Below are positions 1 to 64,000 of a stretch of 64,000 nucleotides of DNA, piece after piece. Source of the DNA: Peronospora farinosa (taxonomy: Eukaryota > Oomycota > Peronosporomycetes > Peronosporales > Peronosporaceae). Made by a program: the position numbers and the translations under genes. A model generated the notes under the pieces. That model did no database searches. It was not told where the DNA came from and worked only from the letters and a program-made list of their open reading frames with translations. The stretch is taken from positions 1 through 64,000 of the forward strand of contig CANTFK010000769.1 of the NCBI GenBank assembly GCA_947646735.1, given 5' to 3'. Every line of letters begins with the position of its first letter. Positions within the stretch are counted from its first letter, which is position 1.

Positions 1-3000
1 GCCTCGCCAATTGTTGTGATCATTAAGAAGAACGGTGTCGACATCCGTTTGTGTATCGACTATCGACGGGTGAACCAACTGACGAGACTAATGGTTTATC
101 CCATGCCTTTGATAAGCGAACTGCTACAAGACATGGACAAGGCGATGTGGTATTGCTCTCTGGATATGGCGAGCGGATTTTGGGTCGTGGAAATGACGGA
201 GCGGGCAAGAATGATTTCGGCTTTTATTACACCGTCGGGTTTGTTTGAATGGTTGCGAATGCCGTTTGGGCTGAAAAACGCTTCACAGATTTATCAGCGA
301 CTTATAGACAATGCGTTGTATGGCTATCTCAAGATCGGCAAGAGTACGACTACGATCGGTGCAGAATCAACAGATTCGAGATTCCCAAATACTGGATCGC
401 CAAGATTGATTGACGTGTTTTCAGAGGGAGAACCGGATACCAGCCAGAATCCCTCTGTGCTTGGTAGAAGATCATATATCGTTGACATACTGATTCCCGC
501 TACGTCGTGGACCTCCTTATATGATAAACTAAAAGCGATTGCTAGAGGCATGCAATGAATGGAATCTGTCGATAAGCCTGGCTAAAAGTTTTTGGGACGA
601 CGAAAGGTGGATTACTTGGGACATCAAGTTTCACTCGCTGGAATAGAGGCACATCCAAAAGATCTAGGATCACTTGTGAATATCCCATTCCCAAAGACAT
701 TACGATCGATGCAATCTTTTCTAGGGAGTTTGAATTACTATAGCCGATTTATCGAAGATTTTGCGATTTACGCGTCGGTGTTGTACGAAATACAGGAAGC
801 AGGTTTCCATGAAATTCGCCTTTTGGATAAGGTGAATACACTGGCTAAAAATTTTGGAAGGAGTAACGATGGTGACTGGCAAGAAACGAATCAACCTAAT
901 CCAGATCGAGACCCTGATACAGGGAGCGATCCAGATCGAGAAGGTCGGCCTCGGTGGGACAAATGGATGATCGCGTTTACTATGTTGAAAGCCAAGATCG
1001 CAGATACTCCGATTCTCAAACACTTCGATCCAGATCGATCTCCACTTATTGTTGTTTACGCAAGTAAATGGGCGGTTTCAGCAGCTTTGCTGCAGGAATT
1101 TGATGGCATATATTGGCCGGTAACATTTTCAAGTCGGACGTTGAAGCCGAATGAAATAAATTACGGGATGGCCGAGAAAGAAGTGTTAGCACTCCTCCGG
1201 ATTTTGGATATATGCTATACTATGCTAGTCTCGCGAGAGATAAAGGTTTTTACACGTTATTCAACGCTGGCCTGGCTAGTACAATCCTCCGGTTTTAATG
1301 GACGACTAGGAAGGTGGGCTGCATTGTTATCGACTTGGACGTTGGAGATTAAGAAATGCGAGAAAGGAGAGGACGAAATACTTGGAGCTTTGGCGGCAAG
1401 TATAACGCCCCGTGAGGAAGTCGATGAGGTACTAATTGCGATCGCTCCCCGGAAACAGCCAAGAAGGACTATAAGTATGCCTCCTCCTACGGTAGGAAAG
1501 ACGGAAAGTCTTTTGGTCGTCAGTTTCGATGGATCGGCACGAGTAAAACGTAAAGGGGGAGCTTATAGTGCTACTGTGTGGCAATTACCAGAGTGGACAA
1601 TTTTGGAGGCAGTTTCCAAATATTCAACGGATCTAACAGTGAATGAAGCAGAATACAACGGCATGTTGCTGGGTTTTGAATTACTCACACACCAGGACAG
1701 AAGACGAGTTATAATTTGTGGAGACTCGAATTTGGTGATACGGCAAATGCGTGGTGAAATTGATTGTAAGGCACCAGGTCTGCAATTATTGCGACATAAA
1801 GCGTTGGAGAAATTGCGGTCGTGGCCTGCTCATGAGTTTCTACATATGAAACGCGATTGGAATCAGAGCGCAGATCGATTAGCTAGTATCGCATTGCAAC
1901 GAGAAGAGGGGGCGATTATGATTACGGATGAGGATCGTCGAGATTTGATTACGCTTAATCGGTTGGATGAATTGCTAAAGCCTCAAGAGACCAAGTCAGT
2001 GGTTAAAGTAGCGGCGATCGCTCGATCACCACGCAGAAAACGTCGACAACCACAGATTTTGCAGGAAGAAATGGTGCAGCAGATGAGAAGTGATCGCATA
2101 CAGGTGCCCAAGACGAAGAACGCTGGATCGCTAATTTGAAGGCCTATTTGGTCGGAGACATCTCGACATTGACGGTCGAGGAAGCGAAATCATGTGCCAA
2201 GATGGCTAACGATTATGAAGTGGATGAAGATAATCTGTTATATTTTTGCCCGGGAGCCACAACGAAATCCGAAGATCGGGACGAAATCGCTCGTCTGGTG
2301 GTGCCCGAAAATCTGCAGCAAGATATCCTGCATCATTATCATTCTAGTTTGGAAGGGGGTCACCAGGGAATTGGGAGAACCTACCAGCGGATTAGAGCGC
2401 ATTTTCACTTAAGGAGCTTATATCGAATTGTACAGCGCTATGTGAATCAGTGCACAGATTGTGAAACTGGAAAGGGACGTCCCGTGATTGATGGAGAATC
2501 ACCGGGGAATTTACAGGCTACCTACCCTATTCAAATTATCGCCATGGATCATATCCCTTTTCTGCCCAAATCGTTCAAAGGAAATACCGCGTTACTTATC
2601 TGGGTGGATTTATTTTCTGGCTATGTGATCGCCAAAGCAAGTTCGTCGCGAACGGGCCAAACTATCGCTGAATATTATGAAGCGTGTGTCTTTCCGTCGT
2701 TTTGGGGCTAGTGAAGCAATACGTCGTGACCGAGAACCCGGGTTTATGTCTGATGTTTTGTGCATTTAACCGAATTTGGACAGAAGCAAAGGGCAACGAT
2801 GGCATATCGCCCTCAAGCGAATGGGACTGCTGAACGCATGGTGCAAACTCTGACTCGTGCATTAAAGATGTATGTCTCTTACGTTAATCAACAAGACTGG
2901 GATGAGTATGCCGAACGTCTAACTTTCGCAATCAATACCACCCAAGATCGGGTGCGCGGCGAAACGCCATTTTTCTTGATTCATGGTTGGGACCCGCGAT

Positions 3001-3709
3001 CTACGTTGGAAGCTACGTTACCATTAGGAAGTACTAGGCGTCGAGATCGCGATCCACGTAGGTGGCGATATCATGTGCAGCGGCATTATCAGCGGGCGAG
3101 AGAAGCAGTAAATGAGAGACTCAGGACGGCGATCCAAACACGTGCTGATCGCCACAATGAAGATCTCAAGCCTCACGAAATTGAACCAGGGGCGCAGGTC
3201 TGGTTATATTTGGATCGGGTGAAAGAAGGGTACGCTTGAAAGCTAGCACATATGTGGCATGGACCTTTTCGAGTAAAAGAAATGTGTGGAGATCACGCTG
3301 TCCGACTGGAGACTGCTGGTACACCATATCGATTATTTCCTGTCGTACATATATTCAAGTTGAAGAGAGTAAAGACGTTCCCTGATCGTCCAAAAAATTT
3401 GCTGACGATTGAAGAAGAGTATCGATTCGATTTTGACGAAGCACTTTTCCGGAAGACAGTATTGAAGGTAATCTGGAAGACGATGAATTCGAAGTGGAAA
3501 AGATTGTGGATGTACGATCTGATAGAAAGACACGTTTTGGACGAGTACATAGACAGTTTAAAGTCTACTGGAAAGGTTATGCTAACCCATCCTGGGTGGA
3601 CGAAGCCGACTTAAATTGTGGTGCCCTATTGCGAGATTTTGAACGTGGCGAGATTAGCAGGAATCGTTTTGAAGCGATGCAATCACATGAAGAGGGATCT
3701 GGTGGCTAA
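1..3709 (+). pseudogene. Ty3/gypsy Element 1 pol, 5'-truncated by window edge, frameshifted
   Basis: The reading frame enters inside reverse transcriptase (RT) and runs in pieces through a degenerate Ty3 RNase H (about 1020-1390), a second RNase H (about 1500-1900), the integrase zinc finger and core (about 2320-2860) and a C-terminal chromodomain (about 3480-3709). The RT active site reads YIVD at about 475-486 where sibling copies have YIDD, so a catalytic Asp is lost. Breaks: a one-base insertion near 530, a frameshift near 2136, a disrupted stretch at 2700-2760 and an in-frame stop near 3238. The second RNase H keeps the four acidic residues in FDGSA, NEAEY, GDSNL and NQSADR. The integrase shows the H/H/C/C zinc pattern ending CTDC and the MAYRPQANGTAER segment. 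The chromodomain contains VYWKGYANPSWVDE. It is surely a dead copy. The 3' end faces an opposite-strand gene, and its 3' LTR starts at 6268. Confidence 0.93.
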
Positions 3710-6186
3710 CGAAGATCGAATGTTGGGGATGGTATAATATGCAAAAAGGTTGCATAGGATGGTGGAAAGGAAATTTGTGTGTAATGAGTATGGCGATCGA
3801 AGGTCTGGAAAACTGGATCGCGGCTAAAGAAGCCCAACAAAAGAAGACAATTGTAACGAAAAAGAGAAACAAAATCGAATTGTATTGAACGACCAAGAAG
3901 TGTTATCGGATCACGATTGCTGTTTGGGAAAAAATTACTGGATAAACAGGCGAGAGATGAACCAGGGTGATCCGCGATAGAGGATCGATATTGGTTCCGC
4001 CAAGGCTCCGCAGAATCCAATAACGACAGTGCAGTAATCAGGTTGGGGATGTTTTTCTGCTTGCAGTCCAAACCAGGATACCATACTGGTATTTCGGAAG
4101 ACTGAGGGAAATGGAGAAAAAATGGATCCAACAAGATATCAAGATCGCAGTGCCTCATGATTATTCCCCGAAGAACGAATCGAAGTACTTTTTTCCAGCG
4201 GGGACCAGATCGTGATCGACGTTGTTTACGCTCCCGGTAAAATTTCGCCAAGTCTGGATCGCTTTCACGCTGCTCTTTCGATAGGTACAACGGATGAGTT
4301 GATTCCCAAAGCGCTTGCCGGTGTCGATCTTCAAAATCAAGATAATGGACTTTTAGCTCGTCGAACCACCCAGTCATCGGAAATGAAACTGGGGTGACCA
4401 AAGTATCAAGAGATTTCCATGGTTCCTGGTCATAAAGTGCTGCAATTTGCGCGGAAGTGACCAGCCTGGGCGTCCATAGTGAATCAGATGGCGGTATCTT
4501 GGATATAGTCAGTATGGGAAAAGGGTATCCTTTGGGCTTATAAAGATGCTTGTACAAGAAGTCCACTTCCAACTCGGCCACGCAGGTGGAGCTAATTCTT
4601 CGGGCTGACCATGGCACAACCTGAGCTGAAGATCGAGGAATGCGTTTGCGATATCCAGGAATTCACTGATTGCGCGACCCCTGAGTAGCCGGTAGATTGG
4701 CGTACTCGTGTGGTAAAAGCAATATGTTGATCTTCTCACGGGATTCGCTGGTGAAGCTAACAGCACCCTCAGAATCACTAGAGGGTTCTCCAAAAAGATC
4801 CACTTTCGAAATTTTAGTCGGGGCGGATGGAGCAGGCGATGCTGAGAGTGACTCAGACGTGGAACTGGAGGTGTCGACATTGATCGGGGAGCCAGGCGAT
4901 CCAACGTGCGGGAAGACCCCAGTTGTCGAGCCACGACGTCTAGAAGAAGAACGCGATTCAGATAGGGCTGCAAGCAGGGAATCTCCAGAACCAAAAAATT
5001 CTTCGTCGTCACTTGCCTCGGAGGGAGGGGGCGTAGGAATCGATTTCTTGTTTTTCCTTTTCGGAGGTGTGGGAATTTTCTTCTTCCCTTTCGTCTTCGA
5101 TGGGGCGGCAGGTTTTTTCCGAGGTTTTGCTTGAACTTTGGAAGCATCCGGATCACGTTTTTTAGATCCGACAGATCGGGCTGGAACAGTGGAACTAGCT
5201 GATTTAGCGGATCGTGCTGGGGCATTTCTCTGGATCGATAGAATTTTGCCTTGGATGGAGGCAGGCGGGCCCGAAGAAGAAGAGCCTACGGCTCGAGGAC
5301 GTTTGGTTGGAAGTTCGACCGCTGATGGAGACGAATACCGTTTGCTTTTCCGGGACGCCGAGCTATCTGGTGCAGGAGGATCAGCTTGGATGATTGGGAG
5401 TGATCCAGAAGCTAGCTGGGCTAAATGGGATCGAAGTGCATCCGGATCGTGGACGGCCTGATCGCGTTCCATTTCCCGATCCAAGATTTTTCGCCGTAGC
5501 TGATCCAAAGAGACATCTTTACGAAGATTCTCATTGAAAAGGTCATCATGGGTGGCTTGGAGTGTATCAAGACGATCCTGGAAAGAAGCTAGCTGGATCT
5601 GGAACTGATCCTTCAAGACTTGCTCAGTCACGGCCATTTCTCGTCGGTGTCTCTCCTGAGCATGCTGTTTCGCCGTGTTTGCTTCGAGTAAAGCGGTTTT
5701 CAAATTCGCAATCTCTTGAGATTGATCCTCTCGCAGGCCCAGTTCATCTTCAAATTCTTGGGTTTTCTGGATCGCAGTGTCGTAACGTTCCTGAAGCCGC
5801 TTGTAGCGATCCAAGATGAATTTGGACAGAGGAGGTGCTAATTCCCGGAAAGATTGCAATTCACGTTCCAGCCGAGTAGAGCGCACTTCTTGCTCTCGTA
5901 GAGCATCTTCCAAGGAACGATAACTGTCCACGACGGCAGTTTGGGCGTCCAAACGATTGTATAATGCCGCGATTGACGACTCCAAGGTATGATGATCCAC
6001 CACGGGCGGGAATTCTACGCGAGTAGAAGGAAGCAGAATCCGCGATCCGGAAGAATGTTTCATAGGCGGATCGGAAGTCAGCCGAGACTTTCCAGGTCTC
6101 GAGACAGCTGAAGAGCTTGCAGATACGACGGAATCGGAACCATCCCGGCTAACAGGGAAAGCGGCCTCAGACGAAGAAGAAGACAT
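3706..6186 (-). pseudogene. Antisense ORF of Element 1 (coiled-coil / LFG-acidic / HCDLDI protein, type A)
   Basis: A single frame of about 826 codons with one internal stop (TGA at 4663-4665, where the sibling copy has Trp in WIPGY). I start it at ATG 6186 (MSSSSSEAAF), because a start at 6330 would lie inside the LTR. Order: Ser-rich N terminus; a long heptad-like coiled coil (about residues 80-270); a basic Lys/Pro/Ser linker; the motif DLFGEPSSDSE; then a conserved C-terminal domain with QALWESTH, HCDLDILLDPFF, WYPG and AEPWRNQYRSS. The last ~80 residues are not seen in other copies, and the ORF's stop overlaps the pol stop on the opposite strand. No known family is recognised. Self-association through the coiled coil and nucleic-acid contact through the basic linker are inferences. 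The start lies 82 bp inside the 3' LTR, so its promoter is probably in that LTR read backwards. Confidence 0.85.
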
Positions 6187-6253
6187 GAGGATGGCTGGGG
6201 CAATTAATGTGGATGCGATGCACAGTCTGGCCAACACTGTATGTCGGCTAACA

Positions 6254-6267
6254 GTGCAGGGGGCGAT
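6254..6267 (+). other. Polypurine tract of Element 1
   Basis: GTGCAGGGGGCGAT sits directly before the LTR start TGTGG. The same motif precedes the 3' LTRs of Element 2 (GTGCAGGGGACGAT) and, on the - strand, Element 4 (GTGCAGGGGGCGGC). In LTR elements this is the plus-strand primer site. Its conservation in three families fixes the LTR boundary and the orientation of each element. Confidence 0.75.
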
Positions 6268-7810
6268 TGTGGAAGAGCGGCTAAACAAATTTCGTGGAGT
6301 GGAGATCGCGATCCAAGTTATGTGGACCACACACCCAGGATCGGTCGCAATCCAAGGCTGAGCGCGGTCCGACTCAGAGCGCGATCCGACTCAGAACCGC
6401 GATCCGAGGCTGAACGCGATCCAAGGCTGAGCGCGATCCGACTCAGAACCGCGATCCGAGGCTGAACGCGATCCAAGGCTGAGCACGATCCAGCTCAGAA
6501 CCGCGATCCGAATCAGAACCGCGATCCAACGTAAACCGCGATCCGACTCAGAACCGCGATCCGACTCAGAACCGCGATCCGAGGCTGAACGCGATCCAAG
6601 GCTGAGCGCGATCCAAGACTGAGCGCGATCCGACTTACAACCGCGATTTAAATCAGAATCGCGATCTAAGACTGAGCGCGATCCGACTCAGAACCGCGAT
6701 CCGACTCAGAACCGCGATCCGACTCAGAACCGCGATCCGACTCAGAACCGCGATCCGAGGCTGAACGCGATCCAAGGCTGAGAACCGCGATCCGAATCAA
6801 AACCGCGATCCAACGTAAACCGCGATCCGACTCAGAACCGCGATCCAACTCAGAACCGCGATCCGACTCAGAACCGCGATCCGACTCAGAACCGCGATCC
6901 GAGGCTGAACGCGATCCAAGGCTGAGCGCGATCCAAGACTTAGCGCGATCCAAGGCTGAGCGCGATCCGACTTACAACCGCGATCCGAATCAGAATCGCG
7001 ATCTAAGACTGAGCGCGATCCGACTCAGAACCGCGATCCGAGGCTGAACGCGATCCAAGGCTGAGCGCGATCCAAGGTAAACCGCGATCCGACTCAAAAC
7101 CGCGATCCGACTCAAAACCGCGATCCGACTCAGAACAGCGATCCGAATCAGAACCGCGATCCGAATCAGAACCGCGATCCAAGACTGAGCGCGATCCGTC
7201 TCAGAACCGCGATCCGACTCAGAACCGCGATCTGACTCAGAACCGCGATCCGACTCAGAACCGCGATCCGAATCAGGACCGCGATCCAAGGCTGAACGCG
7301 ATCCAAGATAGACTGCGATCCGACTCAGAAGCGCGATCCGACTCAGAATCGCGATCCAACGTAGGTCCGCGATCCGACCTAGATCGCGATCCAACTCACA
7401 AGGATTACGCATTATGGATCGACCGCGATCCTGAGCTGATACGCGATCTGATTCGGATCGCGATCCAAGGATAAGGCAAGATCGCCGATGGATCGGGATG
7501 GCAAAGGCATTTGGGGTGGACCACATATCGAGATCTGATTTTTCCTGAAAGGGTGACACGTGGTGATAGATCCTGGACTACAGATAGGCAGAATTGTAGG
7601 TTTCGAATTTTGATTGGTTAACACTAAACAGAGTTCAATTTTACTTCTAATACACGTGTCGACTTCTCTTCCGGGCTGGATTCTTTGGACACCCGACGTC
7701 TCGAGGAAGCCTACACACTACGCAAGTCATATCCCTGAATTGTTTGGCCAGGGATTGCAAGAACTCTCAACACAACTCAACTGCGATCGGACGCAGATAA
7801 AACACGTAGG
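6268..7810 (+). mobile_element. LTR unit a (type A), 3'-truncated, 3' LTR of Element 1
   Basis: Begins TGTGGAAGAGCGG immediately after the polypurine tract. It holds an 18-bp GCGATCC minisatellite (6346-7400) and then unique sequence with a GATTGGTTAAC stretch and an ATACACGTGTCGAC stretch. It stops at ACACGTAGG, where the next TGTGGAAGAG begins directly. The normal last ~360 bp of the LTR, ending CCACTCCACCACA, are missing here. Confidence 0.8.
6346..7400. repeat. 17-18-bp GCGATCC minisatellite in LTR unit a
   Basis: Nearly uninterrupted units of the type GCGATCCGACTCAGAACC with 17-bp variants such as GCGATCCAAGGCTGAGC and GCGATCCGAGGCTGAAC, roughly 57 copies. Every unit carries a GATC. Because 18 is a multiple of three, the array shows long open frames (SDRGSE-like peptides) in several frames and on both strands. 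I read these as non-coding. Confidence 0.95.
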
Positions 7811-9450
7811 TGTGGAAGAGCGGTAAACAGATTTCGTGGAGTGGAAATCGCGATCCAAGTTATGTGGACCACACACCCAGGATCGGTCGCAATCCAAGGC
7901 TGAGCGCGGTCCGACTCAGAGCGCGATCCGACTCAGAACCGCGATCCGACTCAGAACCGCGATGAGGCTGAACGGATCAAGGCTGAGCGCGATCCGACTC
8001 AGAACCGCGATCCGAGGCTGAACGCGATCCAAGACTGAGCGCGATCCAAGGCTGAGCGCGATCCGACTTACAACCGCGATCCGAATCAAAATCGCGATCT
8101 AAGACTGAGCGCGATCCGACTCAGAACCGCGATCCGACTCAGAACCGCGATCCGAGGCTGAACGCGATCCAAGGCTGAGCGCGATCCAACTCAGAACCGC
8201 GATCCGACTCAGAACCGTGATCCGACTCAGAACCGCGATCCGAATCAGAACCGCGATCCGAATCAGAACCGCGATCCAAGGTAAACCGCGATCCGACTCA
8301 GAACCGCGATCCGACTCAGAACCGCGATCCGACTCAGAATTGCGATCCGAGGCTGAACGCGATCCAAGGCTGAGCGCGATCCGACTCAGAACCGCGATCC
8401 GAATCAGAACCGCGATCCAAGGCTGAACGCGATCCAAGGTAGAGTGCGATCCGACTCAGAAGCGCGATCCGACTCAGAACCGCGATCCGACTCAGAACCG
8501 CGATCTGACTCAGAACCGCGATCCGAGGCTGAACGCGATCCAAGGCTAAACGCGATCCGACTCAGAACCGCGATCCGAATCAGAACCGCGATCCAAGACT
8601 GACCGCGATCCGACTCAGAACTGCGATCCGAATCAGAACCGCGATCCAACACTGACCGCGATCCAAGGCTGAACGCGATCCAAGGCTGAGCGCGATCCTA
8701 CCTAGAACCGCGATCCAAGGTAGACCGCGATCCGACTCAGAACCGCGATCCGAATCAGGACCGCGATCCAAGGCTGAACGCGATCCAAGGTAGACCGCGA
8801 TCCGACTCAGAATCGCGATCCGAATCAGGACCGCGATCCAAGGCTGAACGCGATCCAAGATAGACTGCGATCCGACTCAGAACCGCGATCCGACTCAGAA
8901 CCGCGATCCGAATCAGGACCGCGATCCAAGGCTGAACGCGATCCAAGATAGACTGCGATCCGACTCAGAAGCGCGATCCGACTCAGAATCGCGATCCAAC
9001 GTAGGTCCGCGATCCGACCTAGATCGCGATCCAACTCACAAGGATTACGCATTATGGATCGACCGCGATCCTGAGCTGATACGCGATCTGATTCGGATCG
9101 CGATCCAAGGATAAGGCAAGATCGCCGATGGATCGGGATGGCAAAGGCATTTGGGGTGGACCACATATCGAGATCTGATTTTTCCTGAAAGGGTGACACG
9201 TGGTGATAGATCCTGGACTACAGATAGGCAGAATTGTAGGTTTCGAGTTTTGATTGGTTAACACTAAACAGAGTTCAATTTTACTTCTAATACACGTGTC
9301 GACTTCTCTTCCGGGCTGGATTCTTTGGACACCCGACGTCTCGAGGAAGCCTACACACTACGCAAGTCATATCCCTGAATTGTTTGGCCAGGGATTGCAA
9401 GAACTCTCAACACAACTCAACTGCGATCGGACGCAGATAAAACACGTAGG
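7811..9450 (+). mobile_element. LTR unit b (type A), tandem copy, 3'-truncated
   Basis: Starts TGTGGAAGAGCGG at 7811 and ends at the same internal point as unit a (ACACGTAGG, then TGTGG of unit c). The unique portion (about 9040-9450) is almost base-for-base the same as 7400-7810, with few differences (for example TTTCGAATTTT against TTTCGAGTTTT). The identical truncation point says a and b are products of one tandem duplication. Confidence 0.8.
7886..9040. repeat. 17-18-bp GCGATCC minisatellite in LTR unit b
   Basis: Same unit types as in unit a, over about 1.15 kb (roughly 60 copies) but in a different order of variants. The arrays have therefore been rearranged internally since duplication. 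Confidence 0.95.
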
Positions 9451-9525
9451 TGTGGAAGAGCGGTAAACAAATTTCGTGGAGTGGAAATCGCGATCCAAGT
9501 TATGTGGACCACACACCCAGGATCG

Positions 9526-11204
9526 GTCGCAATCCAAGGCTGAGCGCGGTCCGACTCAGAGCGCGATCCGACTCAGAACCGCGATCCGACTCAGAACCGC
9601 GATCCGAGGCTGAACGCGATCCAAGGCTGAGCGCGATCCGACTCAGAACCGCGATCCGAGGCTGAACGCGATCCACGACTGAGCGCGATCCAAGGCTGAG
9701 CGCGATCCGACTCAGAACCGCGATCCAAGGTACACCGCGATCCGACTCAGAACCGCAATCCGACTCAGAACCGCGATCCGACTCAGAACCGCGATCCGAG
9801 GCTGAACGCGATCCAAGGCTGAGCGCGATCCAACTCAGAACCGCGATCCGACTCAGAACCGCGATCCAGGGTAAACCGCGATCCGACTCAGAACCGCAAT
9901 CTGACTCAGAACCGCGGTCCGACTCAGAACCGCGATCCGAGGCTGAACGCGATCCAAGGCTGAGCGCGATCCAAGACGGAACGCGATCCAAGGTAGACCG
10001 CGATACGACTCAGAACCGCGATCCAGGGTAAACCACGATCCGACTCAGAACCGCGATCCGACTCAGAACCGCGATCCGACTCAGAACCGCGATCCGAATC
10101 AGAACCGCGATCCGAATCAAAACCGCGATCCGAGGCTGAACGCGATCCAAGGCTGAGCGCGATCCGACCTAGAACCGCGATCCAAGACTGACCGCGATCC
10201 GACTCAGAACCGCGAACCGACTCAGAACCGCGATACGAGGCTGAACGCGATCCAAGACGGAGCGCGATCCAAGACGGAGCGCGATCCAAGACGGAGCGCG
10301 ATCCAAGGTAGACCGCGATACGACTCAGAACTGCGATCCAGGGTAAACCGCGAATCGACTCAGAACCGCAATCCGACTCAGAACCGCGATCCGACTCAGA
10401 ACCGCGATCCGAGGCTGAACGCGATCCAAGGCTGAGCGCGATCCAACTCAGAACCGCGATCCGACTCAGAACCGCGATCCAAGGTAAACCGCGATCCGAC
10501 TCAGAACCGCGATCCAGGGTAAACCGCGATCCGACTCAGAACCGCAATCTGACTCAGAACCGCGGTCCGACTCAGAACCGCGATCCGAGGCTGAACGCGA
10601 TCCAAGGCTGAGCGCGATCCAAGACTTAGCGCGATCCAAGGTAGACCGCGATACGACTCAGAACCGCGATCCAGGGTAAACCGCGATCCGACTCAGAACC
10701 GCAATCCGACTCAGAACCGCGATCCGACTCAGAACCGCGATCCGAGGCTGAACGCGATCCAAGGCTGAGCGCGATCCAAGGTAAACCGCGATCCGACTCA
10801 GAACCGCGATCCAAAGCTGAGCGCGATCCGACTCAGAACCGCGATCCGAATCAGAACCGCGATCCAAGGCTGAACGCGATCCAAGGTAGGCCGCGATCCG
10901 ACTCAGAATCACGATCCGAATCAGGACCGCGATCCAAGGCTGAACGCGATAAGGTAGACTGCGATCCGACTCAGAAGCGCGATCCGACTCAGAATCGCGA
11001 TCCGAATCAGGACCGCGATCCAAGGCTGAACGCGATCCAAGGTAGACCGCGATCCGACTCAGAATCGCGATCCGAATCAGGACCGCGATCCAAGGCTGAA
11101 CGCGATCCAAGATAGACTGCGATCCGACTCAGAAGCGCGATCCGACTCAGAATCGCGATCCAACGTAGGTCCGCGATCCGACCTAGATCGCGATCCAACT
11201 CACA
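9526..11204. repeat. 17-18-bp GCGATCC minisatellite in LTR unit c (longest array)
   Basis: About 1.68 kb, roughly 90 units, with blocks that look like higher-order repeats; for example the GCGATCCAGGGTAAACC-containing stretch recurs near 9865, 10022, 10340, 10515 and 10671. No coding function is supported. Confidence 0.95.
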
Positions 11205-11830
11205 AGGATTACGCATTATGGATCGACCGCGATCCTGAGCTGATACGCGATCTGATTCGGATCGCGATCCAAGGATAAGGCAAGATCGCCGATGGATCGG
11301 GATGGCAAAGGCATTTGGGGTGGACCACATATCGAGATCTGATTTTTCCTGAAAGGGTGACACGTGGTGATAGATCCTGGACTACAGATAGGCAGAATTG
11401 TAGGTTTCGAATTTTGATTGGTTAACACTAAACAGAGTTCAATTTTACTTCTAATACACGTGTCGACTTCTCTTCCGGGCTGGATTCTTTGGCCACCCGA
11501 CGTCTCGAGGAAGCCTACACACTACGCAAGTCATATCCCTGGATTGTTTGGCCAGGGATTGCAAGAACTCTCAACACAACTCAACTGCGATCGGACGCAG
11601 ATAAAACACGTAGGGCAAGGCGAAGCAAGTGCAGGACGGATCAAGTGGTCAGAAGGTTCTGCTCAAGTGGTCAGAAGATTCAAGCTTCGTTTTATTGGAT
11701 AAGGCCGTGATCGATTGGGAAGATCACACCAAGTACTCGGTTTATCTTGTGAAGATTTCCACAAGATAACCAAACCTCCTATCCCTAACCCAATTAGGAT
11801 CAACATCGACTCAAGTCCACCGAGAAGAGA

Positions 11831-11900
11831 GCAACCCGCCCTACCGACGGGTACACAAGGTGAGGAAGGCTATATACACGGAATCGGGGTACCCCCTCCG
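11831..11900 (+). promoter_or_regulatory. LTR block conserved across families (copy in LTR unit c)
   Basis: GCAACCCGCC, then CCGACGGGTACACAAGGTGAG (as two adjoining parts), then GGGGTACCCCCTCCG. The same block recurs at 20464-20533, 26521-26590 (-), 29080-29149, 55491-55559 and 58370-58439 (-), although the LTRs around it belong to different families. It contains the 10-bp palindrome GGGGTACCCC. The position, 70-100 bp from the LTR 3' end, suggests R/U5. Function is not shown by the sequence. Confidence 0.7.
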
Positions 11901-12053
11901 TTAGTCGGTCGTCCGGGCGCCAGTGGAGAGTTGAAATCGCATCAGCAATTTTGCGAATCGCCACTCCACCACAAGGATCTCAACACGCTCAAAAGAGGAA
12001 GCAGAAGAAAGGACTACGGAAACGATGGAACCCACGACGCAATTTAATGATGA

Positions 12054-15000
12054 ATGCGATGCAATAAGAGGAATCGGGGAAACAATGTGGAAGGTCTGAT
12101 GATCGAAGATGAAAGTGAACAAGTAGCGCAATCTCCATGGGTAATCAATGCGATCAGAGGGATGTCAAATGTCGATCACGTGCAAGGGCCGTGGGGTAAA
12201 GATAATTACACTCCCAATAACTACACACAGAAATGTATGGAGCGCGATCCGACAATTAATGACCGCGATCAGGCCGATCTGGATCGCGATGAACCCGATC
12301 CGACAATTGAGGACTGCGATCTGGCCGATCCGGTAGTTAATGACCGCGATCTGGCTGACCTGGCAATCAATGACCGCGATCTGGTCGATCCGATAGTTGA
12401 GGACCGCGATCTGGCCGATCCGGATCGCATGACCGCGATCTGGTTGATCTGGTAGTTGATGACCGCGATCTGGCCGATCTTGATCGTGATCTGCGAGAAC
12501 AAGAGCAAGCTAGTGATACGACGACTATCAACGACGAAGGTAATTTAGCCGGAGGAAATGTAAAGATAAAGCCTGAAGACTCGATGTATTATCACGAGAG
12601 TGGTGAACTGTATGCCGAAGACGTGGATCAGCATATGGCTGTCTTGCTTGAGATTGTGTCATCCACCGAAGAAGTTACGATTGATGATATCCAAGTGGGC
12701 GATCCGGGAGTTCCTTTAACCAAGGACCAAGAAGGTCTACGGCAATTGATTTGGGCGAACCGACACTTACTAATTGGCAAAGGAAATGCGCTTCCTCCTG
12801 CAGCTCGAGGAGCAGTATGTGATATCGATGTTGGCGGAGCACACCCGATCGCACAGCGAGTACGACCGGTCGCTCCCAAATTTCGGGAGAAGTTAGCTGA
12901 CCTAATCAAAGGATTACTATCAGCCAGGATTATCCAGCCGTCGACATCACCATGGGCTTCGCCGATTGTGGTTATCATAAAAAAGAATGGTGTCGACATC
13001 CGGTTATGTATTGACTATCGGCGGGTGAATCAACTCACGCGATTGATGGTGTATCCTATGCCGCTGATTAGCGAATTATTGCAAGATATGGATAAAGCTA
13101 TGTGGTATTGTTCGTTGGATATGGCCAGTCGTGGAAATGACCGAGCGAGCAAGAATGATTTCTGCGTTTATCACGCCGTCAGGCCTGTTCGAGTGGTTAC
13201 GAATGCCGTTTGGGCTAAAAAACGCTCCGCAGATTTACCAACGTCTAATTGATAATGCACTGTATGGATACCTCAATATCGGTACGGATCCAAACGCAAT
13301 TGCCACAGGATCACTCGACTCCACTGATACGGTAACGGGATCGCCAAAGCTGGTTGATGTATTCACAGAAGGCGAACCGGATACTAGCCAGAAGCCATCT
13401 GTGCTCGGCCGAAGGTCATATATTGATGACATACTGATTCCAGCAACATCGTGGGCCTCCTTATATGATAAGGTAAAGCGATCGTTAAAAGTATGCAATG
13501 AATGGAATTTGTCGATCAGTCTCGCTAAAAGTTTCTGGGGACGACGTAAAGTGGATTACCTGGGTCATCAAGTCTCACTTGCAGGAATAGAAGCTCATCC
13601 AAAGGATTTGGGATCGCTGGTGAGTATTCCTTTCCCAAAAACGTTGCAGATCGTTGCAATCGTTTCTGGGAAGCTTGAATTACTATAGTCGATTTGTCGA
13701 AGACTTTGCGATTTATGCGTCAGTGCTATATGAATTACGGGAAGCAGATTTCCACGAAATCCGCTGTTCTGATAAGATGAATGCATTGGATTCGAATATC
13801 GCCACCAGGAATGATTCGGATCAAACCTCCGATATTGGGGGCGATCCAGATCTAGAAGGACGGACTCGATGGGAAAAAGCGATGATCGCATTTACCATGT
13901 TGAAAGTCAAGATCGCTAATACCCCGATCCTCAGACACTTCGATCCAGATCGGCCTCCGGTAATTGTCGTATATGCGAGTAAATGGGCAGTTTCAGCAGC
14001 TTTGTTGCAGGAGTATGATGGTATATATTGGCCAGTTACGTTTACAAGCCGAACGCTGAAGCCTAATGAGATCAATTACGGAATGGTCGAGAAGGAGATA
14101 CTAGCCTTACTTCGGATTTTGGATATATGTTATTGCATGCTAGTCTCGCGAGAGATTAAAGTTCTTACGCGGTTCTCGACGATGGCCTGGTTGGTGCAAT
14201 CCTCCAGTCTCAATGGCAGGCTAGGTAGGTGGGCCGCATTATTATCGACCCGGACGTTGGAGATCAAGAAATGTGAAAAGGGCGAAGATGAAATACTTGG
14301 TGCCCTGGCTGCAAGTGTGACTCCCCGTGAAGAAGTCGATGAAGTGTTGATCGCGATCGCTCCCCGGAAACAGCCAAGGCAAACTCTAAGTATGCCACCG
14401 CCTACGGTGAAAGAAGATGAAAGTCTCTTGGTCGTCAGTTTCGATGGATCGGCACGAACCAAGCGAAAGGGTGGATCATACAGTGCGATAATATGGAAAC
14501 TTCCTGAGTGAACTATTGTGGCTGCTGCATCGGAATATGCAACGGACTTAACAGTGAACGAAGCCGAATATCGGGGTTTACTATTAGGCTTTGATCTGTT
14601 GGAGAATCAGACTAGGGGACGCAATATTATTTGTGGCGACTCCAACCTAGTGATTCGACAGATGCGGGGTGAAATCGATTGCAAGGCTCCTGGACTGCAG
14701 TTGTTGAGACAGAAAGCAATGGAGAAGCTTCGATCATGGCCGATCCATGAGTTTTTACACATGAAACACGACTGGAACCAAAGTGCAGATCGACTGGCGA
14801 GTACTGCTTTACAGAAGGAACAAGGTGTGGTCATCATTTCGGAAGGAGATCGCCAAGATCTCATTAACCTCAATAGACTGGATGAGTTGTTGAAGTCGAA
14901 GCATACCGAATCGGTGGTTAAAGTTGCTGCGATTACCAGATCAACTAGGAGAAGACGTCAACCACCCGAGATCTTGCAAGAAGAATTTGTGCGGCGAATG

Positions 15001-16633
15001 CGAAGTGAACGTATACGACAAGCTCAAGATGAGGAATGCTGGATCGCTAACCTAAAGATTTTTCTGATTGGTGATATAACGAATCTCAGTATGGAAGAAG
15101 CGAAGGCATGCGCCAAGATTGCAAGTGATTATGAGGTGGATGAAAGCGATCTTCTCTTTTTTTGCCCGGGAGCTGTGAAAAATTCGGAAGATCGCGATGG
15201 AATTGCTCGTTTGGTGGTGCCAGAAACTCTTCAGCAAATTTTTGTACGTCACTACCATGCCAGTTTGCAAGGAGGGCACCAGGGAATCGGTAGGACGTAT
15301 CAACGGATCCGATCTCGTTTTCATTGGAGAGGCCTGTATCGCAGTGTACAACGATATGTGAGCGAATGCACTGACTGCGAGACTGGAAAAGGACGTCCGG
15401 TTATTAATGGAGAGTCTCCGGGAAATTTACAAGCTACTTATCCGTTCCAGATTATTGCCATGGATCATATTCCATCGCTGCCTAGATCTTTTAAAGGCAA
15501 CACTGAATTATTGGTCTGGGTCGATCTATTTTCGGGCTATGTGGTTGCCAAGGCGAGCAAATCTAGAACAGCTCAGACGATCGCCGAGAATTACGAGGAG
15601 TGTGTCTTTCGACGATTCGGTGCGAGTGAAGCAATACGGCACGATCTGGAACCTGGATTTATGTCGGATTTTTTTCGTGCGTTCAATCGACTTATTGGGC
15701 AAAAGCAAAGAGAACGATGGCATATCGCCCTCAAGCGAATGGGACTGCTGAACGCATGGTCCAGACCTTAACCTGAGCGTTTTAAATGTACGTCTCGGAT
15801 GTCAATCAACAAGATTGGGACGAGTATGCCGAGCGCCTAACTATTCGCAATCAATACCGCCCAAGATCGGGTGCGTGGCGAAACGCCTTTTTTCTTGATT
15901 CATGATTGGGACCCGCGATCTACGTTGGAAGCTACGTTGCCATTAGGAAGTACTCAGGCGTCGAGATCGCGATCCACGTAGGTGGCGATGTCATGTGCAG
16001 CGGCACTATCAGCGGGCCAGAGAAGCAGTAAATGAGCGACTTAGGACTGACGATCCAAACTCGTGCTGATCAGCCACAATGAAGATCTACAAGCCTCACG
16101 AGATTGAACCAGGGGCCCAAGTCTGGTTATATTTGGATCGTGTGAAAGAAGGATACGCTCGAAAGCTAGCACATATGTGGCATGGACCTTTTCGAGTAAA
16201 AGAAATGTGTGGAGATCATGCTGTCCGACTGGAGATTGCTGGTACGCCATATCGATTATTTCCCGTCGTACATATATCCAATTTGAAGAAAGTGAAGACG
16301 TTCCCTGATCGTCCAAAAAATTTGCTGACGATCGAAGAAGAATATCGATTCGATTTTGACGAAGCACTTTTTCCGGAAGACAGTATTGAAGGTAATCTGG
16401 GAGACGATGAATTCGAAGTGGAAAAGATTGTGGATGTACGATCTGATAGAAAGACACGTTTTGGACGAGTACATAGACAGTTTAAAGTCTACTGGAAAGG
16501 TTATGCTAACCCATCCTGGGTGGACGAAGCCGACTTAAATTGTGGTGCCCTATTGCGAGATTTTGAACGTGGCGAGATTAGCCGGAATCGTTTTGAAGTG
16601 ATGCAATCACATGAAGAGGGATCTGGTGGCTAA
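12054..16633 (+). pseudogene. Ty3/gypsy Element 2 pol (RT - dead RNase H - archaeal-type RNase H - integrase - chromodomain)
   Basis: Begins only ~80 bp after the LTR. The first ~280 codons hold an acidic repeat (12240-12490) and the usual pre-RT segment, with no CCHC knuckle and no DTG/DSG protease. RT runs about 12900-13690 with an intact YIDD in RRSYIDDILIP. The first RNase H (about 13960-14280) has YAS and TRF where active enzymes have DAS and TDH. The second RNase H (about 14430-14810) keeps D-E-D-D. Integrase (about 15190-15770) has the HH-CC finger and core. An uninterrupted 184-aa frame at 16079-16633 ends in the chromodomain. Breaks: frameshift near 12430, 11-bp deletion near 13130, indel near 13650, Trp-to-TGA at 14509-14511, indel near 15708, and a cluster of one-base insertions at 15840-16090. 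Confidence 0.93.
12240..12490 (+). repeat. Coding 30-bp minisatellite: acidic decapeptide repeat
   Basis: Units of the form GACCGCGATCTGGCCGATCC plus 10 further bases encode DRDLADPVVN-like decapeptides, about seven to eight copies. They lie in the N-terminal part of the Element 2 pol frame. A one- or two-base loss near 12430 shifts the frame within the array; the frame that follows leads straight into the pre-RT segment. The GCGATC core is the same as in the LTR minisatellite. Confidence 0.8.
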
Positions 16634-16834
16634 CGAAGATCGAATGTTGGGGATGGTATAATATGCAAAAAGGTTGCATAGGGTGGTGGAAAGGAAATTT
16701 GTGTGTAATGAGTATGGCGATCGAAGGTCTGGAAGACGAGATCGCGGCTAAAGAAGCCCAACAAAAGAAGACAATTTTAACGAAAAGGAGGAACAAAATG
16801 GAATTGTATTGAACGACCAAGAAGTGTTATCGGA

Positions 16835-19222
16835 TCACGATTGCTGTTTGGGAAAAAATTTACTGGATAAACAGGCGAGAGATGAACCAGGGTGATCCGC
16901 GATAGAGGATCGATATTGGTTCCGCCAAGGCTCCGCATAATCCAATAACGACAGTGCAGTAATCAGGTTGGGAATGTTTTTCTGCTTGCAATCCAAACCA
17001 GGATACCATGGTCGCACTTCTGCGTACACTGGAAAGTGGAGGAAGTATGGATCCAACAATATGTCCAGATCACAGTGGCCTTCGATCATCCCTTGGAGAA
17101 TAACGCGAAGAATAGTCTTCCAGCGGGTTCCAGATCTCGACCGACGCTGTTTGCGTTGCTGACAAAATTTCGCCAGCTCTGTATACTCCTTCCGATGTTC
17201 GCGGGAGATATACATGAAGTGGGTTGCCTTCCACAAGGCTTGCCTATGGCGATCTTCATATTCCAGGTAAATGTCAGCCAGATCTTTGAACCAACCAGTC
17301 AGAGGGAAGGAGATGGTCGGCCGACGACGGTTTCTGATCGTAAAGCGCAGTAACTTGTGCCGGGGTGATCAGTCGGGGAATCCACTCAGAATCAAGAAGA
17401 GATTTGGGATTGGCTTGAGGGGTGAACATATACCCTCTCGGTCGGGACAAGTGTCGATAGAAGAACTCCACTCCCAATTCGTCAACACTGGTCAGACTGA
17501 CCCGTCGGGCGGACCATGGAGCAACCTGAGTTGACGATCGGGGCTTTCGCTCACGATATCCTGGGATCCACGCATCACGTGATTTTTGGAGATCCGGCAG
17601 GTCGGCGTATTGAGCGGGAGTGAGCAACGGGTTTATATATTCACGGATGTCACTGGAAACGCTAATCTTCCCGTCCGAGTCGCTAGAAGGTTCGCCAAAA
17701 AGGTCGTCCTTGGAAATCTTGGTCGTAAGGCTAGGGGGCGTATCAGGACTCGAGACTGGTGATTTTCTGAAGGGTGAGATACCATTGTGAATTATGATAG
17801 GGGACTGAGACGATCCGGTGTTGCCAGATAGTTTCGTCATGGTGTTGCGACGCCTCGCGGTTGAACGCGATCCGGATAGAGCAGCAACTGTAGCGTCCTC
17901 GGGATCGGAAGACCATCCGTCATACTCAGAGTCAGGCGAAGGCGAGGGACACGTTTTGCGTTTCTTTTTAGCTTTCGACGAAACATTGGGTCGCGTTGTA
18001 ATAACGGATCGCACCGACTTGGCAGACCGTTCTGAGGTACCAGATCGCGCCGAAGTCCCAGATCGCGCCGGAGTACCAGATCGCGCCAAAGTATTAGACT
18101 GTGCCGAAGTACCGGATTGTGCCGGAATTTCAGATCGCGTCGAAGTCCCAAATCGCGCCGGAGTGCCAGATCACGTCAGAGTACCAGATCGCGCTGGAAT
18201 GCCAGATCCCTCCGAGGTCGCAGATTGAGCAGAAGTACCGGAAGCGCTGCGGGGACGTTTACAGGGGACGTCCAGAGTCGGTGAAGATGACGCACGTTTG
18301 CGATGGGTGACGAGGGATTGGAAAGCGCGAGAAGGCTAGTCGGAGAAGGAAGTAAGCCCGTAGCCAATTCTGCCAGATGCGAACGAAGTAAATCTCGATC
18401 CTGGATGGCCAGATCGCGCTCTGCCTCTCGATCTGCAACTTCGGTACGAAGTCGATCCAAAGCTGCGTCGTTCCGAATACTCGTACTCAGGAGGCGATCA
18501 TGATCAAGCTCGAGCGCGCTCAGTGTCTCTTGCAGTTGTTTCGCGGCTTGCTGGGCCTGAGAACGAGCTTTCTTGTACTTGGATGCCTTGCTTTTTATGC
18601 GTCTAAAGTCAGCGGCCAAAGCACTGTCTGCTGTATTACGCTGTGCGAGGATGGAGTCCAGTTGCTGTTGGAGGGACGCGATCTGCTGCCGGAATTTTCC
18701 ATCCAGAGTTCGCTGAAGATTGGCCGCCTCACGGCGGAATTTATCCTGCAGGCGATTTTTCTCTGCATTGGCTCGAAACAAGGCATTCTTCAGATCGGCG
18801 ATCTCCTGAGACTGATCCGTTAGCTGGTTCAGTTCTTCGTCAAGACCTTCGGCCATGTGGAGAGCGGCATCAAGTTGTTGACGCAACTCTTCATCTCGAC
18901 GCAAGACGAATGTGCACAGTCGAGGCACCAACTCATGATACGAGTTGAGTTCCGTCTCCAGCTGATTTCCACGAAATTCCTGCTCCTGCAAGGCATTTTC
19001 CATGGAGTGATAGCTTTCCACGATGGTATCCTGGGCTTACAGACGGTCATACAATGAAGAAACCAACGAGATCGCGTTTTGACGATCCGTAACGGGAGGA
19101 AGGATTATCCGGGTAGACGGGAGCAAGATACGCGATCCGGTAGAGGAATTCATCGTTGGATCGCGCGTGACGAGCACACCAGTTTGGGGGTGGCGATCGT
19201 TTTCGGGTGTAGATCTGGCCAT
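16835..19222 (-). pseudogene. Antisense ORF of Element 2 (type B)
   Basis: Starts at ATG 19222 (MARSTPENDR), 86 bp inside the 3' LTR. An in-frame TAA near 19037 is shared with the inverted copy at 28018. A long coiled coil follows (18176-19021), then a frameshift in an 18-bp repeat encoding ARSGTP-like hexapeptides. The second part (17274-18089) has DLFGEPSSDSD, WIPGY and VAPWSARR. The third (16835-17236) has HCDLDILLDPYF, WYPG and AEPWRNQYRSS. Order and motifs match Element 1's antisense protein, but the N-terminal two thirds differ strongly while the last ~140 residues are nearly the same. No known domain is recognised. Confidence 0.82.
18010..18222. repeat. 18-bp minisatellite inside antisense ORF type B
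   Basis: About a dozen units like CAGATCGCGCCGGAGTAC. On the - strand they encode a hexapeptide (A/S-R-S-G-T-P/S). The array begins exactly at the outer end of the inverted-repeat arm (18223). It shares both the 18-bp period and a GCGATC core with the LTR minisatellite. Confidence 0.85.
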
Positions 19223-19293
19223 AAGGGACGAAGTGACGAGAAGAGTGAAGCGAGACAGTGCACAGTTAGGCCGACACTGTATGTGGGCTATCG

Positions 19294-19307
19294 GTGCAGG
19301 GGACGAT
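19294..19307 (+). other. Polypurine tract of Element 2
   Basis: GTGCAGGGGACGAT directly precedes TGTGG of the LTR at 19308, as in Elements 1 and 4. An inverted copy of this junction lies at 27749-27762. Confidence 0.7.
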
Positions 19308-20605
19308 TGTGGCGAAGTGAAGGAGTGAATTTCGCAAAGTGTGATCGCATATTTTCGGTTAAGTCCGAAACGGCCAATATTAATGAGTTGCGATCTCGTG
19401 GCCAATATTGATGAGTCGCGATCTCGCAGAAAGGTTTCAAGATGATGTCAAATGGGATGGAAAACAGTGAATGGTGTAGTTTACACTTCTATGTGGGGTC
19501 AAATATGGCCTAGGAACTACGCTATTGCGATCTCCAGTATTTCCGATGGCGATCCGCGTGAACGCGATCGCTAAGAAGGAGGATGGGTACATCCAAGTAT
19601 GTGGAAGACGGTCTGGTGTGGATCACGTCGCTATGGAGGACTGAAATGGTGGATATGACATGTCACATAGATGAACTATCTCACATGACCTGAGAAACGG
19701 TGAAGAGGACAAGTCGTGATCCGGCGGATCGCGATCCGATGCTAATTATTAGTACCGCGATCCGATATTAATTATTAGTTCCGCGATCTGATATTAATTA
19801 TTAGTATCGCGATCCGATATTAATTATTAGTATCGCGATCCGATATTATTATTAGTATCGCGATCCGATATTAATTATTAGTACCGCGATCTGCTACTAA
19901 AATGGTATTAGATCCGAGCGAGGTAGCGATCCAGATCGCGGCGATATTGGAGTGGACCACATTACAAGATCTGATTTTCCGAAAGGGCGATACGTGGCAA
20001 TAGATCCTGGACTACAGATAGGCAGAATCATAGGTTTTGGTATTTGATTGGTTAACATTAACAGAGTTCAATTTGCTTCTAAGTACACGTGTCGACATCT
20101 CTTCCGGGCTGGATTCTTTGGCCTCCCGACGTCTCAAGGAAGTCTACCTACTACGCAAGTCATATCCCTGGATTGTTTGGCCAGGGATTGCAAGAATTCT
20201 CAACAAAACAACTCAAGCTGCGATTGGACGCAGAGGACTAGGAAGTCCAGATACAAGATCGCGAGACGGCTCAAGTGGTCAGAAGGCAAGCGGATCAAGT
20301 ATCTACATTTTTGGACAAGGCGATCTCAAGGGAGATCAGGGCGACTCAAACAGAGCACCCCAAGAACAACTGCGATCTTGTGAGGAATTCCACGCGATCG
20401 CCCCCCCCCACCTATCCCTAACAAAATCAAGTTCAACATCGACTCAAGTCTACCGAGAAGAGAGCAACCCGCCCTACCGACGGGTACACAAGGTGAGGAA
20501 GGCTTTACACACGGCATCGGGGTACCCCCTCCGTTAGTCGGTCGTCCGGGCGCCAGTGGAGAGTTGGGATCGCATCAGCGATTTTGCGAATCCCACTCCA
20601 CCACA
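19308..20605 (+). mobile_element. LTR type B, 3' LTR of Element 2
   Basis: 1298 bp, TGTGGCGAAGTG...CACTCCACCACA. The 5' part is unrelated to type A. It has a 26-bp AT-rich minisatellite (19728-19900). The 3' ~600 bp (ATTGGTTAACA, ACACGTGTCGAC, the conserved block) resemble type A. An almost identical inverted copy is at 26449-27748. Immediately after it, another element's antisense ORF starts without its N terminus. Confidence 0.88.
19728..19900. repeat. 26-bp minisatellite in LTR type B
   Basis: Six to seven units of about 26 bp, core CGCGATCCGATATTAATTAT followed by TAGTAT. Inverted copy at 27162-27331. It occupies the position that the GCGATCC array has in type A and again carries CGCGATC. 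Confidence 0.92.
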
Positions 20606-22511
20606 GTGTCACCCGGGCGTGGCAAGCGATCCAGCTGGCGATGGAACGAGCATAAGTTATGGAGACCCTCGCTGACAATCATAGGGCCCTCCAGCAGGCC
20701 TATCAGGCTGAGCATCGCCGGTCCCAAGACTTGCAGAGCCGCGTGGACGAGGTCATTCGATTTGAAAGAGTTGATCTTCCCCAGGTCGAGGCTCGTATTC
20801 GGAATCTCGTCCGCGATCACGAAACCGACCAGCTAACCATTGCGGAATACGGAGATGCGCTCGCCACCCGGAAGGATTATCGCCTTGAGGTTGAAGAGTC
20901 TCGGTCCAAGATTCGGTACCGGAGGGGCCAGTATGAGGCCACGGTGACGAGCTTCACACTCCAGATTGAAAAGCTGGAGGCCGAGTTGGATACTACCACG
21001 GACGATTTTCGGTCCACAGTATCTCAAGTATCACTACTTCGAGATGAGCTGGCCCGCTCTAAATCTCTCGTGAAGCAAGTCGCCTGCCAACGGGACCAAC
21101 TCCAGAAACAGCTGACCGTAGCTCGGAGCGCCGCGGCTAGATCTGCCTCGCCTACGACTAAGGTCCCAGGACCTTCAAGGACTAAAAGATCTCGGTCTCC
21201 TGCTGCCGAAGTTCCGGCCCCTTCCACATCGAAGAAGCGTAAAACTACCCGTGCCCCATGTTTTCCTGAAGACGAGTCCAGTAGCAGCGATGAGTCTCTA
21301 CTAGCGGCGATGGCTCGGTCAAGTGCCTCTCGTCGTCGTTGTAGCCCGGTGGCTTCTGTGGGGAAACCCGCTCCAGAGGTGGTAGACTTATCTCGTAAAC
21401 CGACATCCGGCCCTTCTTCGACGTCCGTGAGATCTACTGGGACACCTAAGTCCGATCCTCTTCCCCAATCAACGGAGTCCAAACCGGCGGGGTCCACTGG
21501 GACACCCAGTCCAGTACTTTCCCAACATCAACGGAGTCCAAACCGGCGGGGTCCACTGGGAAACCAAAGCCCAGTCCTCCTCCCAAACCGGCAAGGTCCA
21601 GTGGGAAACCTAAATTCAAGTCTCTTCCTTAACCGGCAAGGTCCACTGGGAAACTAGCGTCCAATCCTCTTCCTGAACCGGCGGGGTCCACTGGGAAACC
21701 AACGTCCAAGCCTCCTCCTAAACCGGCGGGGTCCACTGGGAAACCAACGAAACCGGCGGGGTCCACTGGAATACCAATGTTCAAGCCTCCTCCCATAGTA
21801 CAGACGTCACCTGCTGCTTCCTCCACCTCGTAAAAGACGCCTACGCCTCATTCCGACCTGTTCATCCAGCTTTTTGGTCATTCCGAGTCCGATACTGAGA
21901 GTCACGACTCTGATGATCAAAGGGTGCCAGCATACAAAGGTCCTGCTGGTTCCAACGCCTGGGGCGTATCCATTCCGGGATACGCCCAGCCGAGCGTGTT
22001 CAAGACCGAAGATGTTGCCCCATGGCCCGTTTCTATGGTGGGTCCCCTTGCGATTACGCAATTAAGCGTGAAGGACCTGCGGTCCCGCGTGACCCTTCCG
22101 GCTTCGTGGATGAGTCCGGGCCCCCCTTCAGACAAAAGATCCAAGGACCTACGTAGACGCATCGCGCCAGAGTCTGTGGGAGGACCGGCACCGTCTTCAT
22201 TTCTCCATAGCTCTTCGTTCCGGCAGTGCGTACATCTCCCGCATTTACAACGCCCGGAAAAAACGACGGGCTAGGCGACGCAGGCTTGGATGGGAGTGCT
22301 GAAGAAGGTCCTGCAAGGGATGTTAGCAGTTCACTGTGACTTGGACATCCTGCTGGACCCCTTCTTCCAGCCCGTTACCCCCACGCGTCAGCTGTCTTTC
22401 TGGACCCCAAGGGTCAACTTGGAGAGTTCTCAACCGGGGCTGATGAAGGCGCTGCAGGTGGTGGATGATGCCGAACCTTGGCGCATCTTTTACCACAAGA
22501 ACATCCAATAG
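20606..22511 (+). pseudogene. Antisense ORF of Element 3 (type C), N-terminally truncated
   Basis: The frame enters directly from the LTR end at 20605, so the N terminus is lost. A coiled coil covers about 20659-21120, followed by a Ser/Lys-rich linker. A tandem repeat (21470-21790) then shifts the frame. A short in-frame stop near 21830 precedes DLFIQLFGHSESDTE, and VAPWPVSM follows near 22015. The C-terminal domain reappears at 22290-22511 with HCDLDILLDPFF, FWTPR and AEPWRIFYHK. Protein identity to types A and B is low except at these motifs, so this is a separate family. It converges on Element 3 pol (- strand, ends 22831). Confidence 0.8.
21470..21790. repeat. Coding minisatellite in antisense ORF type C
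   Basis: Repeated AACCGGCGGGGTCCACTGGG units separated by 15-35 bp of variable sequence (KPAGSTG in one frame). Length changes here move the reading frame. Confidence 0.85.
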
Positions 22512-22830
22512 CATCCCGCTTTCGGGGTTTCCCGTCTCCATGGCAAGTTTTCTACGCCCGACACCGCCTGAAGGTTATCACTAGCTTTAAGTGTATCCTT
22601 AATAAGCTGAGATAATGCCATTTCACCTCGAAATCCCTAGCACATTCTCGATCTTCCTCTTTGATGCCATATCTTAGGTAGTCCCTCGGTGTCCTCTACA
22701 GGTTAGCAATACTTCACTCTTCTTGTTCTGCTGCACTTCTCGAATACATAACTTGACCAATTTCTGTGCATGCAACAAATAACACCTCCTTCTTGCATCA
22801 TCTTGGCCTTCCCAAGATGAACTCTCCCCT

Positions 22831-25800
22831 CTACTCCTCATGGCTCTGCATCACCTCAAAGTGACGCAGAGAAATGAGGAGAAAGGGGATTTTTTTTTTC
22901 TTCCGAGCGACTTGCCTGCGTTCGTAGTCCACAAGTAGTCCACCGCAATTGAGGTCCACCTCGTCTACCCACGACGGATCGGAGTATCCTTTCCATTGCA
23001 CCAGGTATTCACATTGAATACGACCATACCGAGTTTTTCTTCCCATGCGCTTGTCAAGAATCATCTCCACTTCATACTCATTGTCTTCCAACTCCGCATC
23101 CCAGCTATCCTCTGGTAGCAGGGCTTCGTCAAAATCCACTCGATCTGTTTCGTCCACCACCAACACCGTATTCGGTCTGTCGGGATATTGCCGGACGAGC
23201 TTCAACTTCGAAAGGTGCACCAACGGGTAAATACGATAATCTGTCCCACTGATATCCAGGCGAGCTGTATGGTCCCCCACCATCTCCCGTACTCGGAATG
23301 GCCCATGCCATAGGTGGGCCAATTTTCGGGCATACCCGGTCTAGATACAAACACACCTGAGATTCTGCCTCAACCTTGCTATTCGCCACCTCTTCATTGT
23401 GGATCTCGGCTTGACTTTCCATTGCTGATCGCAATAATTCGCTGACTTGTTCCCTTGCCCGGCGATACTGTCGCTGTACGCTATATCGCCACCGGCGGGG
23501 GTCACAGTCACGCCGCTTGGTACTACCCAGCGGTATAGTGGTCTCCAACGTGCTTCGTGCGTCCCAACCGTGCATTAGATAAAAACGAAGTCTCCTTTCG
23601 GACCCGGCCCTGCGCCGTGTTCAGCGCAAATGTGAGCCGTTCCGCATATGCATCCCAATCTCTCTGGTCTACCTCCGACACATACATCTTGATAACTCAA
23701 GTGATCGTCTGTACCATCCTTTCCGCAGTTCCATTGGCCTGCGGCCGGTAGGCCATTGTGACCCGCTGCTTTTGCCCAATCATGCGGTTGAAAGCGCGAA
23801 AGAAATCCGTCATAAAACTTGGTTCCCTGTCGTGTCGGATCGCCTCACTGGCCCCAAACCTTCGAAATACACATTCTTTGTACCCTTCTGCCACGGTTTG
23901 TGCCGACCTCGACGAGCTGGCCTTAGCAATTACATAACCAGTAAACAGGTCCACCCAGATCAACAGCTCCGTGTTTCCCTTAAACGACTTGGGCAACGAT
24001 GGAATATGATCCATCGCGATGACCTGAAATGGGTAGGTTGCCCGAACATTTCCTGGGGTCTTCCCTCGTAAGGTGGGTCCACCTTTTCCGGTCTCACAGT
24101 CGACACAAGTACCAACGAAGCGCTGTACACTTCGAAACAACCCTCTCCAATGGAAATGCCTTCGTATCCGCTGGTATGTGCGGCCGATTCCTTGGTGTCC
24201 CCCTTCAAGACTCTTGTGATAATGGTGCAGAAAATCTTGTTGTAGGCTTTCGGGTATCACTAGCCGGATCCACCCATCGCGATCCTCTTCAGCTGTCCCC
24301 AGGCCCGGACAATACAACATAAGTCCGTCATCATCCAAAGCGTAATTCGTCTCGATCTTGCCGCATGCAAACGCCACTTCTGAGGGTAAACAGCCCCACT
24401 CACCCCGTAAGTAGAGCTTCAAATCGCGTATCCACATCTATTCGTCTTAGGCAGCCGAAATTCGCTCAATCCGTATCCGTTGCACCACCTCTTCTTGCAC
24501 AACCTCTGTCGGCATCCTGGACCGGACCCGAGACCTCGTGACAGCTGTAATTCGCATTGCTGGGATGGAATTCTTGGGTACCAAGAGTTCAGGCAGACGA
24601 TTAATCTCTTCGAGGTCTTTACACTCTTCCTCAGGTATTATTTCGACACCTTGTTGCTGTTGCAAGGCCGCGTTAGCGAGACGGTCCGCACTCTGGTTCC
24701 ATTCACGCTTCATGTGTAGAAACTCATGGGCTGGCCAGGAATGAAGCAGGTCCAGGGCCTTCAACCTTCGTACCGTAAGACCTGGTGCCTTGCATCCGAT
24801 TTCCCCTCGCATCTGAGGGATTATCAGATTAAAATCACCGCACACCACCAGACGTCTACGATCCAATTTCTCCAGTAGGCTAAAACATAACAATAGGCCT
24901 TCATACTCTGCTTCGTTTACCGTTGCCTCCGTTAAATATCTTGATGCTGCTGCAATCACATTCTACCCTGGGAGTTGCCATACGATAGCACTGCAGGCTC
25001 CTCCTCCACGTTTAATTAGTGCAGACCCATCGAAACTGACCACGTACAAGACCTCCTCGGGTTCGACTGTAGGAGGAACCACCGTAATAGCTTGGCGCGG
25101 GTGTTTCTTGGGGGCGATTGAAGATAGAATAGAGTCCACATTTTCGCGAGGCGTAATGGTTGCCGCTAATGTCCCCAGTATTTCATCTTCGCCGCGCTTA
25201 CACTTGACCACTTCTAACGTCCATTAGGACAGGAGCGCAGCCCAATTTCCAAGGCGACCTTGTAGACCAGGTGACCGGACTAACCACGCCAGTGTTGAGT
25301 GTCGGTTCAAGACCTTAACAGATCGGGTGACCAGCGACGAGTAACAAAGGTCTAGTATCCGCAATAGCGCCAACACTTCCTTGTCCACCAGCCCATAGTT
25401 GATCTCGTTTGGCTTCAATGTCCGACTCGTGAAATTTATCGGCATATACACCCCCCTCATATTCCTGCACCAGGGATGCCGAGATGGCCCCCTCACTGGC
25501 ATAAACGATGATGACCGGTTCTCGGCCAGGATCATAATGGCGGAGGATTAGGGCGGTGGCAATCTTATTCTTCAGTATCGCAATGGCCACCTGCACCAGA
25601 GTCCATCGGTCTTCCTCCTGGTCACTCCTCTGGGTGTCCTCAGTCCCACTCTTCTGGCGTCGTAATACGTGATAATCCACTTCTCTTAGCTCGTACAATA
25701 TGGACGCATAAATCGCGTAGTCTTCTAGAAACCGGCTATAGTAATTGAGACTTCCAAGAAACGACTGCATGGCTTTTAGGGTGGTGGGCAGCGGTAAGTC

Positions 25801-26448
25801 CACCAATGACTGAAGATCCTTAGGGTGGGCCTCCAACCCCTCCGCGGATACTCGATGCCCACGATAATCAACTTTTTTACATCCCCATGAACTTTTGACC
25901 GCGCTGATCGATAAATTCCACTTATCACAAACCTCCAATAGTATTTCCACTTTTAAGCATAGGTCATCCCATGATCCAGAGGTTATTGAAATATCATCGA
26001 TATAAGACCGGCGTCCTAATATGGACTCCTCGGGGTCCGCTTCAGGTTGACCTATTTCGAACAGGACAACCTGTTTCCCAGCGTTGGGCTTCGAGGAAAT
26101 CGTTAGAAATCCATATAGAGCGTTATCCAGCAATCTCTGATAGATCTGCGGTGCATTCTTTAGTCCAAACGGCATTCGTCTCCACTCAAACAATCCGAGC
26201 GGGTTTACAAACGCCGAGATTAAACGAGCTCGTTCAGTCAGGCTGACTATCCAAAAGCCCGCTAGCCATATCCAGTGAGCAGTACCAAAGGGCCTTATCT
26301 AGGTCTTCCGGCAACTAATTCACGAGAGGCATAAGGTACACCATAAGCCGCGTTAAGTCATTCACCATCCTGTAGTCAATGCACAGCCATATATCCACCC
26401 CATTCTTCTTAACAATAATTACAATTGGACTGGCCCATGGAGAGGTGG
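22831..26448 (-). pseudogene. Ty3/gypsy Element 3 pol
   Basis: Reads from the start of RT at 26448 (cut by the LTR at 26449) down to the chromodomain at 22831. RT has RRSYIDDIS (about 26000). The degenerate first RNase H is at 25220-25560 (VYASEGAIS; NRHSTL). The second RNase H is at 24650-25110 with FDGSA, NEAEYEG, CGDFNL and NQSADR; its LPxW Trp is a TAG stop near 24960. Integrase is at 23697-24437, one open frame of 246 aa with the HH-CC finger ending CVDC, then D, D and E of the core. A chromodomain with VQWKGYSDPSWVDE ends at 22831. Frameshifts lie near 23330, 23580-23700, 24440, 25215 and 25430. Strongly diverged from Elements 1 and 2 but with the same domain order. Confidence 0.92.
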
Positions 26449-27748
26449 TGTGGTGGAGTGGGATTCGCAAAATTGCTGATGCGATCCCAACTCTCCCCTG
26501 GCGCCCGGACGACCGACTAACGGAGGGGGTACCCCGATTCCGTGTGTATAGCCTTCCTCACCTTGTGTACCCGTCGGTAGGGCGGGTTGCTCTCTTCTCG
26601 GTAGACTTGAGTCGATGTTGAACTTGATTTTGTTAGGGATAGGTGGGGGGGGGGGGCGATCGCGTGGAATTCCTCACAAGATCGCAGTTGTTCTTGGGGT
26701 GCTCTGTTTGAGTCGCCCTGATCTCCCTTGAGATCGCCTTGTCCAAAAATGTAGATACTTGATCCGCTTGCCTTCTGACCACTTGAGCCGTCTCGCGATC
26801 TTGTATCTGGACTTCCTAGTCCTCTGCGTCCAATCGCAGCTTGAGTTGTTTTGTTGAGAATTCTTGCAATCCCTGGCCAAACAATCCAGGGATATGACTT
26901 GCGTAGTAGGTAGACTTCCTTGAGACGTCGGGAGGCCAAAGAATCCAGCCCGGAAGAGATGTCGACACGTGTATTTAGAAGCAAATTGAACTCTGTTAAT
27001 GTTAACCAATCAAATACCAAAACCTATGATTCTGCCTATCTGTAGTCCAGGATCTATTGCCACGTATCGCCCTTTCGGAAAATCAGATCTTGTAATGTGG
27101 TCCACTCCAATATCGCCGCGATCTGGATCGCTACCTCGCTCGGATCTAATACCATTTTAGTAGCAGATCGCGGTACTAATAATTAATATCGGATCGCGAT
27201 ACTAATAATAATATCGGATCGCGATACTAATAATTAATATCGGATCGCGATACTAATAATTAATATCAGATCGCGGAACTAATAATTAATATCGGATCGC
27301 GGTACTAATAATTAGCATCGGATCGCGATCCGCCGGATCACGACTTGTCCTCTTCACCGTTTCTCAGGTCATGTGAGATAGTTCATCTATGTGACATGTC
27401 ATATCCACCATTTCAGTCCTCCATAGCGACGTGATCCACACCAGACCGTCTTCCACATACTTGGATGTACCCATCCTCCTTCTTAGCGATCGCGTTCACG
27501 CGGATCGCCATCGGAAATACTGGAGATCGCAATAGCGTAGTTCCTAGGCCATATTTGACCCCACATAGAAGTGTAAACTACACCATTCACTGTTTTCCAT
27601 CCCATTTGACATCATCTTGAAACCTTTCTGCGAGATCGCGACTCATCAATATTGGCCACGAGATCGCAACTCATTAATATTGGCCGTTCGGACTTAACCG
27701 AAAATATGCGATCACACTTTGCGAAATTCACTCCTTCACTTCGCCACA
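26449..27748 (-). mobile_element. LTR type B, inverted copy
   Basis: 1300 bp, reverse complement of 19308-20605. On the + strand it starts TGTGGTGGAGTGGGATTCGC and ends CACTTCGCCACA, followed by the inverted polypurine tract. It abuts Element 3 pol inside RT, at the codons for the SPWASP segment. Its orientation would suit a 5' LTR of Element 3, but the leader and pre-RT region are absent. Confidence 0.88.
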
Positions 27749-28133
27749 ATCGTCCCCTGCACCGATAGCCCACATACAGTGTCGGCCTAACTGTGCACTG
27801 TCTCGCTTCACTCTTCTCGTCACTTCGTCCCTTATGGCCAGATCTACACCCGAAAACGATCGCCACCCCCAAACTGGTGTGCTCGTCACGCGCGATCCAA
27901 CGATGAATTCCTCTACCGGATCGCGTATCTTGCTCCCGTCTACCCGGATAATCCTTCCTCCCGTTACGGATCGTCAAAACGCGATCTCGTTGGTTTCTTC
28001 ATTGTATGACCGTCTGTAAGCCCAGGATACCATCGTGGAAAGCTATCACTCCATGGAAAATGCCTTGCAGGAGCAGGAATTTCGTGGAAATCAGCTGGAG
28101 ACGGAACTCAACTCGTATCATGAGTTGGTGCCT

Positions 28134-29221
28134 TGTGGAAGAGCGGCTAAACAAATTTCGTGGAGTGGAGATCGCGATCCAAGTTATGTGGACCACACAC
28201 CCAGGATCGGTCGCGATCCATGACTGAGCGCGATCCAAGGTAGACCGCGATCCGACTCAGAACCGCGATCCAGGGTAAACCGCGATCCGACTCAGAACCG
28301 CGATCCGACTCAGAACCGCGATCTGACTGAGAACCGCGATCCGAGACTGAACGCGATCCAAGACGGAGCGCAATCCAAAGTAAACCGCGATCCGACTCAG
28401 AATCGCGATCCAAGGTAGGTCCGCGATCCGACCTAGATCGCGATCCAACTCACAAGGATTACGCATTATGGATCGACCGCGATCCTGAGCTGATACGCGA
28501 TCTGATTCGGATCGCGATCCAAGGATAAGGCAAGATCGCCGATGGATCGGGATGGCAAAGGCATTTGGGGTGGACCACATATCGAGATCTGATTTTTCCT
28601 GAAAGGGTGACACGTGGTGATAGATCCTGGACTACAGATAGGCAGAATCATAGGTTTCGAGTATTTGATTGGTTAACATTAAACAGAGTTCAATTTTGCT
28701 TCTAATACACGTGTCGACTTCTCTTCCGGGCTGGATTCTTTGGCCACCCGACGTCTCGAGGAAGCCTACACACTACGCAAGTCATATCCCTGGATTGTTT
28801 GGCCAGGGATTGCAAGAACTCTCAACACAACTCAACTGCGATCGGACGCAGATAAAACACGTAGGGCAAGGCGAAGCAAGTGCAGGACGGATCAAGTGGT
28901 CAGAAGGTTCTGCTCAAGTGGTCAGAAGATTCAAGCTTCGTTTTATTGGATAACCGTGATCGATTGGGAAGATCACACCAAGTACTCGGTTTATCTTGTG
29001 AAGATTTCCACAAGATAACCAAACCTCCTATCCCTAACCCAATTAGGATCAACATCGACTCAAGTCCACCGAGAAGAGAGCAACCCGCCCTACCGACGGG
29101 TACACAAGGTGAGGAAGGCTATATACACGGAATTGGGGTACCCCCTCCGTTAGTCGGTCGTCCGGGCGCCAGTGGAGAGTTGGAATCGCATCAGCAATTT
29201 TGCGAATCCCACTCCACCACA
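28134..29221 (+). mobile_element. Solo LTR type A with 4-bp target duplication GCCT
   Basis: 1088 bp, TGTGGAAGAGCGG...CACTCCACCACA, with a short minisatellite (28210-28454, about 12 units). GCCT at 28130-28133 is repeated at 29222-29225. The unfilled site is present in the left arm near 18924 (GCCTC read on the - strand), so the insertion is certain and the duplication is 4 bp. This is the best reference for a complete type A LTR in the window. Confidence 0.95.
28210..28454. repeat. Short 17-18-bp GCGATCC minisatellite in solo LTR
   Basis: About 12 units only, against roughly 57-90 in the tandem LTR units. Array length therefore differs many-fold between LTRs of the same type. Confidence 0.92.
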
Positions 29222-29925
29222 GCCTCGACTGTGCACATTCGTCTTGCGTCGAGATGAAGAGTTGCGTCAACAACTTGATGCCGCTCTCCACATGGCCGAA
29301 GGTCTTGACGAAGAACTGAACCAGCTAACGGATCAGTATCAGGAGATCGCCGATCTGAAGAATGCCTTGTTTCGAGCCAATGCAGAGAAAAATCGCCTGC
29401 AGGATAAATTCCGCCGTGAGGCGGCCAATCTTCAGCGAACTCTGGATGGAAAATTCCGGCAGCAGATCGCGTCCCTCCAACAGCAACTGGACTCCATCCT
29501 CGCACAGCGTAATACAGCAGACAGTGCTTTGGCCGCTGACTTTAGACGCATAAAAAGCAAGGCATCCAAGTACAAGAAAGCTCGTTCTCAGGCCCAGCAA
29601 GCCGCGAAACAACTGCAAGAGACACTGAGCGCGCTCGAGCTTGATCATGATCGCCTCCTGAGTACGAGTATTCGGAACGACGCAGCTTTGGATCGACTTC
29701 GTACCGAAGTTGCAGATCGAGAGGCAGAGCGCGATCTGGCCATCCAGGATCGAGATTTACTTCGTTCGCATCTGGCAGAATTGGCTACGGGCTTACTTCC
29801 TTCTCCGACTAGCCTTCTCGCGCTTTCCAATCCCTCGTCACCCATCGCAAACGTGCGTCATCTTCACCGACTCTGGACGTCCCCTGTAAACGTCCTCGCA
29901 GCGCTTCCGGTACTTCTGCTCAATC

Positions 29926-30222
29926 GAGCCCATCCATTTTGCTACTCGATAAAAACGTTGCGGTACGCAAAAACATGCGAATTGCGACGTGTGTTCATGT
30001 ATAAACGAGACGCATGGTGACTTTGTTAAATAATATTGAAACTTATATAAAGTGTCAATAAAATAGTATTATAACTAATAATATTCGCTAATAATATAAT
30101 AGCTTATAATATTGTACTTGCATCTCTTTGAAGGTAGAGATGCCATATAGTTAGGTTGATATAGGCCATTACATTCGCCAACGCACTGACCAATGACCGA
30201 TGGACGCGCACAATGAGTAGAG
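29926..30222. other. AT-rich spacer with dispersed repeat
   Basis: No gene is seen. The stretch GATATAGGCCATTA to ACGCGCACAATGAGT (about 30160-30220) resembles 47410-47475. An AATATTCGCTAATAAT-type stretch resembles 47330-47360, and AAGTGTCAAT recurs near 56960. It is probably an old LTR or MITE fragment. Family unknown. Confidence 0.45.
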
Positions 30223-30575
30223 TGTACGTTGCAGAAGGAAAATTGGATTCTGGCATTCATTACACAGCTCTCCGCGCTCGCTATTTGTCGGTCTCTCTCG
30301 CTCGCTAGCTCTTCACTACCACTCATGCAACCTTCTCACTGCGCTCTTACCATACAATCCAACAGGCACGCGATCCTTCCACTCGTCGCGACTGCTCACG
30401 CCACGCCATCGCGACTTCTCACGGCGTCGCACACGCCATCGTGACTGCTGCCATACGTCGTCTGCTTCTCTCTTCTCGCTGCATACTGAAACTCAGTGTG
30501 CCCAATACTGACCTTTCACATCTTCAATGCAACCTCTTGCGATCATTCATTCGCACCGAGCGACTTCTTTCAACA
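30223..30575 (-). mobile_element. 3' LTR of copia element 1
   Basis: 353 bp, on the - strand TGTTGAAAG...AACGTACA. It is similar to 35115-35458 throughout, including the CGCTCGCTATTTGTCG and ACTCAGTGTGCCCAAT stretches. On the - strand it is preceded by GATGCCTGAGGAG, a plausible polypurine tract. Confidence 0.88.
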
Positions 30576-33500
30576 CTCCTCCTCAGGCATCTGGTCTCAC
30601 CTATTGGCGTATTAGCCGACACATAGCAGCCTTCGTAGCGTTGCCATCTTAGGCGGATCGACCACCTTGGTGAGCAAGTCTGCCAGCATAAGTTCTAAGC
30701 GAACGTGCTGATCCTCGATCACTCCGCGACGAGCGTAGTCACAGAGAAACTTGAATCTGACGTCGATGTTTTGCTTTAATTGATGTCGCTTCGCCGTTGA
30801 TCTGAAAAAAACGGCCTGATTGTCGATGCGCATCGTCATTGGTAGTTCTGGTTTATATGACGATCTCACGCAGCATTTCACGGACTCCTAGCAGCTCTAG
30901 TGCCACTTCGTATGCAGCCACGAACTCAGCTTCCATAGTGCTGAGTGGAACGCCACCTTGCTTCTTCGCACACCAGCTCACAACCATGCCGTTAAGTCGC
31001 ACAACGCCGCCGGTGATAGACTTGCGATCCTGTTTGCCTGCTGCAAATTCTGCATCACTGAACGACTCGAGCGTCGGTGCGTCTCCAGCGTCGCGCTCTG
31101 CCACCATCTCGGTCTTCATTGCGATTGTCCCCTTCAAGTATCGTGCAATCCGCTTGGCAAGTTTCCAGTCGTGCACACGCGGTTGGTGCGTCTGTCGTGT
31201 TGCTTTGTGTAATGCAAACGACGCGTCCGGTATCGTGCATCTTGTGATCCAAAGTAGCGAGCCGACTAGAGACTGGAGCTACCGGATCGTCGAGTGCTTG
31301 ATGCGTTGTTATTGGCGAATAGTTCGCTGTCAGTATCTTGCACCTCGTACACGTCTGCTCCAATTGGCGAACGCGTGGTATTCCGTCGCTTAATCCATGC
31401 TCTCGTAGCAGCTCGACGATGGCCCCTATTTGGTCTAAAACGTAACTCCCACTTGCCGTCTTTTCCACACGCATTCCGAGAAACTTCGCAACTGGACCGA
31501 GGTTTTCTATCGATAGGCACTGCATCACGTCGAAAAACCACTTTACTACTGCCGTAAACTTTCCAGTGACAAGTATGTAGTCGACGTAGACTCCTGCAAC
31601 TACGAGCTCTGCGTCCACTCGCCTGTAGTATAAGCAGCTGTCGCTGATGCACTGCGTCTACCCGCCTTCGACGAGTCGTTGATGCAACAGATGACTCCAG
31701 AGTCGGTCGGCCTGTTTGAGGCCATGGAGAATTTTGCGTAGCTCAAGAGCTAGGTCCTTCATGCTCGTGACGCCGAGCTCGCGCAAGCGCGCCGCTGGTA
31801 CGTCCATGCCGTTCGGGATGTGCAGTAAGATGTCGAGGTGCAGCTCCTTCGACGCTTTGACATACGAAATTGGTATGTCACCGTGCTGAGCCGGGACACC
31901 CACGTCGCAGCAAGTGCCAGGATTACTTTCACTGTGGCATATCCATGACCGCAGCAAAGGTCAGGAAGTAATCAGCGCTCAGAACTTGCTCGTTACCACA
32001 GGGAACCAAGCGGGATTTGCGACGTTCGAGATCACCGTCCGCGGTCATTTTATTCTTAAAGACCCAATTGAATGCAAGACGTTGCTGCACTCGAACGAAG
32101 GACAATTGTCCACACGTCGTTGCCCTTGAGAGCCGCGATCTCCTCCTCCATCGCCATAAGCCAGTTTAAACACTGCGTGCTATTGATCGCTTCGCCGTAG
32201 TTCTTCGGATCGGGTTCGAACACGTGGCTCACCACGTCGGTGCTACGAGCGGCCTCGTCCTGGCTCGTAGCGGACTTCTTCGATGCTGCAAGTGTGGCGA
32301 TCGGTTATCTCGTCCACTTGTGCTTTTTCTTGGCTTCTTGCCAGACGCCTTGTGCTCACGTTGCTTCGCATGCACTGTCTCTTGAGCGTCGCTGCTGGTG
32401 TTCGCATCTGCACGGTCGTCGCTCTCGAGCTCGCGCTGCAATTGTGCGTTCTGCGATTTTGGCAGTGTATCGATGTTCTTGCATGTTGTGTGACGACAAC
32501 AACGTTGTCCATGAGCAAGTAAACACGGAACCCTTTCGTTTCGTGGCTTTGGCCAACGATGGTGCCGACTTGAGCGCGATGGGCGAACAAGTCCTTCCGT
32601 GGATCACTGTACACCGTGCAATGCGAACCAAAGAAGACAATTTCGCGCCGATCTGGAGCTCGCTTCGTCAAGACTCCAATTGGGGATGCGCGCTTCGGGT
32701 TCGCGCTCGTCGGTCTTCTGTTGAGTATGTATGTCGAATACTCAGCAGCGTCTCCCCAGAAAGTCAAAGGCAGTCCCGACGCAAAGATCATCGCCCGCGT
32801 ACCGTCCGGTTCATACGTTTGGCTTTTCCGTTGGACGCCTGATGGCGCACCTCACTCACTTGGCGAGAGACACCACTCTGCTTCAAAACAAGTCGACTTT
32901 CTGGTACTCTCCTCCGCCGTCTGTGCGCAACATGGCGACCTTGCAATCGAACTCTCGCTCGAAGAAAGCGAGGAAATGCTTGAGCTTCTTTGCGGTGGCA
33001 TCCTTGGTCTTAGCCAGGAAGATGCGGCAGTAGTTACTCTTATGATCGACGAAATTAACAAGATACAGGTTTTGCAAGCGATCATCCGGGGTCAATGTCC
33101 CTTTGAGATTGGAGCATATCACTACGCAGACATGATCAATTGGAGAGTGCGCGCCGGTGTTTTTCTTGCTTTGGCTGTTCTTTGTCTGTTTGCTCTGAGC
33201 ACACGTGATGCACGTCAAACGTCTGATCCTCAATGCGAATTCCACTGCCCGGGTTCTTCGAGATCCTCTCAATCGTGTCATACGACAAAATCGAATCTTT
33301 GGTGGAAGTTTACGAGTGTTGCTTCTTGCACATCGGGCGACACATCTGCCGTCTCCTCCTCCTCAAGAGCAGCAAAAATCACGTCTGTTGTCCTGATCGC
33401 GCTGGACGTCTCGACAACCAGAACACTATTGCGCATCGTAACGTCAAACGCGACGTGTCCTTCCGATCGCCGTACGAACTCACGCCCATCGTCAGTGTAT

Positions 33501-35114
33501 GTGATTGCGTACCCAAGCTGCTCGAGCTTGCCGTAGCTGATAAGATTGTGCGCAAGACTTGGCGCGTAGTAAACGTCCTACAGCTCGATCTGACGCTTCT
33601 CTCCGCGCGCTGTCACAAACAGGCGCACCCGTCCGACCTTCGTAAGAACGAGCTTCTTGTTGTCAGCAAGATCTATCTCATCGTTGTACTACTTGATGTC
33701 GATGAGTAAACGATTGTCGCTCACGATGTGGCGACTGGAGCCGCTGTCAAGGATCCAGTCGGAGCTCGCACCTTCTCGGCTGTCGTTCATGGACAGCAGT
33801 AGCACTTCTTCTTTGTCGTCTTTGCCCTTCTTCTCCATCTTCTTTAGGAGGCAGCTCTCTATAAATGCCCCTGCTTTTTGCAGTTGTGGCACGTGCGCGT
33901 TTCCTTGCGCTGTGTCGAGTCATTTGCGACTGCGACGACCTCGCGACCCAGTGACTTGCCGGCACGACTGTCGACCTCGACTGCTTGAGCATAGTGCGCA
34001 AGCTCCTGCTTGGCGCAAGTAGTCGATGCGTCCTGCGTCGAACTTCGCCATGAACACCGTCGACCCCCCCAAATCCGCCGACGCATAGTGTACTATGATT
34101 TCAAGTATCCGCGCCTCGGCACCTCCTCCACACGCGTCGCTCAATGCGACCATGTAGAGATAGTGAGTAGGCCACGCCCTCTTGTGGTCCTTCTTGGCCG
34201 TGAACAGCTTCATCGAATGCGACGCTGTGATCGTCGTCCGGAAAGCTTGATACATGCGCTCCATGATGTGGTCGAGCGTCGGGAGCTGCTCCCACCAAAT
34301 ATCGACTTGCTTATTGTAGTATCGCACGGCGATTCCGCCAAGGCAATTCCCGAAGAGATTAACGCTGACATCTTCATCCCACGGGAAGCCGCACGCCTCC
34401 TGTGAGAATTACACGCACGGATGGACGAGCATCCTTAGTCTTGAAAGACGGCGCCGAGTCCTTGCTACAGTTCAGAGCCGTCAAACTTTCGGATCGCTAG
34501 GTTGCGCTGACACGCGTCTGGCGTCCGATACCCTTGCAGTACTGGCGCAGGTGCAGCAACCGGTGATGTCGTTGCCTGTTGTTAAATTGGCGCATACGCT
34601 TGCTGTGCGTAGGCTTTTGCATCGCCGGGGCCTGTTGCTGCTGCTGCGAGGTACTTGCAAACCGAGAGGCTCGAACAAAGATTGTCCCATAAGCAAAGCT
34701 CGCAGACGCGGCCGCGGAGCTGCTGGCGGCTCATGCGATCGTCGTGGCGGCATGAACTCGTGTGCTTCGCGGTTCATTGGTCCTCGACCAATCCCTCTGC
34801 CGAGAGCGGAGTGAAACAGTCCACTGTCGATGGCGCCGCGTAGGCGCTCGTTCTCATCAATTTGCATATGCGACATCTCAAGCCGGTCCTGCAGCTCATC
34901 ATGTTATCAAGAGCAGCGATAATTCGTGCGCTGATGCCCGATCTCTCGCCCCTTTTGTGAGCGGGAGAATCGATGATCATCGCAGCCGCTGGCGCAGCTG
35001 GTGTAGCAGCAGCTGCAGCTGTCGGTGCGACAGCCCTTTCGTGACCGTCTCCGCGACGCGTGATGCAGTGCTTGGCGTGTCGTTCGTCTCAGAGCCAAAC
35101 ATTGGGTTCATAAA
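30576..35114 (-). pseudogene. Ty1/copia element 1, gag-pol, many frameshifts
   Basis: Read on the - strand. Gag starts near 35110 (MNPMFGSE), almost at the LTR. A gag body follows at 33920-34330, a CCHC-type knuckle (CHNC, then GH, then C) near 33860-33900 and the protease WILDSGSSRH near 33735. The integrase finger ends CITCAQSK (about 33215) and the core has LRTDGGGEY (about 32915). RT is at 31400-32200, with YVDY near 31575 where YVDD is expected. RNase H is at 30640-31180 with STMEAEFVA and DNQA. No stretch longer than about 200 codons stays open. The copy is dead. Confidence 0.92.
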
Positions 35115-35458
35115 TGTACGTTGTAAAAGGCAAATTGAATTCTGGCATTCATTCACAGCTCTCCGCGCTCGCTATTTGTCGATCTCTCTCGCTCGCTAGC
35201 TCTTCACTACCACTCATGCAACCTTCTCACTGCGCTCGCACCATACGATCCAGAAAGCACGCGATCCTTCCACTCGTCGCGACTGCTCACGTCACGCCAT
35301 CGCGACTGCTCACACCTCGCCATCGCGACTGCTGCCGTACGTCGTCTGCTTCTCTCTTCTCGCTGCATACTGAAACTCAGTGTGCCCAATACTGACCTTT
35401 CGCATCTTCAATGCAACTCTTGCGATCATGCATTTGCACAGAGCGACTTCTTTTAACA
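35115..35458 (-). mobile_element. 5' LTR of copia element 1
   Basis: 344 bp, on the - strand TGTTAAAAG...AACGTACA. The outer flanks of the two LTRs (GTAGAG at 30217-30222 and CAAAGG at 35459-35464) do not form an obvious target duplication, so the element is old or rearranged. Confidence 0.85.
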
Positions 35459-35778
35459 CAAAGGAGATGCAAGAACAATTTTATAAGAAACCATAATATT
35501 GTCGAATATTGTTCGTTATTAAAGTAATTGAATCAATACTTCATAGCCGCAACTAGGAAATGGTAGCAATAAGTTTTTTTGTTTAAGTTTACAGATTTAA
35601 TACAACTTTTAATCAGCACACTCTACATCATTTTACTATATTTCTAAATACTACAGAAATAAGCCATACTATACATGATTTTAACCAATCAGACCCATTT
35701 TTTAGAATCTTTACATATATAAATATATCAGTATTTGACCCGAGGGAGAGAGAAAGAGATTTAGAAATTGAGTGCGTA
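35459..35778. other. AT-rich intergenic region upstream of VPS41
   Basis: 320 bp between the copia LTR and the VPS41 start. No gene is seen. Presumed to hold the VPS41 promoter; no initiator motif I would defend. A TATATAAATATAT stretch lies at about 35715. Confidence 0.5.
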
Positions 35779-38700
35779 ATGTCGTCTACACCAAAGAGTG
35801 ATAGCCATGAAAGTAATGTATGTTTACAGCTACAATAATTCTGATATAATAATCAGTATAAAAATTAGACACAATACTAATTTTTATTTCAATACCTTCT
35901 ATTTTTTTTCTTGCAAACAGGACGAACATGTGCCAGTTCAAGAACCTCTACTTAAATATGAGCGTATTGGCAGCCATTTTCATGCTATTTTTAAAGAGGA
36001 TTCACTGAGTTGTATTGCTCTTCATGTAAAATTTCTATGTGTGGGCACATATGGAGGGAATGTGTTACTATTGGAATTAGACGGAAGTTTTCTTCGTCGT
36101 TTGCATCAACATTACAAAAAAGTGAATCAAGTTTGTATCGATGAAACAGGTCAGGTAAGAAGACGAAGAAGAAGAAGAAGAGACAATTTTCAAGCTTTTT
36201 GTTGCCATTTTAACACTTTTCAACTTGATTTTTGATGTAGTATATCGCCTCCTGTTCAGATGATGGAACTGTTGCTGTTTACACACTTTTTTCAGGTGTG
36301 TCGGGATCTTCTCGAGTTGATGACATTACTGGACATAAACATGCTAGTAATCAAACTAGTGACGTGGTGAGACCAAGGCATTTGGTATCAAGTACAGGTG
36401 GAGAAGTTAATATCTACAATTATTTCAATGCAGTATATGCAGTGCAATTGGAAGATAAATATGCTATGAAACGGGAAAAGACTTTTGCATGTGGTGGAGT
36501 TGGAGGACAATTAATTATCAATAAGAAGGGGTGGATTATTGACAAGGAGAGCACAGTGCATGAAGGGGAAGGCCCAGTGCAACAAATTCGCTGGAAAGAT
36601 GGACTTGTAGCATGGGCTAATGATTGGGGAGTCAAAGTGTATGACTCGGAAAATGATCAACGTGTGACGTACATTGAACGACCTCCAAATTGCCCACCAT
36701 TGGAACTTTGTCGTTGTAATTTGGAGTGGCAGGTAAAAAATGACGTTCTGCTTGTAGCGTGGGCACACACGTTGCGTGTAGTGACATTCAAAAGGGGATA
36801 CTCGAATCAGCCGTCATCGCCAACATCAGCTGCTGCATTAAATGCTGTCGAACATTCAGCTGGTGCAATTACGGCGGAAGTGGTGACACTGCTTACGTTT
36901 GATTTCTTCATTGCTGGAATAAGCCCGTGGGGTGGTGGATCAATTGTCTCAGTGTTGGCCTTTCGACCTCCTGGATCGTCGGCTATAGGCCCACGAGGCA
37001 TGTCCACGAAAGTTGAAGGAGAAGGTGAGAGTGGAGAAATGCCATATCCAGAAGTTCACGTGGTACGGCTGGATGGCAAACAAGTAAGCGCAGATTTGCT
37101 GAATCTCAAGGGCTACCAGCGATTGCGTGCATCCGATTATATGATGCCTACTCTTCGCTATGTCCATGCACACCAATCCGATATGGAATCGACCGATCCA
37201 TCGTCAATTTATGACGCTGGATATGGTCAACTCGCGTACGTGTGTACTCCGAAGGACGTCGTTATCTGTCGACTTCGTGATGTCGACGATCGCGTGCAGT
37301 GGGCATTGGCACGGAAGCAGTATGCTAGAGCACTTGATGTAGCTCTTCGTGATCCACGTGCTCTGCGTCGCATGGTACTTACTGATGTGATGGAAACGTA
37401 TCTTGGTGACTTGCTGCGCCAAAAGAAATTTCAGAAAACTGCTGAGGAGATTCAGCGGCTTTTTATTGGTGGCGGCGATGAATACGCTAAGCTTTGGGAA
37501 AAGTACGTGTATGTGTTTGCTCAGCGAGGGCACCTGAGTGCAATTGCACGCTACATGCCAACAGCGAGCCCACGGTTGCCAAAGGTGCAATACGAAATGG
37601 CGTTAAAGCATTTCCTTGATTCAGATCCAGGTCAACTCCTCGAACTCATCCGGAAATGGCCAAAGCCGAGGCGTCAGGATGCCATAACGGTGAAGCAGCA
37701 ATCTGAAGGCGACATTTCTGATGTTGCTCCGGAGTATACCGAGACGATGCACGTCTTTGAACCTCTTTACGATGCCCAGGCATGGATTAACCAGCTAGAG
37801 ACAGTTGTGCGCCGCCGGCGTATTGCTGAAGCTGATGTGAGTCGCTTGAGCGTGGAGACGATGTATTTGATGGAGGCGCTAGCTGAACTATACACAGCTA
37901 CGGAGCAATATGACCATGCGCTGCGCATTTACATAAGTCAAGGCGAGTTTTGCTCCAACAAGGAGTTCGCATTCAAGCTGATTACAGAGCACCAGTTATG
38001 GTCACTTGTTGCTAACAAGGTGGTCAACCTCATGCGCATCGATAAGGCAATGGCTGTACGCATGCTTGTGAACCAGACAGAGCAGCTCAAGATTAGTGAC
38101 ATTGTTGTTCAGCTTGAAGGTGAACCCGAGCTGCTGCACACCTATCTTCACGAACTTGTTTTATACCGCTTGGGAGAATACAATTCGGAAATTTACTCGG
38201 CGCTGCACGAGAAGCAGGTTGCACTGTATGCTGAATATGCGCCGGAGTTCCTGCTTAAGTTTTTACAGACAAGCAACTTCGTGCCTTTGGAAAAGGTAAT
38301 GGGTCGAGGTTCAGCTGCACAGGCATGATTTTTACTTGTGGCTGACAATGTTTGTTGCTTCATTATCCCAGGCTTATAGGTACTGCAGTGAACATAGTCC
38401 TCCGCTTTGGGACACGATGATTTACATCCTCGGTCGCATGGGGCAGCACAAGAAAGCACTGGATCTTATTTTGACGCAGCGCGGTGATATTAACCAGGCC
38501 ATTCAATTCGTGCAGGACCACGATGAAGGTCTATGGGATTATCTCATTGATATGAGCCTAACCAGTAAAAACAACGTCGAGGAATTGATGAAGTTTGCTT
38601 CGCAGCACAAGATTGACCCGATCAAGCTTATTCGCAAGGTGTTATATGCTGTAACGCAGAGATTTTATCGCATATCTGACTGTTGGGTGATGATGATGAT

Positions 38701-39294
38701 GACAGATTCCTGATGACATGGAGATTGACAATCTCAAGCAAAAGCTAATCGTGATCATCAGCAACTATCGCCTGCAGGTACGTCTGTGGCACTTGTTCTG
38801 TGATTTGTATTGCATTAGCGCTAATCTGTATCTTGCTTTGGGTTTACCAGCAAAATCTCTGCGTCGGCTCTCGCAAAGTATTTGACAGTGACCGCGTCGA
38901 GCTGCTCCACCGACAAGTCGCAGCGCACAAACGTGGACGTCGTGTTGCAGTTAAAAAGTCGTGTGCAATCTGCAATGAATTGCTACGAGCACCATCGTCT
39001 GGTATGGAAACTGTCCATGCGTGTGTGTTTGAGTGCGGTCACTGCTACCACCTCCCATGTCTTGAAGAGAAGATGCGCATGTGGAAAAGCACCGACGTCG
39101 TAGAGTCAGGCAATGTGACTCGCGGTTTAGGTTGCTTTGTGTGCGACCACAGCACGCGCGCTTTTGCTCGTTCCGGTGATTTGAACCAACAAATAGCAGC
39201 GCTAATGTCTCCACCAGCACGAGGAGTGACAGAAGATCAGCTCCAGCGTGCCAAGGACATTATCCTGACTACCGTGGCAAGTAAAGTCGAGTGA
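35779..39294 (+). CDS. VPS41: Vacuolar protein sorting-associated protein 41 (HOPS subunit)
   Basis: Six exons: 35779-35817, 35921-36154, 36241-38295, 38372-38638, 38706-38777 and 38851-39294. All introns are GT-AG, 67-103 bp, and all exons are in phase 0, giving 1036 aa. The N-terminal beta-propeller shows KYERIGSHF and YIASCSDDGTVAVY (a WD-type repeat). The middle is alpha-solenoid (clathrin-repeat-like; YDHALRIYISQGEF, GEYNSEIYSALHEKQVALY). The C terminus is a RING-H2-like domain: CAIC, CGHCYHLPC and CFVC. Vps41 is the HOPS subunit that tethers late endosomes or AP-3 vesicles to the vacuole/lysosome. Length is somewhat over human VPS41 (about 850 aa). Ends 297 bp before the end of RPS9 (convergent). 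Confidence 0.93.
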
Positions 39295-39591
39295 GAAGGT
39301 TACAGACAGAGTGGAAATGGAGGGAATAAATAGCAATGAGTCAGCATGCAGTGATTGATTACCACTTGCTGGACTGTTCTAACAGTGCAACGTCCTACTA
39401 TTTTTTCTGACAGGGCAGACACAAGACAGCGGTGTGAAGTCCCTTAATTCGCATGATATTTTATTTATCGGCAGTCTCATTGCTGATCCTCCGAGAAACA
39501 AACGCCTTTGGAAGCCATTAACATTGCAGCAACTGGATCAAGTCAACGTCACTACCCCTTGTCCCGACACAAGTGTCCATGTACGTTCCAC

Positions 39592-40170
39592 TTATTCTTC
39601 CTCGTCTTCTCCACCAGCTGCAGCACGTTGAGCAGCACGACGACGAGCTACACGACCAGGACGACCTTGACCGTAAGGCGACGTGACTGCAAAGTCAATG
39701 TGCTTCTCCGAGTCCATTCGAACAAGGAACGATGGCACATCCACGAGTTGTTTCCCGACACGAATATGACGTTGCTTGATCAACACCCGAGCGTGATGAA
39801 TTGACTTGGCCAAATTTTGTTTAAAGACCTTTGTCTGAAGACGACGTTCCAGGAGCTTTTGCACATTCAACCGAAGCACAAAATCCAATTCATTTTCATC
39901 TTCCGACAACATTCCAAAGCGTTTCAGACGACGGAGTAAAGCCGAGCCTTCAAACAAACGTTTTGGGTCCTTTGGGTCCAGTGTCAAGAGCTCTCGAGCG
40001 GCTTTTCGAAGCTTCGAAAGTGCAAATTGAACACGCCAAATCTCACGCTTGCAACGAAGTCCATACTCGCCTAAAAGCTTTAGTTCTTGATCAAGACGTT
40101 CCTTTTCAAAGGCACGTGAAGGCGTACGATACGTCTTGCGATAATTGCGATGACGCGAAATCTTGGGCAT
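39592..40170 (-). CDS. RPS9: 40S ribosomal protein S9 (uS4)
   Basis: Single exon, 192 aa, start [14 protein letters not shown]. The whole sequence follows eukaryotic uS4: [27 protein letters not shown], an S4 RNA-binding domain around [20 protein letters not shown] and [18 protein letters not shown], then [14 protein letters not shown] and an acidic C-terminal EDEEE. It belongs to the small-subunit body, binding 18S rRNA near the mRNA entry. Divergent from the prohibitin gene across 301 bp, convergent with VPS41. Length matches the family (about 190 aa). Intact. Confidence 0.98.
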
Positions 40171-40471
40171 TGTAACAAAGCTTTTAGTCCAGGCGAAGGC
40201 GAATAGGAGTGGTAGCTATTGACTACGCCCAACATTCCCATGGAGCGACGTCCACCACCAATTTCTATGAACCAATCAGATAACGTAACGAATGATTTAT
40301 AGCCAATCCGAATATGATAATTACCTAAGTGGCTACGAAGGACTATTTTCTTGTCACTGATACTTAAATTTGTGTGGCTCTAAATTGACTGGAGGACGGG
40401 GGAGGGGGAGAGAATCATTTTTCTTCTTTTTCAAAGTCTTGGAATCAGAACGTTCTTCTTCTTAAGTGACA
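40171..40471. promoter_or_regulatory. Bidirectional promoter region between RPS9 and prohibitin
   Basis: 301 bp between two divergent ATGs. The stretch ATCATTTTTCTTCTTTTT at about 40414-40431, some 45-55 bp before the prohibitin ATG, resembles the oomycete initiator (TCATT followed by pyrimidines). No convincing equivalent is seen for RPS9. Both genes are normally highly expressed. Co-regulation is inferred only from the shared spacer. Confidence 0.45.
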
Positions 40472-41445
40472 ATGGAAAAGGGAAAAGCAGCTATGGAAAA
40501 TATGAAAAAAATGAAAATTCCACCGGGAAGTAAAGGACCAGCGGCATCTTTAGTAAAAGTTGCCGTATTTACAGGTGCTACAATCTATGGAGCGTATCTC
40601 TCGATCTACAATGTACCACCAGGACATCGTGCTGTTGTTTATAGTCGTGTGGATGGGGTTGGTCGTCAAGTGATTGAACAAGGCACGCATTTTCTTGTGC
40701 CGTGGCTTCAACGTCCACTTATTATGGACGTTCGTACACGTCCACGTACTTATGCGTCACTTACGGGTACAAAGGATTTGCAGATGATTAATATTTCAAT
40801 CCGTGTCCTTTCGAAACCGGATCGTTCCCGTCTTCAATGGTTGTATCAGAATCTTGGCATGGACTTTGATGACAAGGTACTGCCTTCGATCGTTAATGAG
40901 GTGACGAAACAGGTCGTGGCTCAATTTACAGCTGCCGAGTTGATTTTCCAGCGTGATCATGTTAGTCGACTCATTATTGAGAACTTGGTATGTGGTATAT
41001 ACTAGTAACAAAAGGATTGGAGAAGGTACTGACGGTGATAAACTTGTATGTTATGGAGTAGAAACGTCGTGCGGACCGATTTGCCATTATGTTGGAAGAT
41101 GTGTCTATCATTCATTTGACATTTGGCGCAGAGTACACGGCTGCTATTGAGGCCAAGCAAGTGGCGCAGCAGGATGCTGAACGTGCTCGTTTTGTTGTCG
41201 AACGTGCCCTTCAAGAGAAGAAAAGCACGGTCATTCGTGCTCTTGGTGTGGCCAAGTCGGCTGAGCTTGTTGGTGAAGCCATCAAGAACAATCCGGCCTT
41301 TGTGCAATTGCGTCGTCTCGACGCTGCAAAAGAAATTGCGACCGTCATTTCTCGCTCGGCTAATAAGGTTTACTTGACGTCGGACTCCCTGCTGCTCAAC
41401 ATTTTGCAAGACACTAACCAATCTTCGTACGTGTATTGGCACTAG
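40472..41445 (+). CDS. PHB2: Prohibitin-2 (mitochondrial inner-membrane SPFH protein)
   Basis: Two exons, 40472-40987 and 41062-41445 (GT-AG intron of 74 bp), 299 aa, the usual length. N-terminal membrane anchor at residues 24-45 (SLVKVAVFTGATIYGAYL). The SPFH/band-7 domain follows with PPGHRAVVYSRVDGV, GTHFLVPWLQRP and KDLQMINISIRVLSKP. The C-terminal coiled coil includes EYTAAIEAKQVAQQDAERA. The NISIRVLS and LPSIVNEVTK motifs favour PHB2 over PHB1. It forms ring complexes with PHB1 in the inner membrane that scaffold m-AAA protease and cristae. Start ATG at 40472 follows the initiator-like motif; no earlier in-frame ATG. Confidence 0.95.
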
Positions 41446-41781
41446 CTGTTTCTTATTCTATGATGTATCGTATATAACGAATTATATTGTCAATGTCGTG
41501 CAGATATACGAAGAAGAAATAAGCTGGAGATGTTGCATGGGCCAACAGTCGAATGGAGTGGAGCAAGTGTGGGACTTTTCATTACGGTCACAGGTTTTAT
41601 TATGTTGAATAAACAAAGGATTTGACCGTAAAATTGTTTTTACACGAATCGTTACTTTTCGTCAAATTGTGTATTCTCAAAATTGCGATTTTGTCGCGGT
41701 TTAATTCATGTACGCCACACCATTTTAACCGGATCCCTGTCCACCGCAGAAAAAACTCTCATAATCACTAACGTCATCAGT

Positions 41782-42506
41782 ATGGACAATAGCAGCTGGA
41801 ATTCCGACGATCGATGGCAGGATTCCAACGATTCGTCATCTCCGGGCTCTAATTTCGACTCAAGTGCAACAAGTGGTCTCGAGTTTCCCGTGTTGCCCTC
41901 AATACCATCTGGTAGCATTGATATTGGTGCCATTGCCCCTGTCTTTGGTGTCGCTTCATACGATGATGATGTCGATTATTTGGACTATGATAAAGCTGGT
42001 CGCCCTTTTATGGAACAAATGAGTGGTTCATGTGGCACGGCCTATTTCTCAGGCATTATTGGTGGTGGTGCTTATGGTGCATTGCGAGGCTTTTCCCGTT
42101 CACCCAGTACCAAGTTTAAAATTAGGATGAATTCGTTATTGAATGGTGCTGCTACACGCGGTTCCAAAGCTGGCAATGCACTTGGTTGTTTGGGTATGTG
42201 TCTAATTTGGATCTATGGGGATTGTATTTGATGTTAATTACTGACATATGTGTGTTTGTGTGTGTTGTTTCACCTTGTCATGACTTAGCTATGATCTACA
42301 AGGCTATCGAGTATGTCGCAGACTCGGCGGAGATTGAAAACATTGTCAAGTTTGATCAAGTGACGCCCATTTTAGCGTCAGCAGCTACTGGAGTGTTTTA
42401 TAAGTCGACAGCTGGTCCCAAGGCAATGGTTTTGGCTGGTGCGCTCGGTGCTGGACTCATGACGGTGGTGCAGCTTGGCATCAAACCCTTTTATCCGCGA
42501 CTATAG
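41782..42506 (+). CDS. TIM23: Mitochondrial import inner membrane translocase subunit Tim23
   Basis: Two exons, 41782-42193 and 42289-42506 (95-bp GT-AG intron, phase 1), 209 aa. The first ~75 residues are acidic and Ser-rich (intermembrane-space receptor part). They contain DYLDYDKAGRPFMEQM and lead into four Gly-rich membrane segments of the Tim17/22/23 family: TAYFSGIIGGGAYGALRG, then RMNSLLNGAATRGSKAGNALG, ATGVFYKSTAGP and VLAGALGAGLMTVV. Tim23 forms the presequence-import channel with Tim17. The pairing with PHB2 next door is two inner-membrane genes, which may be chance. Intact. Confidence 0.92.
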
Positions 42507-42833
42507 ATGTGTTTTCAATTGACTGCTGTACATTTTGGTCTCAGTCTGTATGGAGTTGTCAGCGCGGTTGGAACGAACACATGCTATTAAGAGCTACTTG
42601 GAAGAAAAAAGAGACGAGCTTCCATATGTACGAACAGGAATGAACCAGTGCAGTGAAGAGGTTGAAATCATGAGATATTGAGGTGCAAATCTAAGTTAGT
42701 ACCATGGCTTTTCAATACATTTTTACATGTCGTCTTGACAGTCGAATATTTGTAGCCATTTGGTGTCATCGACGCGACGTGCGTGGCAATTTTGTGTCGT
42801 CCACATTGACTTTGAATATATAAATTTTCAAGG

Positions 42834-42856
42834 TTTTCCCGCGTTAATTTCCCGCG
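42834..42856 (+). promoter_or_regulatory. Two tandem E2F-like sites upstream of the coiled-coil gene
   Basis: TTTTCCCGCG at 42834-42843 and TTTCCCGCG at 42848-42856, 40-60 bp before the ATG at 42896. TTTCCCGC is the classic E2F/DP site. A TATATAAAT stretch lies at about 42817-42825. That the downstream gene is cell-cycle regulated is inference. Confidence 0.4.
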
Positions 42857-42895
42857 TATCTGATTCCTAATTGGTTCAAATTTAAATCGTCATCA

Positions 42896-44872
42896 ATGCT
42901 GGAATCCGAGCTGCATGCGCTCAAGACGGAGCTGCAGAGCACGTTAATGGACTTGAATATTGTATGTATGAGCTCTGAAGATGATGACACCGATTGTCTT
43001 GATATTTCATCGGCTACAGTAATCACAGAGACGCAAAAAAGTTGGCGTCGTCCACACAGCACACCACATTTTTGCAATAGGAATCAGCCCATTACACGAT
43101 GGAATCGACGTCAATTGATGCAGGAATTAAGTCTTGTATCGAAAAGACGACAACATTTAGAGAAGCAATTGAAGAAAGAATTTGAACGAGAGCAACAAGT
43201 GCAAGGACAGAAACAGGATCGAGATCAACGACGTACTAGTCGTCGAAGGGCGTGTCAAAGTGCAATTTTACAATTGCAACAACAACGTGCACATATTTTA
43301 CAACAGATTGAGCATGAAATGGCAGCAGATGCAAGTGAAATACCAGAGAGACAAGACTCGAGACAGACTCATGACCAGGAGACTTCACGAAACAACTGGA
43401 ATCAGATGCTTCCGACTTCTCAAGCTACTATTACTCGACCTGTTAAAGTGCTATGTAATAGTGAAACTCAGTACTCAATTGGAGGAATAGTAACACTTGA
43501 GCCGTTGTCTTCATCACAACAACCTCAAGTGTCAACCATGAGAACTGGAGTGTCGTTGCATCCCGCTGTGGACGTTGCTTCGATTGCAACGGAGATAAGG
43601 AACACGCAACCAAGACAACTTTACCGGCATACACCAGACACATTGAATGATGTATTTGTATTGCAATTAAAGTTTGCCGAGACAATGTTAAAGCTTGAAA
43701 AGTCAGTGCAGATACGTGACCAGTTACTGCAGCATGACAGGATGTCGAGTTTAGCAAACAGCAAGACAAAGACACAAGTGATAGAGGAGACGAGACATAC
43801 TCATCGTCCCAGTCGACATCGAAGACGGTCTATTCAGTGTGAAGCCAATAGCGACTTGAGCGTCATCTACCAAGAGAACAGCGACAAATCGTTCAGTTCG
43901 AGTGCGTACTCGTCTTCGTCATTGGACACGACGCCACATCGTGGCCAAAATATTCGAATGGAGTATCCAAATTTCGAAGTGTCGAGAGCAACTACGGCTG
44001 AGACGCATGCACCATCCGCATTGGGTGGAGAGAACTCGCTTAATATGGAGGGGATCGATAGGATGTCCATGGTATCAGCACGAATCACGACGCAGTCACC
44101 CCACGAATCCTCTGAGGATAATCGAAACAGCGTTGCCGAGCATACACCTTCCAACGAGCAGGAATCAGAAGTCAACAGGACACCTACAACAGACAGCAGT
44201 GCACCAACTCCGACTACTGGAAGTGACCAAAAGTCGACTTCCTCATTGTCCAAGCAGGTTCGTTTTGGTGACGATGCGTATTCCACCCCCGTGCTTGCTC
44301 GAAAGTTCAATTTTGATGGCCCGTCGATTGATGAAGATGAGTACGAGGAAAAGGACGAAGAGGCAGGGAGTGTTTTGAGTTTCTTGGGTGGATCCAGTGT
44401 TACCAGTATGGAGCTGAATGACGTGTCTTTTTTGCGGGCTTTTGAGCGCTTTCGCCATGAGCTAAATGCGTCCAGACTCCACTCTGTGACGCAGTCGTCG
44501 CTCCAACTTCCCCTTGCGAGGAAGTTGTTCCCCGAACAGAATGTGCTACAGACCGTCAAAACGGCAAACAGTGCACCGCGTGTGCTGGAAGGAGTTCAGG
44601 AGAATACTGTTGCATCTACTGGTGAAGCAGATGCCTGCGACCACATTACTGTATTTCCAGCGCTTGACGGGTTAAGTATAGAAGAGCTACAAGTGCTACG
44701 CGGACGGCTTTGCCTAGACATTCAAGCTGCAAGTGCTCAACTTGTACTGAGTTTTGGTAAAGCACAAAATGTGAATGCTGGATCGCAGGACACGGAGCAA
44801 ATTCAACATCGCTTACAAATGATGCGAGATGAACTTAAGGCTGTCGACGTACGGTTAAAATTATTGGAATGA
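42896..44872 (+). CDS. Unrecognised coiled-coil protein, 658 aa
   Basis: A single uninterrupted exon. The N terminus has short coiled-coil segments (LESELHALKTELQSTLMDL). At about residues 65-155 comes a long Gln/Arg/Glu-rich helix (QLMQELSLVSKRRQHLEKQL, then repeated LQQQRAHILQQIEHEM). The middle 300 residues are polar and Ser/Thr-rich, probably disordered. A C-terminal helical pair ends in DELKAVDVRLKLLE. No signal peptide or membrane segment. I recognise no family. Codon use and an intact frame mark it as a real cellular gene. The coiled-coil ends plus E2F-like upstream sites would suit a centrosomal/basal-body or division protein, but this is a guess. Confidence 0.8.
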   Translation: MLESELHALKTELQSTLMDLNIVCMSSEDDDTDCLDISSATVITETQKSWRRPHSTPHFCNRNQPITRWNRRQLMQELSLVSKRRQHLEKQLKKEFEREQQVQGQKQDRDQRRTSRRRACQSAILQLQQQRAHILQQIEHEMAADASEIPERQDSRQTHDQETSRNNWNQMLPTSQATITRPVKVLCNSETQYSIGGIVTLEPLSSSQQPQVSTMRTGVSLHPAVDVASIATEIRNTQPRQLYRHTPDTLNDVFVLQLKFAETMLKLEKSVQIRDQLLQHDRMSSLANSKTKTQVIEETRHTHRPSRHRRRSIQCEANSDLSVIYQENSDKSFSSSAYSSSSLDTTPHRGQNIRMEYPNFEVSRATTAETHAPSALGGENSLNMEGIDRMSMVSARITTQSPHESSEDNRNSVAEHTPSNEQESEVNRTPTTDSSAPTPTTGSDQKSTSSLSKQVRFGDDAYSTPVLARKFNFDGPSIDEDEYEEKDEEAGSVLSFLGGSSVTSMELNDVSFLRAFERFRHELNASRLHSVTQSSLQLPLARKLFPEQNVLQTVKTANSAPRVLEGVQENTVASTGEADACDHITVFPALDGLSIEELQVLRGRLCLDIQAASAQLVLSFGKAQNVNAGSQDTEQIQHRLQMMRDELKAVDVRLKLLE

Positions 44873-45309
44873 ATTTTTTTAAATTTGATTGTTAAAATGA
44901 AAGTTCGACTACCCAAAAACGTAAATACTGGAAATTGTATCTTTTTGGTAATCATCATCCACCCCAAATATCTGAAGACCAAAAGTGTGGTCTTTGCTAT
45001 CCACGTGTCCCCGCCTAGTTGAGAGTGACTCTCATTTTGGAGGAAGTGGGGCTCGCTCATCACGCGTCAGCAATAACGTCGACTTGAAGGTAACCGACGC
45101 TGTACCTTAAAGCTGCGAAGAGGATAAATAAAGTTAGAGCAAAGACGCTCTTACTGATGACGATGCTGAAGACATCATCATCGTTCAAGCTTTCGCCAGT
45201 GAGAGCACTGATGTTCTCGCTGTCTTAGTAACAGATATCTATGTAGTACATTGTGGAAGCACTGCGGCCAAAACGAGTCAGCAGATAATTCTCTGCTGAC
45301 TCAAGAATC
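44873..45309. other. Intergenic, no gene seen
   Basis: 3' flank of the coiled-coil gene and then mixed sequence leading into a gypsy relic. No open frame of note and no RNA gene recognised. Confidence 0.5.
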
Positions 45310-46140
45310 GGTGGTCCGTTTAGTGCAAGATTTCATCGCCAAAGCGGTGAATAAGCAGAAATGACACGCCAATAACAATGAAAGGGCAAACGCTCATTCT
45401 TTTATTGCAGAAAATTTAGTTTTACAGTCTACAACAAAACTACCAAAACATGAAGCGACAAACGTGGGCACCAATAAATTGCTGCCCAAGTACATCAGCC
45501 CACGCATATTGCGCCGCCTAGGCAACACATACACGATTCAGCTGCCACGAAAGATGCGTACGCATCCTACGTTTTATTTAGGACGTCTTCGTTTTACCCT
45601 TTATACGCGGCTTCTTCGATCGACAAAGATAGCCGCTGCGCTCAAGAATCATCTGCTGATTCTGTGGTCACGAACTAGATTTGTAACCTGATCGTTAGAG
45701 ATACAATATCCTGACGAGCTGTCCCCAGTTTATCACGCAGAGAGCGAAGCCCTCGCTCGCTTTCCAAATGTGCCACACCAGGCCCGAGCATTCGCTGGTT
45801 GTACTAAAGCTGCTGCACTGAGTCCGTCAAGGGGTGACGCATGTCCCACTCACGTTCCAAGTCCCTGGGAAGATCCACGAGTTACGCGATCAAAACCGTT
45901 GAAATCGGCAGACATATCCGACGAAAGAGTCAACTCAGGTTTTTTCTCCACCTCTCCATCCGCTGGTGGACTCCCGTGGTGGGAAGCGCTTCGTCGTAGA
46001 GCTCTTACTAAACCACCGCGACGTAAAGAACACCAACAAATTTTTTTTTGTGTAATGTCGCGGCTAATCGCCTTTACTGGACAGCTGGGGATCTCTCGCC
46101 CAACTGTAGGCGGTCGTTATAGCCTATGATGAGGCGCATC
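45310..46140 (+). pseudogene. Ty3/gypsy integrase C-terminus and chromodomain relic (a different family)
   Basis: Fragments in shifting frames read FIAKAVNKQK, TNKLLPKYISP, YTIQLPRKMRTHPTFYLGRL and, near 45970-46010, a decayed chromodomain (FVVELLLNHRD). These are the integrase C-terminal domain and chromodomain of common oomycete chromoviruses. They are distinct from Elements 1-4, whose chromodomain is VYWKGYANPSW-like. No LTR is recognised. Confidence 0.75.
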
Positions 46141-47735
46141 CGATGGCATAGAAGAGCCTTTGGAAAAGTAGCGCTTAACGATCTCGTAAAGTGATTATAA
46201 ATAAGCAATTTCTTCAGGAATCTTGGAGGAGACACGAGCCGCCATCAGGGCTCATCAGGAGGTAAGCCTCCAGGCGCTCAATTCAAACTAATTATGCAAC
46301 TCGATTACGAGTCGGCCCGAGAGGGGCATGTGAGCCCAACCTTTCTCGACAACCGATGGAACTTGTAGCGTGCACTAGTTGGAGTTCTCTTCTAACATCA
46401 GCTGCGAAATACAGTAAGTTTGCCGATCTACCTCGCGACCAACGCATTCCACGTTATGAATGAATGCGTTCCATGTCTGTAACAGCGCGTTACCCTCACG
46501 TTTGTGGTTTACGTTGTAATTGATATTTATAAAAAACATCGATGTAGAATTCATGCTCGGTGTGATAATTACTCGCCTTGGCGTCAAGGACATGAAGCCT
46601 TGACGAGTCGATATTTTGATGGATCTCGCTGGTCACTCCAGACCAGCGATCTAGGAGATGCTGTGGTATCATCCACGACTTGAGTTCAGGAGCGACAGGT
46701 AAGACACCGAGGTCCCTGGTCTTCTGTGTAGTGTCAAAAGAAATACCGTAGCATTCCCTGCCAAGTACGACTCACTACGCTCGGAAGGCGCCGTCTGAAT
46801 TATTAGACGGCTCATAAATCTTGCGACGCATTGATTCGTTCAATGTGCTACGGCCCCTTTGTGAAGGAGCTTCAGCCTTAAGCTAACCCGTATACGTAAT
46901 ACATTCCATGAGTCGGATGACACATCCGGCTCGCCAGAATATAGAACCTCTAACTCTGGATCAACATTCTCATGTGGCATTAAGTCACGTGAACCTGCAA
47001 CGTACGACGTTGTGAGCTAATTGTTAGCAGCAACAGACGAATGATCTTCTTCTACTTGAGGTTGAGAAGCTTAAACGGCGGCTGCATGAAGAAACCTAGC
47101 CGCGCTCTCAGCTGCCTTCTTGGCAACACGCAAAATTTAGACATGCGTGCTATAAACTGTTGATATAGGAATTAAATATAACTAAAAAGTTTCCAAATAT
47201 TCAACATATCAATCAGTCAATATTGTGACCAATGGTTGAGGGGGGGGGGTGATGAAATGGGGAGCATAACATTGGCATTAACATTAAGTTTCAATGTAAT
47301 AATATATTTAGTAAATATACGACAATATTATCTTAGCTGCTAATATTCGGCAATATAAATTTTAGAAGATAATATTGTCGTCGTATCGCCTTGAAGTTGA
47401 AGATGCCTGGCTGATATAGGCCATGATATAGCCACACGATTGCCAATGAAGGATAGACGCGCGCAATGAGTGGAGGGTATGTAGTCGACATACAATTTAG
47501 TAGTTACATATTGTTAAAAGTAAGGTTATAGTAGATTTAGTTTATTGATGCATCCAAATATATTAAATACAGCTCTCTTTTTCCCTACAACTAAATGTGT
47601 CCTTTAGTTGCTTAGATTTCTCTGCCTCTCAATGTACGAGAGGCTTCGAGGCACCTGCTTACACTGTGTCAATATATTCGGAGGGTGTCTCTATACACTT
47701 AGTGTCTGGATAAGTGCCGGGGTTGCCTTTGCTAG
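46141..47735. other. Repeat-derived intergenic region
   Basis: No gene is supported. At 47265-47475 there is similarity to 30040-30222 (GATATAGGCCAT; ACGCGCGCAATGAGT) and near 47275-47345 to 56945-57000 (CATTAAGT-TCAATGT; TACGACAATATT). It is probably an old LTR or MITE remnant. A G10 run lies at about 47242. Confidence 0.4.
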
Positions 47736-48080
47736 CTAATTGACCCAGCCATTATAGCGTACGTTGCGTAGCCAAATGCTGTAATCCTTGTCGAGACGCA
47801 AGAACTCATGGGTTTCCAATGCCCGCAAAATATAAGACGGTATCTTGTTCCATAAGTGCGGATGCCAGTGAATCAATTCCTTCATTGGCTTCGACGAGGA
47901 TAGGCAGGTTAAAGTTTCTTTCTTCTTTGGTCGTCTCCACACCATCTCGCAGAAAGCCGTGGGCAAGAGCATCTTTTTGGTTAGACTTTGTAGATTCCAC
48001 TGATGTCGAGATTGATCTTGTCGATAAATTGTCGAAACAAGCGTAGAAAACCGCTACAAAAAACAATAACCGAGACGCAT
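47736..48080 (-). pseudogene. RxLR-dEER-like secreted effector relic
   Basis: Read on the - strand from ATG 48080. It begins MRLGY, and after a one-base frame change in codon 5-6 comes a hydrophobic stretch (FFVAVFYACF) as in an oomycete signal peptide. Then a Ser/Thr/Lys-rich spacer, GFLRD (in the place of RxLR) and, eight residues on, KEER (dEER-like). The frame ends at 47806. An overlapping frame (47736-47972) carries IPSYILRALETHEFLRL and ends NGWVN, suggesting a second frame change near 47840. In this family the protein would be exported and enter host cells. As it stands the gene is broken at least twice. Alternatives: a young degenerate family member or sequencing error. Confidence 0.6.
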
Positions 48081-48950
48081 GAGATGCTCCTGCGTTTTCG
48101 AGTGAAATAAATAATGATTATTTAGAATATCAGCAAGCTGTACCTAATAATCGTCGATTTTATAAAAAAAATGTATGCCATTCAGATATTTCGGACAAGC
48201 GAACGAATATAAAGTGCGATGATATTCAGACTGTCTATCGAATACTTGTAATTAATTAAGATATATCTGTACGGCAATCTTCATATCTTCTGCCTTGACT
48301 AGCTCATTCTGCTGGCTTAATCTTATGGGCTACGCGAGGACACTCCAAAAGAGTACATGGGACCGTTTTCAAGCGCATTTTCGCAATTTGCCAGCTAACA
48401 AACAAGTGGACAGAGGCAGGACCAAGATTGCTTCTCCAATCATCGTTCTAATGCAAGCCTTCCACTCACACCACCCATGCGTGCGCGTTAAGCGGGTCGG
48501 TTACTTCCTGAGGAATTGTTTCCTCAAGCACTGGGGACTAATTCCCCCCGTGGTTGTTATATGGGGACTTGTTCCCTCAGGCTCAATGCTACTTATTCCC
48601 TCGGCTACCTTTAGCTGAGGTAGCGCAGCTACAGCGAAATCCTCTACCATCAGCTCTCCAGTTGATCTAGGATTACCGTGTTGCCGCTTCCGGGCTGTAC
48701 ATGAAAACCAATCTGATACGACGACATCATATCCTTCGTGATATCGGTCACCCGTATACTATATCCCCGTTGATAGAAGCATCGAAAACGTGTTGAACCA
48801 CTTAATTTGCTAAAAAAAATAAGCTTTAGATCCTGCTTGTCTTTCTATGAACCTCAAAAGAAAACCAATTCTGCAGTTATTATTCAGTTTCTTCCGAGAT
48901 GGACCGTTTGCTTGATGAGCGTAAGCGATAGATCCAAAGCTTCTTGATTC
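48081..48950. other. Intergenic, no gene seen
   Basis: AT-rich upstream flank of the effector relic, then sequence with short dyads such as GGGGACTAATTCCCC (about 48534) and GGGGACTTGTTCCC (about 48563). These resemble LTR-type sequence, but I cannot assign a family. Confidence 0.4.
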
Positions 48951-48959
48951 CATGTAGGT

Positions 48960-50310
48960 TTGGCTTCTTGTTCATCATCATTCTGTATGGAGTCTTTGAT
49001 TGACCGACAGTATGTCCTTTTCCTCAGGTACGTAGCCATCTCAAGCGCATGCATCTAAAAATATTTTGGTAGCTTTGCGGAAGCCATCATTACCTTCATC
49101 ATGTGAATTTGGGTTTGGTGTGCTCTTTCGCACAGGTTCAGGTGTGATACATGAGGTGGGTTTGGTAAGAACTCAATGCCAAGATTCCTGTAATAAAGTG
49201 TAATCTCCCCATTCACGAGTTCCCTCCGCCGTCAGATACCACTTGCTTGACCTTATTTGCGGAAAAATGACGCTCTGCCCAGTAGATGTATTGTTTGATG
49301 GCTGCATTTACATCCGATATGTTCTTCAAGTAAAGTGGGTACGCCGTAGTATACCGGGAGTATCCATCTACTACAACAAGCACCGCCTTATACGCTCTAG
49401 GGCTTGAGTTTTACTTCGAGAAAAGTAAATAGCTGTCTCCAATATAGACTCAGTGAATTTAACTACAAATATTACTTGATTCTTCGTCGTGATATCATGC
49501 TTCACATGCTTATGAAGTGTACGTTGTCGGTCTTTACCAATGTGGCATGCTTCGCAATCAATTAATTGGTTGGGCTCAGTGACATTCCGTCTATTAGCTT
49601 GCGATCTGCCATGAGCTTCACGTACTGTGGATTAAGGTGGCCGAGCCTTTCGTGCCACCGATGGATATCAGCGTATCCTTGTGTGCGCGTATGATTTACC
49701 TGAGGACGTAAGCACTTATTTGTGATTAGCAGTTCACCCCTGTCACTCGTTTTCGGTAGAAAATCATTGATGGCATAAATGTGGAGAGACCACAGTCATC
49801 TCTTATACTGTTCAACAGCTTCCGATTATGCTGCCAAAGCTCGTAAATTTTTTCTTCCTTTACGGATGCAATACTTCACAGTATGTCCTTGGTCCCCGAC
49901 TTGTGTATAAGAAATTAAATTCATACATCCAAGAACGTATAATACGTCATAAAGTGTTATCATGTTGCTGCTTGATCCGTTTCGAACAAGTATCTGAACG
50001 GTTCCATGGCCAATCGGCTTCGTTGTTAAATGCTTTTAATATCCTCGGTCACATTATCTTGAGCATCGTTATCAAAAGCGCTATAATCAATTAAGTATCG
50101 TAAATCAGAAGCCACATGTACATTTGACGCATTGTTAAGACACCATTGTCGATCTGTGCAGCTGCTGTCTGGAGTATTTCCGCTAACTGGTAGCTTGTTC
50201 TTTGCCATCGCCATCATTTCATCCGGCTTTTCTTGACATCCATCCGCAAGCTCATTCTTCGGATGCTGGGCAAATGCCACGTTATGATCACAGAAATATT
50301 GCAACAGTCT
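48960..50310 (-). pseudogene. Ty1/copia fragment (protease - GAG-pre-integrase - integrase)
   Basis: On the - strand, broken frames give WCLNNASNVHVASDLRY (decayed protease active site, about 50130), WHERLGHLNPQYVKLM and CEACHIGK (GAG-pre-integrase finger, about 49540-49670). They continue with VVDGYSRYTTAYPLY (integrase core, about 49360) and VVSDGGG (about 49220). No LTR of its own is recognised. It lies in opposite orientation to the copia element that starts at 50374. Confidence 0.82.
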
Positions 50311-50373
50311 GCCCCTATCTTATGTTAGGCTTGTTAAAGACGAAACTAAGTGGATGCGCACGAGGTGTGCTAA

Positions 50374-50570
50374 TGTGACCAACACTTTTTGGAGTAGACG
50401 ACACCACTGTCAGATGTTGGGACCTCATACATTATAAGCCTATAGAGGAATTTTTTAAATTGCTTTTTCCAAGCATGAATTGATTGGCAAGAAACATTTG
50501 TAGGTTTTTATATAAGAGCTAATTTACTTTTCCATTTACTTCCTCGTTCATAAGTTGACCCTCTGTATCA
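50374..50570 (+). mobile_element. 5' LTR of copia element 2 (ends approximate)
   Basis: About 195 bp, TGTGACCAACACTTTTTGGA onward with CATACATTATAAGCC and TTTTTATATAAGAGC. The same sequence with few changes lies at 56601-56795. The gag ATG follows at 50587, so the primer site must be very short. The exact 3' end is uncertain. Confidence 0.75.
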
Positions 50571-51678
50571 ATTACTTCAAGAGGTAATGAGCCCAAAAAC
50601 AGCTGAGGCAAACGATGTCCTTAATAAAGACAACTACTTCGCGTGGGAATTTAACGCACGGATAAAAGTCGACAAGAAGGGACTGCTGGAACATATCGAC
50701 GCGACGAAGGCCCCGAGTGAAAGTGACGCTAACGCGTCAATGTAGAAAGCCAACAAAATAAAGGCCTTCGTAAACATATGTACCAAGACTATCCATCCAT
50801 GATTTAGAATGCAAGGATGACTGCAGAGGCCTTAGAGATTCCAAGGAGCTTTAATCTCCGTAGAAGCATCCATTATCGAGTACACATGCGTCGACAGCTT
50901 CACGAATTAAAGATACAGGAAAGAGAAAGTGTGATGGATCACTTTCTCAAGTTTGATGAGTTGTGCATGTCAATGCAAGCCACCAGTGATGAATTTTCGC
51001 GCGATGAGCAGATCGTAATTCTGCTTGAACGATTATCTGATGATCACGATCATAATCGTCAAGATTATCGAGAATATGAGAGAAATTGTTTTCTTTCTAG
51101 TCAAGTATATACCTTGTCGTGAATACGAAGGCATTGTTCGACAGGGGAAGAGCGTAAACCGTGCTGAAGACTCCAAGGAGTATTAAAAATAAGATTCATC
51201 GCCCGAAGGAAACAAGGAACACGTTTTCAGGGACATGTTTTGTATGCAGAAGATATGGGCACAAGAAACAAAATTTCTGAATCCAGACAAAAAAGAGCTC
51301 GGAGCAAGCGTTTGCTATGAGTGAACATGGCTCTGAAGTTTGGCTACTCGACAGTGGTGCGAGTAGTCATATGTGTCCATTTCAAGATGACTTTGTGTAA
51401 ATTCGACCGCTAACAGGTTTTTTAGCATTTTAATTGCGAATGGAGAAATAGTTCTGGCTACTGGAGTTAGGACACTTCGTGTCGTAGTGAAGAACAAAGA
51501 GTCAATACAAAATTAAAAAAGTGTTTGTAGGCTTCTGTAAATCTCCGCATTGTCTGCAAAAAGGTTACACGTGATTTTTCAAGACACAACAAGTGAGGTC
51601 AGAAAGGATCAAAACGAGGTGACCAAGGTGATTCAAAAGGGTAAATAATTTGTTTTGGAATGTGATACATATCAATCA

Positions 51679-51732
51679 GCAAACACGAGTGAATAGGTTG
51701 GCGGTGGAGCCAACCTATTCACTCGTGTTTGC
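51679..51732. repeat. Perfect 24-bp hairpin inside copia element 2
   Basis: Arm GCAAACACGAGTGAATAGGT plus TGGC, 6-base loop GGTGGA, then the exact complement. It falls in the protease/GAG-pre-integrase region and has no counterpart in the copia protein, so it was created by a local inverted duplication. Confidence 0.95.
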
Positions 51733-53030
51733 ATGCGCGATTAGGACAGCCGCCAATGAAGGCAATGCAAAATCTAAGCAAGTGCGTTAAAGGATTAAAG
51801 ATGCAAGATTCGTCTGCTGTTGATGTTGATCAAGACGAAATTTGCGAAGTATGTGTGACTGGGAAGTCGTCGGTCAAGCCGTTTATGAGGCCAAATTAAG
51901 GCGAAGTGATTGCCACTTCACTGCTTCAAGTTGTTCACAGCGACGTAATGGGTCTATTAGAGACCAAGTCGCAAGGAGGAGTAAGAGTTGTTGTAACGTT
52001 TCTGGATGATTATGTACGCTATGTGGTCGCATACTATGTCACACACAAGTCCGGCGTAGTTAACAAGTTCATCGAGTACAAATCGATGATGGAAAATCAG
52101 TTGATATCAAGATTAAGCGTATCTGCTCAAATAATGGTGGCGTGTACATAAACAAGCAATGTACAGAAGTGTGTCGAAAAGGTGAGATAGTGCACCATGC
52201 AGCAATGCTATATTCGCCGCAGCAAAATGGGATGGTGGAACGAATGAACCAAACACTGACGGAACGAGCAATATCGATACCAAATCATATGCAGCGGAGA
52301 AGAAGTGGTAGGTGAAGGTATGAATACTTCAGTATATGTGACTAACAGAGTTACGTGCGCTTCTTGGCCGACCAAGACTCCGATTTAAATGTGTTTTAGA
52401 ATGAAGCCAGACCTTTCACACATGCGAGGTATTGGCGCTCAATGATACAAACAGATCAAAGAAAATTAAGCGGCTAAAATTGGACAAAAAGGCATATTGA
52501 TGCATATTGTTGGATATTTATATGTAGTGAAAGTAGTGAAGGCTACCGCGTATAGATTATAATTTTATAATCCTGGAGAATCACGCAATCACAAGACTTT
52601 TTAAGAACTACTAAATCCAAGTATGTGCAAGTTGTCGATGACAGCACGTATGCATCATGATGATAATGACGATGCAATCATAATTTACCGGCTCCTTTGA
52701 CTTCTGGTGAAGTAGAACCGATGACGGTGTACCAGACTAACAAACATCAAATTGTTTCACTTTCTAGTGAATCTTAGTCGTTGAACCTGCACCAAGATTT
52801 TATGCATGCGTCTGATCCTTCGTTTGATATTGATGATGTTTACATGAAGCCAATCGATCTGGATGTGGATACGTACCAGGACATTGTACCCAGGAGGGGC
52901 ACAATAATCTTGGTGAATTGTAACAGGGCATCTAGTTACACGCAAACATAAAAGAATATACTTAATGTAAGGTCCATAATTACTTTTGACCTGACACTTG
53001 GGTGCGATACACAAATGTGATCCACCCTCG

Positions 53031-53408
53031 TGAATGTGATATCCATTTATGGATTCACATGGGAAGGGATGACGCTAGTTGAAGCTAGGCATCGCGACGT
53101 CTCAGAAGGACGTCATTCGCAAACTTAAATCTACATTTAAGCTCGCACGTCAGGATACGCTTCTAAAGAGTTGCGTATCCGATATATATACATATATAGC
53201 CATTCAGTAGTTAAGTTTTATATTTAATTATAATTCATTAAATATAGCTCAGTTTTGAATTTACTACACACTGTCTACTGCGCAAGAGAAGGTGAAAAGC
53301 TTCTGCGTGACGTATGTAGGACACTTGTTAGTAGTTCGTTGCGCTCTCGCTTAAGCGAGAGGCAACTGGTGGTACGACTGCTTAAGCAGTCGACCAACCA
53401 CACATCCA
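53031..53408 (+). mobile_element. Probable copia-type solo LTR (378 bp) with CCCTCG duplication
   Basis: TGAATGTGATATCC...ACACATCCA, ends matching as imperfect inverted repeats (TGAATGTG against TGGATGTG). Flanked by CCCTCG at 53025-53030 and 53409-53414. It holds several short dyads (CTCTCGCTTAAGCGAGAG; GACTGCTTAAGCAGTC) and a TATATATACATATATA stretch. Interrupts copia element 2 before RT. No second copy in the window supports it. Confidence 0.55.
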
Positions 53409-54565
53409 CCCTCGCACGCGAAGGTAAGACGGTCTAATCGCTTTCTCGCTTGTGCTGAAGGTGTGCGCTAAGTAGTACGAGGCAACTTTGTAGAAGTGCC
53501 CGTCTACATGAATGCTCAGTAATGCAATCATCTCAGTTTGGTGAGCAAAATGCCCTTGCGTTGTCCCTATCAACTCAAGGCTCTCAAGCCTTGGCCCCAA
53601 TATGAAAGAATAATGCCATCGTTTCGACTCGCAGAGATGACCAAGTCGAGCGTGCGTTTAATACTATACTAAGATGCAGTAGCGTCTCCTCATATCCAAG
53701 ATGTGGTGTGATGCGATCAAGACCGAGTTTCAGGCACTTTATAAAAAGAATACATGATCAATCGTGGAAAAATCTCCAAATAAGAAGGTAATTGGAACCA
53801 GGTGGGGGCAAGCAAGTGAAATAGAGATAGCGGAATTGAACGATTCTAGGCTCTACTTGTGGGTTTCGGTTATCCTCAAACCCTTTTGAGTTGACTACTA
53901 CGATACGTACTCTCCAGTAGCGAAAACATGAATTCTATTTGCGTGTATCTGGCAGTATGTTGTTATAATGGTATGACTACACAACGTATTATGTAAATAT
54001 TGCATTCACCAGTGGTGTCCCGGAAGGAAATGGGTATATTTACACACCGCAAGGTGTCGACATGCAACCAAATCAAGTTTAAAATATAATTCAAATCTTG
54101 TACGGATTAATCAAGCTGCTGCATCGTAGTTAATGACGTATTCAAGTGTATTTGAGAACATGGGTTTTGTGACATGTCTTTTTGGATACGTGCATATTTG
54201 TTTGTCAGGACGACAATTCCTTAGTGGGTCTACGTGACTTGATATGTCGACGACATGCTTATTGGAAGTTTTTCGAGTGAATCAATTAAGAAGGTCGCAA
54301 ATAAATTGACGAGCCAGTTTCGACTAAAGATTCTAGGAAAAGTGCGCTTCATTTTCGTCATTGAAGTTACATACGAGATGAATAAAAACAGCTCAAGAGT
54401 AGCCAGACTGCATATAATTATAATAAAGTCGGTTTTAAATTGGTGTACAATCCGAGTGTGGAAGGACAAAACATGGCAAATGTGAAGAGAAGGATCCAAA
54501 AAAGAAGATTCGCTCGTTAAGATCTCTGGTATGATCACTTCTATATGTGGCAACTGGAACGCGAC

Positions 54566-55630
54566 TGTCGTGAAGTAATTGATGTGCGATATGGAGACCC
54601 CAAAGGCCAATTGGATTCGGAGTATAAATGACCGTGTATCAGGGAAAAGAGACCAGAGAGAAGGGGCCTCGAGGGGAAGCGACCATTGGCGGAAAAAATT
54701 TGCAGAAACCACAAAAGATAAGTCAGTATCAGAAGACCGGTTAACCGGTACTGAAAGGAGTCGACCATGGTCCCTTTTAGAATTCCCGGTCCCTCATTGG
54801 TGATTCCGGTCCCTCATAGGTCGACCCGATCCCTAGTCAGTCGACCTGGGTCCCTCGTCGGTCGCCTCGATCCCTCATCGGAAATACGGTCCCTCATTGG
54901 TCGACCTGGTCCCTCTTCGGTCGACCTGGATCCCCCGGGGTTCATCCACTTCTGACCAGTAAACACAAGGATCAGACCAGTCGACGCAAAGAATCAGAGA
55001 TTCAGGTAAGGATAGAGTAAAGGAGCTAATAAGATAGGACTATATTACATACTACTCAATTTTCGATCTACGTGGCACGACTCCGTCACCCAAGAAGAAC
55101 TTGCTCTAAGTTACTCACTGTTCCGGGAAGGTATATATTTTGGCCCCCCGTCGAAGACAGTTGTGTAGCGAAGTTCAAGTGCGAATAGAGCTCCAGAATA
55201 TATTTGGCCTGTGAGTTTGTTCGAGTAGCAACCCCCCAAGACTCGCTATCGGAAGCGGTCTCCCTTACCTCACGGTCCGGGAGCAAAGTAAAGGTTAGGT
55301 GGTTGATACACCTGAAACAAGAAGGAAAAGGCCAGGGACAAGCTCCCTGAAGAATTGGCTCTAAGTCCACTCTCGACAAGGTCGATCGAGTGGCCACCTA
55401 CCGGCCCACCGAGTGAAGCATATCCACTTGAGGCCCCCAGGTCTACCTCCCTCAAGGCATACGTCTACATCACCAAGTCCTCCGAAGAGTGCAACCCGCC
55501 AGCCGACGGGTACACAAGGTGAGAGAAGGTCCATACGCGGCATCGGGGTACCCCCTCCGACAGTCGGCAGTCCGTAACAGTGAGTGGTTTGGGGTCTTAT
55601 CATACAATTTTGAGAACCCGCTCCACCACA
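54566..55630 (+). mobile_element. Solo LTR type D (Element 4 family) with 4-bp duplication CGAC
   Basis: 1065 bp, TGTCGTGAAG...GCTCCACCACA. It matches the Element 4 LTR at 58299-59429 in reverse; the 3' half is nearly identical (55086-55630 against 58299-58843), while the U3 repeat is degenerate. CGAC lies at 54562-54565 and 55631-55634. Removing the LTR and one CGAC restores the conserved copia junction ACG CGA CCG GAT (TRPD), which proves the boundaries. Confidence 0.93.
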
Positions 55631-56210
55631 CGACCGGATATTGCGCTGGCGGTGCGTCAACTGAGTCGAAATTTAGAGAAGTCAAGTGAAGATCATCTAC
55701 TCATGTGATGCGCTACCTCAAGTCTACTGCAACAAATGGGATCTGCTATGAAGGAAGGTGAGGTGAGCTGAAGATGCGTGCATTCAGTGATGCTGAATAA
55801 GGAAGTGACAAGGATATTCGGCGTTCTCTTAGTGACAATGATGATAAACAATTCTCCAGTTATTTTTAAGTCAATAAAACTAAACCGTGTATCCCTAAGC
55901 TCTGCGGAAGCAGAATATGTGGCGCTTTCTTGTTCGTCCAAATAGTACTATGGAAAAAAAATTAATGTTGGAGATAAAGATCAAGGTTGACGATTTAGTA
56001 ATTGTGTACTAACACAATCAGAGTGCAGTTGCTGTCGCGAAAACGAAGGATATCAAAGTCGTACAAAGCACATGATATACAATATCATTTAGTTCACGAT
56101 CAAGTCAAGTTCAAGGTTATTCAGCTGAGATGTGTCGTAGCTAAGCTACATCTCGACTGTACTTAAGCTAACGCAATTCCGACGAAGAAGTTTTTGCTGC
56201 TCGTGGCGAA

Positions 56211-56600
56211 ACTAAACAATGTGTAATGGGGCAACCTATTACATAAGTAGTTATAGGAATAATACATAATTTTATATGAAGGCATAGGTTGTATTTGATT
56301 AGCAGATACGGCGCGTCGTTAAATATTGGTTTGTAATCGGGGTGCCAGACACAATAATCAGGCAATGATAAATCGACCTCCATTTGAGTGATTTTCTGAG
56401 CTAGGGAGCACATTCGCACTTGGTGCGAATCAGAAGCAAACAAATTATATAGTTATATTTACGAGTAATTTAAGAGCGCTTCCTTAACGCCTTTTAATAA
56501 AGGAAGGTAACGGGTCCTTATCCCGTCACACATCGAAAACTTTCCGTCGAAGAGGGGTGCTGGAGCCGAGAACTTAGTGGATGATTAAGCGGCGTGCTGA
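56211..56600. other. 3' untranslated part of copia element 2, no gene
   Basis: Lies between the decayed RNase H and the 3' LTR. No open frame is supported. A GAAGAGGGGTG purine stretch (about 56550) may be part of the priming region. Confidence 0.4.
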
Positions 56601-56795
56601 TGTGACCAACACTTTTTGGAGTGGACGACACCACTGTCAGATGTTGGGGCCTCATACATTATAAGCCTACAGAGGAACTTTCTAGATTGCTATTTATAAG
56701 CATGAATTGATTGGCAAGAAACATTTGTAGGTTTTTATATAAGAGCTAATTTACTTTTCCATTTACTTCTTGTTTAAAGTCGCCCTTTTGTATTT
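56601..56795 (+). mobile_element. 3' LTR of copia element 2 (ends approximate)
   Basis: TGTGACCAACACTTTTTGGA...TTTTTATATAAGAGCTAA, about 90% like 50374-50570 by eye. The divergence says the insertion is old, in keeping with the decayed coding region. Confidence 0.75.
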
Positions 56796-57612
56796 GGTAC
56801 CTTGACATAGCTAACATGAAGAGGCAGACAAGTCTATTGCCGACTTTTTATACTACTACTCTTCAACTTGTATTTTTTGACGTAAAAAACATCAAGACCG
56901 CGCCCAATTTCAGCAGCGAGCCACGGTGAGGTCATTACATACCACTAACAATGACATTAAGTGTCAATGTCAATATTATTAATAGCTGATACTATACGAC
57001 AATATTGTATGAGAGTTGCTATATTCACACTTCCATTCACACCCATTTCATTTAAAGTTTGAATATATATATTTATGTAATTATAATTCGCAGCAAATAC
57101 TTTGCAGATGCCCTTTAAACTCTTAGCCCCACAGACATCGTAGAACATCATGTTCGAAAACCCGCTTTGTCGCCGTTACTTAAAGAATAGCCTATGGATA
57201 AGAGCGGCCAGTGAACCACACACAGTCTGGCACAGTATTATGTATATACCTCTGCGTGCCTACAAATGATTTAGGGCCAATGTGTTTCGCATTCTTTATG
57301 GAAACACACTATGTCCCTAATGATGCAATCTCAGGTACCAGCAGCGCCAATAGCCACGTACTGGAGACGATCTACCCCCAGCGCATCCCTTCAATGGAAA
57401 AAAGTTCAGTGCAGCCTACTAAATGGGAAATTGGCAAAATGTTTGTCTGAGCATCATAGTCCTACATAGCATTTTTGCGATCATAACCATGGGTACCCAC
57501 ACTTCACTAGAACGGGCTTCGCCTATCCACGTGCCCACCCACGCCGACGTGGAGTAAGCCATACCCATGGCTTTAATAATGGAACTAGGCGCACGTGTGG
57601 AACTGCTCTATT
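56796..57612. other. Intergenic, no gene seen
   Basis: The stretch TGACATTAAGTGTCAATGTC (56950-56970) is a near-palindrome related to 47280-47300 and 30048-30060, and is followed in two of the three places by a TACGACAATATT-type sequence. Nothing else is recognised. Confidence 0.4.
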
Positions 57613-57740
57613 TAAAAAAGTCGCGACTTGACCGCAAGAACAGCAGATCGCTGACGTTTTGCGGCTTAAGCCGATTTCGCCTCAGTGTTGCCATGTTTTC
57701 CGCATCGGAGAAGATATTATCAGACATGGAGCTGGCAGAA
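57613..57740 (-). pseudogene. hAT transposase C-terminal dimerisation scrap
   Basis: On the - strand the frame reads DNIFSDAENMATLRRNRLKP followed by NVSDLLFLRS. This has the layout of the hAT dimerisation motif (ERVFS.AGN...RRNRL.P..V..L.FL). Only ~40 residues are left, and no ends or terminal repeats are visible. Confidence 0.5.
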
Positions 57741-58298
57741 GGAGCGCAGAGGAGCAACAGCGCAATTCACGCCATAATTGGGAGCATATGGATGCTCTAT
57801 GCTTTCACCAGACCATCCCCTGGAAGTCGCCCTCGCTGGCGATTTGTAGCCTCTTCTCGTTGCTGACCTAGTAGGAAGGTATGCCTTGTGCTTCAGCTCG
57901 ACGATGGTATTGAAGTTTCTGACGAGCTGGAAGACAGTCGCAGTATCGCCTTCGTTCTCGTCGGGCTCCATGTCGTACAATTCATCATAGTTTCTCAAAG
58001 CTTATTGATCTGTAAAATTAGATAATGGAGTTTGAAAAGGATTAAGACCTAAAAAGACCCCCTATGGCCAAGATCCCGCCCCTTAAACTTTTAAAACCAC
58101 TTCGCCGAAATGGTCAAGACCAATTGACTATTGTGTCAATGCAGATTCCTACACAAATAGGTTCGATCACCACATACTATTGTTTTTTTTTAAAGCGCAT
58201 GCTCAAAATTACTCACCCATATACCCATAGACATTCCCACTACCTATCAATATACCCATGGATTATGGGTGGAAAAGAGCGGGTAGTACCCATGCAGG
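57741..58298. other. Flank of Element 4, no gene seen
   Basis: Contains a run of ACCCATA/TACCCATG-type short repeats (58205-58295) reaching the LTR. The last four bases before the LTR are CAGG, the expected target duplicate of Element 4. Confidence 0.45.
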
Positions 58299-59429
58299 TG
58301 TGGTGGAGTGGTTTTTAAAAATTGTATGATAAGACCCCAAACCACTCACTGTTACGGACTGCCGACTGTCGGAGGGGGTACCCCGATGCCGCGTATGGAC
58401 CTTCTCTCACCTTGTGTACCCGTCGGCTTGCGGGTTGCACTCTTCGGAGGACTTGGTGATGTAGACGTATGCCTTGAGGGAGGTAGACCTGGGGGCCTCA
58501 AGTGGATATGCTTCACTCGGTGGGCCGGTAGGTGGCCACTCGATCGACCTTGTCGAGAGTGGACTTAGAGCCAATTCTTCAGGGAGCTTGTCCCTGGCCT
58601 TTTCCTTCTTGTTTCAGGTGTATCAACCACCTAACCTTTACTTTGCTCCCGGACCGTGAGGTAAGGGAGACCGCTTCCGATAGCGAGTCTTGGGGGGTTG
58701 CTACTCGAACAAACTCACAGGCCAAATATATTCTGGAGCTCTATTCGCACTTGAACTTCGCTACACAACTGTCTTCGACGGGGGGCCAAAATATATACCT
58801 TCCCGGAACAGTGAGTAACTTAGAGCAAGTTCTTCTTGGGTGACGGAGTCGTGCCACGTAGATCGCAAACTGAATAGTATGTAATATAGTCCTATCTTAT
58901 TAGCTCCTTTACTCTATCCTTGCCTGACGCTTTGATTCCTTGCGTCGACTGGTCTGATCCTTGTATTAACTGGTCAGGAGTGGCTGAACCCCGAAAGGCC
59001 GAGGTCGACCAATGAGGGACCCACGTCTACCGATGAGGGACCCAGGTCTACCGATGAGGGACCTGGTCGACCAATGAGGGACCCAGGTCTACCGACGAGG
59101 GACCGGGTCGACCGACGAGGGACCCAGGTCTACCGATGAGGGACCGGGTCGACCAATGAGTGACCCAGGTCTACCAAATGAGGGACCAAGGTCTACCAAC
59201 GAGGGGCCAGGTCGATCATGAAGGACCCTGGTCAAATCCCTTCGGTACCGGTTAATCGGTACCCTGATACTGATTTTTCTTCTGTGGGTCCTGCGGATTG
59301 TTCTCCACCAATGGTCGCTCCCCTTCGAGGCCCCTGTCTCTCTGGTCTCCTGTCCCTGACCCACGGTCTATACACCGACTCCAACTAAATTCTGGGATCC
59401 CCACATCACAAAAACAGCGTTTCACCACA
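58299..59429 (-). mobile_element. LTR type D, 3' LTR of Element 4
   Basis: 1131 bp. On the + strand it runs TGTGGTGGAGTGG...CGTTTCACCACA. Orientation is fixed by the adjoining polypurine tract (59430-59443, - strand GTGCAGGGGGCGGC). It holds a 20-21-bp minisatellite at 58990-59230 and the conserved block at 58370-58439. Confidence 0.9.
58990..59230. repeat. 20-21-bp minisatellite in LTR type D
   Basis: About 11 units alternating CAGGTCTACCGATGAGGGAC+C and GGGTCGACCAATGAGGGACC. A decayed version lies in the solo LTR (about 54770-54945, read as GGTCCCTCATTGGTCGACC), and a two-unit trace at 61605-61660. Confidence 0.92.
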
Positions 59430-59475
59430 GCCGCCCCCTGCACTTGCTCAACCGTACAACGAATTGAGCACGCGC

Positions 59476-61341
59476 ATGTCTTCACTCCCTTCGTCACGTA
59501 GTATCTTCACTTTCCTTTTTGTTGATCATCCATCTCTAATACGTGTCGTTCCAGCCATGTCTTCTCCTGGTTCTGACCCACCATCTGATGACCTCCCGTC
59601 CGATGACCCACCGTCTGAAGAGCCGACCTCGGTCGTCCCCGCGCCTTCGGTTGCTCCTGGCTCTGACCCACCATCTGCTGACTCACCGTCTGAAAAGCCG
59701 ACCTCGATCGTCCCCGCGCCTTCGATTGACTATTCTTTCGAAGAGGCGTCCTTGGCCGACCTTCCCGGGCCGGTATCTTCATCGTTGAGTTCTGCAGAAA
59801 CTGTCGTCGTTGACAGCTCTCCTGTTTTCACGGCTTTGCCTCCTGCCAAGACGGCCGATTCTTCTGCCACGCCGGTCTCCATGGTTGACAATCCGTCTTC
59901 CGCGCCAGTCGACGCGCGTGTAGCTCTGCAGGAACTGCATGCTCTCGTGGACGCACAGTCTCACCGCATAGAGTACTGCGAGGGTCGGCTAGGTGTCGTT
60001 CCCACTTCGGCCACCTTATTGTCCACTCGTTGTGAGCGTTTGGAAGAGACGTTACGCGCCAATTCCCGGCTGGTGGTCCAACTCCGCGAAGATCTTCAGC
60101 GCGAGACGACTCTGGTGGATCGTCTGCGATGGAAGATCGACCACAACCGAATCCGTTACTCGCTTCTCGCTGCCGAGCTTGATCACGTCGACTTCTCCGA
60201 TGGGCCACCTCCGGGACCAGCTCCTCTTTCGGCCGCTTCTCCCCCAGCCGTAGGTTCCCCGTCGAGGCCGGCGAAAGCTCTTGGTAAACGGTCCAGGCGG
60301 CCGTCACCATGTGTACCTGCCAAAGTTTCCAAGCCTCCGCGACCCGACCCATCTGCCATACCGCTGTCGGCAGTCTCTGGTGGTCGCTCTCCTGTCGTGC
60401 TGGAGTCTCCAGACGACGACCTCAGTGACGACAGCGAGACACTTCGGGCAGCTCTGGCCAAGTATCGTTCTGCTAATCGGCGCCCCACCAGTATGAACCT
60501 TATACGTCTTCCGCCGACGTCCGCTCCTCCATCGAGGACCACCTCGGCTACCGGCCTCTCGCTGAAACGGGCGATGTTCGGGACGTCTGACTCGGAGACT
60601 GAGTCGTCTGCGTAGAAAGAAAAGAGCGCATCCACTGTTGCGGACAACACCCTGCTCCCTTCGGCCGACTCTTGCTTGCTCCCCAAGGATGCCATGATCC
60701 CAGGGTACATGCAGTCGAAGACCTTCTCCGCTGCGGAAGTGGCACCTTGGCCGGTCGACCTGGTCAATTCTTGGTGCATTGTAACAATGTCTCCCAAAGA
60801 CTTGGTCGACCAGCTGAATCTACCTTAGGGTTGGTTTGGTCCTCCGGACGGAAACCTTGACCGCCCTCCCAAATGGAAGAAGTCGTTGGTGAACCCTCCA
60901 ATGATCCAGAGATTGCTAGCGGCGGAACATTGGGTGGAAGCTCGTGTTCCCATGCAGCCCGTTTCCTTCCGACCTGTTGGCTGGTTCGCCCAGTTGGCAG
61001 CGGCCTACATCCAGTTTGACGAAGAGCATAGTCAAGCACTTTGGGAGGCGACTCACTGCCTGTGGATCTCCAAGGACCAAGCGCGCGCGAATTCTCTCCT
61101 CGCATTTTACTACAACGCGCGGAAGAAGCTTCGGAGTCGGGCGACTCGAGCGTGGCGGGAGGTGGTCGACCTTATCTTCATTGGGATGAGCAAGGGCCAC
61201 TGCGATCTCGACATTTTCCTGGACCCCTTCTTCCGTCATCTTCCTCGAACCCGCCGTGTAGTTTATTGGTTCCCTGGTCGTGAAGAGGGGTCGGACCCGG
61301 TCGACCTGCTTGAGGCCCTTCGGGTGTCGGATTCCGCGTGA
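59476..61341 (+). pseudogene. Antisense ORF of Element 4 (type D)
   Basis: One frame of about 622 codons broken only by TAG at 60613-60615 and TAG near 60826. The start is ATG 59476 or 59557 (MSSPGSDPPS). A Pro/Ser/Asp repeat region comes first (SDPPSxDxPSxEPTS units, 59570-59730), then a coiled coil (about 59925-60180), a Ser/Pro/Arg linker and AMFGTSDSETES. The C-terminal part follows with MIPGYMQSK, VAPWPVDLV, QALWEATHCLWISK, GHCDLDIFLDPFFRH and YWFPG. The first stop sits between linker and C-terminal domain, as in Element 1. No known domain; not closely related to types A-C outside the motifs. Confidence 0.83.
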
Positions 61342-61685
61342 CCGTGGCTCACCCAGTATCGGTTGTCTTCTGTGCCCCATCCTGGCGCGCTAATTCCACG
61401 CCTCAAAGGCAAGTTTGGGCCATCCGTTTAGGTCTTCCCTTGAACATGAATCTTCTTTTCCCTTCGATCCTATTTTGTGTGCTTGTCCATCTTCTTTCTC
61501 CTCTTGCCATGTTTTCCTCTGTTCTAGTTGATCTTGGTAATCTTCCTCCTTTGTTCTCCGTTCTCCTATACTCCTAACTCGTGGAAGTTCGAGGTCGCCC
61601 CGCAGGCGACCCAAGTCGTCCAACGAGGGGCTGGGCCGACCATTGAGGGAATCGGTCCACCTTCTAAGAAACTTGCGACCGTCTG
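61342..61685. other. Spacer between antisense ORF and pol of Element 4
   Basis: About 340 bp between two convergent ORF ends, pyrimidine-rich (CTTCTTTCTCCTCTTG), with two trace units of the LTR type D repeat at 61605-61660. It probably holds both polyadenylation signals. Confidence 0.5.
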
Positions 61686-64000
61686 CTAGTTTTCATGGCT
61701 TTGCATTACTTCGAAGCGTTTATGGCTTGTCTTCTTGCGCTCGAAGTCCCGGAGTAAAGCTCCGCAATTCAGATCCACTTCGTCCACCCGCGAGGGGTCG
61801 GAGTGCCGTTCGCTTGAGGTCGGTAGGCCATGGTCGCTCTCTGACGTTGACCCACCATACGGCTGAAAGCTCGGAAGAAGTCCGACATAAACCCCGGTTC
61901 CCGATCGTGGCGGATCGTCTCACAGGCGCCAAAACGGCGGAAAACGCATTCTTCATATCCCTCAGCTACTGTCTGGGCTGTCCGTGAAGCACTTGCCTTC
62001 GCCATCACATAACCTGTGAGCAGGTCGACCCAGATCAGTAGGACCGTTTTCCTTTATACGACTTGGGGAGAGAAGGTATGTGGTCCATCGCGATGATTTG
62101 GAAAGGGTACGTCGCTTCAACATTCCTCGGAGACCTTTCTTGTAAAGTGGGCCTCCCTTTCCCAGTCTCACAATCCATGCACTGACCCACATATTTCTGA
62201 ACACTCCGGAACAGACCTCTCCAATGACAATGTCGTCTGATCCATTGATAAGTACGCCCGATTCCCTGATGGCCGCCTTCCAAACTTGTATCATAGTGAT
62301 GGAGGACATCGGCCTGGAGACTCTCAGGTATCACCAATCTGGCAGTTATGTCTCGGTCGTCTCCCTTGATCCTCTGGCTGGGGCAGTACACCAGCAGTCC
62401 TTCTTCACTTATCTCGTATCTTCCGACATTTTGCTGCAGTTTCTGGTCGATTCCACTGACAAATCCTTCCAGTATCCCTTCAAATATGCCTATAACTCGC
62501 GTACCCAGCTCTCCTCTTCTTACGCATCTCGGATCCCTTCCATCCGGAGTTGTTGTACCACATCTTCTTGCATGACCTCTCCCGATATTTTGACGGGGGA
62601 CCGTGATCTCGTCACCGCAGATACCTTGACCGACTGACCCCGGTCTCTAGGGACCAGCACCTCTGGCAGCCGATTGATTGCTTCTAGACCTGGCCACTCT
62701 CCTCTCGATATCGACTCGACCCCTCGCTGCTGATGTAAAGCCGCACTGGTCAACTGGTCTGCACTCTGATTCCAGTCTCGTTTCACATGTAAGACTGCGT
62801 GGGTGGGCCACGACTGGAGTTTACTCAACGCCTTGGCCCGAACGGGGATAAACCTGAAGCTTTGCATTCAATCTCTCCACGCATCTGTCTTATAACCAGA
62901 TTGCAGTCTCCACAAATAATCAAACGCCGTCGCTCTATTGGCTCCAACAGGTCAAAACCCAGTAACATGCCCTCATATTCAGCTTCATTCACCGTAGACT
63001 TGTCGAGATATTTCGATGCAGCTGCGACTATAGTCCATGCAGGAAGTCTCCACACAATAGTGCTGCAGGCGCCTCCCCCTTGCTTCACCCGGGCCAACCC
63101 ATCGAAACTCATCACAAACAGTTCTTCATTTAGTTCCACTGTAGGCGTCGGTAGGTCGACCACTTGCCTGGATTGCTTCTTGGGAGCAATTGACGACAGA
63201 ATTGAGTCGACATTTTTTCGAGGCGTAATACTGGCTGCTAACGCCCCCAGTACCTGGTCCTCGCCTTTCTTGCATTTCACAATCTCCAAAGTCCACTGGG
63301 ATAAAGAGCGGCCCAATTTCCCAAGCGACCTTGCAACCCCAAAGACTTCACTAGCCAGGCTAGTGTAGAGTGCCTCGTCAGAACCTTGAGTGGATGGGTG
63401 ACCAACATCGTATAGCAAGTCTCCAATATTCGTAACAACACCAGCACTTCCTTTTCCACTGTACTATAGTTCACCTCGTTTGACTTGAGGGTTCGGCTCG
63501 TGAACATTATAGGCATATACTGGCCGTCGTAATTCTGCACCAACGACGCCGAGGTGGCCCAATCACTTGCGTAGACATATAAACTGCCTCTTTAGCCGGG
63601 TCGAAATGGCGCCGTAGCAATCTTGTTCTTGAGCATGGCAAACGCTACTTGTACCTTCGACCATTTTCCTTCGTCGTCTTCCTGGGCCGCCACGCCATCG
63701 TTAGCCTTCAATTTGCACCTCCAAGCGTAAAATTTCACCTCTCTCAGTTCGTAAAGGATCGACGCGTATACGGCATAATCTTCGATGTACCTGCTGTAGT
63801 AGTTTAGTCTTTCTAGAAAGGAATGCATAGCCTTCAGCGTTGTCGGTAGAGGTAGGTCGACCAAAGACTGAAGATCTTTTGGGTGGGCCTCTAGTCCCTC
63901 CTTGGAGACTCGATGTCCAAGATACTCGACCTTCCGACATCCCCACGTACTCTTGACGGCACTGACCGACAAATTCTAATAGTCACACACGTCTAGTAAC
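61686..64000 (-). pseudogene. Ty3/gypsy Element 4 pol, internally deleted and cut by window edge
   Basis: On the - strand from RT (about 64000-63600; SVSAVKSTWGCRKVEYLGHR) through the degenerate first RNase H (about 63590-63250; VYASDWATS, TRHSTL). The second RNase H follows (about 63120-62740; FDGLA, NEAEYEG, CGDCNL, NQSADQL), then integrase (about 62330-61810; HH-CC finger ending CMDC, MDHIPSLPKS, MAYRPQANGT). Right after QANGT the sequence jumps to DPSRVDEVDLNCGALL, the end of the chromodomain, so about 750 bp are deleted relative to Element 3 (junction near 61805). Frameshifts near 62030, 62400-62520, 62825 and 63590. Confidence 0.9.

Follow-up and report, generated by a model that had tools for sequence, protein, structure and literature searches.

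Chronos-type Ty3/gypsy elements of the oomycete Peronospora farinosa carry a third gene in the interval from pol to the 3′ LTR, in antisense orientation relative to gag-pol. We followed this gene (aORF) from four copies in a single window, the first 64,000 nucleotides of contig CANTFK010000769.1, to the rest of the genome. Its product appears to resemble no known protein family. Our overall reading, that it is an accessory regulator acting in the nucleus and translated from antisense transcripts begun in the 3′ LTR, has in our estimate a probability of about 0.5.

The earlier note on this DNA had claimed a convergent opposite-strand frame between pol and 3′ LTR in four Ty3/gypsy copies. Using the intact proteins of families B–E and the family-B pol as tblastn queries, we recovered, at each of the four sites, a reverse-strand frame with a pol converging on it, the aORF matches spanning 3916–6081 (-) for A1, 16823–19219 (-) for A2, 20593–22565 (+) for A3 and 59140–61425 (+) for A4. 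What had been described as long ORFs are homologous frames, none of them intact (0/4). The A1 aORF (family A; 3706–6186, -) is split into two ORFs by an in-frame stop at 4663–4665. Its family homology stops near 3919, and that of A4 extends to about 61425, so the ends originally given, 3706 and 61341, are mere stop positions. The convergent A1 pol (1–3703, +) is truncated by the window start and matches RNase H, a second RNase H (RVT_3) and integrase in Pfam. Between the A1 ATG and the 3′ LTR lies an 81-nt spacer (6187–6267) that ends in a purine-rich tract and whose boundary is a matter of interpretation; the 3′ LTR region (6268–11973) starts with TGTGG, ends with CCACA, and contains an internal duplication and many short repeats. 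A2, from family B, consists of a frameshifted gag-pol remnant (11974–16627, +), a frameshifted aORF (16823–19222, -) and, 85 nt from the aORF ATG, a 3′ LTR (19308–20605, TGTGG...CCACA) whose end falls within the A3 aORF. The latter (family C; 20593–22565, +) is frameshifted, lacks its N-terminus and converges on its pol (22825–26488, -). The A4 aORF (family D; 59140–61425, +) contains in-frame stops and converges on a pol that reaches the window end (61692–63999, -). There is also a fifth, family-B fragment (27837–28133 and 29223–29935, +), interrupted by an LTR at 28134–29221. As to the three families claimed, A1 and A2 come from related families (67% amino acid identity in the C-terminal domain, or C-domain) between which sequence was exchanged, and the genome holds at least one further family, E, beyond those in the window. 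That the window copies are dead, that their pol is of Chronos type and that other elements were already known to have antisense genes at this site had been missed.

Open copies are found elsewhere in the genome. In family B, 14 of the 16 fetched copies have an uninterrupted frame (837–898 aa) with a shared ATG, 85 nt from the 3′ LTR edge, and a shared C-terminus, and intact copies are also present in families C, D and E. The genome contains at least 143 C-domain matches at E <= 0.001, a recurrence that excludes a chance origin of the frame. For 97 of 128 pol 3′ ends, the best in the search, a convergent match lies no more than 3.2 kb away; with coil matches added this rises to 106/128, and among the matches listed a partner is missing for the other 22. 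The C-domain is apparently absent from at least five pol-bearing copies, which is compatible with action in trans and also with dispensability. Annotated relatives are present in Peronospora matthiolae, P. effusa and Phytophthora capsici.

The host elements were classified by their pol. Two family-B copies gave Pfam matches above cut-off for RVT_1, RT_RNaseH, RVT_3 and Integrase_H2C2, with rve under cut-off in both. A chromodomain (PF00385) at the pol 3′ end scored 25.3 bits in one of them (L011; cut-off 25.1) and 21.1 in the other (L009), a match that is marginal by score and correct in position. On the basis of this domain order we consider the hosts to be Chronos-type Ty3/gypsy elements, since Chronos, known from Peronosporales and Pythiales, likewise has RT, a native RNase H, a second RNase H, integrase and a chromodomain. 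In Chronos the native RNase H has lost its catalytic residues, and 1,555 Chronos RNase H domains are tabulated for Phytophthora infestans (PMC5348765). The main text of that paper mentions no antisense gene, the words “antisense”, “opposite” and “env” being absent from it, whereas the hosts described here have one.

In the aORF proteins a coiled coil is followed by a basic, disordered linker and a helical C-domain, with predicted helices at 46–131 and 137–286 and predicted disorder at 288–652. The structure model of the C-domain is middling (mean pLDDT 63.3), and the domain has no significant Pfam match and no significant fold match. Pfam scans of the aORFs yielded nothing above the curated cut-off, in line with the earlier note, which had recognised no known domain; DNA- or RNA-binding domains were likewise not recognised in these proteins. 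A KR-type basic cluster, the putative nuclear signal, occurs in 10/10 proteins, although this is a short pattern counted without a chance control. The C-domain is common to the families, as had been claimed from shared motifs, but two of these are not invariant: families C and E have QSLWED in place of QALWE, and the AEPW position reads AWPW in D and VEPW or TDPW in C and E.

We regard the aORF as almost certainly a protein gene under selection. Between families, dN/dS of the C-domain is 0.13–0.19 (the two measurable pairs), not near 1, in keeping with the proposal that the protein was selected; the corresponding values for pol are 0.06–0.10, so the aORF is under purifying selection and less constrained than pol. 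In 8/8 intact copies the aORF is the only stop-free frame, each of the remaining five, including all those on the opposite strand, containing at least 10 stops, and in 6/6 pairs it is the best conserved of the six. Constraint on an overlapping sense-strand product, the second refuting case named in the earlier note, is therefore disfavoured as the cause of the similarity. A related alternative is that the antisense RNA matters and not the protein, the frame being a by-product of a regulatory RNA or of an overlapping sense product. In family D, two of the three copies examined do have an open frame of 397 aa on the opposite strand, but the codon-level constraint in the aORF frame, together with the stops and poorer conservation of the other frames, makes this explanation extremely improbable.

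Other roles can be envisaged for a selected protein. It might serve the particle or replication and not regulation, acting as an accessory structural protein or RNA chaperone, in effect another Gag-like component whose oligomers package the element's RNA. The long coiled coil and basic disordered linker would suit such a role, as would its occurrence beside pol in most copies; however, gag-pol already includes a Gag-like region (a weak PF03732 match), Pfam detected neither a capsid nor a zinc knuckle nor any other domain in the aORFs, and a separately transcribed antisense gene would be an odd site for a bulk structural protein. We consider this unlikely. It is more doubtful still that the protein counters host RNA silencing, itself provoked by complementary sense and antisense transcripts: convergent transcripts across the whole aORF would indeed be complementary, and double-stranded RNA and siRNA have been raised for plant antisense ORFs (PMC7264820), but no similarity to silencing suppressors was found in Pfam. 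The interval between pol and 3′ LTR is also the site of env, which might suggest an Env-like protein in reversed orientation. Such proteins are encoded in sense orientation and this one is antisense, and 0/10 proteins have a transmembrane-grade stretch (maximum 19-residue Kyte-Doolittle mean 1.42), leaving this possibility with hardly any likelihood.

For an accessory regulator made from the 3′ LTR, the position of the start codon is informative. The ATG of families A and B lies 81–85 nt from the 3′ LTR, a gap so short that the mRNA most likely starts within the LTR, and on this spacing we consider transcription from the 3′ LTR probable. The 3′ LTR would thus start the antisense mRNA and hence fire in both directions. 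An oomycete promoter consensus was not above chance (2 seen versus 2.17 expected). More tentatively, the protein may oligomerise via its coiled coil and enter the nucleus, where the basic helical C-domain could act on nucleic acid or chromatin of the element; the protein would then be an accessory factor that regulates, in trans, transcription, RNA handling or integration. We put a nuclear trans-acting regulator at slightly below even odds. By analogy, the reading as a whole draws on the nuclear product reported for gene23 of maize Grande, a plant Tat element, and on the 3′ LTR of HTLV, which contains an antisense promoter (PMC7264820).

An ORF antisense to gag-pol, in the pol–3′ LTR interval and in most copies, defines aORF-3R elements, and this is what we find here. 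The protein was proposed to be undescribed; it belongs to no Pfam family, but antisense genes at this position are known from plant Tat elements (PMC7264820, PMC11963269) and from Boty of Botrytis cinerea, which is listed with one (PMC7264820). The Tat genes are similar in position and orientation and are likewise retained by the majority of a family's copies, and some of their products have coiled-coil or Smc-like segments (PMC7264820, PMC11963269); a second, archaeal-type RNase H is found in both element groups (PMC5348765, PMC10508981). Grande differs in reportedly having its own promoter upstream of gene23 (PMC7264820), compared with the LTR-proximal ATG of families A and B. The oomycete elements also differ from Tat in their chromodomain, in hosts from another kingdom, and in aORFs that match neither TRP28 nor any other Pfam family. 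Identity with Retand TRP28 (Transposase_28, PF04195) was rejected, since the aORFs of families B–E and of their relatives do not match it, although very remote homology is conceivable; a six-frame genome search for PF04195 was empty, but its controls were silent too and it carries no weight. Boty resembles our elements by description, as a case outside plants. The same kind of likeness extends to the 3′-end antisense gene of HTLV, HBZ, although that virus is unrelated and an LTR promoter is only inferred for the oomycete elements.

Backward accessory genes were thus already known in plant elements, and what is new is a gene of this sort in oomycete elements, with a product that resembles no known family. 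It adds a non-Pfam protein family to an abundant element group, offers a non-plant case with young, open copies as a testing ground for the function of antisense retrotransposon genes, and extends the plant–oomycete convergence already described for RNase H. A bolder and rather improbable idea is that the second RNase H is functionally coupled to an antisense accessory gene with a nuclear product, the two forming one package that arose independently several times, with unrelated proteins, in plant Tat elements, HTLV-type retroviruses and oomycete Chronos-type elements; if true, two-RNase-H replication would create a need, e.g., for control of a bidirectional LTR, that an antisense protein meets. 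Databases label family members as uncharacterized, hypothetical or unnamed (P0005, P0008, P0011), and part of them may therefore be taken for genes of the host.

The long open reading frame between pol and the 3' LTR (aORF, for antisense ORF) is a selected, element-borne, antisense protein gene. In the window, which contains nested Ty3/gypsy elements, the four frames reported earlier as converging on pol (A1–A4, from families A–D) all lie beyond the pol 3' end, on the opposite strand and directed towards pol. None is intact: A2 and A3 carry frameshifts, A1 one in-frame stop and A4 more than one. A fifth fragment was identified at 27837–28133 and 29223–29935 (+). Searching the whole assembly (46.85 Mb, 274 contigs) yielded at least 155 matches for the A1 N-terminal part, at least 137 for A3 and at least 133 for A4, and for family B at least 143 for the C-terminal domain (C-domain) and at least 161 for the N-terminal coiled coil. 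Open frames, measured stop to stop, were found in families D (771, 768 and 728 aa), C (752 and 715 aa) and E, a further family (754 and 753 aa); none of eight family A loci, the window copy among them, has an intact aORF. For family B, 16 copies with long frames were fetched (93–100% pairwise protein identity). All 16 have their ATG 85 nt away from the edge of the LTR, and all except L016 and L024 reach a common C-terminus at 837–898 aa, with lengths differing by multiples of six residues in 13 of these 14, as expected from an 18-nt repeat in the linker.

The earlier note had attributed the persistence of the shared motifs to selection on the protein, and pairwise dN/dS values (NG86, YN00 and ML) bear this out. 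Between families A and B, the C-domain has dN 0.24 and dS 1.3–1.8 (ratio 0.13–0.19), and between C and E, for which YN00 gave no value, dN 0.36 and dS 1.9–2.2 (ratio 0.16–0.19); the remaining family pairs show saturated or very high dS. Ratios for the N-terminal parts are 0.21–0.43 (A-B) and 0.29–0.44 (C-E), and three pairs within family D gave 0.35–0.47, 0.36–0.49 and 0.54–0.69, and the ratios for B, C and E copies of very low divergence range between 0.3 and 2.3 and are barely informative. As pol gave 0.064–0.068 for RT-RNase H and 0.09–0.10 for a near-identical 3' part in the A-B comparison (an integrase piece was saturated), the aORF is constrained, yet less tightly than pol. Constraint on an overlapping sense-strand product, the rival explanation for this conservation, does not agree with the reading frames: the aORF frame alone is stop-free in 8/8 copies, the other five frames having at least 10 stops, and it is the best conserved of the six in 6/6 pairs (for example, 0.67 versus 0.37–0.60 for A-B). 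Without its recombined tail (90–98% identical), the A-B C-domain has saturated dS and dN 0.27–0.28. A tract 90–99% identical between A1 (window 3167 to ~4060) and A2 (16090 to ~16985) runs from pol into the aORF C-terminus between far less similar flanks and reflects sequence exchange between two element families.

The association with pol was examined at the best 128 pol 3' ends, counting aORF matches up to 3.2 kb downstream. Among the matches listed, a convergent one was found for 97 of these 128, including 67 with a C-domain match at 194–696 nt (median 202), and a same-strand match for 2. For nine of the remaining 31, a convergent match to the coil or linker brings the total to 106/128, leaving 22/128 with no partner among the matches listed. 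In family B, the aORF and pol stop codons are 183–185 nt apart in 12/12 copies measured, and among the 12 copies whose gag-pol frame reaches 1870 aa or more, 10 carry an aORF frame longer than 900 aa. In five of the nine cases with only a coil or linker match, on contigs C180, C187, C189, C222 and C254, the coil ends 521–633 nt from pol, versus ~1.9 kb in full copies, with no C-domain in between among the matches listed. These family B copies seem to have shortened aORFs adjoining pol from which the C-domain is missing, although such absences are not proof because 140 of 573 candidates were scored in the C-domain search. The gag-pol frame of the C180 copy spans 1937 aa. Copies with good pol and no C-domain are consistent with a trans-acting protein, and equally with a dispensable one.

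An alignment of 17 sequences has 13 invariant columns, and conservation is almost complete at the C-D-D, DP-F, W-P and PW positions. An AlphaFold2 model of the full-length B protein of 877 aa, built from 16 sequences, has a mean pLDDT of 53.8, with helices at 46–131 and 137–286 (mostly 73–88), disorder at 288–652 and a helical C-domain thereafter. Modeled alone, the C-domain reached a mean of 63.3, with blocks between residues 91 and 200 at 74–91, and structure comparison returned no significant match. KR-type basic clusters, a short pattern counted without a chance control, occur in 10/10 proteins, and none of the 10 proteins examined has a transmembrane-grade stretch. Because the ATG is 81–85 nt from the LTR in families A and B, antisense transcription probably begins within the 3' LTR; the encoded protein would form an oligomer, enter the nucleus and act on the element's nucleic acid or chromatin.

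Ten proteins match the family B C-domain at E ≤ 0.001: P0005 and P0009 from Peronospora matthiolae, P0008 from Phytophthora capsici, P0010, which we take to be P. capsici from its label Phyca11, and six unnamed records. One of the latter, the environmental protein P0007, has the C-domain fused in frame to RT and RNase H; this single case could reflect a rearranged copy or faulty assembly. For the family D domain, the sole database match, at 98% identity, is P0011 from P. effusa, so the host is probably that species or a close relative. Antisense-gene elements listed in one source are Grande, for which a nuclear product and its own promoter are reported, RIRE2, Retand, PvRetro13 and Boty (PMC7264820). 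Bdelloid rotifer elements also have extra ORFs, but these are not presented there as antisense (PMC5408684). TRP28, the domain of plant Tat/Retand antisense proteins, was not found in the oomycete proteins by Pfam scan. Searches of an open-access library, covering listings and passages of PMC5348765, PMC10508981 and PMC6264045, turned up no antisense gene described for oomycete elements.

Family B gag-pol has the order RVT_1, native RNase H, RVT_3 RNase H, integrase and chromodomain (Pfam, some below cut-off), and RVT_3 is also present in A1 and A2 pol. The same order is described for Chronos, an oomycete Ty3/gypsy type with a second RNase H (PMC5348765). The LTR (TGTGG...CCACA) is followed one base later by TGGTGCGCGTGCCCGGAT, which we read as a putative primer-binding site, and a short purine-rich tract precedes the 3' LTR (GTGCAGGGGACGA in B, GTGCAGGGGGCGA in A). 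In three B copies, the two LTRs share 98.5–99.4% identity across the 341–721 nt open to comparison, so these copies are young. No LTR edge was located in families C–E, where the A/B motif is absent. GATCGCG arrays, seen at window 6268–11973 and at 1330–1520 and 3030–3282 of the family B locus L009, are a possible binding site: 205 of 296 window matches fall within 6000–11999 (raw counts, no shuffled control), and L009 has 45, with 11 in the LTR and 13 in the aORF linker at 18-nt steps, versus 1, 0 and 0 in loci of families C, D and E.

The A1 LTR region (6268–11973) contains tandem, partly truncated LTR units with start-to-start distances of 1640 and 2164 nt, which look like the product of unequal exchange. 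Inverted copies of the family B LTR and aORF parts (18223–20605 and 26449–29925, 99.5–99.7% identical) flank the A3 element, one of them interrupted by an LTR at 28134–29221. Upstream of A4 lies an LTR-like inverted pair (54785–55631 and 58298–59148, 94% identical), and a host-like Vps41 gene is found at 36241–38325.
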